From: Heterotrichella gracilis
Taxonomy: Eukaryota > Sar > Xanthophyceae > Tribonematales > Xanthonemataceae
Assembly: GCA_032358255.1 (NCBI GenBank)
Contig: JAULBX010001669.1
Location: 90,066-154,065, forward strand
Direction of reading: 5' to 3'
Length of the DNA stretch: 64,000 bases
A program made the translations under genes and the position numbers. Shown here piece after piece: positions 1 to 64,000 of this stretch. Each line of letters begins with the position of its first letter. Within the stretch, counting starts at the first letter, position 1. The notes under the pieces are model-generated. The model was not told where the DNA came from, did not search any database, and saw only the letters and a program-made list of their open reading frames with translations.

Positions 1-2274
1 GGGTAGGACCGTCCGCTTGGAGGAAGAGAAGTTCAGTCGAGTATGAGGCAAATTTGATCAGCCAGGTGCCTTGTATGTTCTTTTTCAAGTGTGCATCAAG
101 GCAGGTGCCACACAGCCCCAATCTTGCTGAGCATCAAATAGGACATAGGAAATCTACATCTATTTTTTATAGTAAAGCGTTGGGACATGTGCTTTACTCT
201 ATTCCATTATTTTTTAGGCTTTCTTTGGTTAGTTTGCCAGTTCTCCGAGTGACGCTGACTTCAATTTTACTTTTCTCCAGTGTCACTTACCACGAGCATG
301 CAGCACCTCCTAGCCTGGACATAAATGGTCCAGGACCTGCTGTAATATTTATTGTTTGTCAGCCCATCTCCTTTGTTCCTTCCCGAGTTGCCATGAAGCA
401 CACCTATCCACAGTGAATGTCCATCATGAATAATGTATGCACCAGTACTTAACGGATCACTCGTTGAGGCGCAAACTGATAACAACACATTCTGGCTAGC
501 CTTCAAGGGCCACTAGCAAAATTCGAATCAAATGCGCATGCATGCATGCATGCCCACTACGCTTTGCAAGGTTGCCATCATGGGCATTGGTAAAATTCCT
601 GCATTTTTACATCAAATGTCAAATGGCACAGCATGGTACTAACGGGCCGGGCCAGGGTGTGGCACACATCAACTGCATTAGGCCCTCACAGGCATAGTAC
701 ACAAAATAAATAACTCATGGCTGCCGCAGCAAAAAATCGGCCGCTCGCTGCGATGGTTGTGCCACCCACATCCGACAGCGCCTACGACCAAACTTGCATT
801 GTCACTGACCAGCTGGCGTCCTGCACACCAGTGATATGCAAGTTGAACATCATCTATGGCCTCCATAGCAAAAAATATAGCGAGACGACTCTTGAGGAAA
901 CACACGAAAATAGCGTCATGCCATGCCACAACCCTATTGACCAGTGTGCCACAATGGGCTAGAAATCGAAAACGATGTAAGGCAAACTCAGCATACAATT
1001 TGCACAAATTGCAGGTCATATGCAGTTTTTTGCCATGTGACACTCGTCAAGCCCATCGGAAAATTGGAAAAGGCAGGAATTTGCATCATTATCTACCCAC
1101 TGGGGCAGCGCTAACAGTACCTGTGGTTCAGGCAATACGAAGCGTGCAGGACAAAACAGCCTAAACACTGCATATGTGCCAATGTCTGTGGCAGTTCAAA
1201 CATCAATCAATGACGCTGCGCTGAGCATATACTACAGCTATCTTGGCACTCGAGAAACCCCAAAAAAACTACTCACCGCCAAGCTGTTGGCTGTTACTGC
1301 TACATAATCTAGTTGTACAAAAGCAAGGTGTGGATGCATCGACTGCAACCACTCTACTATACAAAATTACTATATGCTGTGCATAAAACCACTGCAGGTG
1401 GCGCATCGAATGCACCAACTGTTGGTCTGGTATTGATACTGAACAAAAACAGTTTGTATCAAAACCATTGTCAAGAAAAACCGGGCTTGACAAAAGGCGC
1501 AGCAGAATCAAACACTGACAAAAGGAAAGCTACCAGGCCACCAGCATCAAACAGGGATTGTGATGCGCCTGGTTACACTGGTACGGCGTCCAATAGAAAT
1601 TCTCGCAGAAAACAAAGTGCCCACCCGGCAAAAAGCTTGGTGTATCACATTAGGTAAACAGTACTCAGTGCTCCGAACCAAATCCCAAGTCCCGAAAAAG
1701 CAAATAATAAGAGGAGATGCGTTTGTTCAACATTTTTGACAACAGCAGCAAAAAGAGGTTGATTGTAAACGGCCAAAGCTGGCCGGTTGTGCATGCATTC
1801 AGCCCTGCCCAAAGTCAGCCAGGCAAAAAGTAGTGCACGCTATCAAGCATGGCAACTGTGCTGCTACATGTAATGGTGTAGCACCACAGCGCACACTCCA
1901 GCAATGACGCCACAGCCACTGCCAATGGACGTGGGCCCTGGCAAAAATTTGTAGCGAAGCCCGCTACTGACAATTTCGTTGTTCAGCCGGCTGCAAACTG
2001 CAACTGTACCTTGAACCCCTTATACATCACCCTCTGCCAGAGCAAAATGGCGCGTATGAACCCCCCCTTGCTACGCGCACCCGTATTCATCACTGGCGGT
2101 CGCTGCCCCCTAGCAGCCACGTGCATCCTCGCCACCAGGCTGCTGGTGCACTGCACCCCTACGCACCCCCTTGCACCCTCCCACTACACTCCACCCTCAT
2201 GCCGCCGTGTGCACCCCCCCCATCATCCTGCACCCATGTGCTTTTTCATGCATCCTCGCCAGCATACAGCACCA
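1..2274. other. Left-flank intergenic sequence
   Basis: No coding region is supported here. Open frames up to about 150 codons occur on both strands but overlap each other, lack recognisable motifs and show no consistent splice pattern. The stretch from about 2000 is C-rich and repetitive and leads into the 3-prime end of the FIG4-like gene on the minus strand. Short A-tracts of the form GCAAAAA recur between 730 and 1950. I see no RNA gene. Confidence 0.5.
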
Positions 2275-5200
2275 CTACGCCGCCGCCTGCACCCTCCCAT
2301 CGCACTCCTCAGCAAGGCTGCGCAGCTCGCTCTCCCCAAACGTGACGCTGCCCAGGATGCCCGCCTGCTTGCGCCAGGTGGACCCCGGACCGCTGTTGAA
2401 CCCCTGCATGCTCACCAGGATGGCGGGGTTGCACAGCGCGCGGTAGGTGCACTCTAGCTCCACCTGCTTGTCGCCCTGCAGGGGGCTCAGCGCGCTGTCC
2501 AGGAACCTGCAGGGGCAGCCACACACCAGGGGTCAAAAAATGGGAAAACCTGAGTATTACGACTATGCATGATTATTTCGGTACAAAAATCTGTTTTTTT
2601 TGTATTTATATAAAAGATATTGAAGATAGTAAAATTGCACGGATAGGATTTCACGCTCCCAGCACCCTACTCCATCTCGCCCCATGCATCCCACCCACAC
2701 AACACTGCCCCATGTGAATAAACCCTAAGCCTAAACCCAGTGCTGCACATTACCGCACGCATGCATTACTATGGAAGCTGTGGATACTTGTTGACCAACA
2801 ACACCCTGACCGCACCTGCTGTACGTCCTGCGCGCCGCGCGCTCCTGCTGCAGCAGCTCGGCCCCATCCACCTGCCCAGTGCGCCACCACGCATTCAGCG
2901 CCGAGGGCAGGCCAAGGTCCTCCTCCCCACGCACCACCGCATCCTCCGCATACAGCACCGAGCGGATGTCCAGCGACCGGGACCGGAACTGCGCTGCGCT
3001 GCGCCGCCGCGCGTCGGCGCCCTCCGGGGCGCCGGCGGCGGGGGGCGCCGGCTGCAGGGCTTGGCTGTTGAGGCTGCCGGCGGACCGCGACGCGGCGCTG
3101 CCGAGGCCCAGCCGGGATGCGAAGGAGAGGCGGCGGCGGGAGCCCAGCGGCACCGGGCCGTCCAGGGGCTGGCTGGTGGTGCGCTGCAGGCCTGGGAGGG
3201 GCACAACGTGTGTTCAGCGGTGTATGTGGCAGGTCCAGCACAGTGCATGCAAAACGTGGGAGAGGGCCACTTGCCAACAGTCATTGGAAGCGTCCAGACC
3301 CTGCAAGTGCAGTGTTGCGATACATGTGCATGGACAAGGTGTAACATAGCACATCGCTCTGCTGCTCATGTGTGTTGTGCACAAAGTGGTCAGCGCACCT
3401 CGGCGTTCCCCGGCCGCATCCCGCAGGCCGCCGTGGCCCAAATCCAGCGGCAGCGACCCGCTGCTGCCAGCCGCCTCAAACCGCTGCAGGCGCGACAGCG
3501 GTAGCGACAGATCCAGCGCGTCGTACAGCGTCACCCCCATGCATTCAGGGTCGGTCAGGTCAGGTGAACCCCTGCGCGCCATCCCCGGCTGCACCGCATC
3601 AAGCACCACCAGGCCCTGCGCATGCGACTTGGAGGGCAGGGGGGCCACTGCTCTGCGCCGAGAAGCAGCTGGCGGTGCGGTGGGTTTGGGTGGCTGCAGG
3701 GTCCTGGAGCTGTCCTGCGGGTGGAGGTCCTTGGCAAGGTCCACCTTGCGCATGCCCAGGGGGGAGGCCAGCCACTGGGGCAGGTAGGCGCGCTGCGTGA
3801 CGGGGGCGGTCAGCCGCACCTGCAGGTGAGGGAAGAGAGGATCACCATGTATCGGTATGTATAATTTGGGCATAGGCAATGTGGGCACCTGTGGCACTTG
3901 TGCATTCTACTGGTAGCTCAGCCACAGCATGTTGAACACCATGCACACATGCCATGGAAACCAGGGCATTATACGTGCATCTCCAGCCCTCACATCATGG
4001 TACACTTCAGCCCATAAGGCGCCCTGCAGCAAGCCCCATGTGCGTAATTGTGTGCGCCTGCTTCTTCAACAGCTTGTCAAACCCTAAATGAAATCCCAAA
4101 CCCTATATTCTACACCCCAAACCCTAGACCCCACCTGCGTGACCGTGTGTGCCTGCTTCTTCAGCAGCTTGTCAAACGACTCCAGCTTGAGGCGCTTGGA
4201 GGTCTTGCCCATCCACCCTAGCCAGCGCGCGCCCCGCGGCTGCTGCTGTCGCCCAAAGGGCGCCTGCGTGCGCGAGGTGGACGCCTCCGACACAGGCGTG
4301 CTGCCGCCGCTGTCGGGATCCCGGGGTTCGGGCACCGCCTTGTGCAGATTGAGCAGCGGCAAATTGGCCACGGGCTGCAGCTGGGGCTTGGCGGGGGTGG
4401 TGGGCGAGGGGCGGGCATCGGGCGGGTGGCGGGGGGCCGAGCCTGTCGAGTCCGATGTGGTGTCACCGCGATTGGCGAGCTCCGCATGGCTTGGGGATTC
4501 AGGGACCGTTGGGAGCGACAGCAGCTGCGATTCGTAGGGCTTGAGGGGCTCTATGTGGGTGGCGACGGGGGCGGGGGCGGGCGCGGGCGCGGCGGCGGGC
4601 GGCGGCGCGTCGGTGTCCGCCGCAGCGGTGTGCAGCGCCAGGTTGTGCTGCGTGAGCGTGGCGAGGTTGGCGGCGCTGGGGGGCCGCGACGACTCGGGAG
4701 TGAGCGGCTCACAGCTGCTGCTGCGGCTGATGCACCCCGCTGAGGTGTCGGTGCTCCAGCCATCGTTGGAGTACTTGGTGGGGAGGCGCATGGAGGCGCT
4801 GGCGGCGGCGGGTGGCTGGGTTGGGGAGGGGGGCGGCAGCGTGCTGGGCTGGGCGGCGGGCTGCTGGGAGGGGCCGCGGCCTGCAGGGGCAGGGTGTGTG
4901 TGTCAGTGGCAAGCGCAAAAGGTCTGGAATACTTGGTTTGTTCAAGCACATGAGGGTTGGTCAGCCGCCAGAGGGCATTGGTCCACCGCCAACAGCAAGC
5001 CTGGCAACGATTACCTTCAATCCCCTGGAACAAACCCTCCAGGACCCCTTCAAAGCAACCATGGTCACCCATGTGCACGTAGTAGTACCTTGGTGCAAGG
5101 AGGCAGAGGCTCTATAACAATCCCCGCAACCCTTTCATCCTTGTATTATACCCCTTCAACAACTCATACTAACAGGCACCAATGCCCATGGGCAGGTAGT

Positions 5201-8200
5201 AGTCCGAGCCTTAAAAAACTCTACATAAACTCCCTTAGGGTTCTCGCCTTCCACTAACCACAACAGGTTTCACCCATGTGCAGGTAGTAGTCCAAATGTT
5301 AAAATCCCCTACATAAACCCTCGTAGGGTTCTTGCCTTCCACATCACCACAACAGATCTCACCCATGTGCAGGTAATAGTCCGAGTCCAGCTCCCACAGC
5401 GCAGGCTGCCCCGGCTGCGGTATGAAGTTGCCCAGCAGCAGGTTGATGGCGTCCTGCTTCTCAGAGTCTGTGTAGGTGTTGTTGTAGAAGCGGCGGATGG
5501 AGGTGACCAAATCCCGGGATTGGGTGGCAGGCTCCCAGTCCCCGCGCTGGCGCTGGAAGAAGGTGGAGTGCGCCTCCGACCCGCCGTACTGCAAGGGGGT
5601 TGATGCGTTTAGATTGGGGCTGTGGAGAGGGCAAACACTGGAGGTTCATTGTCAGTATAAGATCGCCTCAGACCAAACTGCATTGGGGCAAAGAAGGCAA
5701 GGATCCGGCAGAAACGCAAAACTGCTCCTTAACAAATTTGATACCAATAGTTCAATGTGCAGTGGCCATGCCGGTGGCTTCTCACCATGCAGCAGCATGG
5801 CAACCCTAAACCCAAACCTAGGCCCACGGCTTACCTGTCTGGCCAGCGTGTGCCCCATGGCCTCATACATGTCCATCACCTGCCGCGCAACGCTGCTCTG
5901 CGCATCCAGCGAGGGCGAGTCGGACAAGCCCAGCAGGTGCAGCTGCTTGGCGAAGGACAGCAGGCCGCAGGCAAACTGTGCCACGTTGGTTCGGTCCAGG
6001 CAGTCGATGCAGTTTGTGCGCACCACCCCGCACTGGGTGATGGAGTTGGTGGGGGGCGAGTCGTGGTCGGCGCCGCCCTGTAATGCCACATAGCAGGGTG
6101 TCAGATAAAAGCAAAGGGGAAAAGTGGATGCCAAAGAAGCTACACTAAAAGTACAGGACAATATGACTCAATAAAACCAAATGTGATTAAAGGCTTATTT
6201 TTTTCTTTTCTAAAGAAAACTATTATGATTAATCGCTTACTTATCTTATTTTCTGCAAAGAAAAACAACTTCCACAAAAGTAAATGAAATTTATTTACTC
6301 TTGTTCAAATTTCTTTGCAATTGCCAAATCAGGGTTTTTCATTAGGGTCCAGCGCACCATAAGGTCCTGGGAGGGCGGGAACACAAACACCCCCGTCCTG
6401 TCCAGCGCAGGCTCCAGCACTGCAGACAGGTCCTCCAGGATGTGCTGCGCGCGCAGCTTGGCGTGGTGGTTGAAGTCAAAGGACTGGTGCTCAACGCGCT
6501 CCTCGGGGGCACAGCGCTGGTTGAGGTAGGCAATAGCGTTGCCGAACTCCTGGCCCAGGATGGTCTCGCGCGGCCGCTTCTCGGCGGTCTTGATGAGGTC
6601 AAGGGCGATGACGGGGTTGCCGTAGCGCCGCCGCAGGTCCTGCGGGCAAAAATATATAAAATTCAGTGGATTACATGCAGGAAGTGTTCAATGGCAAGAT
6701 CCCCAGAACAAAATGTGTTAGCTGAAGTTTTTGCACCTTCGAAACAAAACAGCCATAGGTAAATGGAAGGTGGCAGTGCACTGCAACAAGTAAACTGGGC
6801 CAGGGAGAACAAAATTGCGTGTGCAGCGGAGGAGGCACTGGTGAGTGAGCAGGCCTCCTACCTGCAGGTGGTCCCTGGTGGCTGTGTAGAGCGGGTCATA
6901 CTGCTGCAGGATGATGTCGGGCTTGAGGCGAGACCCTTCCTGATACCAGTACAGCGGGATGGAGCCGCGCACCTGGAACAGGTTGGCAAGGGGTGTGAGC
7001 TCAAGGCTGGGGTGATGGTGCGACGAAGGCGGGCAGGTGGGGGTGGGGGGATTAGGCTGGCAGTGGTGCAGATAGGTTGGACAAGAGCGGGGGTGATCAA
7101 CTTAGTAAGCAGAAGGAGCCCCGGCGAGCTGCAGCGAGAAGTGACAGCGGCGCATGATACCACTGATGCCAAGGGGTGTGATGGGCGGGGGGCGCACCTG
7201 GACTGCAGCAGACAGGCGCGGGAGGCCAGTCTTCCAGGCATAGCCAGCGTGCACAATCTGCTCCGTCTCCACGTCGTTGGCCACAAAGCCCTGGTCATTG
7301 ACTCCCCGCTTGCGGTAGCGGGTGCCTGCAAAGTGCTTGGAGCGGCGCGCGATGAGGGACACGGTCACGGTGCGCCCGAAGAACGCCAATGAGCGTTGCT
7401 GCCAGAAGCCGTGGATGAGTGGGGACACCCAGCGGGAGCCGCCCAACGCCTCCCGAATGGGCCTACACCAGCAGCACACAAGTCAATATGTGTAAAATGT
7501 CAAGACCTCTCCCTGGTATACATGCAGTGGAGTCAGAAGCGGTATGTCTAGTGAGTGTGTTGTGCAGGGCAATGCTGCTGGTGGGTGGATTGTAGGCTGC
7601 ACACATGTCAGGTGGGATCAGATGAGCCATGGCCTGACTTGCCTTGTCAGGTGGTCGTTCCACACAAACATGCTGCTGAAAACCGCTGGGTCGCTGCTGG
7701 GCTGCAGGAGGTTCTGCTGGAGCGTGCGCGACAGGCAGTAGGTGTAGCTGAAGAAGAAGCCCTTGGTGAGGTCCACGCCAGTGGACATAAGCTTCCTGTA
7801 CCGCTTCTCAGCTGAGCTCTCCTTTTGCACCTGCATAACAGGAAGGTGGGAATGTCAGCAGGTTGCTTAAGTAATTTGCCATAGGGGGCAAAGCAAAGCA
7901 AGAGCAGAGAGCTCGGGAGACGTACCAGTATCCTGTCTTTCCCCAGAAAAGGGTTGAACAGCGGCACCAGCGCTGTGTTGTCTATCCCATACACCTTGTG
8001 ACCTGCAGTGCCACAGTCAGATGTCAGTGAGACACGCTGTCAGTGTTTAAAGGTGCAGTCACATTTGAGAGGCTTGCTTTGCCACCTACCGCATATGTTC
8101 CCTTCACACCTCCTCTTGGTGACCAGCAGCAGATAGTAGCCTTCAAGGAACTTGAAACAGCCAATGACGGCCACAGCCTACAGAACGCAGGGCAGGGAGT

Positions 8201-9112
8201 TGCGGTTACCACCTGATACAAACTTGCAGGGAACCAGTTGCGCAAAGCAGGGTTTGAAAGTGGCACCGCCCACCACGCACAAACTCGGCATGGCCCATGC
8301 GGGCGGCAGTACATCGTGCCTCGCTTCGAAAACACACCGTCCCTGGCACTTCAGAAAAACGCTAGTGAAAACAGGGGGATGCACGGAAAGACTCAGAAGG
8401 AGCATTGCCCGACATAGTGCTTAAAAGGGCATGCTCTTTTGATGACTAAAGTTGTGGATCAAAACAGCAGTACGGGACGTGCGTGACCCACCACGCTCTA
8501 TGCACGCCTTGCACTCCCTCGCGGCACGCTGTAACACGCGCTGAACGCATACTAGTGACGCTTATTCCCGCAACCTCCACGGCTGTAAATGCTCTTGGGC
8601 ATGTGGAACTTTGGCACGGCACCACGGCTTTACCCTACTCATGGTCACCACGGAACCATGGTTCATCCCGCAATGGAGCGCTCTCCCGGCTAGCCCGCTC
8701 TCTCCACACGACCCCTGACCAGTGGGTAGCGAGGTGCAGTGTCCTACTTGGCCCCGTAACACTCAAGCTTACCACGACAGGGTGATATCTGCCAGGGAGC
8801 CAACGCAGACGTCATTGGGCAGTGGTTTGCACAACGGCCTGACAGAGCCCCTACCTGGCACACAAGCTGAAGCCCGCCGTGCTGGAGGTTCCCGTCGTGC
8901 ACCTGCCGCAGCAGCGCAGCGCACTCCTGCTTGGAGTAGACCGTGGGGTCCTCCACAACGTCCAGTTGGTGGGGTTCCGCTCGGCTGAACTTGAGCACCC
9001 TCCAGTTGTCGCCATGCTTGCTGTGCCCCACCAAGTAGTACCGAGTTTTCGTCTGGTACAGGAAGAACTTCTGCAGGATATCCCCCTCATCAGGTGGCTC
9101 GTGGGGCGCCAT
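2275..9112 (-). CDS. FIG4: FIG4-like SAC-domain phosphoinositide 5-phosphatase
   Basis: Predicted to remove phosphate from PI(3,5)P2 on endosomal or vacuolar membranes. Thirteen exons (minus strand): 8855-9112, 8090-8177, 7926-8002, 7643-7830, 7198-7462, 6862-6972, 6358-6639, 5835-6077, 5363-5588, 4135-4880, 3399-3819, 2816-3191, 2275-2506; 1170 residues. The N-terminus ([15 protein letters not shown], then DPTVYS) and the centre ([30 protein letters not shown]) follow the FIG4/plant SAC1-5 pattern. The catalytic CX5R(T) motif is [12 protein letters not shown] with Cys446 and Arg452. After [13 protein letters not shown] (about residue 580) comes a long Pro/Ala/Ser-rich low-complexity tail that I cannot assign. 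Intron 4 appears to be GC-AG. FIG4 versus plant SAC1-5 naming is not resolved; membership of that subfamily is clear. Confidence 0.93.
4041..4176 (-). repeat. Copy of FIG4 exon 10 3-prime end inside intron 10
   Basis: The last 40 nt of exon 10 plus its donor (4136-4176) are repeated with a few substitutions at 4041-4081, offset 95 nt. Telomere-like CCCTAAA units lie between the copies. Confidence 0.8.
5184..5390 (-). repeat. Tandem copies of FIG4 exon 9 end and donor
   Basis: A unit of about 89 nt containing the last 25 nt or so of exon 9, its donor and the first part of intron 9 occurs at 5184-5271 and 5272-5361, followed by the real exon end at 5363. A weaker fourth copy of the exon end lies near 5060-5089. 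Decoy donors remain recognisable in the copies. Confidence 0.85.
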
Positions 9113-9851
9113 CGTGCCAGTAAACTAGGTGTCAGAGGCAATTCGCGATGTAGCAGGGGATTGCAACCCCTGTTGAACAGGATACCGCGGTGGAGACACC
9201 TCCACCCAGGCCTGTGCCTTTATAGGCGGGCTGCACAGCCGTATGACGTCCATGGCGCCAGTGTGACATAGAGGCAATTGCACAGGTACGAACGAAACTA
9301 GAACTTCCTCAGCTTGAACGGAACGAATATGGGTTCTGGAGAAATGACCGACTCAGTCGTACGTAAGACAGGTCATTTTTTGCAGCAGGCACTCGAGTGC
9401 GCAGGCGAAACCCTCTAGGGTAATACGCATACGACCCTAACCCTCCACCCTACACAGTGGAGAGGGTTCAAATGTTCAAAACCTCGATTGGGCGCCTCAG
9501 GTCTGACTATTGCATGCCCACCAGCTTAAATAAGGCACTGGGAACATGTCACACCCATGTCCGGAAAGGTGGTGCTGTTTGTAAACCAAAACAGTTTGCA
9601 CAATATTGCCACCACAACCACAAGGGCAGAGCCACAACCAGCTGAGCCCAGAAGGCCTCATCCCGCTTTCTAACTTTTTGACAGACGCCAAGCTGCCTAC
9701 CCACCACTACCAGTGGGAGGAGTGCAGTACAAAATCACGGTGATGGTGACAGACCGAGCGCCAGTTTCAGATGCAGATGAGACCATGCGTGACGAGAGTT
9801 GTTGGAGCTTCATGCAAAGAACCTGATGTCTGGACTAGTCCCACGACTGGG
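9113..9851. other. Intergenic region between FIG4-like and YchJ-like genes
   Basis: Contains the upstream region of the FIG4-like gene (candidate TATA box at 9219-9224) and the 3-prime flank of the YchJ-like gene. A short stretch near 9410-9450 carries degenerate CCCTAA units. No further coding signal seen. Confidence 0.5.
9219..9224 (-). promoter_or_regulatory. Possible TATA box of the FIG4-like gene
   Basis: The minus strand reads TATAAA here, about 105 nt upstream of the ATG at 9112, inside a GC-rich setting. Position is compatible with a TATA box and a short 5-prime UTR, but there is no transcript evidence. Confidence 0.4.
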
Positions 9852-10695
9852 CTATTGGTATGTGTGGTACTTCCAGTCGGTGTCGCCATCAATGTACAGC
9901 CACCTCCCGTCCTCCCCCCGAACAAAGCGGCTCTTCTCACTCATGCTCTCCAGCTTGGTGCCCTTCTGCCGCTGCCCATCCTGGTTGATGAACTTGAACT
10001 GCGCCTCAAAGCTGACAAAGGTCTCATCGGGATTGGAGCCCTCCTCGGCTGAATACACGGTCAGCTTCTCAAACCCACACTTGCTGCAGGTGGCCCGCAC
10101 ATCCTGCTCCAGGGTCGACGAGGGCCTGCCATCGGGCGCCTTGCTGCCGTGGAACGCGGGGTTGTCCGGGTGTGTTGTGGCCACCACGTAGGAGGGGATG
10201 TCCTTCACATAGGCACTGAAGCGTGAGCGCATCACCGCCTCAGCTGTGGGGGCCAGCGCGCCGTCATGGTACAGCTCGCAGCAGTTCTGCAGCAGCAAGA
10301 AGCGGCATATTATTAATTAGCAATCATTGTATTACACTTATCCGCCCAGTTGTGCACAGTTGGGCGCTTGAACCAGAATAGGTGCTGTTCATCATGGGCC
10401 TTTATTGTGCAGTAATTGCTGGGCCCAACAGGCCATAGTACAACAGAAAAACAGGGGGAGTGCTGTTACCCACAGGGCTGTCAGCCAATTGGTTAAAATA
10501 AATTAGAGCTGCACACATGCCGTCCATGTGTATATTTGTCGTCCTCACCTCATAGTTCTTGCCTGACCCGCATGGGCACTTTTTCTTGTCCCGCACCCAT
10601 AGAGGCAGCGCCTTGTCCGCGGCGCTCAGCTTGGGTTTGGTGACCTTGCCAAAGCCCTTGGCAGGCTTGGCAGCGCTCTTTGCTGCATGTTCCAT
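9852..10695 (-). CDS. YchJ-family (UPF0225) protein with SEC-C zinc motif
   Basis: Two exons, 10549-10695 and 9852-10286, encode 193 residues; the junction falls inside the zinc motif. The start is the ATG at 10695, giving MEHAAKSAAK and a basic Lys/Ala-rich leader. The SEC-C motif CPCGSGKNYENCC (residues 40-52) is complete only when the exons are joined, which supports the model. The rest matches the YchJ NTF2-like fold: SRFSAYV, then VVATTHPDNPAFH, FEAQFKF and GRWLYIDGD. The SEC-C motif binds zinc in SecA and related proteins; the cellular role of YchJ proteins is not established. The short basic leader could be an organelle-targeting remnant, but that is inference. Confidence 0.9.
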
Positions 10696-11833
10696 GCCAG
10701 AAAATTGAGCAGCTGGGGCAACTTGGATCAGCTGAGGCAACTTGGATCAGCTAGAGCAGATAGGACATATAGGCAACCGGGAGCATAGCCATCCAAACTA
10801 TGACTGATGTGTGCAACATGGCGCTAGCAACTTGGAAGGGAATTGCAGTTGATTTAAAGTGCAGGGCTATTTTTCAGGGCAACTTCGAATTCTTGCTCCA
10901 TGGATGTGCTGCTCATGCTTCACTACGCGCCTGGCTAGTGGCCTCACCATGGCATGTTACCGCAAACCTCGTGATGGGCGGCCGTTGTGAAGCCTGGAAA
11001 GGTGTCGCGGCTGGCAAACCTACACAAAAAGATATATTAATGCACTCAGAGGCGACATGGGTGGTCAGTAGAGGAGCAAACACTGACAGTGTGGACAGGC
11101 AGGCTGGGCACAATGCATGCATATGGGCGTACATGTAAGCAAACGCCAGTCAATCTTACCTGTCAGTTTCACTATGCTGTTGCAACGAGTTTGTGTTATC
11201 GGTGGGCGTACGTGCGCCATCGCTGGTTGCTCCAAGCTCTCTGTTCAGGTTGAAACTCCCTGCTAGTACTAGCCAACGGGCAGGGCTAACCAGAAGCACG
11301 GTATTGACGGATAGTAAGCGACTGACTGTACGCTTGAAGACCAGGCTAGGTAGACACCGAAAACTTGCAGTACTGCGAAAGGTTTGCTCCGTAGGCACTC
11401 AAATGGATTGCCAAAAGTCCTACGGCATGCAGAAATGCAAGTTTCAGCCGCCTCAGCAAACGTCAGTGAACAACCAAGAATCTGTCACGACTACAGGCGA
11501 CCTTCCGTTTTTGGCAACCCGACGTGCTTATCGTTGCAAGGCGCAGAAGCCCAATTTTAACAAGTAGGCCGGGGCTGCTGTCAAGACCGAGGTCAGGGTG
11601 GCAATACGGGGGGTGCAGAGTCGTGCACGTCGCGCGACTGCTGAAACTAGAACGGCCTGCTTGAACTCTTCAACTTGGAGTTAAAGAGGGTTTCATGTAA
11701 ACGCGTCCTACTATTCGTGGGCTGCTCTAAACTGCCTGTGCGTACTCTTTCAAAACGGTTTTAACCACATACATCTAACCGGTGAATGCCGGTGATTGAT
11801 ACATTCTCGTGGGGGTGAAGTTGGACGAATGAC
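10696..11833. other. Divergent intergenic region, YchJ-like / PET100
   Basis: About 1.1 kb between two divergent start codons. Short open frames in both directions show no family motif. Likely holds both promoters; I see no convincing TATA element or RNA gene. Confidence 0.5.
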
Positions 11834-12252
11834 ATGGCACGCTTCAAGAGCTTAGAGGTACTATTTCTACCTCAACTGCACAACGTCAAGTTACGGCGTT
11901 GTATAGACGTCATGTCTGAGCCATACGGGTGCTGCAGGTGTTCAAGTTTGGGTGCTATGTGTCCATACCCGTGGTGATGACCTACTTCGTCTCCGGGTCA
12001 CCCGAAACTCTAGAAGCTATCATCAAGAGCGTAAGTGCTAACGTGCAGTCACGCATCTGGGTCATCTTTGCAAGCATTGCGGTGCATATGCATGCACTTG
12101 GCGTGCTCACATGCCACCCTCCTCCTCCATCGCCCACCAGTCCCCTCGTTTTGCAGAGGTCGTACGTAGTCTACCCTCCAGAAGCCCCAAGACCTCCATC
12201 TGCAGAAGATCTTTACGAGTCTGTGAAGAAGAACAAGGCAAAATCACAGTAA
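11834..12252 (+). CDS. PET100: PET100-like cytochrome c oxidase assembly factor
   Basis: A 70-residue protein from three exons: 11834-11857, 11938-12030, 12157-12252. The joined N-terminus MARFKSLEVFKFGCYVSIPV resembles the PET100 start, where a short charged leader precedes a single membrane helix (here about residues 13-27). The second half has the family's YPPE motif (YVVYPPEAPRP) followed by a charged Lys-rich tail. PET100 is an intermembrane-space-facing inner-membrane chaperone for complex IV assembly in mitochondria. The first exon is only 8 codons; it was chosen because it has GT/AG ends, keeps frame and restores the expected leader. The stop codon lies 22 nt before the ATG of the next gene. 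Confidence 0.82.
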
Positions 12253-12274
12253 ACTGCTGCATTCTCCCATCGTC

Positions 12275-13627
12275 ATGGCAAGAGCCAAGTCAAAGCAGAC
12301 AGGGCTGGTGACTGGTGGCTCGGGGTTCCTTGGCGGTCGCATTGTTGAGCAGCTGCTGGACAGCCAGAAGTATGATGTGGTGGTGTTTGACATCGCCCCC
12401 GTTGACAATCCCAAGATCAGATGTATAGTTGGTGATCTGAGAGACCTCGGGCAGGTGTCAGCTGCTTTCAAAGGTAAATATGCACAAAGATGCATGTCCC
12501 CAGCTGCTGCTGCTTAACAAGCAGCATTAGCTAACTCCAGGTGTCTGTGACAGGTGTGGATGTGGTTTTCCATGTGGCCACGGCTGCCCCCACTGGCACC
12601 AACACGCTCAACAAGCAGCTGATGTGGGATGTGAACGTCAAGGGAGCCCAGAACGTCGTGGATGCGTGCATCGCGCAGAAGGTGCCCAGGCTGTTGTACA
12701 CCAGCTCTTCATCTGTTGTGTTCCAGGGCAAGAGCCACTTCTACATCAACGAAGATGCGCCCTATGCGAAGCGCCCCATGGACTTCTACACAGAAACCAA
12801 GGCAGAGGCAAGTTGCGTCTTTTGCAGCAACCCCAGTACCCAGCTTGATGCAATGATTTGTTCTACCAGAGGAGGGCTTGTTTCCATACTGTTGCTGTGT
12901 GGTGGCAGGGGGAGAAGGTCATCCTTGCGGCCAATGGCAAGGGAGGCGTGGCAACCATGGCTCTCAGACCCAGCGCCATCTTTGGTGAAGGGGACAAGCT
13001 CATTGTGCCCACCACGGTGGCCAAGTGCAAGGAGGGCAAGATGAAGTACATCATCGGCACCGGCAAGAACGAGATGGACTGGACGTATGTGGGCAACGTA
13101 GCCCTGGGACACATCATGGTGAGCTCACCCCTGCTGCCTGCTGCCTTACAAATCCAGGGTATCTCCTCTGGTTGTGCCTTGCTACCTCAAGAGGCTCATA
13201 AAATTTGTTGCGCCGGTTGCAGGCTGCCGAGCACCTGTCACTGGACTCCCCGCTGGCTGGCAAGCCCTACTTCCTGACCAACGACGACCCCATGCCCTCC
13301 TTCACCTTCCTGGGCAACGTGCTTGAGGGGCTGGGCTACCCACGGCCCCACAAGAAGCTGTCAGCCACACTGCTGTTTGTGCTGGCATTCATCTTTGTGT
13401 GGTTCATTGCACCAATCTTCAAGCTCGTGGGCAAGCAGGTGTCCACCGAGTTCACCCCCAACCGCATCAAGCTGGTGTCAGTGAACCGCACCTTCAGCAT
13501 CGAGCGGGCAAAGAAGGACTTTGGTTACAAGCCAACAGTGGGCATGCAGGAGGCAATACGGCGCACGATTGCTGCGTTCCCACACCTCCGTGCGGACGCG
13601 GGTCAGCCAGATAAGAAGGGAGATTAG
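12275..13627 (+). CDS. 3-beta-HSD family sterol dehydrogenase (sterol-4-alpha-carboxylate 3-dehydrogenase type)
   Basis: Four exons, 12275-12473, 12554-12807, 12909-13118, 13223-13627; 355 residues. The N-terminal Rossmann motif is TGGSGFLG (residues 14-21), the acidic FDIAP follows the second strand, and the SDR active-site pair is YTETK. The family's ALRPSAIFGEGD and FTFLGNVL segments are present. A hydrophobic helix (LLFVLAFIFVWFIAPIF) near residue 270 would anchor it to the ER, as in ERG26 and plant 3-beta-HSD/D proteins, which act in C-4 demethylation of sterols. Intron 2 appears to be GC-AG. A TGTAA element, the usual green-algal poly(A) signal, sits about 100 nt after the stop (near 13725); none separates it from PET100. 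Confidence 0.92.
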
Positions 13628-13837
13628 TTCTGCAGTTCCACATTGTCGTGGCTGGCAAAATAGCTGACCAGCATACTTTGTGACTTTTTAATCTGTCAAT
13701 GCCCCCCAAAGTGGCTGCTAGCCTTGTAACAAATACGTACTGGTGTTGAGCACGCGCAGCCAAAGGTGTGCAAATTAACAAGAAAGACAGGGCTGCAGTT
13801 ATATTGGCGCCCAGGAGATCACCGCCACTGCAATGCA

Positions 13838-15342
13838 TCATGCTGCAATCGCAAACTCTGTTGCCGCCACATCAAACTCCGACTCCAATCGCTCTGTGGT
13901 CTTGAGGAAGGCATGTGTGGGAGCAACCACCTTCAATTGACTGCAGCCAACCAATGCCAGGGTCAATGCCTCAGTGACACCACGGTGAAGTTGCAGACTG
14001 ACACGCCAGGGCAATGCTGTACTCACCTTTGGTACCTGGCCACTGCTTTCCCCAAGTGTGTGCCGACCACCACCAAGTTGGCAAGGGTGTCAGGGTCCTT
14101 GGGGTTCTTCTCAAACGCCTCCAGCAGCTCCTTCTCTGCATCCTCCACCTTCCCCATCTTCAGGTTGCACACCGCGCTGTCGTTGAACAGCCTCACCTGG
14201 TCACAAAACAATGCGAAGTGGTCAATACCCCACACACGCCGCAAGCAAAGCAATGCACGTGTTGGGCACCCGTGGGCCCTACCGTCCAGCTGTACTTCTC
14301 GCCCAGCTCTTGGAAGATGTAGAAAGCCTCCTGTACCTTCTCACCGCCCTGCAAGGACAGGCGCACTCTCAAATCACTGCGCACAGGGTTCCTGCTGAAG
14401 CCTGCTTTGGCAGAGAGATTATCAGCACTCACCAATGCCATGCCTGTCCATGCTTGGCTCAGCTGCGTGAGAGTGGCATCATCGTCCACCGCGGACATTG
14501 CCTGCAAAAACCAACGGGTTTGAGACATGCCAGCCACAGTGTTGTGCATCAGCTGCCTTGCAACAGAGCAGTTGCTTGCAGAGGCTTGCCCTGCACTGCA
14601 TACCTTGACCTGCTTGTCTGCTTGGTCAGGCCGGTTCATCTTCAGGTATATTTGTACGCACAAGGCCATCCTGTTCCACACACAAGGGTTTCAGCTCTAA
14701 GCGACATGCCTTCCAGACGTGGACAGTGACCAAACAAAAAGGACACGTACATTTCAAGGTTGAGGCCCCTGTAACAGCACTTGAGTGCCTCCACATGGTT
14801 CTCCTCGTGCGCATAGATGGTGCCACCCACAATAAGCACAGTGGGGTTGTTTGAGCAAGCAGGGTCCGCCAGCCAGTCTGCCAAGGTGCTCAGAGCATCC
14901 TCCTGCCCAGGTTTGCAGCAGAGGTAAGTAGCGTCCCAACCTTAAACCAATTATATGACAACCCATCTGCAAAGAACGACCTGGCTACCCAACACCCACC
15001 TTTGGAAGTTTCCCTGATAGGTATTGAGCAAGGAGCTTTACAGCTTGGAGTGCCATAGGAGCAGAGTCTGGTATCTCGTTGATGACAATCTGCACAGGTT
15101 GTGATGGTGATGGTTAGTGGGGGGTGAGGTGGGACAACCATGCCATTCAGAGCAAGCCACATGCCCTGCCAACTTACGTCATGGCTGCCAAGCTCTATGT
15201 ACGACCTATACACGAAGCTGTCCCTCTCTACTTGCTCCAGTTCTGACAGCATCTCCAAATCAGAGGCCTCGTTGATAGCTGTCTGGAAGGCACCAAGGTA
15301 GAAGTTGTTCCGCACTGGGAACAGCATATCTGGTCCCGACAT
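13838..15342 (-). CDS. COPE: Coatomer subunit epsilon (COPI coat)
   Basis: Eight exons (minus strand): 15178-15342, 15000-15089, 14751-14902, 14604-14670, 14433-14501, 14283-14348, 14027-14196, 13838-13940; 293 residues, the family's usual size. The start MSGPDMLFPVRNNFYLGAFQ and DSFVYRSYIELGS are characteristic of epsilon-COP. The body is TPR-like helical repeats, including GGTIYAHEENHVEALKCC, LKMNRPDQADKQVK and ALVVV-type NLVVVGTHLGK near the C-terminus. Epsilon-COP pairs with alpha-COP in the outer COPI layer for Golgi-to-ER transport. It converges with the sterol dehydrogenase gene, with 210 nt between stop codons, so the 3-prime UTRs may overlap. Confidence 0.94.
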
Positions 15343-16059
15343 GGTGTGGGACTATGTCAAAGCCTCCAGTTGTAGCAGAATATGGCCTAGACAGCAGCTT
15401 ACACAACGTCACAGTACGGAGATCATAAGGGTGGTGTGGCCAACTCCTTGAACGAGATCAAACGGGAGCACCGGTTGTTTGCTGGCGAGGTAAGACTGCA
15501 AGTTGCTCTTTGATCCCAAATCCACAAGTTGGTCACGCCTTTCGAGTAGCAGAGTTCGTACAACAGCAATCCAGTGCAAACAAAAGTAATGGGTTGAAAC
15601 AATGAAAGCTGCATCTTTTCCTGTGTGCCGCATATGGGGCTGCCGCCTTTCCAAGTGCCGCCGTTTTGCGGCGCAGTCGGGGTCTTGGACATATGCATGC
15701 ATCGCCGTTGCTGTGTTGTTAACCCTGCTAATCACGCACAAGCAGCGCGCTTACTACTTCAAAGTGCTGGACGAGTCAACACCACGCAATGACCCACCAA
15801 TAGGCTGGCTCAAATTGTCCATGCAACTAATGCATGCAAGATCCCAACTCAAACACAGCACCTCACCTTGCGTATAACACTGTACATCGTATTAACAGTT
15901 GCAGACTCAACTCCTGTTTTAAGCCTCGCTGCGCCCGCTAGTGTCTTTTGAGAGGAACACCCCACACAAGGGTCAACCCGACACTGTGTTTTGCACCTGA
16001 ACTACAGGGGTACGGGCAGCACCAAACAGCCATTGCAGCCGGGCCCTTGTACCCTCACG
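15343..16059. other. Divergent intergenic region, COPE / homoserine kinase
   Basis: 717 nt between divergent starts. A 91-codon plus-strand frame at 15602-15877 has one hydrophobic stretch but no family motif and no supporting context; I do not call it. The region probably contains both promoters. Confidence 0.5.
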
Positions 16060-18630
16060 ATGGCGCATTCACACCCAGTCTGCTTCCAATGCACGTCACA
16101 CTCGCAATTCCGCCGCCCACTCGCACCACCCGGCCTCACGAGGTCCAGGCACGCCCAGCGCCATGCCACCCCCCGCCTGGTGTGCCAGCTAGCCACCAAG
16201 TCTCCCGAGGCCAGCATCGACCCAACGGAGACGGAGGTGGCCGCCTTTGCACCCGCCACGGTGGCTAATCTAGGGCCAGGGTTTGACTGGATGGGCTGTG
16301 CAGTTGAGGTAGGGTTTCCACCCAAACCCCAGTAGGGTGCGCCTGGACCACTGTTAGGGTGTATGCTACTGTCGCTCGCTTGCCCTCCATCCCAGCCAGT
16401 GCAGTACCTTTGAATGGGCTTACACAGAGGTACATGCCAGACCCTGCAAAATTGTTCAAATATTGCACACAGGTGCCACACCCACACGAGTGCAGCCCGA
16501 CTATCGCAGGCATTGCTGCAGGCCTATTATATGCACACCATCCACTTACCCTGCAACACACACTGTACTCATCCAATCCACTTGCACAGGGGGATGGCGA
16601 CACAGTCATCGCACGGGTACTGCCGGACCGACCAGGGGAGGTGGTTATCGCCAGCATAGAAGGGGATGGCGGGCGCCTGTCCCTCATCCCTGCTGAAAAC
16701 TGTGTTGGCATCGCAGCCCTGGAAACCCTTAAGCTGCTGGGAACACCAACCTGTGGCATCGAGCTGTCACTGAAAAAGGTACACCCTGGCTAGGGTTTTC
16801 CTTAACTACCTAGGTAGCTAGGGTATGCACTGACACTGACACTGACACTGACACCGCCACTACCACATATGCACTGCCACTGCCTGTGCCACACCCATGT
16901 GCACAGGGTGCTACCGTCTGCATTACGACTTCCCATGCGTATCAGGTATGTCGCCATCCATTCGCAGTTGGCTGCCTATTGCCACCACCCCACCTCCACC
17001 CACCCCCTCCCCTCCTACCTCCCTTTCAGGGTCTCCCCCTGGGCAGTGGCCTGGGCAGCAGCGCGGCCAGCGCAGCCGCGGGCGCGTGGGCGGTGAACAT
17101 GCTGTTTGGCTGCCCCCTGACCAAGCACCAGCTGGTGTACCCTGGGCTGCAGTCCGAGGCGGCGGTGAGCGGGTACCATGCAGACAACATCGCACCCGCG
17201 CTGCTGGGGGGCTTTGTGCTCATCAGGTGCGGCCAGCGACTAGGCAATGTTGGGCCTAGGGTGTATGATGGCGACTATTAGAAGGGGTCCATGTGGGTCC
17301 ATGTGTCGATCGACCACCGTGAACACATGGTTATTCCCAACTCAGTGCATCCCGCCCTCGCACAGCACATGCTTGCTCACGCCACACGACATAGTCCTCA
17401 CCACAGGGGACATGGGTCCGGCGTGCAAACACTCAAACACTGCTCAAGTACCCTTCCTCGCGGGGCACTGTGCCTCGTCCCCCTCCACTCACACATTCCC
17501 AGCAGCTGCCACCATCTCACCCTTCCTCCCCACCTCTTCCAGGAGCGCCGACCCCCTGGACATCCAGCAGCTGCCCTTCCTCGGCCAGGACCTGTGGTTT
17601 GTGCTTGTCAACCCGGTGTTTGAGGCACCCACTGCACAGATGCGCGCGGTGCTGCCCAAGCAGGTGGACATGAGCCAGGCAATAGCAAACTGCGCGATGG
17701 GCGGGTCGCTGGTGAGAACCTAGCTAGGGTTGGAAGGGGGAGAGTGGTACTGAAGAGAACCTATTTAAGGGTATAGGTGTTAGCTGGAGCAGGGTCGCTG
17801 GTGGGAACCTGGCTAGGGTTTGGGGTGGGGGTGCCAGTCTGGACTTGCTCAGGGTATTGTCTCGTTATACATTTGGATTTGGATAAGAGTCCCTGAGTGC
17901 TATCAAAATCAATAAGGAACCTGTGCAACGGAATGTTTAAGGGAGAAATGCATTTGACCTATTTCAGCAATTATATTGGTTTTAAATTCCGAACTGATCC
18001 CTGCAGGTGGCTGGCATCCTCACCGGCAACGTGCCGCTCATTGGCCGGGCGCTGGACTCCGACGTCATCATCGAGCCCGTCAGGGGGCCACTCATCCCAG
18101 GGTTTGCGGCGGTCAAGGCGGCTGCGCGCGCGGCTGGCGCACACGGGTGCACCATCAGCGGGGCGGGGCCCACAGCGGTGGCCATTGTGGATGACCCAGT
18201 CGTGGCGCAAAAGGTGGGTACGGTGGGGTGTGGGGGGCCGGGGCAGGATGGATTTTTGGCAATTGGGAGCGCTTCCTTCCAGGCGGCAAATGCTCTAGCG
18301 GGGTGTAGGTGGAAGCAGGGGCGTGTGTGTTTGATGGCAGGGCCTGGTGCATCACCATGGCAGATGACGCACAACGTTGGATCTGGCATAATGCACTGGA
18401 TTATGCATGTCCATTCCGGGTAGTGTGAGCTGTCGCATGCTTTGCATACCATAAGGATAGAAAAGTACAATGACCGTGCATATCATTCCTTGGTCGCTAT
18501 CGCCGAACAATGGTTCCCCACGGCGCAGGTGGCAGACGCCATGTGCGCTGCATTCCGCACCCACGGCCCCCTGGAGGTGAACTCGTGCAAGATTGTGCGG
18601 CTGGACCCCGTGGGGGCAAAGGGACTATGA
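16060..18630 (+). CDS. HSK: Homoserine kinase, plastid-targeted
   Basis: GHMP kinase that phosphorylates homoserine on the way to threonine. Six exons: 16060-16308, 16590-16778, 17030-17226, 17543-17711, 18007-18213, 18529-18630; 370 residues. The first 50 or so residues are rich in Ser, Arg, His and Pro with few acids, as in a chloroplast transit peptide. Then come APATVANLGPGFDWMGCA, the ATP-binding glycine/serine loop GLPLGSGLGSSAASAAA, SGYHADNIAPALLGGFVLIR and the C-terminal GCTISGAGPTAVAI, all family signatures. A 39-nt open stretch before the ATP-loop exon would keep frame but breaks the conserved KKGLPLGSG join, so it was left in the intron. Confidence 0.95.
17703..17823 (+). repeat. 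Copy of homoserine kinase exon 4 (fourth coding exon) end in its intron
   Basis: The exon end and donor at 17703-17733 recur at 17792-17823, offset 89 nt, in the following intron. AGGGTTT telomere-like units accompany both copies. Confidence 0.7.
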
Positions 18631-19753
18631 GAAACAGGGAGGGATTGGGAGGGGCACGCGGCCAGGCGGTGTGGTGCAGATGCATGCGGTCATGCCCTGG
18701 ACAGGGTGAGGGATGGGGACACTAGTGTTTGAATCACTGCCAAGAGTTACTGCGGTCTGGCATGCTCTGCGTTAAAGCTGCCCACCAGGCCGGCCTAGGC
18801 ATTTTGGGAACATCCGATGGCATCATGGCTGTGCCACATGCGGCATGCTCACTGGTACGGCACTGGGATAGATATACCCTGTGGGACGCCCTGAACACGG
18901 TTACAGTCATTTGAGAACAAACTGCTATGCTTGACAGTCAATTTAATTTAAGTGATGTTTATATGTCAAACAATGTTGACGAGGGACCCTGTTTGGTGGA
19001 CCCAGGATGTGCGTGACGGATTGCTGGCTATCATAGCACACACCCAGTCAGTGCTGACAATGCCAAATGCCATGGCCCATATATGCATGATATATCCCAG
19101 GATTGATGATGCGTCTTGAGCCTCAAGTTGAGGCCTACTGTTTGTCAATGAGAATTCATTTGAAACACCAGCAATAGTCCTGCTAATACTGCATAGGCAC
19201 TATAGAGATTGAGCAGACTTCAGCGCAACGCCAACAAAAAGAATTCCATCGAAATGTGGTCTAGTCCTTGCCAACAAGGCTGCAGAGAATAATTTGGCAT
19301 ACCCGCGTACCGTTCACCCTCAGCAGCCTGTAACCACGACGAGACCATATTTTGGCGAGCAGTTCTTGTTGACAGTCCCTTCCACTTCATCGCTTAACAT
19401 TGTGACAGTCGTACAAGTAACCATTATGATACTAATGCTCGGCAGGAACAGCACAGAAAAAAAACTGTCTGACTCAGTGACGCAGATATCTTCCTGAATT
19501 TTAGACAATCCTATGGAAACGTGGAACTCATGATTGTCATGTGATCAGCGGCTACAGTGCTGAACTTCAAGGTGCAACGTCAAATCCTGGCTTTTTCCAA
19601 GTTGGCTAAAACCTGGTGAGGTTTGGGGTAGCTGCAAGATAAGGCCATGTAAAGCGCTCCTTATCAACAAGCTCACGCAGATTGTTAGCCGATACCCTAG
19701 TGAGTAGTCACACCCACTGACTGCCCATATGGTAAGAAATGGGTAAGAATCAG
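18631..19753. other. Convergent intergenic region, homoserine kinase / UBZ4 gene
   Basis: 1.1 kb of 3-prime flanks. Open frames are short and unsupported. Nothing recognisable as an RNA gene or mobile element. Confidence 0.5.
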
Positions 19754-22700
19754 CTAGAAGAACCTCCTGCCAATATAGCGCTGGCACCACGCCTCCACAG
19801 GCTGGGCCACCACCCGCCACACAGCCTCAAGCGCAGCCTCATTCCCCTCCCCTGCCTCACCACTGCCCCCCTTGTGGTGCCTGGGTGAGGGGAGGAACGC
19901 CTTGTGGTTGCGGCTGCTTCGGAAGCGCCACATGGCACTCTTCACCATGTCTGCGAAAGTGGGGTTGAGGGTTTAGGGTTGAAGGGCTAGGGCTAGGGTT
20001 TGAGGTTTAGGGTGTAGAAAAGCGCCACAGTGCATGTCTGCGTGGCTGCAAGGGGGCACATGGGTTGTGTGCGGTGACCGAGACCCTTCACATCCCTAAT
20101 ACCACGTGTAGTGGCAGACCGGACGTGCATGCTTTACACCTTCAATCCATCTAGTGATCCACCACTCCAATGACAGGTTTGACCCTAAGGACAACTGAAA
20201 GGACACCATGTCACATGATGCATCTTCAAAGGGGTCACAGACAGCGGGTGACCACCTCACCCCACCCCACTCACCGTACAGCTCATCCTGTTGCCTGGGC
20301 CCACCCGCAGCCTCCACCACCGCGGCCTCCACCCCCGGATCCGCCATCACCTCCTCCACCACATTGGACACATGGAAATCGATGGCTGCGGGGGGCAGGT
20401 CGGATCGGCACATGGGCCCCATGTGCGCCAGGTCAGCGAGGGTGCAGGCTGCCAGGGGGGCGGGGTACAGGGAGTGAAGGTAGGAGGGCCAGGTGGAGGG
20501 GGGATGGGGATTGGTGGGGGTGCCTGGGGATAGGAAATGGAGGGTGCGTAAGGGTCGTAGCCAACAAGGAGAGTTTAGTGAAGGGTTTGCCACCTCATTT
20601 ACTTTAGTGAAGCTACAACGATGCATTAGCTCCCATGTAGTAAGTAGTAGTTGTTTGATGCCGATGCCACATGTGGCTGGCTATACAGGCACAGTGCCCA
20701 TCCATGTATGATTCTGCAACAACCATTTGCATCCCCTCTAGGGTTTGGCGACAATCCTTACCTGTCAGCGGCACAAACACACCCGCAGGGGGAGGCAGGG
20801 GGGGCGCAGACCCTGGCGCCTGCCCCAGGCGCGCAGCCCAAACCCTTGCAAAACCCTTCAGCATCTCCACATCCCCTTGCATGCCCCCAAAGGCGGCGCG
20901 CATGATGATGGCGCGCACCAGGGACGCCGAGCTAGGGTCTAGGGTTTTGGGGCAGTTCAAGAAGAGCTGGAGCAGGGTGGGGGGTGCTGCTTCCCCGCTG
21001 TCTGGCAGGGAGGAAGTTTGGCCTGGCGGTGAGGAGGACTGGTCTGGCGGGGGCTTGTGGTCGCGGACGGGCGCCTCGGCCATCTGCAAGGGTTTGGGAG
21101 TAGGGTTTTAGGATTATGCAGTGCAGTGGCAATGGCCCCACCCACACCAGTCACCCGCACACCTCCCTGCTTCCCCATTCCCACTCCACAACGTGCTGTG
21201 CGATGCTCACACCACCCAATCCTCTCAAAATCCCTTCACATTCAACTTTTGCGACACAGCAGGCATGCCGCCAAATTGTGCAGCCCCTATGTCACAACCA
21301 ACAGCAACTATGGTAGCAACCCACGACTGCCTGCTACCAGGCTAAGATGTGTCAGCCCTCAGGTGACCCCCCCATCCCCCTCCTCACCTGCTGCACCATC
21401 GCCAGGCACGCCGCCACCTGCGCCGCCCCCATGTGGTACCCCTTGGCCCCCGCAGCCATGAGCCACACCAGCATGGGCAGCCAGGGGTGCAGCAGCGCAT
21501 CCTCCAGACAGATGATGAGGGCGCGGCGCAGGAAATCGGAGGGGTCCTCCTTGATCAGGTGCAACGCAGTCCTGTGGGGGCATGCAACAAGTTATGCTTC
21601 GCAGTGGATTGCTTTTTGGATCGTACTATATTAGCGGATGATGATGGTGCAGCGCAGGAATTCCGAGGGGTCCTTCTGACCACGTGTAATGCAGTCCTGT
21701 GGGGGCATGTGATCAGCTCAGATCGGTAGTGCATTGGTTTTTATACTACGTGATAACAACGTTTCATTCATGGTGCATGAGTGGGACCAGTGTTGGATTG
21801 AATGGGTACTCTACTACGGTAAGCGGCTCAATTGGCTGCGACGCACTACAAAGCAGCTCACACCCCCTCCCTTGGCCCTACCTCATTGCCGCTGCCCCCC
21901 TGCACAGCCGCACATTCTTCTGAAGGGCGCTTTTCAGTGCGCTGGTGCTGCCATGGAATTTGCCACCAGCAGGGGGGCGGTTGCTCTCCAGGAATTTGGA
22001 ATCCCAGTCGACAACGCCACCCTCCCCGGGGCGCACGTTGGTCATCAGCTTGATCACCACATTCTGACCTGTGTGGGCACGTAGTTGTAGGGAATTAGAT
22101 TATGGTGTCCACCTAAGAAATCAGCGTAAAGTCAGCATAAATCCAGACAGCGCGGTACAATGGAAACTCTTTTCCGGCATGAAAGCATAAAAAATGGGAG
22201 GCAATCACTGGACAAGAAGAAAGAAAGAAAGAAAGAAAGGGAACGCACAGAGGCATAGTTAGTGGGGAAGAGAAGGCGTTCCCAGGCTCCAACTCCTTCC
22301 TAACATTGTGCGCGAGGGGGTTATCATCCCCAAGGAGGTCAACTGCACAACCTTTTCTTCCATTCCCCACCTGGCTCCTTCAGCTTGGCACCAGCCAGCA
22401 CTGTGTTTGCCGACCACACGCTCTCCTTCTCTAATTGTCTGGCGTCCACCTGCCCTGCGTCGCCCCCCTGGGTGCATTGGGTTCCCTCCCCTGGTCCTTG
22501 AGACTCTGCCACCCCCCCTTGCATGGGGCGGGTGCGGTGGGGCCACCAGTGCCACTGCCACTCACCGGCAGGGGTGCGGTGGAGGTAAAACACAACCACC
22601 TGCATGGAGGGAATGCAGGGTTCCGGGTTTGTTATGATTGTGGAGTACGGAATACGCTAACCATAAACCTTGCGCACCACTGTGAAAGGACGCCAGTGAG

Positions 22701-23879
22701 GTGGGTACACGCATTTCAGCCGCAACCGATTTTGTTCCGCCGCTGGGAGGACATTGGTCATTAACAAAATCCAACTGCCAGCGCCTATGGGTCGGCTATG
22801 CCAAATGCTGGTTGGGTAAGGGACGTGTAGGGTATAGCCGCGGCCTCACCTTTTCCTGGACCTCCTTTTGGCGCCGCATCATGAACGAAAATGCATTCTC
22901 CTTGCCGGCCTTTGCCTGGGACCCACTGGTGCTCTCCCCACCTGTGCGCCGCTCCCCACATGGCTGCACCCCACCACCACCACCACCACCACCACCACCA
23001 CCACCTCCACCACTGCCACCGTCACCGAGGCCACCGCCGCCACCATCACCACCACCTTGCATGTACGGTGCAGCACCAGGCCCTTCCCTTGCCATGGATG
23101 ATACAACAGGGTTAGCGGGGTGGGCGCTAGGGAGGGAGGCGTCAGGGGGTAATAATAGTGGTTGTCCCGCCGCGGCATCCTCGCCAGGTGCAGAGGCGTG
23201 GCCTGGAATGCTGGTCGACGGCTGACAGCTGCCCGTTGGTGCCTGCTCCAGTGGTGATCCCTCACTGCCACAACTGCCACTCGGGTGCGTGTCACTCCTC
23301 GGGGCCGTTCCAGGAGTGTCATCTGGGGTGGGCGAAGTGGTATATTGCCGTGGGTGGTTCCGCGCTGCGTTGGGCTGTGCGGTTTGTTCACCGTGTGCTG
23401 TGCCACTAGGGCACTCCTGTGTGGTGGTGCACGGCGTGGCAGTGTCTCGGTCCGCTCTGCTGTCTATGCAGGAGTTGACATGCAGCTGCAGCAGCGGGGT
23501 CCCCACTGAAACCCCACACACGGGACAAGGCGAGAAGGAGGAAACCTGCAAGCCCAGACAAAGAATGTAAGGATATCGGATCCTTGAGGCGGCAGGTTGC
23601 ACCTACATATTGGGTTGCATGCAGCTGTTGTGGTGGAGGGTTTGAAAGTTCAAATTTTGAGCGGCTTCCAGCAAGCTCCCAACCGACCTCCTATCATATA
23701 GGCTGTTCCAATGTACGAGTACCCATTCACACACGTACCCCTGGTCTGGGTTTGGAAGGCACACTGGCGGTTTTCTGCCTTTTTGCGGAGTTGGTACCAG
23801 CGGGTTTTGCTGCCAGCCACCATGGCACAGCAGGTTTTGGCGCGGGTGTGTGCTCCTGTGACCCTCTCGAGCCCTCCAT
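19754..23879 (-). CDS. UBZ4 zinc-finger protein with RarA/WRNIP1-C-like helical segment, uncharacterised
   Basis: I do not recognise a named family. Eight exons (minus strand): 23739-23879, 22850-23545, 22566-22599, 21882-22068, 21388-21571, 20762-21083, 20275-20448, 19754-19950; 644 residues, all junctions in frame. A basic stretch AKRQK precedes a Rad18-type UBZ4 finger: Cys54-x2-Cys57-x11-His69-x3-Cys73. A Ser/Pro/Gly-rich linker follows, with a poly-Gly run encoded by a microsatellite. Residues about 328-414 read SALKSALQKNVR, then FLRRALIICLEDALLHP and LVWLMAAGAKGY; the spacing recalls the helical C-terminal domain of RarA/WRNIP1, but no Walker motif is present. Later SDLPPAAIDFHVSNVVEE looks conserved. 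A role in ubiquitin-linked DNA damage response is inference from the finger alone. Confidence 0.75.
21511..21713 (-). repeat. Copy of UBZ4-gene exon 5 start and acceptor in intron 4
   Basis: About 75 nt spanning the acceptor side of exon 5 (21511-21590) recur at 21638-21713 with substitutions. The copy keeps the CAG acceptor. Confidence 0.8.
22213..22262. repeat. Dispersed repeat, (GAAA)n-linked, copy A
   Basis: A GAAA microsatellite followed by a conserved stretch resembling GGGAACGCACAGAGGC. A second copy with the same layout lies at 28384-28425. Possibly the end of a short interspersed element. Confidence 0.45.
22972..23012 (-). repeat. CAC/CCA trinucleotide run coding for poly-Gly
   Basis: A near-perfect trinucleotide run inside exon 2 of the UBZ4 gene; on the minus strand it encodes about 13 consecutive glycines in the linker. 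Likely length-variable between strains. Confidence 0.85.
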
Positions 23880-24796
23880 CTCACGTTGTCGTATACGAGA
23901 GGCTATCACCGAGACTTGTCAACTTGAAACTCGTCTCGTTCAGCTGCATTATGACATGCATGCATATATGCATGGCAGGAATGTGAAGCTGTCTCTTTCT
24001 GGTAGGTGCTATTAGCTTGCGCATCAACCCAACGAGTGTACAAGCATGCAAACAAGGTGCTGAGACGCAGGATGGCGTGGGTTTTGTGTTGAAATGCCAG
24101 TCTAGGTTGAGACAACCTTGCACCTTCCTCGTTGATGTACATAGTACTCCACCTTGTCACCAGCGAATGAAGGTCCAAGCGACCTCTCGAGGTGATCAAG
24201 CCTCCAAGACCTATGAAACCGTGTTGACAGACGGCTTATGTACCATACTTACGTTCTCGCGGCACAACAGGCGTGAGTGTCAAAGGTAAGGAGTGGTTGC
24301 TGGGCGCCCACATGCGCACATGTCCGGGGGTGAAGTCAACGAGTTTCGCTGGCCATAGACCCAACGCGTCTTTCAGTATCGTGCACCTCGCCACCGTAAC
24401 AAGTGTCTCATAACCAACAAATTTCAAGTGGGAGCTGTGACAGGGTTCCTATGCTGTGCCTACACTGAGCTAGGTACACAGTCCAGGGTAGGCTGGCAGC
24501 GCTAGTTCAGCTGCTTGATGACGGATGAACTAGTTTGTGTGCTCTCTGCCTGAACATTTGACGCACACATATCGTCAGTCTAGTCTTCAGTGTTGCTTAC
24601 CTAGGTGCAGGTTGCCGCAACCTTTCCACAAGTTAGGGGCATCCCCGGTACTCCTGCCTAGCTAGGCCTATAGGCAGCGCCAGTTCACAACCTCTAAAGA
24701 CCTAAACAACATTCCTACTTTTGTCACAGGCACAGCAAATCAAAGGCAATAAACCAACCTAACCATCAGATCTGAAGCTTTACTGCTGTCATCAAG
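23880..24796. other. Divergent intergenic region, UBZ4 gene / HIR
   Basis: 0.9 kb between divergent start codons. No coding or RNA signal seen. Presumed promoter region for both genes. Confidence 0.5.
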
Positions 24797-27700
24797 ATGG
24801 TGTTTTGGTCATGCGTGGACCAGTCCTCGGTGGAGGTGGTGGAGCAGTTTGGGAAGTACTCGCGTATCGCGTACCCTGGGCTGAACTGGATCTGGTGCTG
24901 CCTTGGTGCGATAGCTTCCCTTCTTAAACCCCAACACGTGTTGCCTGTCCATTTACCCTTCCGTGCTTGCGGTGGATTGACTTGCACAGTGTTGGAAGTT
25001 GTCACCACTGATTTGGACCCTGGATTACACCCTTAGGCGCACTCTGGTGCATTGCCTGGCTTCTGTCAGCCAGCAGAGACAGAAACAACTGATGTCATTG
25101 TCAACTTTGCCCCTTTTGTAGAGATGCATGCAGTGTACTGTTGACCCCTCGTACAAAATGCTGGGGTTTACCACTGTGCAGGTGAATCTGTGGCGGGGTC
25201 CCTCTCCCTTCGAATCCAGCAGCTGGATGTGCGCTGCGAGACCAAGACAAAGGACAACGTCTTTGTGGACGTGATTGTGTCAGTACAGTACCAGGTACCC
25301 AGTGGGGGAAGTGAAGGAAAAAATGGTTATTATCTTTGGGGCAGAAATTGAACCATTTGTTTTCCATTTTGTGTTCACAGTTTTCTTTCCATTTTTGTGT
25401 TAGCATTTGCATCCATGTCGGAGTACTCATGTGATCACAGGGATTGCGGCTACAGCACGCCATGTAGGTCAGATGCAATATATGCTGATGCCAAGCAATG
25501 GGGTGCTTTCATTGCAGGTTGTCAAGGAAAACATCTACGATGCCTTCTACAAGCTGACAGACAGCCGCAGCCAGATCACCAGCTACGTGTTTGATGTGGT
25601 GCGCGGCACAGTGCCTCGGATGAACCTGGATGAAGTCTTCCTGGTGAGATGCAATGCGCTGCATGTGCACTGCATTGGCGGCTGGATACCATTACTGGAG
25701 GGCACGTAGTCAGAGTCCTATAGCATATGCATTGATGCATGGACACATACATTCAAATCAGTTACAATATACAGCAGCAATCCAATCACTTGGTCTGTCT
25801 GTCACAATGCACAAGTGAATAAGGGTGGTGATTCACCTGTATGGTTCCACCCCTGCAAGCATCCATGTGTACATATGCAGGCCCGGTGTGCTCTCTTGAT
25901 AAGCCGTTGCAAGTTCTTTCAGTCACCGCATGTCGCTTATAACTCACCGAGACACACCCTAGACCATAAAGCTAAACCTTGAACAGTAGAACGCATTCCG
26001 CTTGTTCAGGCCAAGGAGGAGATAGCCCACACCCTATCGATACACCCTAAACCCTACACTGTGAGAACGCATTCCGTGTGTTCAGGCCAAGGAGGAGATT
26101 GCCCAAACCCTATCGATATACCCTTAACCCTAATCCCTAAACAGTAGATTTGTATTCCCCTTGTTCAAGCCAAGGAGGAGATTGCCCACACCCTATCAAT
26201 AAACCCTAAACCCCTAAACAATAGAATGCATTGCTTTTTCAGGCCAAAGAGGAGATTGCCCACACCGTGAAGGACGAGCTGACCAAGAGCATGGCCTCCT
26301 TTGGGTTCATGATTGTGCAGACGCTGGTCACAGACATCGAGCCCGCCAAGCGGGTCAAGGACGCAATGAACGAGATCAACGCAGCACAGCGCCTCAGGTA
26401 TGGTCACTGACCCATGCATGTGAAATATTACCAGCATTACACTGCTGGCATTTGCGCTGATGCCATCTCCAATTATGAGAGTTTGATACAAGTGACACAG
26501 ATTTGATACCTGCAGGCTGAGCACTTTTATGATGGTTCTCGGCGGAGACATATCATTAGTAAAAATGATTAAACATTATTCCTGCATGTACAATAATCTG
26601 ACACCAGTATGTATGCGTCCAGTTTTGATTTCCCCCTTAAATATACTACTGCGGTTGTCTTTTATTTTGTTTATTTTATTGAGAACGAAATGTCTAAAAT
26701 TACAAACATTTAATACCATTGTCTGCAGGGTGGCTGCCTATGAGCAGGCTGAGGCCCAGAAGATCCAGGTGGTGAAGGCAGCCGAGGCAGATGCAGAGGC
26801 AAAGTTCCTGGCTGGCCAGGGTATTGCCCGCCAGCGCCAGGCCATCATCAACGGGCTGAAGGAGTCTGTGAACGACTTTGGGCGGGACCTGCCGGGCATC
26901 AACTCCAAGGACGTGATCGAGATGATGCTCATGACGCAGTACTTTGACATGCTCAAGGAGATTGGTGGGTGGGGCAGGGGGCTGGGGCGCAGGAGTATAC
27001 GAAATTTTTTATTAAATTTGACGATTTGGAATTACATGTGGGTTACACGCATATGCTCAAGGAGATTGGTGGGTGGCGCCGGCGGAGGGGCGCAGGAGAA
27101 CAAAACGTTTTATTAACTTTGACGATTTGGAATTACATGTGGGTTAGATGCATATGCGTGTGTGCAAGTGGGTGTCAATGAGTCTGCGTGCATCTATGGT
27201 CCGACCCAGTGGGAGGGTTTCTACCGGCCGCAGTTGCAACCAGCTGCATTGACAGCAGCCGTTGTTGGTGTTGTACAGTAGCCGTGTATGGAATGCAATG
27301 GATGATCATGGATCATGGCGACCACGAGCTCCAACGACACTTGGTCTATGCACTACCAATCCTGACCATCCGATGATACAGAGTAGGGTACCCGTAGCTG
27401 GCATTGCAACCCTTGAGGCTATTTTGGCTTCAAAGCACCATGTGTGCAATGCAGGTGCCAACAACAAGAGCTCTGCAATCTTCGTCAACTCTGCCCCGGG
27501 GTCTGTTGGGGAGTTCTCCCAGCAGGTAAGTAGTTGTAACTAGTGCACCAGGGTGAAGTTACGGCTAAACAGTGTGCGCCAATTGGTGCCATCTATCATT
27601 AAAGCTTGACATTAAATGCACTGGCTTGTCACATGTGATGCACACTGGGGCGGGGGCACCCACCGGTGTTGTGCGCACTATCACGCTCCATGCCATAAAT

Positions 27701-28010
27701 GGCATGCACTGCGGCAGCGTGATAGTGCGCACAACACCCCCACCCCAGATCACTGAGTGTGGTGTGGCTGGCACAGGGCTACTACATACTCATTGCTTGC
27801 ATTGAGATCTATTCACCTCACATAATATTTGCAATGTCCCACTATCAAGCTGTAGTTGGGCAATAATTGTACTCCTCTCTTTTGCGCCACAATGATTTAA
27901 TTTAGCCACTGGTTGCAATGACGATATCTTATGATATGTTCCCTGCCTATCTGGCGCAGATGCGGAGCGCTTTCATGCAAGCCTCTGCGGTAACTGAGAT
28001 GAAGCGCTGA
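24797..28010 (+). CDS. HIR: Hypersensitive-induced-response (HIR) protein, SPFH/prohibitin family
   Basis: Seven exons: 24797-24905, 25182-25294, 25518-25643, 26243-26397, 26729-26964, 27455-27525, 27960-28010; 286 residues, the standard HIR length. Signature runs include [72 protein letters not shown] and [15 protein letters not shown] proteins oligomerise at the inner face of the plasma membrane; in plants HIRs sit in membrane microdomains and act in immune signalling. Plant HIRs usually begin Met-Gly and are myristoylated; this one begins MVFWSC, lacking Gly2, so anchoring would have to rely on the hydrophobic N-terminus or Cys acylation. Introns 3 and 5 carry tandem copies of exon edges. 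Confidence 0.95.
26000..26280 (+). repeat. Three decoy copies of the HIR exon 4 start
   Basis: The sequence GGCCAAGGAGGAGAT and following bases occurs at about 26009, 26084 and 26169, spaced 75-85 nt, before the real exon at 26243. The three copies share a CCCTATC extension absent from the exon, so they descend from one another. Two retain a TTCAG acceptor; the third has TTCAAG. CCCTAAA units separate them. Confidence 0.9.
26948..27152 (+). repeat. Tandem duplication of HIR exon 5 end plus intron 5 start
   Basis: Two units of about 100-105 nt (26948-27052 and 27053-27152). Each holds the last 16-17 nt of exon 5, the donor and an AT-rich intron stretch; the second is a decoy. Confidence 0.9.
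27665..27738. repeat. Long inverted repeat (hairpin) in HIR intron 6
   Basis: Perfect 23-nt arms at 27665-27687 and 27716-27738 enclose a 28-nt centre that itself contains an 8-nt palindrome around AA (CATGCCAT/ATGGCATG). Could be a small foldback element or an RNA hairpin. Confidence 0.9.
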
Positions 28011-28791
28011 GCACTGCTGAGCTCGACTGAGTGGCCCTTGGTCGCACCCAGGCTGCAGCATAGGGATTGACTGTGGCACCCATGGCTGCTAGATGGGGTT
28101 TGATACTATCATATCATGCACCCGGCAGTTGGGATCTGCCATGGCCCTCAGCTGCTCGGCACACGCCACACAGTGTCACCCTCAAATCCTTTCAAATGGC
28201 AAGCCTCACTACTTAGTCTTAGAAACTCACGTCCTATATATAGGCAGCTACGCAAGTCTCAATAGACCTTAGCAGTCCACTGGAAGCATGTGTCAGATCT
28301 CAGCATAGGCCAGGCTTTTTCATAATAGTTACAGCGCAGAAAGCATCACCAACGCAGCAATGCAGGAATCGGTTAATTTTCATTGAAGAAAGAAAGAAAG
28401 AAAGGGGACGCACAAAGGCGGAGTTCAGGGGCCACTGGCTCGCACTAGGGCACCGACCAGCCAGAACGGCCGGTCAAGCACAGGCCTTAGCCTATGCCAG
28501 CATGTATGGCATGCAAAAGGGTTTGACGTTTGGTATATACATAAGGAAGAGTACAGTAGAGCTGCTAGGACTGCAGGCATAAGTACAGGTTACAAGTCAC
28601 ATGATCACTTATGAGACAAAACGTAAGCAACAATTGTTATCTAGGAACACCTTCTGACAAGTATTTATGAGAATGAGAAGTTGTGCTGACTAGGACATAC
28701 TTTGTCTGGTGCATGCATGCCGGGTAGCATGGCAATGCATTGCGCCAATTCAGTAAACGGAGGCTGGCCAGCATTGCACAACATGCTGGGC
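28011..28791. other. Convergent intergenic region, HIR / GT2
   Basis: 3-prime flanks of two converging genes. Includes a TATATATA stretch near 28235 and the second copy of the (GAAA)n-linked repeat. No gene seen. Confidence 0.5.
28384..28425. repeat. Dispersed repeat, (GAAA)n-linked, copy B
   Basis: Same arrangement as 22213-22262: GAAA repeats followed by GGGGACGCACAAAGGC. Two copies only in this window. Confidence 0.45.
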
Positions 28792-31519
28792 CTATTTCTT
28801 CTCTCGTTGTCCATAGTACCAGGTGGCAAGCGTATTGGGGTCAACACCCAGGTTGTAGGAAAGCAAAATCGCCTGCAAGCATATGCACAAACCCTTAGGT
28901 TCTCGCCGCCAATACAATCAAGGCTTCTGCCCCGGCAGCAGTGCTCAGCATGATGTACCGTACATAGTATGTAGTGCTCTGAGACGCATTGGCCATGTGT
29001 ACCACGCCTTGCTGGGCATATTGCCTGGGGCCATCTGCTTTCATGCGCATTATCCTGATGCAATGGAGCCCTGTGGCATGCAGTGGCCCATGAGCCAAAC
29101 ACGTGGGCTATGCATGCGGCACACACAAACCCATTCAATGCGACCGTACATTTTAAGGGTTAAAGATAAAGCTAGACAGCCTGCGTTACCCCCATATTTG
29201 CAGCATAGCCATCACAGAACGTTTGGTATTATGCTCAATCCCACCTGGTTCATGAGCGTCGTCTTGATGAATCCGTGCTTGTGCCAGCGCCGGGCCGAGG
29301 TGGTGATGGGCTGGCGCACAATGACAGGGGGGCCAAGCTGGCGCAGGCGCCGCACCAGGTCAACATCCTCCATCAGCGCTATCTCTCGAAACCCTTGCAA
29401 GTCCCTGCGTGGACCAACCCAGCATGACTGCTGCGCCCCCATTCCATGCACACATTGCCAGCAGTATCATGTTGTGGTGGTGGTTGTATATATTGTAAAT
29501 GTAGTTGCATGCATTGTACTTGTACTTGTAACTGTACTTGTAACTGTAAATGTGACTGAAGTTTAATATTGTAGCTGCAGCCGTACTCCTGTGTGACCTC
29601 TTAAAGGTGCCACTGACCCACCTGAATGTACACAATGACCCGCCGATCACGGTACCCACCTGAATGTGTGCGCCTTGACAAAGATGGCCTGGTCCCCGTA
29701 GGGCATGTGCGTCAGGTGGGTGCGCAGCCACACGCCGCAGCGCAGCACGCGACCTCCCCAGCTGGCGTCCTGCGAGTTAAGGGTTTAGAGGATTCAGCCA
29801 AACCCTAAGCCTAAACCCTACATGGATGCGCAGCCACACGCCGCAGCGCAGCACACGCCCTCCCCATCTTGAGTCCTGCAGGGGGGTTTAGGGCAAGGGT
29901 GGAATATATGCCCCACAGGTGAGATTCACATGCACAGCAGCTGGTAGTGGGGCTATAATTGCAAGCAGCAATCATTGTCAAGTGTGGATTATGAAGCTGG
30001 AATATGCAGCTACATCATGTACCATTTTCTTTACAAACTAAATTTGCACCTTTTGATTGGATGAGAAATTTGCAAACCCGGTCCCATCATGGCGCTCATT
30101 GCATTGACGGTTCGAGTACATCACACGATCCCATATGAAAGTGCATATAGACGCTGATTGGATGCAGAGTGCCAACCCTCACATCTGTTTGTATGGTTTC
30201 GAAGCAGCCCCACTGGCCTGACCCCGGCCCATGCTGCGCAGAGTGCTGCTCAAATGCCTGCCGCATGTGTTGTTGGTACCTGCACCAGGGTGGGGTAGTA
30301 GAGCTCAAGAATGCAGATTTAGGGTATCTGTGTGACTCCGTGCATTAGGCATGGCAGTGCTGGTTAGAATTGTACATGGCATAGGATCAATGCAAGTGAT
30401 AGTATGACCGGACCACCCATTTCCACTCCTTCACGGTGCTCACCCGGGGGCCAGGTTACATTCTGCAGGGAGGAACAGCAGAGTGCCGCCACTGCAAAGC
30501 CCCGATGTGGCGTGTTTACATAGCTTGGATGGCATGCACTCTTGGACAAACGAGGTGTGCACTTCGACAACCATGGGTGCGCGTTTGCAACAGGTGCTCG
30601 TCTGAGCGCATGCAAATATTGCGCCATTCACAGTCTCACCCATGAGGCAGGGTGCTGTCTGCATGGAGGAACAGCAGGGTGTTGCCGCTACAGTGCCCCG
30701 CCCCCGCGTTCATCTGGACAGCCCTCCCCTTGGGCGCACACACCACCTGCAGGGCCATTGCACGCAGCTAAGTTTCTGGGCCTGAACCCTAAACCCTAAA
30801 CACGTGGACAGAGGAGTGCCGTGGTGCGGTAGAGCACACACCACCTGCAGGGTCAATGCACACAGCAAGGTCTTAGAGCTTGAACCCTAAACCCTAAACA
30901 CGTGAACAGAGCAGTGCCGTGGTGCAATAGGGCACACACCTTTGCCCCTGCCTTGCGAGCAGTGGCTGCTGTCCCATCCCCGCTCCCGCCATCCACAACC
31001 ACCACCTCCGCCACTGACACCCCCGGCGTGGAGCTGGAGGGCAAACAGCTGCAGGGGTGAAACCTCACGTCACACAACTATGTGGGGAGGAAAGCACGTG
31101 TGCAAAAAAGCACCTGTGGTCCTAGGCTGCAGTTATATTCAGAGGGTCGCCATCAGCCAGCAACCTGCAGGCGTGTATGGTGCTTCACCTTGCAACTGCA
31201 ATCCCAACCCTTGCCTCCTCGTCCTGCAAGAATATAAGGCACGGTCACGGAAGTAACAGAAAAGACCTCTGTGGTGTTTCTAGCGCTTGCAGCAGGGGAA
31301 AAGCGACTAAGGCTGAGGTGGGGGAGCGCAACATACCAGTGCTGGAATGATTACAGAGAGGTGCAGTTGGTCAGCTGGGGTTGCCTGCTTCACGCGTTTA
31401 GTGGTATCGCCGCCTTGCAGCCGATTCTTCAAGTATGAAAGTAAGGAGAACGCGCCAGCTACTGGTGGGAGTGCACCGCTCAGCGCGGCGTGATCGTCGC
31501 TAGGCATTGGCATATGCAT
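28792..31519 (-). CDS. GT2-family glycosyltransferase, TIGR04283-like
   Basis: Eight exons (minus strand): 31337-31519, 31189-31223, 30940-31048, 30640-30746, 30183-30279, 29660-29769, 29245-29404, 28792-28872; 293 residues. The GT-A fold motifs appear in order: LSVIIPAL plus DEE, VAEVVVVDGGSGDGTAA, KGRAVQMNAGAG, LLFLHADSTLP, PYGDQAIFVK, LMEDVDLVRRL and TSARRW. The C-terminus SYNLGVDPNTLATWYYG matches the end of the TIGR04283 glycosyltransferases, common in cyanobacteria. The donor and acceptor are unknown. The 60-residue N-terminal extension has no strong signal peptide. A cyanobacterial or plastid-ancestor origin is plausible but untested. Introns 3, 4 and 5 contain duplicated exon edges. 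Confidence 0.9.
29825..29880 (-). repeat. Decoy copy of GT2 exon 6 start
   Basis: A copy of the first 45 nt of exon 6 with its CAG acceptor, about 110 nt upstream of the real exon in gene direction. CCCTAA units separate the copies. Its frame would encode the same WGGRVLRCGVWLR segment. Confidence 0.85.
30425..30515 (-). repeat. Diverged copy of GT2 exon 4 end in intron 4
   Basis: Sequence matching the HADSTLPHG-coding end of exon 4 and its donor recurs in the intron with about 20-25 percent substitutions. The copy reads LLFLP plus CAG where the exon has LLFLHAD. Confidence 0.75.
30736..30950 (-). repeat. About 105-nt tandem repeat across GT2 intron 3
   Basis: Roughly two units spanning the donor of exon 3 and acceptor of exon 4. 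Each includes CACACACCACCTGCAGGG, GCCGTGGTGC and two CCCTAAA units. Confidence 0.85.
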
Positions 31520-32144
31520 GCATGCATAAATTTAATATGCATGCACTGCCACATGCCATCAAGCCCAAGTGCTCGGCCTTTGATTCAGCCTGCCCGCCAA
31601 TGCCAGGCCTGAAACTATCGATAGTGCGATAAAAGGTGGTGCCAGCAACCGCTTGTGTAGATTGCGAGGCAAAAACCTATTGAGAGGGTGGGATCTCAAT
31701 TGTAACTCGTAGGGATATGATTTTCAGGATGTATCCCCGTCGATAAAGCACGTATTCCGATCACATGAAAAATCGCCATGCGCAAAGATGCCGATTGCAG
31801 CAATCGTGCGCAAGGTTGCAGCATGCCGCGGCTTCTGGAACAAGCTATAAAGCTGGCTATCATACCGAACTACCGCCAACCAGAGCATGCCAAACGCAAC
31901 AGCATTTTGAAAACACTAATACTTCAAGGGATTCCCACAATTTCATTGTTGACAAGGTGTTGTGTGACTCACCACCAAACCAAAGTGACCAGCGCTTTAG
32001 CGCAGGTAAGTCCTGGCTACTTCCTGCTGGTGCTTTGCTCCTAATGCATGCATGCTATCGCTCCATAGCGCTAGCGAACCCGTTGAGCTCACACCATGCA
32101 TATGGTCGCAGACGATACAACCAAACAGACAAAAGCGAGCAGCC
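31520..32144. other. Divergent intergenic region, GT2 / SYLF
   Basis: 0.6 kb between divergent starts, with GCATGCAT-rich stretches near 31510-31550 and 32040-32055. Presumed shared promoter; an overlapping 88-codon frame at 31778-32044 has no recognisable motif. Confidence 0.5.
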
Positions 32145-34114
32145 ATGATGTCCCTGAAGCTGAAAGAATTCCCCCAATCCGCAACGAGGGTACTTCGCGA
32201 GGCGCTGTCCGGTGAACCCCTGCTGCTCCGGACAAGCGCCCACACCCCCAGCACCGTGTCGGAGTTGCTGAAAGCTGCAGAGGTGGGTGGAGGACTATGG
32301 TGGCATGCATGCATGTTCACGAGTAATATTCCGACACACGTGGACGCCTTTGTGACTTGTGAACAGGAACAACTGCTTTATTAGCAATCCTATGTTTGCT
32401 GGGCAAGCTCAGCCACGTGCGTGCCTGAAGGTTGACGTGTGTGTGTCCAAACTCCCATGCATGCCAGCTCCGAAACCATCTCCGAAACCAACCCCCGAAA
32501 CACCTGCTGCATATATATGCTGCCAGCCTGCCAGCTCAGGTCTTTCGTTGACTCGTGCCTGATTGGGAGTTGTGGAACTTGTTTTCTGTAAAACCCTTGA
32601 GTTGTTCACGTCGTCCGGAACCGGGTCAATTGGTGGGTACACTCCGTCCGCCCATTGGCGTAACCTTCACACCCCTGCTTCTGAAGAGGCTGCCTTCCCT
32701 GTCAGGGGCCTGTCTGCCAGTGGAGCATTAGGGGCTGATACCAGAGCCAAGCATTCCTTAATGTTGTCGTGTACAGTTGGCTTCAAAATTGGCTTCTTTC
32801 ACCCGCCACCCAGACAGGGGTAGCTAAGGAGGGGTCTAGACCCACTCAGATCTGACCGACTCTGTGGCCTGCAGGGCATTCTGGTGCTTGAGGAGATCAA
32901 GGTTGGGCTGATAGCCGGCGTGAAGCTGGGCCAGGCCATCCTGCTCAAGAAGCTGCGGCGAGCAGACGGCAGCGTGGAGTGGACTGCGCCTGTGTACCTC
33001 AAGGCCAGGGAGTTCTCTGCAGGGCTGACAATCGGTACGGGACAAGCCATTACTCCCTACATCCTAAACTGGGTCTTTCTTGTTAATTTAATCACAGGAC
33101 ATTGCATTGGTTTGGTACCACGATGCTTACTGCAATGAGCCCAGTGGAACGCTGCGAACGTACTGTGATGCTGTGCCTGTCTTAGAAGGCTGAAAAGGGC
33201 TGATCAGCTGCTACAACCGCGCATGTATCATGACTGCGCTGGCCTTGTTGGGTTTTACCTCCCGCGCAATTACCCTTTCACAAAGTAGACAAACGTACCC
33301 ATCTGGCAAACGTAACTGAGAAAGGGACTTTTACTTCCAGGTGTTGACAAGGTGGAGGCCCTGCTGCTGCTGACCGAGGAGGGTGTTGAGATGTACAGCG
33401 AGGCGCTGACCCAAGTGGACCTGGACGTGAACGCAGTGACGGTCAGCAACAGGAACAACAAGTACCTGTCCGACGCGCTCACCCTCATGCACGAGGGCAA
33501 GTCCAACGTAGCCTTTGTGCTGGAGAAAGGGGTGATGTACGACATATCGCTGGGAGGTACGCCACTGTGCGCACTGTAAGCCTGTCTCCATGGCAAATGT
33601 GGCCTTTATTTCAGCTGTTTGGAACCGCTATCTAGGTTGTTACCTGCCATTATCATGACAAGTAGCTGCTGTGTGGCGCAGCACATATCTCTTTTACTTT
33701 ACGTTTGGTACATTGTGGATAACAAATAAATTATCATGTTGATTCTGTGACTAATGTACATGATATTCATGCCTCGGATCCCTCCCCACAGGGCTCAAGG
33801 TGTTCCCCGATGAAGCCAAAAACAAGCAGGAGTACGGCGCCGACGTGACCATTCCCCAGATCCTGAGCGGCGCCGTCCCCTTCCCCGACTCCCTCGCCCC
33901 CCTGGCAATTGAGCTCAAAGTCCTCATGGAGGGTCAGCCACAAGATCAGGACCAGCTTGGTGAGGTGACCAAGGACCAGCCCCACCTCAAGGTGGAGGGC
34001 CACGAGGTGAAGGTTGAGAGCGGGGAGGATGTGGCGCTTGAGAAGGATGTTGCGCGGGTGAGGGACCAGATGCGGGCGGAGATTCGCGCGGAGGATGGGC
34101 TGGCGCCACTGTAG
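32145..34114 (+). CDS. SYLF (Ysc84-type) domain lipid-binding protein
   Basis: Four exons, 32145-32282, 32875-33034, 33341-33556, 33792-34114; 278 residues. SYLF domain proteins bind phosphoinositides and, in yeast Ysc84 and animal SH3YL1, actin. Visible family features: the VSELLKAAEGILVLEEIKVG start of the domain, GVKLGQAILL, the WTAPVYL strand, FSAGLTIGVDKVEALLLL, and the C-terminal VAFVLEKGVMYDISLGG followed by NKQEYGADVTIPQILSGAVP. The last 60 residues are charged and likely disordered. No SH3 domain is present. Two adjacent ATG codons open the frame; the first is used. Intron 1 is nearly 600 nt and holds nothing recognisable. Confidence 0.88.
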
Positions 34115-35250
34115 CCGTTGGTGTTGCAGTAAAGCATGGGAGCGAGAATGAATTTCCGCACACTGGGAGGAATATTTAAAGGCACGATTTTGGAAGGAAA
34201 AAATAAAATAGCGTCTACAGGGGGTAAGCGAGGTACAACAGACAGAGTTTCCTTGACGGTGGGACAAACTAGTTTGTGCGCAGTGAAGGCGGGATTGCCT
34301 TTGCCACATGTATACATATTACTGTTGGACGCAGATTATTGTTGAAGGCATTTGTACTCTAGTGTTCGCAAGTAGAAGTCGGTAACTGGGTCAGGGACGA
34401 TGTCTCGTGCCACTTTTGACCATTTTGTTTTCGAGCCGTGCTGTAAAAGGCTTTTCTTGCGCAACCATTTAGATACTGTATTTATAAGTAGTGTCAACTG
34501 CATGCAATAAAGTGTTTTAACAAGTCTGCTGCTCACCAGAAAAGGCAAATACCATACGGACCCTGTGCAACCCCACTTGCGTGGTGGGTGGGTCCTACCA
34601 AGTTGGGCAGGGCCTCATAAAATGGCGTTACTGTATGTCTCATGACTGAAGCATATGTGTGTTGCTGTACGGGTATCTTCTCTGTACCCATGTTTGTATT
34701 GGTAACAGTATTCTGCGGGCTGATGGACATACAAGGGCATAACCTTTGATGGTTCTGTGTTTGGTCGCAGGCTCTGAAACCCTTTGGCAAGAGGGGCGAG
34801 AATCCTAATACCCAGCCTAATACCCTAGAAACCCCCAAAGTTTTAAAATGGGCGATTGCACCCGCACCCGTGGCTTTTTAGCAGCGTCAGTTGTACAGTC
34901 CATGCAGAAAACGTTGCAACCAGTGTAACCAGATACTTTGCGCTCCTCTTCACTTTGGAACAGTTGATTTTGGGTCAGACTTGCATGCAAGATGCCAGAT
35001 GCATCTGAACGGGACCCGTAACGGTGAAACAGCCACTACGTTACGTAGTATGTAGTTGCTGTGTCCTAAGCCCTTGAGAGGTTTTGAATTGCCTGTATAT
35101 TTGACCTAAGAGGGCCACTGGCGTTCTCCTCTTGGGACAACAACTTTTCGAAACAGACTGAGTTTGAACCGTTTGTACACATCAGCTGAGGCAATGTGAC
35201 TGGGGTTGTGCACCGTCTGTCCAGCAAATGTGACCCTGCATACCCCCGTC
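34115..35250. other. Intergenic region between SYLF and VPS52 genes
   Basis: 1.1 kb holding the 3-prime flank of the SYLF gene (a TGTAA lies near 34441) and the promoter of VPS52. No coding signal or RNA gene seen. Confidence 0.5.
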
Positions 35251-38200
35251 ATGCCGGCAGCTTCGGTACCACCCAGCAACGCTGGCGAAGAGCTGGAGGA
35301 CCGGGACGAGCAGGACCAGGGGACCATCAGTCTGGGCGAGCTCGACATCACGACCACCACCATCAGCTTGGCCGGCGTGGAGCAGCAGATAGAGAAGTTT
35401 GTGGACCACGAGGTGCTCAAAGCTATCCTTGATCAGGGCTGTGATCCCAAGGAGTATGGCCGGGAGTATGAGGCCAAACTACGGCAAGCTGAGCTGGAAT
35501 CCATCCAGGACTACATCACAGAGAGTGACAACCTGGTGGCCCTGCACGAACAGGTACTTCCTCCTGAGATAAATACTATACGTAGGTACAACTGACGATT
35601 GCAGTCCTGTTCCACAGATTGCCCTGATACCGGTACAATGGTTGTTTGCATGTCTCTGCCCCTGCCAACCTATATGCATGCATTGCAGATAAAAAACTGC
35701 GATGAGATCTTGGCCACGATGGAGGACCTGCTGGGCAAGTTCCAGTCCGACCTGGGCAACATCAGCACGGAGATCAGGCACCTGCAGGAGCAGTCACAGA
35801 CTATGAGCGTCAAGCTCAAGAACAGGAAGGCCACGCAGCAGAAGCTGGGCTTCTTCATCGAGAGCGTGACCATCCCCGCCCAGCTGATCGAGGGGGTGGT
35901 GCAGAGCGAGGTGGACGACAAGTTTCTGGAATACCTGGTCAGCCTGCACAAAAAGCTGGAGTACATTGAGAAGAGCGAGACCGCGCAGCAGTCAGCAGCC
36001 CTCAAGGATGTGGCTCCCGAGATTGAGCGGCTGCGTGTCAAAGCCACTGGCAAGGCCCGCGACTTCCTCATGCAGAAGATCTACACGCTGCGCAAGCCCA
36101 AGACCAACATCCAGATCATCCAGCAGAACGTGCTGCTCAAGTACAAGTACCTGATCACCTTTCTGCGGTGCCACGGCAGGGAGGTGTGGCAGGAGGTCCG
36201 CACAGCCTACATAGACACGCTGTCCAAGGTCATCTCGAGCCATTTCAGGGCGTATTTGGCGGCGACCGAGCGCATCCAGGTGAGCACGGTAGCCACTTCT
36301 AGTGAGTAGTGGGCATTGCACTGCTTAGGGTTTAGGGTTTGGCAGGAGGTCCGTACAGCATGGAAGGACACCTTTCCTAGGTCATCGGAGGCCACTGCAG
36401 GGGATATGTGGCGGCAATGGAGTGCATGTAGGGGGGCGCGGCCACCATCTGTAGGTTTGAATTGGATTCCGGCTTAGGGTATAGTGAATGGCGCTGGCAT
36501 GTGCGCCATGTGATATTGTGGGTCGCATGCATGGGGGGTTATAGTTTAGGGTTTTGCCACTGCTGCCCATGAAGCAGTAGCATGGCCACAGAATGCCCAC
36601 TTATTTCTTAGCAGGAGGAGGTTGCCAGCCAGTCTGACCTGGTAGGCGCCAGCGAGCCCCCCAAGGCTGGCCTGTGTGCCATGTTCACATCACAAATGCT
36701 GGCACATGCCATGGCCACGAATACCCACGAACTCAAACCCGCACCCACAGGAGGAGATTGCCAGCCAGTCTGACCTGGTAGGCGCCAGCGAACCCCCCAA
36801 GGCCGGCCTGCGTGCCATGTTCACATCAAAGGCTGCGGCACAGGCTGCACGCACCGATGTGTATGTGCTGGGGACCCGCGGGGCGGTGCTGCAGCAGCTT
36901 GACCAACCCGCGCTCATCCCGCATGTGGCGGAGGCGGAGGGGAAGAAGTACCCGTATGAGGTGGGTGGGGGGGAGGGGGAAGGGGAGAAGGGCCCGTACG
37001 AGGTGGGGTGTGTGAGGGGGTGGATGGATATGGGGGGGGTAAGATGGAGGGGAAGAAGTACCTTTGAGGTGGGGTCGTGTGATGGTGGCATTGTCGGTCA
37101 CATTCACATGATTCTATAGATACTGGGAGGGGAGATTGGGAGCGGGTGCGGGGGTTGACTGCAGTTTGTCAGGATCCTCTCTTGGAGCACAGGGCCAGCA
37201 TATCAGTGCATGCACCACCAAACGGCGCACCACATGGGTAGGCATCTGACCACGACAGCACTGCACATGGCAACCACCCCCACCCTCACCCCCACCTCCA
37301 CCCCCTGCAGGTCCTGTTCCGCAGCGTGCACAAGCTGCTGCTGGACACAGCCACCAGCGAGTTCCTGTTCTGCTCAGACTTCTTCGGTGAGGCAGCTGTG
37401 TTCATCGACCTGTTTGCACCCACGCTGGGGGTGGTGGAGTCGGCGCTGGCGGGGGTGGTGCAGGTGGGTGGCGGTGGTGTGGTGTAGGTGGGTGGGTAGT
37501 GGAGTTGGGCTGGCAACGGTGTTCCAGTGGGGATTTACAGTGGTGGGGATGTGGTGGTGGGTTGGGTGGATGGGTGGGTGGGTGGGGGTGGGTGAGTCGG
37601 TGGTGCAGGTGGGTGGGGAGATTTCGTGATGCTGAGTGGTGCTAGGATTGGTGGAAGCGGCTGTGGTGCAGGTGGGTGGCTGAAGGTGGTGCCCTGCTGG
37701 GGGAGGGGAGTTGGTACTGGTATCGATACAGCATCACCATCGATACCATGCGATAGTGGCTGGTATCGATGGTGATGCCACATGCGCATCGATGAAAGTC
37801 GTTTACTGTGTATGCAAAAAACATAGAAATATACTGGCTGACGGCACATATCCATGCCACCTGCATCACATCACCTGCCACCTGCCACCTGCCACAGGCA
37901 CAGACAGTTTCCAACTTAATAAACTTGAAAATAAACTGCTTGGCGCCACACCGCATGCCCCTTGCATCATGTTTACCTGGCACGTGCCACCTGTCACTAC
38001 ATGCGCACACCACCTGCCCCCTGTACACGCCCCATCCACCCACCCCATGTTTGCCCATGTCACCAAAAATAAAAAAAATCGATTGAGAAATTAGCAGTAT
38101 CCCACCGTTTGCAGGACACCTATGACAGCATAGGCCTGCTGCTGATGGTCCGCATCAATGCCATGCACGCGCACACCATGCAGAAGAGGCGCATACCCTG

Positions 38201-40421
38201 CCTTGATGACTACTTGGACAGGGTGAACCTGCTGCTGTGGCCGAGGTTCAAGGTGGGTGGGGGTGGGGGTGAAGTGGGGGGCATCTGGTGGTGCATGTGC
38301 CATGGTTCGAGGTGCGTGCACTGGTGTGGATTACGCTGCTGCTGTGGGGCTGGTTCAAGGTGGATGGATGGATGGGGGTTTAAATAGGTGGAGTGAAATT
38401 GAAAGAAGAATTCTGTGGTGCATGGCCATGGACTAATGGATCATCCATGCAGTGGGTGCATACGTGCATTGGGGGGCATAGTCCCCCACCCACCCGCCCC
38501 TAGGCCCTCAACATCCACGTAGGTTCCATCACCACCTAAACACCACCTTCCCCCACACCCATCCACCCCTTCCCAGGCGCTGTTTGACCTGCACATGGGC
38601 TCCACCACATCACCTCCACCCCACACACACCCCAACCCCCTGCCCAGGCGCTCTTTGACTGCACATGGACTCCACCACATCACCTCCACCCCACCCGCAC
38701 CCCACCCCCCTCCCCAGGCACTGTTTGACCTGCACATGGGCTCCATCCGCCACTACCCCACCACCCAACCACCCGAGGAGGGCCGCGTGCACCCGCTGGC
38801 GGACCGATACGCGCACCTCACCGCCTCGCTGCTCCTGGTGAACGCCGATTTCGTGGACTCCCCCTTGGACCACAACCTGGACCGGATGCGATCGGTTGCG
38901 ATCGAGGTGCTGACGCGGGTGGCAAAGGTGGCGCCCCGAGGGGCCAGGGGGGCAAACATCTTCTGCATCGTCAACTTCAACCACATCCTCATGGTGAGTG
39001 GTGGGTGGGGGGCCATAGGTGAGGTTGGGGATGGGAGGCTGCGGGTGGGCATGCTGTGGGTTGAGGCCGGCAAGCATGTTTAAGGTAAAGGGTATGACGC
39101 GGCGTGTACCACTCATGCGCCGTGCTGCAGCTTTGCAAAGGCATGCATCGCATCGCCATTGGCAAGCCATGCACAACCATCTCATCCCCTTTGCAGTGCA
39201 CTCCTCATTCAAACCCTTCCCCTAAACCCTAAACCCTAAACCCCAATTCCCCATCAGGTTGTGAAGGAGGCCAACCACCAGGTGGTGCACGGCAACAGCG
39301 CACTGAGCAACGCGCAGACAGCGCTGGGGCCATGCGGGGCGCAGACAATCAAGGAGTTTGAGGTGGGTGCGATGGCGGTGTGTAGGGTAAGATGCCGGGT
39401 ATCGTGGCTGGGTTCTGAGATGCAGTGGTGAGGAGTGATGTGCATGATCGTGGACCAGGAACAGGGGTTTGGGGTTGGTGACCAGGGTGTAATGCGCTCA
39501 GCAACTCGCCCACACAGGCTCAGCACAGAGACCATATCTGCCTGCTCCAACAGGGATAAAATAATAAATCCACAGCTGTACCTGAGCTTGCAAACAACAC
39601 AGCTACATTTCAGTTCCCATGCCCACAACTTGATTAATCTCCCGTGGCCTCACCCACCCCCCTTCCCTGCAGGACCAGCTCTCCGCCTCCACCACCCTGT
39701 ACGTGGACGACCTCCTACGCACGCATTTCCCCCCCTTGGTTGACTTTGTGGTTAAGGCGGAGGCCCTCGCCAGGCACAGCGGGGGGGGCGAGGGGGCACA
39801 GCTGGCGGGGTACGGGCCGGAGCAGGCGGCGCCGGTGCTGACTGACTTTGCTGCGCGCTGGACCAACAGGATAGAGCAGCTCAACAGGTGGGTGGTGGAT
39901 GCGTGTGTGTGTGAAAGGGGGTAGGGCGCGCTGCGTGCAGAGGTGTTCCATGGAATTGGGTGGGTGCGTGTGTTTTAGGGTGGTGGGGGCGGGGGCGCGC
40001 CTTTAACCCGTTGTAACCACCCCCCTTCCCTTCCCCAGGAACACGCTGCACGACTTAGCGCCAGCACCTGCCCCACCCAGCTGCTGCTGTACCACAACCC
40101 CATTATGGCCTCCCTTTACACCCCCCCATGTGTGGCGCCCTACACGCGAACAGCAGGGCACACATATCCCTTGACCTCCCTTCACACTTTTCCCAATCCC
40201 CTCCCCCTCCCACCCACCCCAGGGACACGCTGCGCGACTTTGGCGCCAGCGCCGCCTGCGGCAAGGAGGTGCTTCGCTCCTGCCTCACCCAGCTGCTGCT
40301 GTACTACACGCGGCTCCAGGAGGTGGTGAAGCGGGGGGGTGCGGGGGGCGCGGCGCTGCTGCGGGACGCCGTCACGGTGCCCTCCATCATGTACGAAATA
40401 AAAAAGTACACGCGCAGCTGA
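35251..40421 (+). CDS. VPS52: VPS52, GARP/EARP tethering complex subunit
   Basis: Nine exons: 35251-35553, 35689-36279, 36751-36960, 37311-37463, 38115-38252, 38718-38993, 39258-39362, 39673-39887, 40223-40421; 729 residues, typical for the family. VPS52 joins VPS51, 53 and 54 (or 50) to tether endosome-derived vesicles at the trans-Golgi network. Diagnostic segments: SLAGVEQQIEKFVDHEVL, ESDNLVALHEQIKNCDEIL, EQSQTMSVKLKNRKATQQKL (coiled coil), KARDFLMQKIYTLRKPKTNI, QIIQQNVLLKYKYLITFL, and later FFGEAAVFIDLFAPTL, FCIVNFNHI and LLLYYTRLQEVV. Exons 3, 6 and 9 have near-identical partial copies just upstream, so acceptor choice was decided by frame and family similarity. Confidence 0.96.
36338..36430 (+). 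repeat. Decayed copy of VPS52 exon 2 end in intron 2
   Basis: Starts with GGCAGGAGGTCCGTACAGC like the exon, then diverges. TTTAGGG units precede it. Confidence 0.7.
36613..36695 (+). repeat. Decoy copy of VPS52 exon 3 start
   Basis: About 80 nt matching the first 78 nt of exon 3, including a CAG acceptor, 136 nt upstream of the real one. Differences are few (6 or so). Reading through to the real exon shifts frame by one. Confidence 0.92.
36945..37076 (+). repeat. Three copies of VPS52 exon 3 end and donor
   Basis: The block GGGGAAGAAGTACC plus GAGGTGGG occurs at the true exon end (36960) and twice more in intron 3, the last with a frame-breaking deletion. Confidence 0.8.
38328..38366 (+). 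repeat. Copy of VPS52 exon 5 end in intron 5
   Basis: CTGCTGCTGTGG, a short divergence, then GTTCAAGGTGG repeats the exon 5 end and donor (38230-38258). Confidence 0.65.
38575..38760 (+). repeat. Three copies of VPS52 exon 6 start
   Basis: CCCAGGCGCTGTTTGACC and following bases begin at about 38575 and 38645, then at the true exon (38718). Unit length about 70 nt. The second copy has lost two bases and so its frame; the first two copies share a CCACCACATCACC extension. Confidence 0.92.
39220..39244 (+). repeat. Longest interstitial telomere-like repeat
   Basis: Three uninterrupted CCCTAAA units (the complement of plant-type TTTAGGG) 13 nt before the acceptor of VPS52 exon 7. Shorter stretches occur in introns throughout the window. 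Confidence 0.9.
40035..40105 (+). repeat. Deleted decoy copy of VPS52 exon 9 start
   Basis: CCAGGAACACGCTGCACGAC resembles the real exon start at 40221, then jumps to CAGCTGCTGCTGTACCAC, lacking about 42 nt of the exon. About 185 nt upstream. Confidence 0.88.
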
Positions 40422-42100
40422 AGGGGGCAGGGTCAGACTTTGGGGTGGGGTGGGGTGGGGGGGAAATTTGCACGGGGAGGCGGGAGAGGGATGTAGGGGG
40501 CGTGATCATTCATTGGGGTGTGCAAGTGAATGAGCGGAAGTGGGCTGGTGTTCCGATTTGAGGGGGTGTATCATAGCAAATATGTGCATGCAGTGGGTGG
40601 TCCCGGGGTTTGCAGGCACTCTGAACATCTGAAACTGGCAGTCTAAGGAGCCAACCTAGCGTCTTGCTTTTGCAACAAGAGCAGGCAAATGTTACGTGCT
40701 ACAAATGGTGTTCAAATTGATGTGAACTCATTGAAAACTCGAGTCTGGATCTGAATATTAATGCATCCAACGCTCAGGCTGGACTGAACGATTCACATTG
40801 TACCGTGCCATAGCATCGGCCTCGTTATCACCGATGAAGTTTTGCCGAGGGGCAAGTTACTGTAACAGCATATTTTTATCAGATGTGCCAGATGCCCAAG
40901 ATGGTTTAGCGCCATGCCTTGTATTACAGATCTGCTGCAGCCAGCCACTAGTGCTGATGCCTTCAGAGCTCTAGAACCCAGCTCAGGAGCTGCGTAATGC
41001 TATTAGGCAGGCCATGAGCCGCGCTGAAAAATTGCACCAGGCCGGTGCGCGCAGTAACTCAGTTACTTTGAAATGCATTCACTATGTAGTTTTAGTGTAG
41101 CAGCTACCTCTAGGCTGCCTCTAGGATGTATTCTATTTGGAATGAATCGTTGCAGCATTATAACCACAACATGATAGCAGCTACGCCGCTTTAGTAGGGG
41201 GAAAAGGAAGAGAAAAAGAGGGGGGGTAAAGTTTAACGCCAACTGCCACGTACGATGCCATCCGAGAAGATGGCATAGCAACTGCGTGACGCATAACAGT
41301 GTTATGCGTCACGCATGAAAAGTCAGTCAGACGTTGAAAAAAATTCAACCTCGGGAGTTGTACTACCCAAGGTTATAGCATCCAGCCAAAAATAGGCAAA
41401 TATCTAGACAATAGCAGCAGCCTTCGGAAACATTCCAACTGGCACTCCATTGGCAACCACTTTGAAGGACAATGGATCATTGCTCGAAGTCATTGATATG
41501 ACTTAATCAGAAGCAGTGACAGCCATATATAGCCAAAAAAAAGATGCAGCTGTCTGCAAGCAGGGTGGAACCTACAACCTGACAATCTATTCTAGGACAG
41601 GGCTGCCAAACCAACTCTATCCCCCTCGGTACGTACCGGTTACATACCACACCAATTGGTGTGTGATCAGGTATCATAACCTCCGCGTGCTGCATGAAAT
41701 CCTGTATTCTCAGGATAGCCTGAGACAACTGAAGTATTATCTAAATAAAAAACCGTGTACTACTCCACACCATTACTCCCCTTGCATCATGGTGGCTGCA
41801 TAGCAAGGTCAAGCGACCCTAGCAAGGGTTTGAATCCACCAGTGCCAGTGACAGCCCATTTGTCCCTTCAGTGAGCACGGGCTCCACAGGCCCACCGCCT
41901 GAAGATTGCCGACTATAATCCATAAAATAGACCCCCAGCAACAGGTGCAAGCTCCTAGCAAGCCCCCATGCTCCCAAATGGACATACACACCACGACTCT
42001 GATGACACCGCTCGAACGCAGTTTGGCAAAGGAACGTACACAACCCTGTGATTTCCCCCGCAACATGCCAGCCGCTGCAGCATCACCCTCCCCTTGGCGT
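40422..42100. other. Convergent intergenic region, VPS52 / DAG lipase
   Basis: 1.7 kb between converging genes, the second-longest gene-free stretch. Holds a perfect-stem hairpin at 41284-41314 and a TGTAA near 40858. No coding region or tRNA recognised. Confidence 0.5.
41284..41314. repeat. 14-bp-stem hairpin in intergenic DNA
   Basis: Arms GCGTGACGCATAAC and GTTATGCGTCACGC flank a 3-nt AGT loop. The stem includes TGACGCA, a bZIP-type half-site, in both orientations. It may be a palindromic protein site or a 3-prime-end hairpin. Confidence 0.85.
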
Positions 42101-45100
42101 TCACACCTGGTCGTGCAATCCCCCCCCTGGGGCCCCCTGCATGTCCGCCAGGGCCGCCTCCAGTGCCACCTTGCATGCGTAGGGCGCGTGGTGGCGTATC
42201 ATGTTGGGTGAGATGAGTATCCCCTCAGCCATCAGCTCCAGCGGGCTCATCCACACACCGTCCCAGTGGCCGCGACGCACCTGGGGAGGAATGTAAATGT
42301 AGTGAATAAGCTAGGATAGGTTTGATCTATAATTTTAGTCACCACCTTTACGTTAAAAAATGCAGCATCTCCATTCACACACCTCCCAGTGTGAAGCATT
42401 TGGTAAATATAGTGATATAATATTTTACTGATTCATTTGGAAATGCTGAAGATGGTTCTATAATTTGGCTTTCATTCACGCATCGTCCCAGTGGCTGTGA
42501 CACAAAACACACCGACACAAGTAAGCACCATACCACGGAGCCCTTGGCATCTTTCACGGCCGCATTGTCCAGCAGCCTCAGCATGATGATGCGCCCAGGG
42601 GGGTACAGGGGCGCGTCATCGGGGTTCATGCCACTGGAGCTGGCGTGGAGCCTGGGAAGAGGTGGGGGGAGGCGGCTGGTCAGAAACACAGGGGGGTGGC
42701 TATGGAGTTTCAGGGTTTTGGATCCATGCCGCTGGCAAGGGCCAAAATTGGCTGATATCAAGTATGTCCTCACATCTCACAAAAGGTTCTCAGAGCGTCG
42801 CGAGCGGTTGCTGCGCTTGCCGTTAGGATTTGGTCCCCACAGATAAATACCCTTGGGTAATCTTGCCCATACCCTGTGCTCGCCTACCCTTATGCCCTGT
42901 GCCCGCCAACCCCTCAGGATGGGATCCCATCACCAAAATAACTACGGGTGTACGCACCTGACCAGGGTGGCCGCTGCCTCGTCGGGTATGTCCTCGTATC
43001 TCAAAAACAGCTTCTCAGGGCGACGTGAGCGGTTGCTGCGCCTGCCCCACCCCAGCACCCGCCATAGGGTGAACATCTTGGAGTGCCTGCGGAGGGGTGG
43101 GTGGGGGTGGGTGGATGGGGGTCGGGGAAATGGCCAAGGGTAACCCTTGGCTAGAAGGTGGCAATAAACCTAACCAAGGGTTTGTCGATAGCCCTTGGAG
43201 TGCCTGCGGAGGAGGGCCGGGTGGGTGGGTGTATGTGGGTGGGGGGTGGGGTTTTGGACGGGGGTAACCCTTGACTTGGAGGTTGCGATGACTCTGATTA
43301 AGGAGTTGTCGATAGCCTTTGGCAATGGGCACACTAGCAGAGCCCTGGGAACCGTAACATAACCTCACCCGAACCGCGTCAGAACCCTCCCAGGACCCTC
43401 ATCTGCGCCTTGTCAGCAGGGCAATGCACTCCTTCAGTCCTAACATAAACCCTCGCAGGACCCTGACAGGCCCCTTACCTGCACCTCGCCAGCGCCACCA
43501 CCGTCTCGTCCATCACCTTCTGCGCGGTGTGGTGGCTCAGGCGCGGCACCACATCCTTACCCACAGCCACGCTGGTCACCAGGGGGGAGAGGGCGGAGGA
43601 GAAAGGGAAGGTCATGAGGCCGCCCGGGGGGGCAAAGGCCCAGCAGTGGGTAGCTGCACAAGGGGAAGGGCAAGGGGGGTGAGGGGGCCAATGGGAGTAA
43701 CGGTGGCGTGGGGGGCATATGGGGAGGGGACATGCGAACTTCTCATGCTTATGATGCAACGAAACAGCCATTCCAGGCTGCATGACTTCGTTTCTGGTAA
43801 CCACCCATCCACTCCCCACCCCTCACCTGCGCCACAGCCACCACCCACCCACCACCACCACCCACCCCGCACCCATCCCCCACACCCCACCTTTGTACAG
43901 GCTGCTGAGCTGCACCGCCAACAGTGCAGCCACCCCCGCCCCCAGGCTGTGCCCTGTCACCACCACCCGCCACTCCCCAGCCGCCAGCTGGCGCCACAGG
44001 TGGGGCAGCCCCTGACTTGTCATCACCACAGACATCTCAGCCACAGACGAATCAGGGTGCTGGTCGGGGTTGCGCGACTTGGTGGCCGCAAGGGGGGCGA
44101 GTTCCCTGGGGAGCAGGCCTGAAAGGGGAGGGAAATGAGGGCCTGAATTAGAGTCGGGTAGGGTTGGGATTCACCAACAAGCATTTGCCCATTTCCCATC
44201 CCCAGGGGTCAACTTGCTTTATGCCGATCAGGCATGAATGTGTGCTGATTATTGACCCAAATAATACTACGTGATGCCATGCCTATACCAACAATACTGT
44301 AGTGGCGGAGCTGCAAGTTGCTACTGCTAATGTGACTTAAAACCTGCCGTGTGGGTGGATCCCATTGCGCACCTTGGTCGAACAGGTCGCACAGCTTGAC
44401 ATACATTGACCACATTGCGCATAAAACATATGGATCACATTGCGCACCTTGGTCGAACAGGTCGCACAGCACCGCAGTGGCTGCACCCACCATGCCAGAG
44501 TGCGCGCTCCAGGGGCCATCGGACTCAGAGGGGTAGCGCTGCACAGTTTTTGCGGGAATGAGACGAAGTGGAACAGGGTTTAGGGGGTCTCACCACTGCG
44601 CCACCACAGTCACAGGGCGCTACGTTATGATGCATGCAAACGCGCGCCAAAACACACACAAGTCACACGGAACTCAGACTATCCCAGTGCATATGCAACA
44701 GAAAGGCCTACAAATCTTCAGCAAACCTCCATCACGAGTATTTACACTGAGCCTCACAGTATCTAACAGCACCTCAGATCATTAGATTTTGATCACTTAG
44801 TCTCATCTGTCTGGAAATCGGATTGCACAATCGCCATGACTTATCACACTCATGCTGCAGTGAGTCATGCACAATGAGTCATGCATAATCACGCCCTCGC
44901 CTCCTTGAACCCCGGTTGCACCCAGTCATTGACCACACCCTCACCTCCTTGAAATCCGGTGGCACCCAGTCTTTTACATCCACCGGCTGCCCCAACAGGT
45001 CAGTCACCACATCATCCTTGGTCACTGTGCCCCTCATGGCTATCACACCCACGAAACTGAAATTTCTGATGGCAACCACCGGGCTACACCCACAAGTGAC

Positions 45101-48100
45101 TCTATCACACCCCTCATGTGCAATCACCCGCCCAATCGCGCCCAATCACACACTCACCTTTTTAAAATCCGGTGGCACCCAGTCTTCTACATCCACCGGC
45201 TGCCCCAACAGGTCAGTCACCACATCATCCTTGGTCACTGTGCCCCTCACAGCTATCACCAGGCACTGCCGCTCGCGGTCCAAAACCACGAGGTAGGGTA
45301 ACGCGCCCCGGGTCATGTTCACATAGCTGGTGTACAGGATGTCGGGCTTGGACACGTCCAGCACACACTGGATGTTGCGCAGGTTGCGCTGCTTGCAGTT
45401 GCAGCCCCCCTTCATGCATGATGCCGCGCAAAACTTGAACGTCCTCTGGCCGCATGTGGCGGGCCTGTGGAAGGTTAGCACCATCAGAAGTAAGTAAAAG
45501 TGTACCTTGCATCCGGGCACTAGTCACATGTCCAACGACCATTTGCTGAAAATGACACAAGAGCCCAATAACCATTACCTTCCACACAACCAATTGCTTT
45601 CACAACAGTTCACACGACCATTTGCATTCACAAGTCCAAGCACCATTTGCTCAAAATGAGATTTTACAAGGCAAGGCAACAGCCCTTGAGACCACTCACC
45701 GTCCTTTATTCCATGGCGTCTCCTGCAGTCCATATGCAGCAGTGGCGTATCGCAGCCAATGCTGAGCCTCAAGCATGGTGGCCTTGTCAACATGCTCCCG
45801 CTTCCCTGAGAGCATTATCAAAAGCCTCCTGGGAGCAATGTATAAGGATGGTGCTGCTGCAGCACTAAAATACCTTGTGGAATACTGCACTGGGTACTTC
45901 CAACAGGGTTTGCTGCCCATTGGTGCAACATTTTTGCCGTTTTCTTTTTCCAGGCAAGCGTAATTTGACAGTATTGGGACCATATTATTGTTTCTTACTA
46001 CCCTTGCCTTGCTTGAAAAATAGTGTAGCTTGCCAACTATTGATGCACGCACACAAAGCTAGTGGGTTTCTGACCCACCTGTGTAAAGGTCCGCCACCTC
46101 CTGTGACGTCAGCCCCTCCACACAGCCCGCCATGCTGCAGGAAGGGGTCACCAGCTGAGACTTGAGCCCCGCAGTGTCCAGCCTGGCTTGCAAGTACAGC
46201 GTGTTCTTGGCATCGGCTGTGGTCTGTGCGGCTCCCAGCGCTTCCTTCAGGATCTGGTCGCTGGGCGCCTCCTCAGCCAACCGATCCAACCGATCTGCCA
46301 AAAGTAGTTGGTTTGTTAGTTACATGCATTCCAGCAATACAACTCAGATTGCTGAATTATAAATGCGCCTGCCATTATCCATCAGTCTTGCACATTGCGC
46401 CCCCAAGCACTTTGGTCCTGCACTGTTCATGTCATTTTGTTAACGATCGGAGGATCTGCTTAGTCAGGTCACCCCATGTGGCCTTAGGCTTACCTACCCC
46501 CTTGCCCCCTGTACCCTACCCAAAAATTACACATTTTGCAGCCAACTATCCAATGGAAGACCTACACGTCCCAATCGCTCAGCCATGTGGCCCTAGGCAT
46601 ACCTGCCCAAAAGTTGCTGTCTTCCCTCCCCGGGATGTGGGCGAGAGTGGTGAGGGCTCTGCTTCCCAGGCGCACAGGCGATGTGGCCACCTTGGAGAGG
46701 CCAGACACTGAAAAGGACAGCAGCTCAGAGGGTTGCAACCTGAGAGGAGGATGCAAGATCAAGGGACGGGACTTGAAGCTTGTAAAACAATCGTTACAGG
46801 AGGCAGCAAGGGCAACCCTAAAACCCTAATCACTACATACAAATCCCCAAACAGCAGCCAGCAAGGGCAACCCCGAATCCTGACCACTACATATTAAACC
46901 CCAAACAGCATCCAGCAAGGACAGACAACCAGACAAGGCAACCAGGGGAATGCAGCAGATCCTCATACTACAGCAGATCTTCATTCGGGTTTAGGGTTAA
47001 GGATTCAGGTTTCAGGGTTTAGGCTTTCAACCTGCTGGGGCGCTTCCCGAATGGGTGTGTGGTGCTGCTGCTCGATGGCGAATAGCTGGTGCTGGACGCA
47101 TTTCCGCCAGATTGGTATGGCTGACTACCCACGCTGTTGAGTGACTCATTGAACTTCAACCCAGCATGCGAGGCGCGCCCGTCGATGTTGCTGGACTGGC
47201 GTGCATCTGTGCCAGAGTCCTGAAGTGGCTGGGCGTTTCCTGTGGGCTGGACCACTTCCACCGCATGCACTTTGAGCAGCTGGAAGGGGTTGGACACCAG
47301 CGCCGACATCTGCCCCCACCGCGCCTTGAGCGAGGACCCCACATGCTGCATGCTCATGGTCTCGTACTCCTCGTCCTGCGCCAGCATCTGGTGCACATAC
47401 TCAGCATCCCGCAGCTCTTCAGTTTCCATGGTGGCTGATAGGGCTGGCTGGGTTGGGGCGGGAGCAGGCTGCGCATGCTGCATCTTGCCTGACATAATCC
47501 GGCTCAGCATGCTGGTCTTCTGGAGCGATTGCTGTTTTTGGAACGCCGGACCCATGGCTGCGCCCTTGGATGGTGGAGCAACAACCTTGTAGCCTGCAAA
47601 TGCAACACCTCAGGTCCAACCTCAAGTCATTGAGACCGCTCTGCACTCACCTCTCTTGTGCGTATCCAGATAGGTTTTAACACATGCATGTTCCAATGCA
47701 CTTGTCAATGCCACCTAAATACCGAACATACATGGGCGCATGCTGAACCCTCGAAATTATATGGTAATTATTAAGGAATTGAAAAGGAACCTTGATAAAT
47801 ATTTTTCAGCATGCGATTATCACCAGGTACTGCCATGGGTTCAGTACCTTGCGCCATCATTTCCTTGATAATGGCTCGTTTCCGCTTCTGGTTCTGGGCC
47901 GCCCCCACCAGGAACAGCCCCAGCAGCCTGTCCGATATCGACAAGTCAACTTTGCCAAACACGCTCTTCAGGGTCTGTGCAATCTCCCCCGCAGCAGTGG
48001 TCCTGCACAGCACACCGTGCCTCACGCATGGAAAAAGCATTAGTCGTAACCAGATGCATGATCTGCACGCTTTGACATTGAGTACCAAGGCCCCTCCCAC

Positions 48101-50080
48101 CCCTCGTCTGCATGCCTGTTGATGATTGACCAAGAAGGCCCCTCCTACCCATCATATAGGCAATGAAGCTGCCTTAGGATGTGTTGTCTGTTTTCAATGA
48201 AAGAAAACATCCCTTGAACAAGGTCGCCATTATACCGGCGTTTATTTCATATTCTTCATTAAAAATCTCAACTTTTAGCTGCAAGGTTTGCGGCAATTGT
48301 TTTGCTCCCATGCTATAACGCAACCCAAAAGTAACACCTTTCATCTGCACGCCTGACACTGATCAACTGACAAGGCCCCTCCCACCCATTACATACATGC
48401 ATCCCACTTCCTTTTAGCTGCACCCACCCGTCATCTGCATGCTCCTCCTTGACAATCTTCCCGCATCCCAGCAAGCTGCTGCAGCCCTGGAAGGACTTCT
48501 CCCACCCCTCAAGCTGATCGTAGTCTGCACACCAGGTCATGGTCAGGACGCTTGCTGTGCGGGTAGTGCAACAATGCAGAATTTTCCTGTTTGCGGGTGC
48601 TTTGAGCCACGCCACACAAGAAGTAAAAATGACCAATAATTGTTTTGATTAGATTTATAACCAAATTATTAGTACATTGCATCACAATGACGTGTGGCGT
48701 AATCCACTACTCCAGTGAAAACTGCTCCTTGCAAATGCAGCTGTAATTGGTCATTGCCACTGTAATCTGGGCAATTGCAAATGTGTCTATAAAATTGTAT
48801 TTGTTTAATTCCTGTAATTTATGGCAAGAACAGGCAGCAGGCACGGGTGCAGGCTTGCTTACCAGGAAACCTGCTGTAGGTGATGTAGAGGAACAGCATT
48901 CTGACTCCCAGTATGACCCACGTAGACACAATGAGAGCCAGCAGGAAGTCCCTTGACTCGTACACATGCCCATCCAGCTCCACTTTGCAGTACGCACTGT
49001 GCGGGTACACCCAGGCTGTGCCAAACACTGGGGGACATAACAGGCATCATCAGATGGGAGCGAGTTTGAGGTTAAAAGTATGCTATGTGCGTTTCTGTGC
49101 ATCTCAAGCCCCGGCGGTGCATCATTTTGCGTTCGACAGACCAGTGCGTGGGCTAAATGGTAATCCCTGGACCCACACAGCCAATCCCGTGTGTGTACCC
49201 CTGTACACGCTGTGCCAAACACTTGGGGACACAACAGGCATCGTCAAGTGGGTTCTATTGACAGCATTCATCCAGTTTGTGTGGCTTACTACTTATGGGT
49301 TTATCCTGGTACTTTTATATTGGACTGTGAGCTACAGGATTGCATGGCATTGCAACTGGCATGTAGGGAACAGTAATTGTCATGCGAGGCAGCCGTTCCC
49401 ACAAGCGCACCGTTCAGCAGCAGCACAAAAATCGCCGCCAAGCCATGCCCCACCATCAGTGCGGATACGACTTTCCGTTTGGAGCTCTCAAAAGGCCGCC
49501 CTGTAGTCCACAATGCACCACGGTGAGGAGCCAGCCAACCATGGCAAAAGTGACGTGAAAGGGGTGGTGGATAGGGGGTGGGGGGTGGGGGGGCGACAGG
49601 CAGGTGGTGGTGGAGGACCATCCGCTGGTTAAATTTTAGTGATGGGGGTGCATTGCTACAATGTTGGGGCAGGTGGAGGCGGTGGAAGTGCAGGTGGTGG
49701 TAGCCCCAGGCGCTGGACTGGCGTAAGTGATAGAGTGGGTGGTGGGTGACGGGTGGGGCAGGTGGTGGTGGCGAACCAGGCACCGCCCCGTCACAACCAA
49801 CCACTATGGACATACCTATAGACCCCACGATGATCGTGGCCAGCTCGATGCCAAAGGTGATGTGGAACAGCAGGGACATTACCGCCACAAACACCGTCTG
49901 CTTTATTCGCTCCTTCTCGCTGCAGTTAGGGTCCTTGAGCGTCACGCCAGATACCCCAGCCGTCTCCCCCGTGAGGGTAATGGACCATAAACCGTGGAAA
50001 ACTGCTTGCGGGAAGAACAGCAGTGGCAGGTCGTCTGAGGCCACATGCCACCGCCTGCCCAACCAGCGCACCCCTGGCAT
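42101..50080 (-). CDS. sn-1-specific diacylglycerol lipase (DAGL-type), four-TM lipase class 3
   Basis: Sixteen exons (minus strand): 49816-50080, 49411-49500, 48863-49027, 48428-48524, 47848-48002, 47032-47593, 46603-46739, 46079-46294, 45700-45853, 45158-45464, 44448-44538, 43891-44118, 43479-43653, 42958-43086, 42534-42651, 42101-42280; about 1022 residues. The start MPGVRWLGRRWHVASDDL resembles animal DAGL alpha, followed by four hydrophobic helices (about 18-36, 62-88, 100-125, 145-168). Next come LSISDRLLGLFLVGAAQ, EAQHWLRYATAAYG, a Cys-rich insert, and IAVRGTVTKDDVVTDL. The catalytic triad is Ser804 in GHSLGAG, Asp856 in VGKDVVPR and His994 in HHAPY. A large Ser/Gln-rich insert occupies about 265-440. 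It would hydrolyse diacylglycerol at the membrane. Confidence 0.93.
42745..42820 (-). repeat. Copy of part of DAG lipase exon 14 in intron 14
   Basis: GAGCGGTTGCTGCGC and about 50 flanking bases match exon 14 (42985-43047). Offset about 227 nt. Confidence 0.75.
43080..43325 (-). repeat. Tandem duplication across the acceptor of DAG lipase exon 14
   Basis: Two units of about 118 nt, each starting GAGTGCCTGCGGAGG (exon start plus acceptor) and ending GTTGTCGATAGCC or similar. Confidence 0.85.
44366..44470 (-). repeat. Copy of DAG lipase exon 11 end and donor
   Basis: TGCGCACCTTGGTCGAACAG, the exon end plus donor on the other strand, occurs at about 44367 and 44441, near-identical over 30 nt. 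Confidence 0.9.
44905..45261 (-). repeat. Duplicated end of DAG lipase exon 10 with donor
   Basis: About 107 nt coding RGTVTKDDVVTDLLGQ to DFKK (45154-45261) recur at 44940-45047 with only a few changes; a third fragment lies at 44905-44940. The frame in the copy is open. Confidence 0.93.
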
Positions 50081-51079
50081 GGTTTGCTGAGCTAACTAGG
50101 GTACTGTCAAATACTGTGCTTTTTTCTTCAAAGTATGTGCATTACAAAACAGCAGTGATAGAGTACTTTCCCTTACAGCAAATGCATTGAAATCACCGCG
50201 AGGCTCCCTTGTACCGTATCCCCGGTTTTGCTCACCGGTGATACACAACGTACGGGTTTGGAAGCATATGCATGCATTGCAGCTGCAGAAGCGTCGACGT
50301 TGACTGCTGCATATGCATGCATTACAAGCATTCATGTTGCATCGCTGGGATGATAAGACTGCAAGCGGGAGCACCAACCCAACAGCATGATAGACACCAA
50401 GGTATTGGGATGGGTGGATGGGTGGATGGGAGCATCCACAGCAATGGCACTCACTGAGAGCGGATGTTGGATCATCCACGAACTACAAATTGCGAACAGG
50501 ACCACCCAAGTCAGCGTGTGCACGCATTGTGTCCTGTACGGTAGTAATTCTAGTAACGATGAAGTTCACGCTCTCCAGTACCCAAAATTCGTGGCGGGAA
50601 AACAGCTCTGGCGTCCTTGAGCGTTTTGGCGGGAAATTGAGTCTTATGTAACCTTTTCATAACTCGCAATTTGTTAGCTTGAATAAAAGCAGAAGTACAA
50701 GCAGAGTGGGGAAGCAACCTTCGTTCTAACAACGGTCGCATCCCTGCACTGTGTCTGCAAAGTTGGGTCCTTGTGTCGTTTTCCCTTGTCACAGGCTTTA
50801 TATTTGTGCATGCATGCACCTGGTTCCGTATCACTGCCATTGCCACCTCAACCAGGCCCAACGCGTTGCTGTGAAACGACACTCTGAGTTACATCGGACG
50901 TGAAGGAGTAAGAGGGAAGATTGCTTGTTTGCCCAGAAGGTTCTGCCGCGCAGCTGCCGCAAAGGGTGAGGGGCACCGAATCCCTTGTGCTGTCCATGCT
51001 CAGTGCTTCCGAGTTGTTCCTCAGCCCATGTCACACTGTTTCTCTCTGCAGGTTGGCGTGAGACCGGCGTGAGCTCGAT
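50081..51079. other. Divergent intergenic region, DAG lipase / bZIP1
   Basis: 1.0 kb between divergent starts, with a TTTATAT stretch near 50792 and repeated GCATATGCATGCAT near 50265 and 50310. Presumed promoters; no gene seen. Confidence 0.5.
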
Positions 51080-53584
51080 ATGGCGTCGAACATGCTGCAG
51101 GGGATGTCCTTTGGCGATGTGGCCACCCTCCAGCCGACCTTTAGCATGGACCCAGCGCTCGAAGACTTCCTGACAGATTTGCTGAAGTCCCCCACCACAT
51201 CCGAGCCTTTCAGGAGCCTTGCAAATTCCTCTGGGTCGGGGGAGAAGGGGGTGTTCGACTCTGCGCAGTCCTTTGAAATGCCCAGCAGCCCCATCGCAAG
51301 CTGGGATCAAATAGAAGCAGAGGCTATGGCCCTCACTGGCGTTCAGTTCACCCAACCGACCGCCAGCGCCGCGTCTGAAACCTTCTTCGGACCACCTTCC
51401 AGCTCTGGGTATGGTAAAAACCAAATAAAAACAGCGCCTGAGCAGCCACGCAGCAGGCAGGGACCCCTGAAGCGCAGTGGGTCTCAGCAGTCCCGACCTG
51501 CCCTGGCGCCCACAGCCATCAACAAGCCCAAGAAGAAGGATGCTTCAAGCAATAGAGCGTCACAGCAGCGCTGGAGACAGAAGCAAAAGGTGGGTGAGGG
51601 AAGCACTGCACACAACTGGTAACAGTAGGACAAATGCCATTCCCGCATGTGATGTATATTGAAGAATCACCATTGGACTGGGCCGTGTGAGGCAGTTGCA
51701 GCTTTGTTGGGTGTTTCACTTGTCGCCACAAGGGGTACTCAGGTGGGTTAGTAACCATTTTGACGTGTTTTCCCGTGTGTGCAGGACAAGCAGAGCACCA
51801 TGACGCAGCAGGTTGACGAGCTGTCCGCCCAGCTTGAGAAGCTGCGTGCAGAGAATCACCAGCTGAAGACACGCAGCACCACCGTTGAGAAATCGCTGAT
51901 GGTGCGCCAGATGGCGCTGGATATGATCAACACAATGAAGGTGCGTGGTACTGTTGCTACTCTGGTGGAGTGTTGGGTTGCGTGCTAGTGAAGTAACAAT
52001 CGTTGTGGCAAACACCTGGGTAAAAAAATACTACAGGTTTATCAAGTCGGCACATAATGAAAAGATGTAGTTAATGATACATGTATCGTTGTTTGTGGTG
52101 TATAATTTTGTACCTTCCTGCCTAGGAGGAGGCCTGCACCACGGGTCCCCGGGAGGAGTGGCTGCTGGCGGTGCGTGCAGAGGCCTGCTACGTGCCCTGC
52201 GCGTTCCTGCCCGACAGCACTGGCACGTCTGCCGACGAGGCTGTGCAGGCCAAGATGAAGAGCGCATACCGGCAGACAGTGGATGAGGTGGCCACGCTGA
52301 TGATGGGCATGCCGGACCAAGGTGGGGGGCACGCGCAGCAATTTACATTAGCAGCACATCCAAATTTTGCAATCAATACTGCACAATTCGGACCACCTCG
52401 TGTACAAACTGGCAGTCATGAAGAAATTAAATTTTAAAGATGTTTAGTCCAGAATATCACACCCCGAGGATGGGTCCGGCATGGAAGGCATCTGTGCGCC
52501 TGTGAAAAGCTGTTTGTCACCCAATTTTTGAAACCCACCTTTTGTGGAATTTGTGTGCCCGTGTATCACTAACCCGGTTTCCCTCTCCCCAGATAACCCC
52601 ACGCCCGAGGAGGAGGCCCGCATGGACGCCATCGTGTGCGCGTTTGAGAAGCCCAAGTGCGCGCTGGTGCACATGGCGCCCAAGACCTTTGACCGCTTCC
52701 TGCTTAACAGCTTCCGAGCCACCTGCGAGGTGGAGGTGGAGCAGCTGCGCAAGTGGGAGGAGGTGGTGGGGTCGCTCAAGCTGTCCAGGGAGCAGAAGGA
52801 CCAGGTGAGGCCCAGGGATGCACAACCAGCTCCATATGTGCTTGCACGAGCGCGAACCTGACTTGTCAGTTGGAAGGTTTGGTGTTCATAAAATGCTCAT
52901 TAGGTAGTAGTTGCATGCGTTCCATTCATTTGACCAGGTCAACAGGTTGCCCTAAATGCGTTGCGCCACCCAGCCATGAGAGTGTGGGGGTGGGCTAATT
53001 GCATCTCAGCCTGTGGTTTCATTGCAGCATGAATTGCGAAACATGTGACCCTCGAGGGTCATGAACCGCTCAATACCATACAACCCTTGATACTTCAACT
53101 GAGCGGGTGCGCTTTTCTGCAGATACTGCTGCTGCGCCAGACGCTGATCGAGAAGATGCAGGCGGTGTTTGCAACGCGGCGCGGCATGCTGGAGCAGCTC
53201 AAGGTCATGACGCGCCCAAGGGAAGCCTGCCCAGCCGTGGAGGAGGCAAAGCAAAGGGCCCAGGACGCACGCAGACCCGTTCCAGGGTCACGGCCCACCG
53301 CAGCGGCGATCGCCGGCGGCGCCGACGCCATGCCTGAGCCCTATGTGCCCTCCGACCCGCTGTACTGCTCGCGCACCGCCGCCATCGTGGAGTGGGTGGG
53401 CGAGTTCCGGCGCAACCTGTGGGAGGAGCACTACTCGCTGACGTGGTTTGTGAGCACGCTGGTGCGCGGGGTGCTGCTGCCGGTGCAGCGCGCAAAGCTG
53501 CTGGTGCAGACCTACCCCGCCCCGCCAGACGCGCTGCGCCTGGCGGGCATGGTGGCCATGCAGCGGGAGGGCTCGCTGGTGTGA
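51080..53584 (+). CDS. bZIP transcription factor, tandem paralogue 1
   Basis: Five exons: 51080-51589, 51785-51940, 52126-52321, 52593-52804, 53123-53584; 511 residues. An N-terminal DFLTDLL motif (residues 29-35) is shared with the two neighbours. The basic region NRASQQRWRQKQK (158-170) is followed by the zipper ELSAQLEKLRAENHQLK across the exon 1/2 junction. The spacing fits the NxxAQxxFR class seen in fungal Pap1/Yap factors, with Ser for Ala and Trp for Phe. The C-terminal half is a helical module ending NLWEEHYSLTWFVSTLV and VQTYPAPPDALRLAGMVA, shared with paralogue 2. Its function is unknown; oligomerisation or ligand sensing are guesses. Confidence 0.9.
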
Positions 53585-54920
53585 TGCGGAACGAGAGAGT
53601 GGTAAAGTGAACTCCAACAGTGGCAGGCTGGATACATTGAACAGAATGAGTCATTGGGGGGGGGGGTTGGTGGCATGGTGACGTACCATGCCCCCGCAGG
53701 GAGCGCTGTGGTTCGGGCTTGGTGGCCATACGGGGGGGGCCCGGGTGGTGCGAGGATGTATGCGGCAGCTGAGGGCTTGCTTTAGGGAATGGTTAAGACA
53801 GGATGCAGCCAGGCAGAAAAATGGAAAACAAGAAACGATTTCATTGGTACTGAGATGTGTATAGTCAAATTGGTTGTGGCGTGTATCCATTCCATATGGG
53901 TGTGGGTGGGTGTACATGCAAGGCATTCAGTTTTTCTCGTACTACAGCATTAAAAAATGTTTTGCTGCTCAGACTGTCTGGATTTGCGGCTATAATCATG
54001 GCGATTATTATTTTGTGCTTTTGCTTATGCAAGGCTTTCATGCCTGTGTTGGGAAACTCGTATATTTGACAGACTTGCGGTATAGAATCAATAAGATATA
54101 CTGATTGTCATTTCATAGAAATAGTACACCGTATAGGTTAAAATAGGAATGATAAACTTGGTTGCCAGCAGGCTTAAGGAGTGGGCCTGCGCCCACTTTG
54201 TTCGTGATGCCGTTTGCCAAACGGTTGAAAACTTTCTTTGTGTGTGGGGCGTATTGATTATTTCTTTCTTTTTGACCACACATGCGTTGCGCCACGCCGA
54301 CCCCGCACGTTGCCAGCAGCAGGTTGTTGCATGTGCTGCGCTGAGAATCCCTTGATGGAAGCAACAAACCCTTCATTTGTGTCACTCTTGTAAAAAATGA
54401 TTTGGGCACAATGCACAGCCATTATGTAAATGCATGCCTTGTGTGTGTGCCACATGGCAGTGGCGCATCACGTGGTCCTGCGGGTGGTCTCCTAACCCTG
54501 CGCATTGTCACTTGTAAACCCTCGCAATACTGGCTGTATACACGCTGGTATACTTGTAACCTCTAATAGCTTACTAGGCGACCACATTGTCGACGCCGAT
54601 AAATGCGTTCGTTTGTTCAGAGAGTGTCGCCTGAGTCTGTGTAGTATCGCTGCCGGTTGTTGGCATGCCCATCAAAGCAAACAGCATTCAATCCCTTGCG
54701 CCAGCGTTGCTGTTTGAACCTCCAAAATTAGTTGAGTCTGGCTTTGAAGGCGTTCGGCAGTATACTCTGGGGCTGGGCAGCGTTTCCAGAGACTGGCGGA
54801 ACACACCCACTGAACGATGGTACGGGACAACAGACATACAAAGCACCTGTCCACCACGAGGAAGCGGTGCAAAGCCACTTGTGGGTGTTGCTTTTCTTCT
54901 CTTCCTTACATATATAACGC
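53585..54920. other. Intergenic region between bZIP1 and bZIP2
   Basis: 1.3 kb with poly-G runs near 53660 and 53735 and otherwise unremarkable sequence. A TATATAA lies at 54911-54917, only a few bases before the first ATG of bZIP2. Confidence 0.5.
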
Positions 54921-57900
54921 ATGCTGCGTGTGCTTGTCACGCAGGCCTGGGTTGGCTCGCCTTTGGGAGTGTATGGAAACATGGTGCAGCCCTATGGCCA
55001 GCCCTTGTCCAGCAGGGATGCAGTGGCTGCCTTCCAGTCAGAGGGCTGTTTGGACCTCGGCAACTTCGTCACAGACCTGTTGGGGTCTGCTGCAAGCACA
55101 CCCAGCCAGTCAGACTCCCTGGGCTTTAGCTCCTTGCAACAGGGCTCGTGGCTAGGCAAGGCAGGAGTGCCACAGCCACTGCCACTGCCACCCACCACAC
55201 AGCACCAGGTACCTCACCACTTCTTCCAGCTGGATACCCTATGCGCTTCGCCCTCTGGAGACCACGAGAGGCAGGGTGACGCTGGCTGCAGCAGAGCAGA
55301 CAGGGACGCCTCCCCAGGGGAGGCACAAGACAGACCCTGTCCTGCGCAGCACCAGCCCCTGAAGAAGCGTGTGTGGAAGAAGAAGGACCCTGCAAAGAGC
55401 CGCGTAGCGCAGCAGAAGTGGCGAAGCAAGCAGAAGGCACGTAATAGCATGGCATTGCTCGCCTGCTAGTGGGTTCTGATAGTGGGTCTTATTTACCCTA
55501 AACCCTACACAAGAGGCCTGCAGCAAAGTCTCTCACGAGAACCGAACCCCTGCTTCAGGAGCATGGAAGGCCCCTCACCAGACCAAAACCCTTATTCCCT
55601 AAAACCCTCTAAACCCTACAACCCCCTGCAGGAGAAGGGTGTGGAGATATCGCGCGAGATCGAGCTGCTGACAGCAGAGCTGGGCCAGCTTCGCACCGAG
55701 AACCAGCAGCTGAAGATGGAGTCAAGCACCATGGAGAAAACGATCATGTGCCGCCAGAACGCGCTGTCGAGCCTCAAGCGCCTGCAGGAGGTGGGTGGCA
55801 GCCTGTGCGTTGCTGTTTTTGGCGGTTGGGTGGGGCTTGGGTGGGTTCTAGCAGCCTGCTGTGGCCTACTGCAGGCTGAGTGTGGTGTATATAGCGAATG
55901 CATGAGCATGACATCGACATGCTTGCGGCTTGTGGCTGATTGTTGCTCTCACGAGCTTGGTCTCCAGGCTTCTATCACCAGCTCTGTCGCAGCTCTCGTC
56001 CTGACTTGAGTCCGATAGAAGCGGCTGCTCCTTTGTCAATTCATTGTATACACTGCATGCATCCTTCTGGAGGCACGCATGTAATGTAGTGTGGTGTAGC
56101 GTGATGAAATGTATGTTATCTGCATGTATGACCCCGCCCTGCCTGTTGTGCACAGAAATGTGTGTTATCTGCATGTATGACCCCGCTCTGCCTGGTGTGC
56201 ACAGAAATGTATGTTATCTGCATTTATGACCCCGCCCTGCCTGTTGTGCAAAGCCCCCCCTGGATCCCGCGCACCCCTCCGGCAACTACCAGGCAGCTAC
56301 CAAGCTGACCACGGGCGAGGTGACAGGCAAGGCGCTGATGGAGATGTTCTACAAGGAGAAGGTGGAGCAGGCAGCCTCGCTTTTGGTCAAAATAGATGCG
56401 TATGGAGGTAGGCGGGTGGCATTGGTGGGGGAAGCCATAGTCATGGGAGGCAGCGACTGGTCATGCTCTTGTCTTTCAACTTGACGGCCCTGTCGTCCGT
56501 GCAAGGCGACGGATGTTTTGGGTGCCAGTCATAGGGAGTATCGGAATGATCTAGGTAATGCAGCACCGGTAAATTGCATTTGCTGAATTACAAAGTCAGT
56601 TGCATGTAGAATTAATTTTCTTCTCATATTTTCGTACTTGGTCATTCAATTGATACATTTTGATGCGGCAGGCACCCCTACCCGCGAGGACTTGGAGGCG
56701 GTGCAGTGCCAGCTGGGCGGGATGGTGCGCACATGCACCGGGGCCATTTGCAACATGTCCAACATGCACTGGGGCGATGTGCAACATGTCCAACATGCAC
56801 TGGGGCGATGTGCAACATGTTCAATATGCATTGGGGCCATGCAACACCACATGCCTCGCCCTGTCTCCCAGGCTGCATCCACGTGGTGGGTTCCACCCGC
56901 CATGCACCAGGGCCATGCATCCTGCCGCAGAGCTGCTAGTGCACACACACATCGCTGACACCTTGCACTGCCCGGCAAGCCCAGAGACCATGCGCCCTGA
57001 TCACGCATAGCTTGAGGGTTTAGGGTTTAGGGTCCTGCCTACTCAGTCGCTCCTAGCCACCCAATAGCTGCACGCACCTCGGCACCTGCACTATACCCAT
57101 GCCCCCCCGCCATCCATAGCATGTACTTACCCCCTGGCACCTGTCACCTAGGTGCTCATAGCGCCTAGTGCCGCACTGCACTACTTGCACCCCGACACCT
57201 GCACTGCACCCATGCGCTAAGGCCACACTGTACACCCCTTGCCACAACCCATCAAACCCTAGGCATCACTGCCGGCCCAGCCCCTCACCCCGCCCCACCC
57301 CGCCCTGCAGAGCAACCCCCTGAAGGAGTTTGTGATGTACATGAAGCCGGAGCAGTTCCACCGGTGGATTCTGGGCGCTGCGCACCCCGGCATGGGCCAG
57401 TCGCACCCCAGTGCCGCTGAGGAGAGCGCTGAGGCGGAGCACTACAACCAGCTGCTGGAGGTGCTGCAGCTGTCAGGTGGGGGGATTATATGCTTTATAC
57501 ACCAGAAGCAGTTAGACCAAAGTAGTTCTTTCGGATGTATTTTACTTGGTTTTTTCTTTAATTGCAAAAAGTGTCTTTATAACACATCAAATTTTACGAG
57601 TAAGTGATTCAGATGGGCATTCATGACATTTTTTAACGGACTCAGATTGGGACAACCACAATGTGGCACGGGCAGCAATTGGTTACGATTAGCGCAATGA
57701 CAGCATTTATTCTCATGTGTCTCACCGGCCTCATGTACCAACCCCCCATTGCCAGGCGAGCAGCAGGACATGATCCTCCAGCTGCGCAGCAACCTCTCGT
57801 ACAAACCCTAAACTCTAAACCCTAAACACCCCCGTGTTGCCAGGCGAGCAGCAGGACATGATCCTCCAGCTGCGCAGCAACCTGCTGACCCGCATGCGCG

Positions 57901-58382
57901 CGGTGCTGGGCAGGCGCAGGGAGCTGCTGGAGCGGCTGAAGAGCACGGTGGCGGGGGCCAGGGGGGTGAAGGGGGTGGATGCACAAGAGGAGGGGGAGAA
58001 GGAGAATGAGGCGCCTGGGGAGGTAGGCTGGTTTCTATTCTTTTCCTTATCATGCATGGCAGGGCACAAATTGCTCTTGCATGCATCGGCGGGGTTAGGA
58101 ACCGCTTTGCTCGGGAGTTGCCTAAAGGTCTTTTGCCGTGCAGCAGGAGCATTTGTCTTTTAATTAAATAATATTTATCTGCAGGTGCCGTCGGATTGGC
58201 TGCTTGATTTCAAGGCCAACCTGTGGGACGAGCACGCCGCGGTGACTGCCTTTGTGAGCACCCTAGGGTCTGGGATCCTGGACCCTGTGCAGCACATGCG
58301 CATCATCATGCACAGCTACCCCAATGTGCCTGACGCCCTCATCTTTGCAAACCTCATCGCCGTGCACCGCCAGCGGAGGTAG
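54921..58382 (+). CDS. bZIP transcription factor, tandem paralogue 2, divergent basic region
   Basis: Seven exons: 54921-55436, 55632-55790, 56254-56407, 56672-56724, 57311-57476, 57844-58022, 58185-58382; 474 residues. NFVTDLL (49-54 region) matches the paralogue N-terminal motif. The basic region is SRVAQQKWRSKQK (160-172): the invariant bZIP Asn is Ser. The zipper follows as LTAELGQLRTENQQLK. The C-terminus NLWDEHAAVTAFVSTL and HSYPNVPDALIFANLIA parallels paralogue 1. Intron 1 appears to be GC-AG. The first ATG lies just after a TATATAA, so a second in-frame ATG at 54981 may be the true start, giving 454 residues. Exons 3, 4, 6 and 7 have adjacent decoy copies. Confidence 0.87.
56105..56253 (+). 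repeat. Three tandem 50-nt units ending at bZIP2 exon 3 acceptor
   Basis: Units starting GAAATGTATGTTATCTGC at 56105, 56155 and 56204. Each ends GCCTGTTGTGCA plus CAG or AAG; only the last (AAG) is the inferred acceptor. Confidence 0.92.
56748..56840 (+). repeat. 33-34-nt tandem repeat after bZIP2 exon 4 donor
   Basis: About 2.5 copies of a unit containing CAACATGTCCAACATGCACT and GGGGCGATGTG. Confidence 0.9.
57749..57886 (+). repeat. Decoy copy of bZIP2 exon 6 start
   Basis: TTGCCAGGCGAGCAGCAGGA and the next 25 nt are identical at 57749 and about 57837 (the real exon). CCCTAAA units separate them; the upstream copy runs into a stop. Confidence 0.95.
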
Positions 58383-58600
58383 GCCCAGGCGGAGCAGGGG
58401 AGCCAGCAGTAATGGTTGCGTGGGGCTGCGGATGCCGGGAGCAGTACATGGCTGCGCTGGGGATCGGCGCCGGGACATCGCCAGCTACCACCACCATCAC
58501 TGGTGTTGCCGCGCATCCACCGATGTACAGCTACCCCAATGTGCCTGGCGCGCTCACATTTGCCAACTTCATGGCTGCGCATTGCCAGCGGCGGGGCGGC
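58311..58600 (+). repeat. Duplicated bZIP2 last-exon end and 3-prime flank
   Basis: AGCTACCCCAATGTGCCTG and about 60 following bases (exon end, 58317) recur at 58512 with about 20 percent divergence, and the flanking bases match as well; unit near 197 nt. Confidence 0.85.
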
Positions 58601-60399
58601 CAGGGCAAAGCAGGGGTGCCAGCATTGATGGCGCTGCACCAATGGGTGCATTGGGGCCGGCGCATGCTGAGAGCGCAGCATGGTTGTCTTGGTGACTGGA
58701 AAGTTATTGCAGCGGTCACAACACATTTCTGCTGCCGTGGTGTGCTTATTGATGGCCGATGTGTCAGTCATGGCGAGCCAGTGGAGGATATGATTTGAAA
58801 CAGCGCGTGGCAAGAGTGAGTTACGTGGCAAGATGCACAGGGCGAGGCGCTGGTCAGCTGATGTCATGAGCAAACAGTTATGGGTGTTCAGCAATTTACG
58901 GAGTGGCAATACACAATTCTTTCACTCTTTCTGATGGCGTTCTCTAAGGTACAAATCAGGTTTGGAGGCGGGCATGGGCAGATACCAACGCATACCTGGT
59001 CCCTGGGCATGTGGACATGTTGCCCTTGACGCACCATGGCCTCAGATCCACAGTATCGCAATTTTAGCACAGTGTCATCAGTTTGCTGAATAGTTTACAG
59101 CATTGTTTGCTGGCAGAGTGATGGATTTCTCAGCGATTCCTGGGTGGGTTTGGCGACACGCTTGCCGCCCCCTGCTATGATCTCTGGCCTGTGATCTCTG
59201 AGCTGTGACCTTGTCCCTTACATATACCAAGGGGTGGACAGTGCCCTGGGCTGATGGACCTTGTGAAGGGCCCTGGTTGCAACCTTCTGGAATATAATGG
59301 ACCCTTACGAACTTGACCTTCTCTCAGCAAGGAAGGTCCCTGCAGCCAGCGTGGCACTGGTCCCCGTCCAACCTGGTTGTGTTATATCTCTTTTGATACC
59401 ACGTGGGCGCTTTTGGCTTTTCGCACAAACGGCACAAGATGCATGTCTAGCCTTTGGCTGGCCTTTGGCAACGATAGTAAGGCGCAGTATTCGGGTAAAA
59501 CGGCAAAGCCGTGTTGCTGGTTGAGGTTGTTGTCTCCCTCCTGTGTACGAGGGTTGAGTGCGCTGCCCGCTGGCATGTGAAAAACCCGCCAACCGGTTAG
59601 CTAACCAGGTTTGCAAACAACGCAAGGCTTGGACTTGCTCAGTTGCTGACTCCGCACCCCACACTCGTACGTTGAGCCAAACTCCAAGTAGTGTCAAGTA
59701 CCCACGCTTGCAGACCCACGAGCGCACGGAATCCACGCGGAGCCATCGGATCCCCTTGTGGGTGGTGCCACAACGCCACAAACTCCGACTCGTGGCCTTG
59801 CCTGGGTTGCCAGGACGCAATTCAGGGACCTCCACGGTGCTGCAACAAAGATTGGAGCTTGGAGTTGGCTGTAGTGCTGGTTGACACGGTGTTTTTTCGT
59901 TGTCAACCTGCCTTGCCGCGAGGTACAGGTACGAACACCATAGCACACCCTTAGCACGCTATACAACCATACCCTGGCGATACAACAACCCACCTTGCGT
60001 CTTAGTTTCTCCCCACGGTGGCAACGTCTTGAACCTGCGCCACGGCGAGGCTGCACTGAACCCCACTGGCATGAGGGCAACCTAGTCCTAGTGTTTGCTA
60101 CAATTCTGTGCCTACTCCTGTTGCTTGGCCAGTTACATGCCTCCTGCGTTGCTTGCCCCCAACCCAAGGCCTTGTATGTTCCCGCTGCACCCACCCTCGC
60201 TGTCCAGCCAAACCTATAGTCGTGGCCCAACCCACATCCTTGGGTCTTGCTCCTAACCCCACCCCCTCCTGCTGCTGCAGCCCTGGACAGAGCTTGCCCA
60301 CTGCAAGCGTATGTTGAGCTACACCTGTCACCACCACCGCTTGGCCCCTGCCTACAGCTGGGCCCTAAATATCCCGTAGCTGCATAGCACACCAGCGCC
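58383..60399. other. Intergenic region between bZIP2 and bZIP3
   Basis: 2.0 kb. The first 300 nt are a degenerate copy of the bZIP2 3-prime end. The rest shows no supported coding region; a 304-codon minus-strand frame reaching into bZIP3 exon 1 is a shadow. Confidence 0.5.
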
Positions 60400-63300
60400 A
60401 TGGGGACTTTAATGGCCAGCCGCTCCATGGAGGTTTCCCTGGGAGACCTGGAGTTTGATTCTGCGCTGGAGAGCTTCCTGAACGACCTCCTGGACCCCAA
60501 CGCCCCGCTCATCAACCCTACCACAGCCTTCACCGACCAGCCGTCCAAAGTTTCCACCCACCAGCTGCACCAACCCACCATCATCCCACCAACCCCCTTC
60601 TCAGCCAAGGCGCTCTACTCATTCGACGACCTGCCAGACGTCTCAACTGCCCTCGCCTCCTCATCAAGCAGCGAGGACCAACAAGCAAAGCTTGCTTCTT
60701 TCACCGGCAGCTTCTCCACACAGCCCTACCAGCAAGTGGCAAACACCGTCCTCACCGCCTACCCCACCGAATCTGGGGTAGGAGGGCACCTGTACGACCC
60801 CATGCTGGGAGGTGGAGCAGACTTCTCGGGAGTGATAGAGGTGAAGATCGAGGATGAGGAGGAGGACAGCCCTGTGGTGAGTTCCAGCCTGCGGGGGAGT
60901 GGCAAGAAGTCCAGCGGCAAGTCCAGCGGTCCAGGCAAGCTGCCCAAGGTGTGGAAGAAGCCCCCCGAGAAGAACAGGGAGGCGCAGAAGCGGTTCAGGG
61001 AGAAGCGCAAGGTGGGGGCCAGTCACTGAACCCTAACACTAAACCCTAAACTTACCCCTACCTAGACCACAGGTGTCCACAGTATAAGCGGTTCAGGGAG
61101 AAGGTGGGAACCAGCCCATGAACCCTAAATGGAACCCTAGACCATAGGTATCAACAGCAAGTGTGCAAGAGCACAAGCGGTCCAAAGATAACTGTGTAAC
61201 TTTTCCCTTGCCCTTTTGAGGGAGCGCCTGTCTTGGGCACAAGGCTCAATGCCACGCCAGCAAAACCCTAAACCCTGCCTCTGTCCACAGGCCAAGGCGG
61301 AGACCATGAGCGCACAGGTGTCTTCCTTGGCCGATGAATTGGCAGGGCTGCGCACCGAGAACGAGCGGCTGCTTACCCAGTCCCGCACCATGGAGTTCCA
61401 GCTGCAGTGCAAGGACGCGGTGATGGCGGTGATGAAGAAGGCAGTGGAGGTGGGTGGGGTGGGTGTGGGTGCGGGTGTGGTACGGGTGGGTGAGGTGGGT
61501 GTGGTATCGTTTGCTGTGGTGGATAAGGTGTTGGTGAGGGTGGGGGGGGGGGGAGGGGGCGCTCGTTGAGTAAGCACCATGCTTACATGTACCAGTGGTG
61601 TGTCAGGGTTCAGGATTTGGGTTGTTACAATGTAGCTGGGGTGGGCGCAAGCTGTGGGGGCTTTTGCTGGATGAACGCCACCAGCCCAGCAGTGCACACC
61701 CTCCCCCTACGGCTCACCCACCATTCCCGCCATACCCTTAAACCCTACACCCGTGCAGCAACACTCGGCGGAAGAAGACTCCAGGATCCTCGAGGTGCTG
61801 TCCCGCGTGAAGGGCCGCTCCCACCACACCCTGGCTCTCATGAGCCCTGCTGCGGGGTCCAGCGGGGTGCAGCCCCAGCTGCTTGAGCGGTGCATGACTG
61901 GGTGGAGGCGCATGGTGGAGCAGCTGGCGGACAAGCTCATGGCCATGCCCGATGAAGGTGGGTGGGTGTGGTGGAAGTGGTGTGGGGTTGGACGAGGGTT
62001 TGTTCATGGGAAGGGAAAGGGTTAAGAGGCGCATGATGGAGTAGCTGGCGGATAAGCTCATGGCCATGCTCGATGAAGGTTGGTGGGGGGTTAGGGTTTG
62101 GTTCAGGGTCCAATTATCAGGCGATTCATTATGGCTTGGTGTAAAGTATTTTATGGTTTTAGTGAAGGGTGTTTGAGAATAACCATCAAGAGATCGCCGC
62201 GTTTTGAGGTTTGGTCGCCATTGACCCTTTCCAGTGTTGCTAATTGCGCATTCCCTTTTCTACAGGCGCCAGTGATCAAGACCTGGCCGAGCTGCAGGAA
62301 ATCATCGACAGATCGGTACGAAACCAAGCCCGCCCTGCCCACACCCTGCTTGTGTTATTGTTCTCGTTTCCATGCGTTGCTGGGCAACCCCTTCAAACTC
62401 TTGCAAACACATCTGCCCTAACCAGGTTCTGCTTGCATCCCGTCTACGTAAACCCTAAGCAGGTTTTGCTTGCACCCCTTCTACGTAAACCCTAACCAGG
62501 TTTTGCTTGCACCCCGTCGACTTAGACCCTAAAATGACGCTTACGCAACCCCTCTGCCTCACAAGGGCACAAAAATCAAAACCCTTTTGGCCCCCAACCA
62601 CCCCCAAGCCGTCACCAGCCTGCCTCTGCCCCCATTGGATATGCGCATCTGAATCTCGGTGTGCCGGCAGCCCATCCAATACAAATCCTAACGAAAACCC
62701 TAAATGAAGACCTGCCCCAAATTTGCTGCCTCACAGCCCAAATGATCACAGAACCTGCATCCCGTCACCATCTAGCCCTTCTTAAACCCTCACCACCCCC
62801 CCTCCCACCCCCCAGGAGTATCAAGAGATGCGCATCCTGGAGGTTGTGTGCTTGCAGCCCATGGCATGGAGCCGCTTTGTGCTGCACACATCCGCGCCGG
62901 GCCTGAGCGCCGAGGCTATTCCTGCACAGGAGGAGCAGCGATGGAGGGACCTGCTTGAGGTTGTCAAGCTCACGCCCTGCCAGAAGGCGCAGCTGCTGCT
63001 CATGAGGTGCGGAAAACCCTACATTAGACCCTTGGGTCACGTGCGCTCTCAGAAGGGTTTAGGGCCTAGGGTCGATTGTGAGAAGCGCACGCCCTGCCAG
63101 AAGGCGCAGCTGCTGTTGATGAGGTGCGGGAAGCAGTACATTATTATTTTTTTCAGTTTTTGTGTGTTACTGCTTGCTGCCCACAGCTATGCTTGTAATG
63201 TACGTACCCTCTGAAACATTTTTATTTTTGTACATTCCTAATTACTTGCGATCATCTCTTAAACATAAATTACACCACATGTGGTAACATGTTTCCTGCC

Positions 63301-64000
63301 CCCGTCCCCAGGGACCAGTGGCTTGAGCGCATGGGCCGGGTGCTGTGCGCGCGCCGCTCCCTGGTGGCTCGCCTGCGCGTGCTGCTCACAGACTCCACCA
63401 CACAAACAGATCATGCGCTCAAGGAGGCGCAGGTGTTGGGGGGCCTGAATGCAAGCCAGAAGCTGCAGGTGAGGGGTCTGGGCCGGGTCAAACTGGTAGA
63501 GTTCTGTCTCTCCCGTAGCGTTGCTCGCACCCCCTTTGGAAGTTCTAAATCGGAAGGCCATTTCTTTGAGTATTTTTCCAATTCCCGTCACTTGTCTTTA
63601 TCCCTCTTTAGGTTATTTCTGGGTCCTATGTTCCTACCCAGGGGAACACCCCATATTTTCACACCTCGATTGTTTTGCAGACAATACACATTGGCCCTTT
63701 GTTGCCCACACCAAACGCTGCCATACCACCACCACCAGCGCATATTGCATTGGTAAGAGCCATGATCCCTCCTTTCCCAAATTCCCCACCTCCTCTTTCA
63801 CTTCTGCAGAGCATGGTGTCTGAGAGGGCGCTGATGGGCCAAAAGTGCCGCACCCTCATCCCGCTGGAAGAGATCATGGAGGAGTTTAAGGCAAACCAGG
63901 TGGGGCCTAAACCCTAAACCCTAGGTACGGGTAGCATGGAGGTAGCCTAAACCCTAAACCCTAGGTACAGGTAGCATGGAGGAGTTTGAGGCAAATCAGG
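60400..64000 (+). CDS. bZIP transcription factor, tandem paralogue 3 (runs off window)
   Basis: Eight exons seen: 60400-61011, 61291-61449, 61759-61957, 62266-62315, 62816-63006, 63312-63468, 63681-63752, 63810-63899; about 510 residues so far. The C-terminal helical end present in paralogues 1 and 2 is missing, so at least one exon lies beyond 64000. ESFLNDLL (24-31) is the shared N-terminal motif. An acidic patch (IEDEEEDSP) precedes a Lys/Ser/Gly linker and the basic region NREAQKRFREKRK (192-204), a full NxxAQxxFR match. The zipper is SLADELAGLRTENERLL. Introns 1, 3, 5 and 8 carry copies of exon ends. Confidence 0.88.
61083..61130 (+). repeat. Copy of bZIP3 exon 1 end
   Basis: AGCGGTTCAGGGAGAAGGTG repeats the end of exon 1 but lacks the 6 nt coding the last residues. 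Confidence 0.85.
62025..62085 (+). repeat. Copy of bZIP3 exon 3 end
   Basis: GCGCATGATGGAGTAGCTGG and following match the exon end (61909-61960), with a premature stop in the copy. Confidence 0.88.
62425..62525 (+). repeat. Tandem 35-nt repeat in bZIP3 intron 4
   Basis: Three units of CCAGGTTTTGCTTGCACCCC followed by TCTACGTAAACCCTAA, near-identical. Confidence 0.85.
63085..63132 (+). repeat. Copy of bZIP3 exon 5 end and donor
   Basis: ACGCCCTGCCAGAAGGCGCA and the next 20 nt repeat 62971-63012, offset about 116 nt. Confidence 0.92.
63930..64000 (+). repeat. Copies of bZIP3 exon 8 end at window edge
   Basis: ATGGAGGAGTTTGAGGCAAA recurs after the true exon end (63875-63899), each with CCCTAAACCCTAGGTAC spacers. 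Confidence 0.85.

Follow-up and report, generated by a model that had tools for sequence, protein, structure and literature searches.

Local Direct Duplications at Splice Junctions and the Probable Origin of Decoy Exon Edges in Introns of Heterotrichella gracilis

Results

Genes and Repeats of the Window

Ten typed gene models in the window, i.e., the whole stretch of 64,000 nt considered here (C19:90066-154065 of the 68.5-Mb assembly, which comprises 903 contigs), are backed by Pfam, with matches to Syja_N (SacI), a YchJ_M-like family, 3Beta_HSD, Coatomer_E and GHMP kinase as well as to Band_7 (HIR), glycosyltransferase 2, Ysc84 and Vps52 (both in one fused model) and Lipase_3. The bZIP_1 score of the window bZIP model lies slightly under the cut-off. 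The names homoserine kinase, HIR and SYLF come from an earlier note on this DNA or from background knowledge. Positions 50387-63899 apparently hold several bZIP-like genes in tandem, seemingly paralogues, which the gene finder fused into one model and whose introns contain several exon-edge copies.

The nuclear sample consists of the window and 19 other stretches of 10 kb, together 254 kb of the 68.5 Mb; 28 such stretches had been taken, nine of which come from the bacterial contig C1 and were left out. Gene models were predicted ab initio on both strands with a hidden-Markov gene finder that uses GT-AG introns and was trained on the sample sequence itself, and all splice junctions given here are predictions of this gene finder, not RNA-based. 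It returned 46 gene models in the 254 kb, some of which fuse neighbours, with 505 exons; the predicted median exon is 124 nt and the predicted median intron 261 nt long, and the predicted donor and acceptor are MAG/GTRVG-like and TGCAG/G-like, respectively. Ahead of the junction counts, apart from one on ungapped segments given below, 23 predicted exons were taken out as decoys.

Direct repeats were seeded at offsets of 20-600 nt, scored without gaps under low-complexity masking with a score of at least 17, and then realigned with gaps and merged. At this score the 254 kb contain 195 raw local direct segments, compared with 16 at a control distance of 2.5-3.1 kb. Once redundancy was removed, 179 direct segments remained, against 9 inverted ones of comparable range and equal score, and gapped realignment and merging left 116 pairs, 39 of them in the window. 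Sixty-seven of the 436 predicted introns contain a duplication pair, 7.6% of the intron bases lie within a copy, and 56 of the 872 predicted junctions, among them 23 of the 220 that lie in the window, are accompanied by a copy of the exon edge in the adjoining intron. Hence, the central observation of the earlier note, that exon edges are copied in direct orientation into neighbouring introns, is confirmed. One 10-kb stretch (L016, C15:100001-110000) holds 18 duplication pairs and 14 telomere motifs and is far denser in both than most of the sample.

In the window, decoys occur in the genes for the Sac phosphatase, homoserine kinase, HIR (SPFH), the glycosyltransferase, VPS52 and the class-3 lipase, in an unnamed gene at 19.7-24.1 kb and in the bZIP genes (Table 1). 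As had been noted for HIR, VPS52 and the DAG lipase, copies of exon starts and of exon ends indeed coexist within one gene: HIR has acceptor and donor copies (junctions 26243 and 26965), VPS52 a donor copy (36280) and acceptor copies (36751 and 40223), and the lipase donor copies at 43479, 44448, 45158 and 46603 and acceptor copies at 43087 and 49028. It also proved correct that COPE, the sterol dehydrogenase, YchJ and SYLF lack copies, as zero pairs fall within 5,383-17,702 (the first three) and 30,931-36,182 (SYLF).

Table 1. Positions of exon-edge copies and related arrays in the window. Donor and acceptor positions are those of the predicted real junction.
Gene	Positions	Strand	Feature
Sac phosphatase	4034..4177	-	donor 4135 and decoy, GT changed to AT
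Homoserine kinase	17703..17831	+	donor 17712 and decoy
Unnamed gene	21511..21742	-	acceptor 21572 and decoy (78%)
HIR	25964..26266	+	acceptor 26243; exon 5' edge copied three times upstream in the intron, ~76-83 nt apart
HIR	26949..27157	+	donor 26965; exon 3' edge copied in tandem (101-104 nt), GT retained
Glycosyltransferase	29717..29891	-	acceptor 29770 and decoy (90%)
VPS52	36183..36484	+	donor 36280; 153-nt unit in contiguous tandem (73% identity), GT of the decoy changed to GG
VPS52	36581..36845	+	acceptor 36751; first 95 exon nt copied at 94%
VPS52	38566..38745	+	70-nt unit x2.5 with exon edge (ALFDLHMGS)
VPS52	40021..40308	+	acceptor 40223 and upstream decoy
Class-3 lipase	44356..44470	-	donor 44448; 40-nt copy at 97%
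Class-3 lipase	44890..45259	-	donor 45158; 113-nt copy at 94% (102 exon and 11 intron nt)
Class-3 lipase	48999..49252	-	acceptor 49028 and decoy
bZIP gene	57739..57883	+	acceptor 57844; exon part 40/40 identical, intron part 76%
bZIP gene	58298..58686	+	donor 58379 and diverged decoy (82%)
bZIP gene	60988..61159	+	donor 61012; ~98-nt tandem unit, telomere-type CCCTAA motifs in both copies
bZIP gene	61905..62087	+	donor 61958; 62-nt copy at 92%
bZIP gene	62966..63143	+	donor 63007; 61-nt copy at 89%
Intron-only array	62416..62532	+	three 37-nt copies, each starting CCCTAA; telomere motif within a duplication

In the three HIR copies at 25964..26266 the exon edge is 92-96% identical and the intron part 82%, and at 36581..36845 of VPS52 a looser alignment recovers a full tandem unit, the intron part of which has decayed faster than the exon part; the bZIP site at 60988-61159, when aligned in the same looser way, resembles such a full decayed tandem unit. 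In the lipase (44890..45259), the 113-nt copy lies beyond a 100-nt spacer and is followed by a partial third copy of 44 nt. The VPS52 array at 38566-38745 was read as coding by the gene finder.

Position of the Duplications Relative to Splice Junctions

The placement count used only the 257 of 482 exons that have a strong coding signal after removal of the 23 decoy exons, and 29 of the 116 pairs were left out (13 with a low-confidence exon, 10 with both copies in exons and 6 in intergenic DNA). The others comprise 52 junction-spanning, 29 intron-only and 6 exon-interior pairs, against 21.1, 51.5 and 14.3 under random placement of the same shapes. The scarcity of wholly exon-interior copies is what one would expect if a unit has to extend into the intron. 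With a null junction share of 0.29, the odds ratio for junctions is 4.4. When ungapped segments are counted without exon removal, 42 junction and 54 intron-only cases face a null ratio of 0.54, and because the counts differ in this way before and after removal of the decoy exons, the size of the junction effect hinges on that step.

From our point of view, random placement is the wrong null, as it is based on the detected piece and not on the duplicated unit, whose length we take to be close to the offset (median 108 nt). If a unit as long as the offset is placed wherever it fits into the intron as it was before the duplication, 47.1 of 87 pairs are expected to touch a junction, and 58 of 87 do. 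We further simulated decay: intron copies mutate twice, the rate for the exon copy was set to 0.22 times neutral, and 0.11 indels were allowed per substitution, a ratio taken from the decoys. Among pairs at least 88% identical, the junction share is 23/42 = 0.55 (CI 0.39-0.70) versus a simulated 0.40-0.46; among older pairs it is 35/45 = 0.78 (CI 0.63-0.89) versus 0.41-0.51. Since the junction excess resides mainly in the old pairs, survival accounts for more of it than targeting does. Exon-edge copies stay recognisable for longer than so simple a scheme permits. All point estimates of the junction share exceed the model, and its underprediction for old pairs may mean either that survival is stronger than modelled or that there is some real junction preference. 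The enrichment over shuffled positions that the earlier note had proposed to test for therefore stands in its simple form (odds ratio as above), and is not clear for recent duplications once unit length and a frozen exon copy are allowed for. A simulation with short pieces, which gave a junction share of 0.12-0.26 and would enlarge the enrichment, was set aside as it ignores unit length.

The alternative that duplication is directed to junctions, with breaks or slippage concentrated there (e.g., at G-rich donor ends or through transcription-linked breaks), could draw on the odds ratio against random placement. Resolved by identity, these odds are 2.9 at 93% or more (6 junction to 9 intron-only pairs, P 0.045), 4.3 at 88-93%, 6.2 at 80-88% and 5.5 below. 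Moreover, among recent pairs those at exon edges exceed the intron-only ones in length (median 74 vs 38 nt, P 1e-4), for which a single process makes no obvious prediction, and the exonic extent of the copies is unevenly spread over the unit (n=51, mean 0.39, KS P 2e-6). However, with the offset as unit length the expectation already rises to 47.1 of the 87 pairs, against 58 seen, the recent pairs fit this geometry within error, and by eye the limits of the copies are found at many distances from the junction. We consider targeting unlikely as the main cause, although it is the likeliest of the alternatives.

Intron Length and the Mode of Duplication

Introns with a duplication have a median length of 383 nt and those without one of 249 nt; when the offsets are subtracted, the former value becomes 233 nt. 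The proposal of the earlier note that introns grow by local duplication is supported by this difference, which concerns the 67 of 436 introns with pairs, even though the length gap alone is no proof of growth, as longer introns also are larger targets.

The direct orientation and local range of the copies, together with single-copy content in the one spacer searched, speak for local duplication as opposed to transposition. The spacer at 45047-45146, when searched genome-wide, matches only itself, and a mobile element or introner was set aside on the basis of this spacer. Among the 44 high-identity pairs, the two copies abut directly in just 12 (spacer of at most 5 nt), and the median spacer of all 44 is 38 nt. 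Overall the spacers lack residual homology (6/35 vs 12% in the control; 2/41 at P<0.05, mean z 0.11). That they are the decayed remainder of a tandem unit was consequently rejected as a general explanation, with homology no higher than in controls, while it is true at 36581-36845. Given spacers between the copies, simple tandem duplication needs later deletions or filler DNA; both deletions inside introns and filler DNA at the break are possible.

Spacers without homology are also what templated insertion would leave, i.e., copying from nearby sequence by polymerase theta or by snap-back. Such a route should yield inverted copies too, and the 9 inverted segments against 179 direct ones, together with the rarity of exon-interior sources, make us regard it as improbable. 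Among the routes that we found, fill-in of staggered breaks is the best documented for duplications of this kind: small tandem duplications arise through such fill-in, insertions of <100 bp are discussed, and natural human and plant insertions are cited as evidence for the model (PMC8355091).

Fate of the Decoy Splice Sites

Two of the 62 junction alignments are gapped exactly at the site; GT or AG is retained in 49 of the remaining 60. Twenty-three of these 49 intact decoys equal or outscore the real site. The median score of the decoy sites, 5.6, is nearly that of the real ones, 5.9. The earlier description of the copies as carrying decayed splice sites was right in so far as some have lost the dinucleotide, and overstated for the majority. 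GT is retained in 25/33 cases (24.2 expected from each pair's own identity) and AG in 24/27 (19.3 expected); there is thus no sign of splice-site purging in the decoys, and the excess of AG is slight.

Mismatches between exon and decoy amount to 117/1026, 117/1028 and 194/1027 at codon positions 1, 2 and 3, respectively (0.114, 0.114 and 0.189; 3,081 exonic nt). Since the rates at positions 1 and 2 are equal, the decoy copy is unconstrained, and the third-position excess is due to silent substitutions in the real exon. With every pair counted only once, there are 37 exonic gaps, 29 of which break the reading frame. This pattern led us to reject mutually exclusive or alternative coding exons, for which coding constraint on both copies would be expected.

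One could imagine that selection retains the copies because, as alternative or poison splice sites, they regulate expression, and the frequent retention of intact and well-scoring sites as well as the slightly raised AG retention could be read in this way. Against it stand the neutral codon-position pattern and the frame-breaking gaps. Among the 49 intact decoys, offsets that preserve the frame are not enriched: 11 are divisible by 3, and splicing at the other 38 would shift the frame. Reading on from an intact decoy would run into an in-frame stop in 38/49, compared with 37.8 for random intron segments of equal lengths, and an open frame would remain in 3/49. The protein families point in the same direction: VPS52 trimmed of the extra copies (36581, 38566) and of a neighbouring predicted 5-residue mini-exon gives 218 bits in Pfam in one stretch, versus 193.6 bits split over two stretches when untrimmed; HIR has its full Band_7 match without the copies; and Lipase_3 scores 43.2 bits without the copy (44890..45259) and 41.3 with it, a small gain. 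No relative of solved structure was matched that would display the lipase copy as an insertion. Regulatory decoys are therefore quite doubtful in our eyes, and the idea of a reservoir of alternative splice sites, raised in the earlier note, is not borne out.

An artefact of assembly or collapsed haplotypes is very hard to credit, as the copies diverge by as much as 30% and also carry indels, with only 1 of 116 pairs identical, the units vary from place to place, 18 of 19 other nuclear loci have pairs, and 80 kb of the bacterial contig in the same assembly contain 4 raw local segments versus 195 in the 254 kb of nuclear DNA.

A Telomere Motif Within Introns

The motif AAACCCTAA occurs 97 times in the 254 kb, where ~1.4 occurrences are expected by base composition (~70-fold), and in the predicted models of the window and L003-L021 90 of them are intronic, 1 is exonic and 6 lie elsewhere. 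As CCCTAAA arrays cap contigs such as C70, C140, C609, C717 and C770 at their starts, AAACCCTAA is the organism's own telomere repeat. In the predicted introns, AAACCCTA is found 148 times in 147 kb, i.e., 1,008 per Mb with both strands counted; for comparison, a survey of telo boxes gives 151 per Mb for AAACCCTA(A) in introns of Arabidopsis and 72 per Mb in those of rice (PMC3022908).

With telomere words masked in duplication finding, 33 of 80 merged motif sites lie in or near a duplication versus 13.2 expected. Introns that contain both number 26 versus 16.0 expected (P 0.0015, stratified by locus and length-weighted). Leaving out the window gives 16 versus 11.2, which the null still covers (maximum 18); leaving out L016 gives 20 versus 11.4, and leaving out the four densest loci 16 versus 8.0. 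This suggests that motif and duplications may share an origin in break repair. The motif does not clearly favour the duplication seams: copies hold 35, spacers 16 and flanks 3, against 30.5, 16.9 and 6.7 expected.

A role of the motif as branch point only was rejected, since both orientations occur (50 and 40 of the 90 intronic cases). Sense AAACCCTAA is found near intron ends (up to 50 nt from the acceptor, 15 cases; up to 50 nt from the donor, 13; interior, 12), and the antisense form is mostly interior (3 acceptor, 5 donor, 25 interior); on the acceptor side P is 0.006. Antisense copies may give rise to unwanted AG or GT sites, or the sense form may serve as a branch point.

Discussion

The existence of local duplications in this nuclear genome sample, their bias toward direct orientation, the neutral drift of the decoys, the difference in intron length and the trend with age are established by the present analysis, while we infer their origin in break repair. 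In our judgement, the decoy exon edges are probably neutral scars of local direct duplication, plausibly through break repair, that have been kept by differential survival and lengthen the introns. According to this explanation, short stretches of nuclear DNA (~20-200 nt) would be duplicated locally and in direct orientation, most plausibly in the repair of staggered breaks. Duplications within exons would mostly be purged, and those in an intron or across its edge would survive, as one intact junction is left and the insertion is spliced out. With introns of ~250 nt and offsets of ~100 nt, a large share of the surviving units would straddle a junction. The exon-side copy would then be frozen by selection while the intron copy drifts, and exon-edge duplications would remain recognisable longer than intron-only ones. 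The outcome would be longer introns with non-functional decoy exon edges.

One could speculate further that the introns are a record of double-strand breaks repaired with the machinery of chromosome ends, in which duplications and telomere motifs are two outcomes of one lesion and together one of the main ways in which introns grow. Where staggered breaks leave 3' overhangs, fill-in would give local direct duplications including the exon-edge decoys; now and then telomerase would also lengthen the overhangs and add one to three telomere units. We regard this extension as tentative and rather unlikely as a whole; if the telomere link were true, the introns would record break repair that involves telomere enzymes.

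Introner elements likewise bring about sequence-driven intron change in algae and other protists, and they form dispersed families. The case described here may differ from them, as the one spacer searched is single-copy in the genome. The duplications attributed to staggered-break fill-in by CST-Pol alpha-primase are short, direct, local and sequence-independent as they are here (PMC8355091). Most pairs here, in contrast to those, are old and not strictly adjacent, and for this organism the pathway is a candidate; of two features of fill-in, the direct orientation is clearly found and adjacency without a spacer is not. In an intron gain of the potato RdRp gene, the duplicated segment likewise crosses an intron-exon boundary and carries splicing signals (PMC4974935). 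There a new intron results, whereas here existing introns lengthen and none is inferred to be new; in VPS52 and the lipase, joining the exons on either side of the decoy gives a family match as good as, or better than, the one with the decoy included. Telo boxes and short interstitial telomere motifs have AAACCCTA(A) in common with the motif described here, but they concentrate in the 5' UTRs of Arabidopsis and rice (PMC3022908), whereas ours are intronic, spread along genes and linked to duplications. In mammals, short internal telomeric repeats at repaired breaks are attributed to break repair (PMC2246262). The motif found here is, in keeping with interstitial telomeric sequences, identical to the organism's own telomere repeat. 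Among the listed open-access titles and beginnings of abstracts on junction-crossing duplications, intron gain or length and telomeric motifs, no report of such a pattern in an alga was found.

Overall, the sample offers a readable case of intron lengthening, with many introns, insertions of graded age and a source next door. It also raises the question how the spliceosome tolerates near-perfect decoys ~100-200 nt from the real sites, which provides a natural test of site choice. For similar claims it advises caution, as geometry and unequal decay can produce much of an apparent enrichment at splice junctions.

Apart from this, contig C1 (894 kb; L002 and L022-L029) is bacterial, with a GC content of 33-35% and dense long frames, and is probably derived from an associated bacterium or symbiont. 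Nine of ten frames searched have Pfam matches, including OmpA, CcmF, RecJ, polyphosphate kinase and SpoIIE, and two adjacent M48 peptidases are among them.
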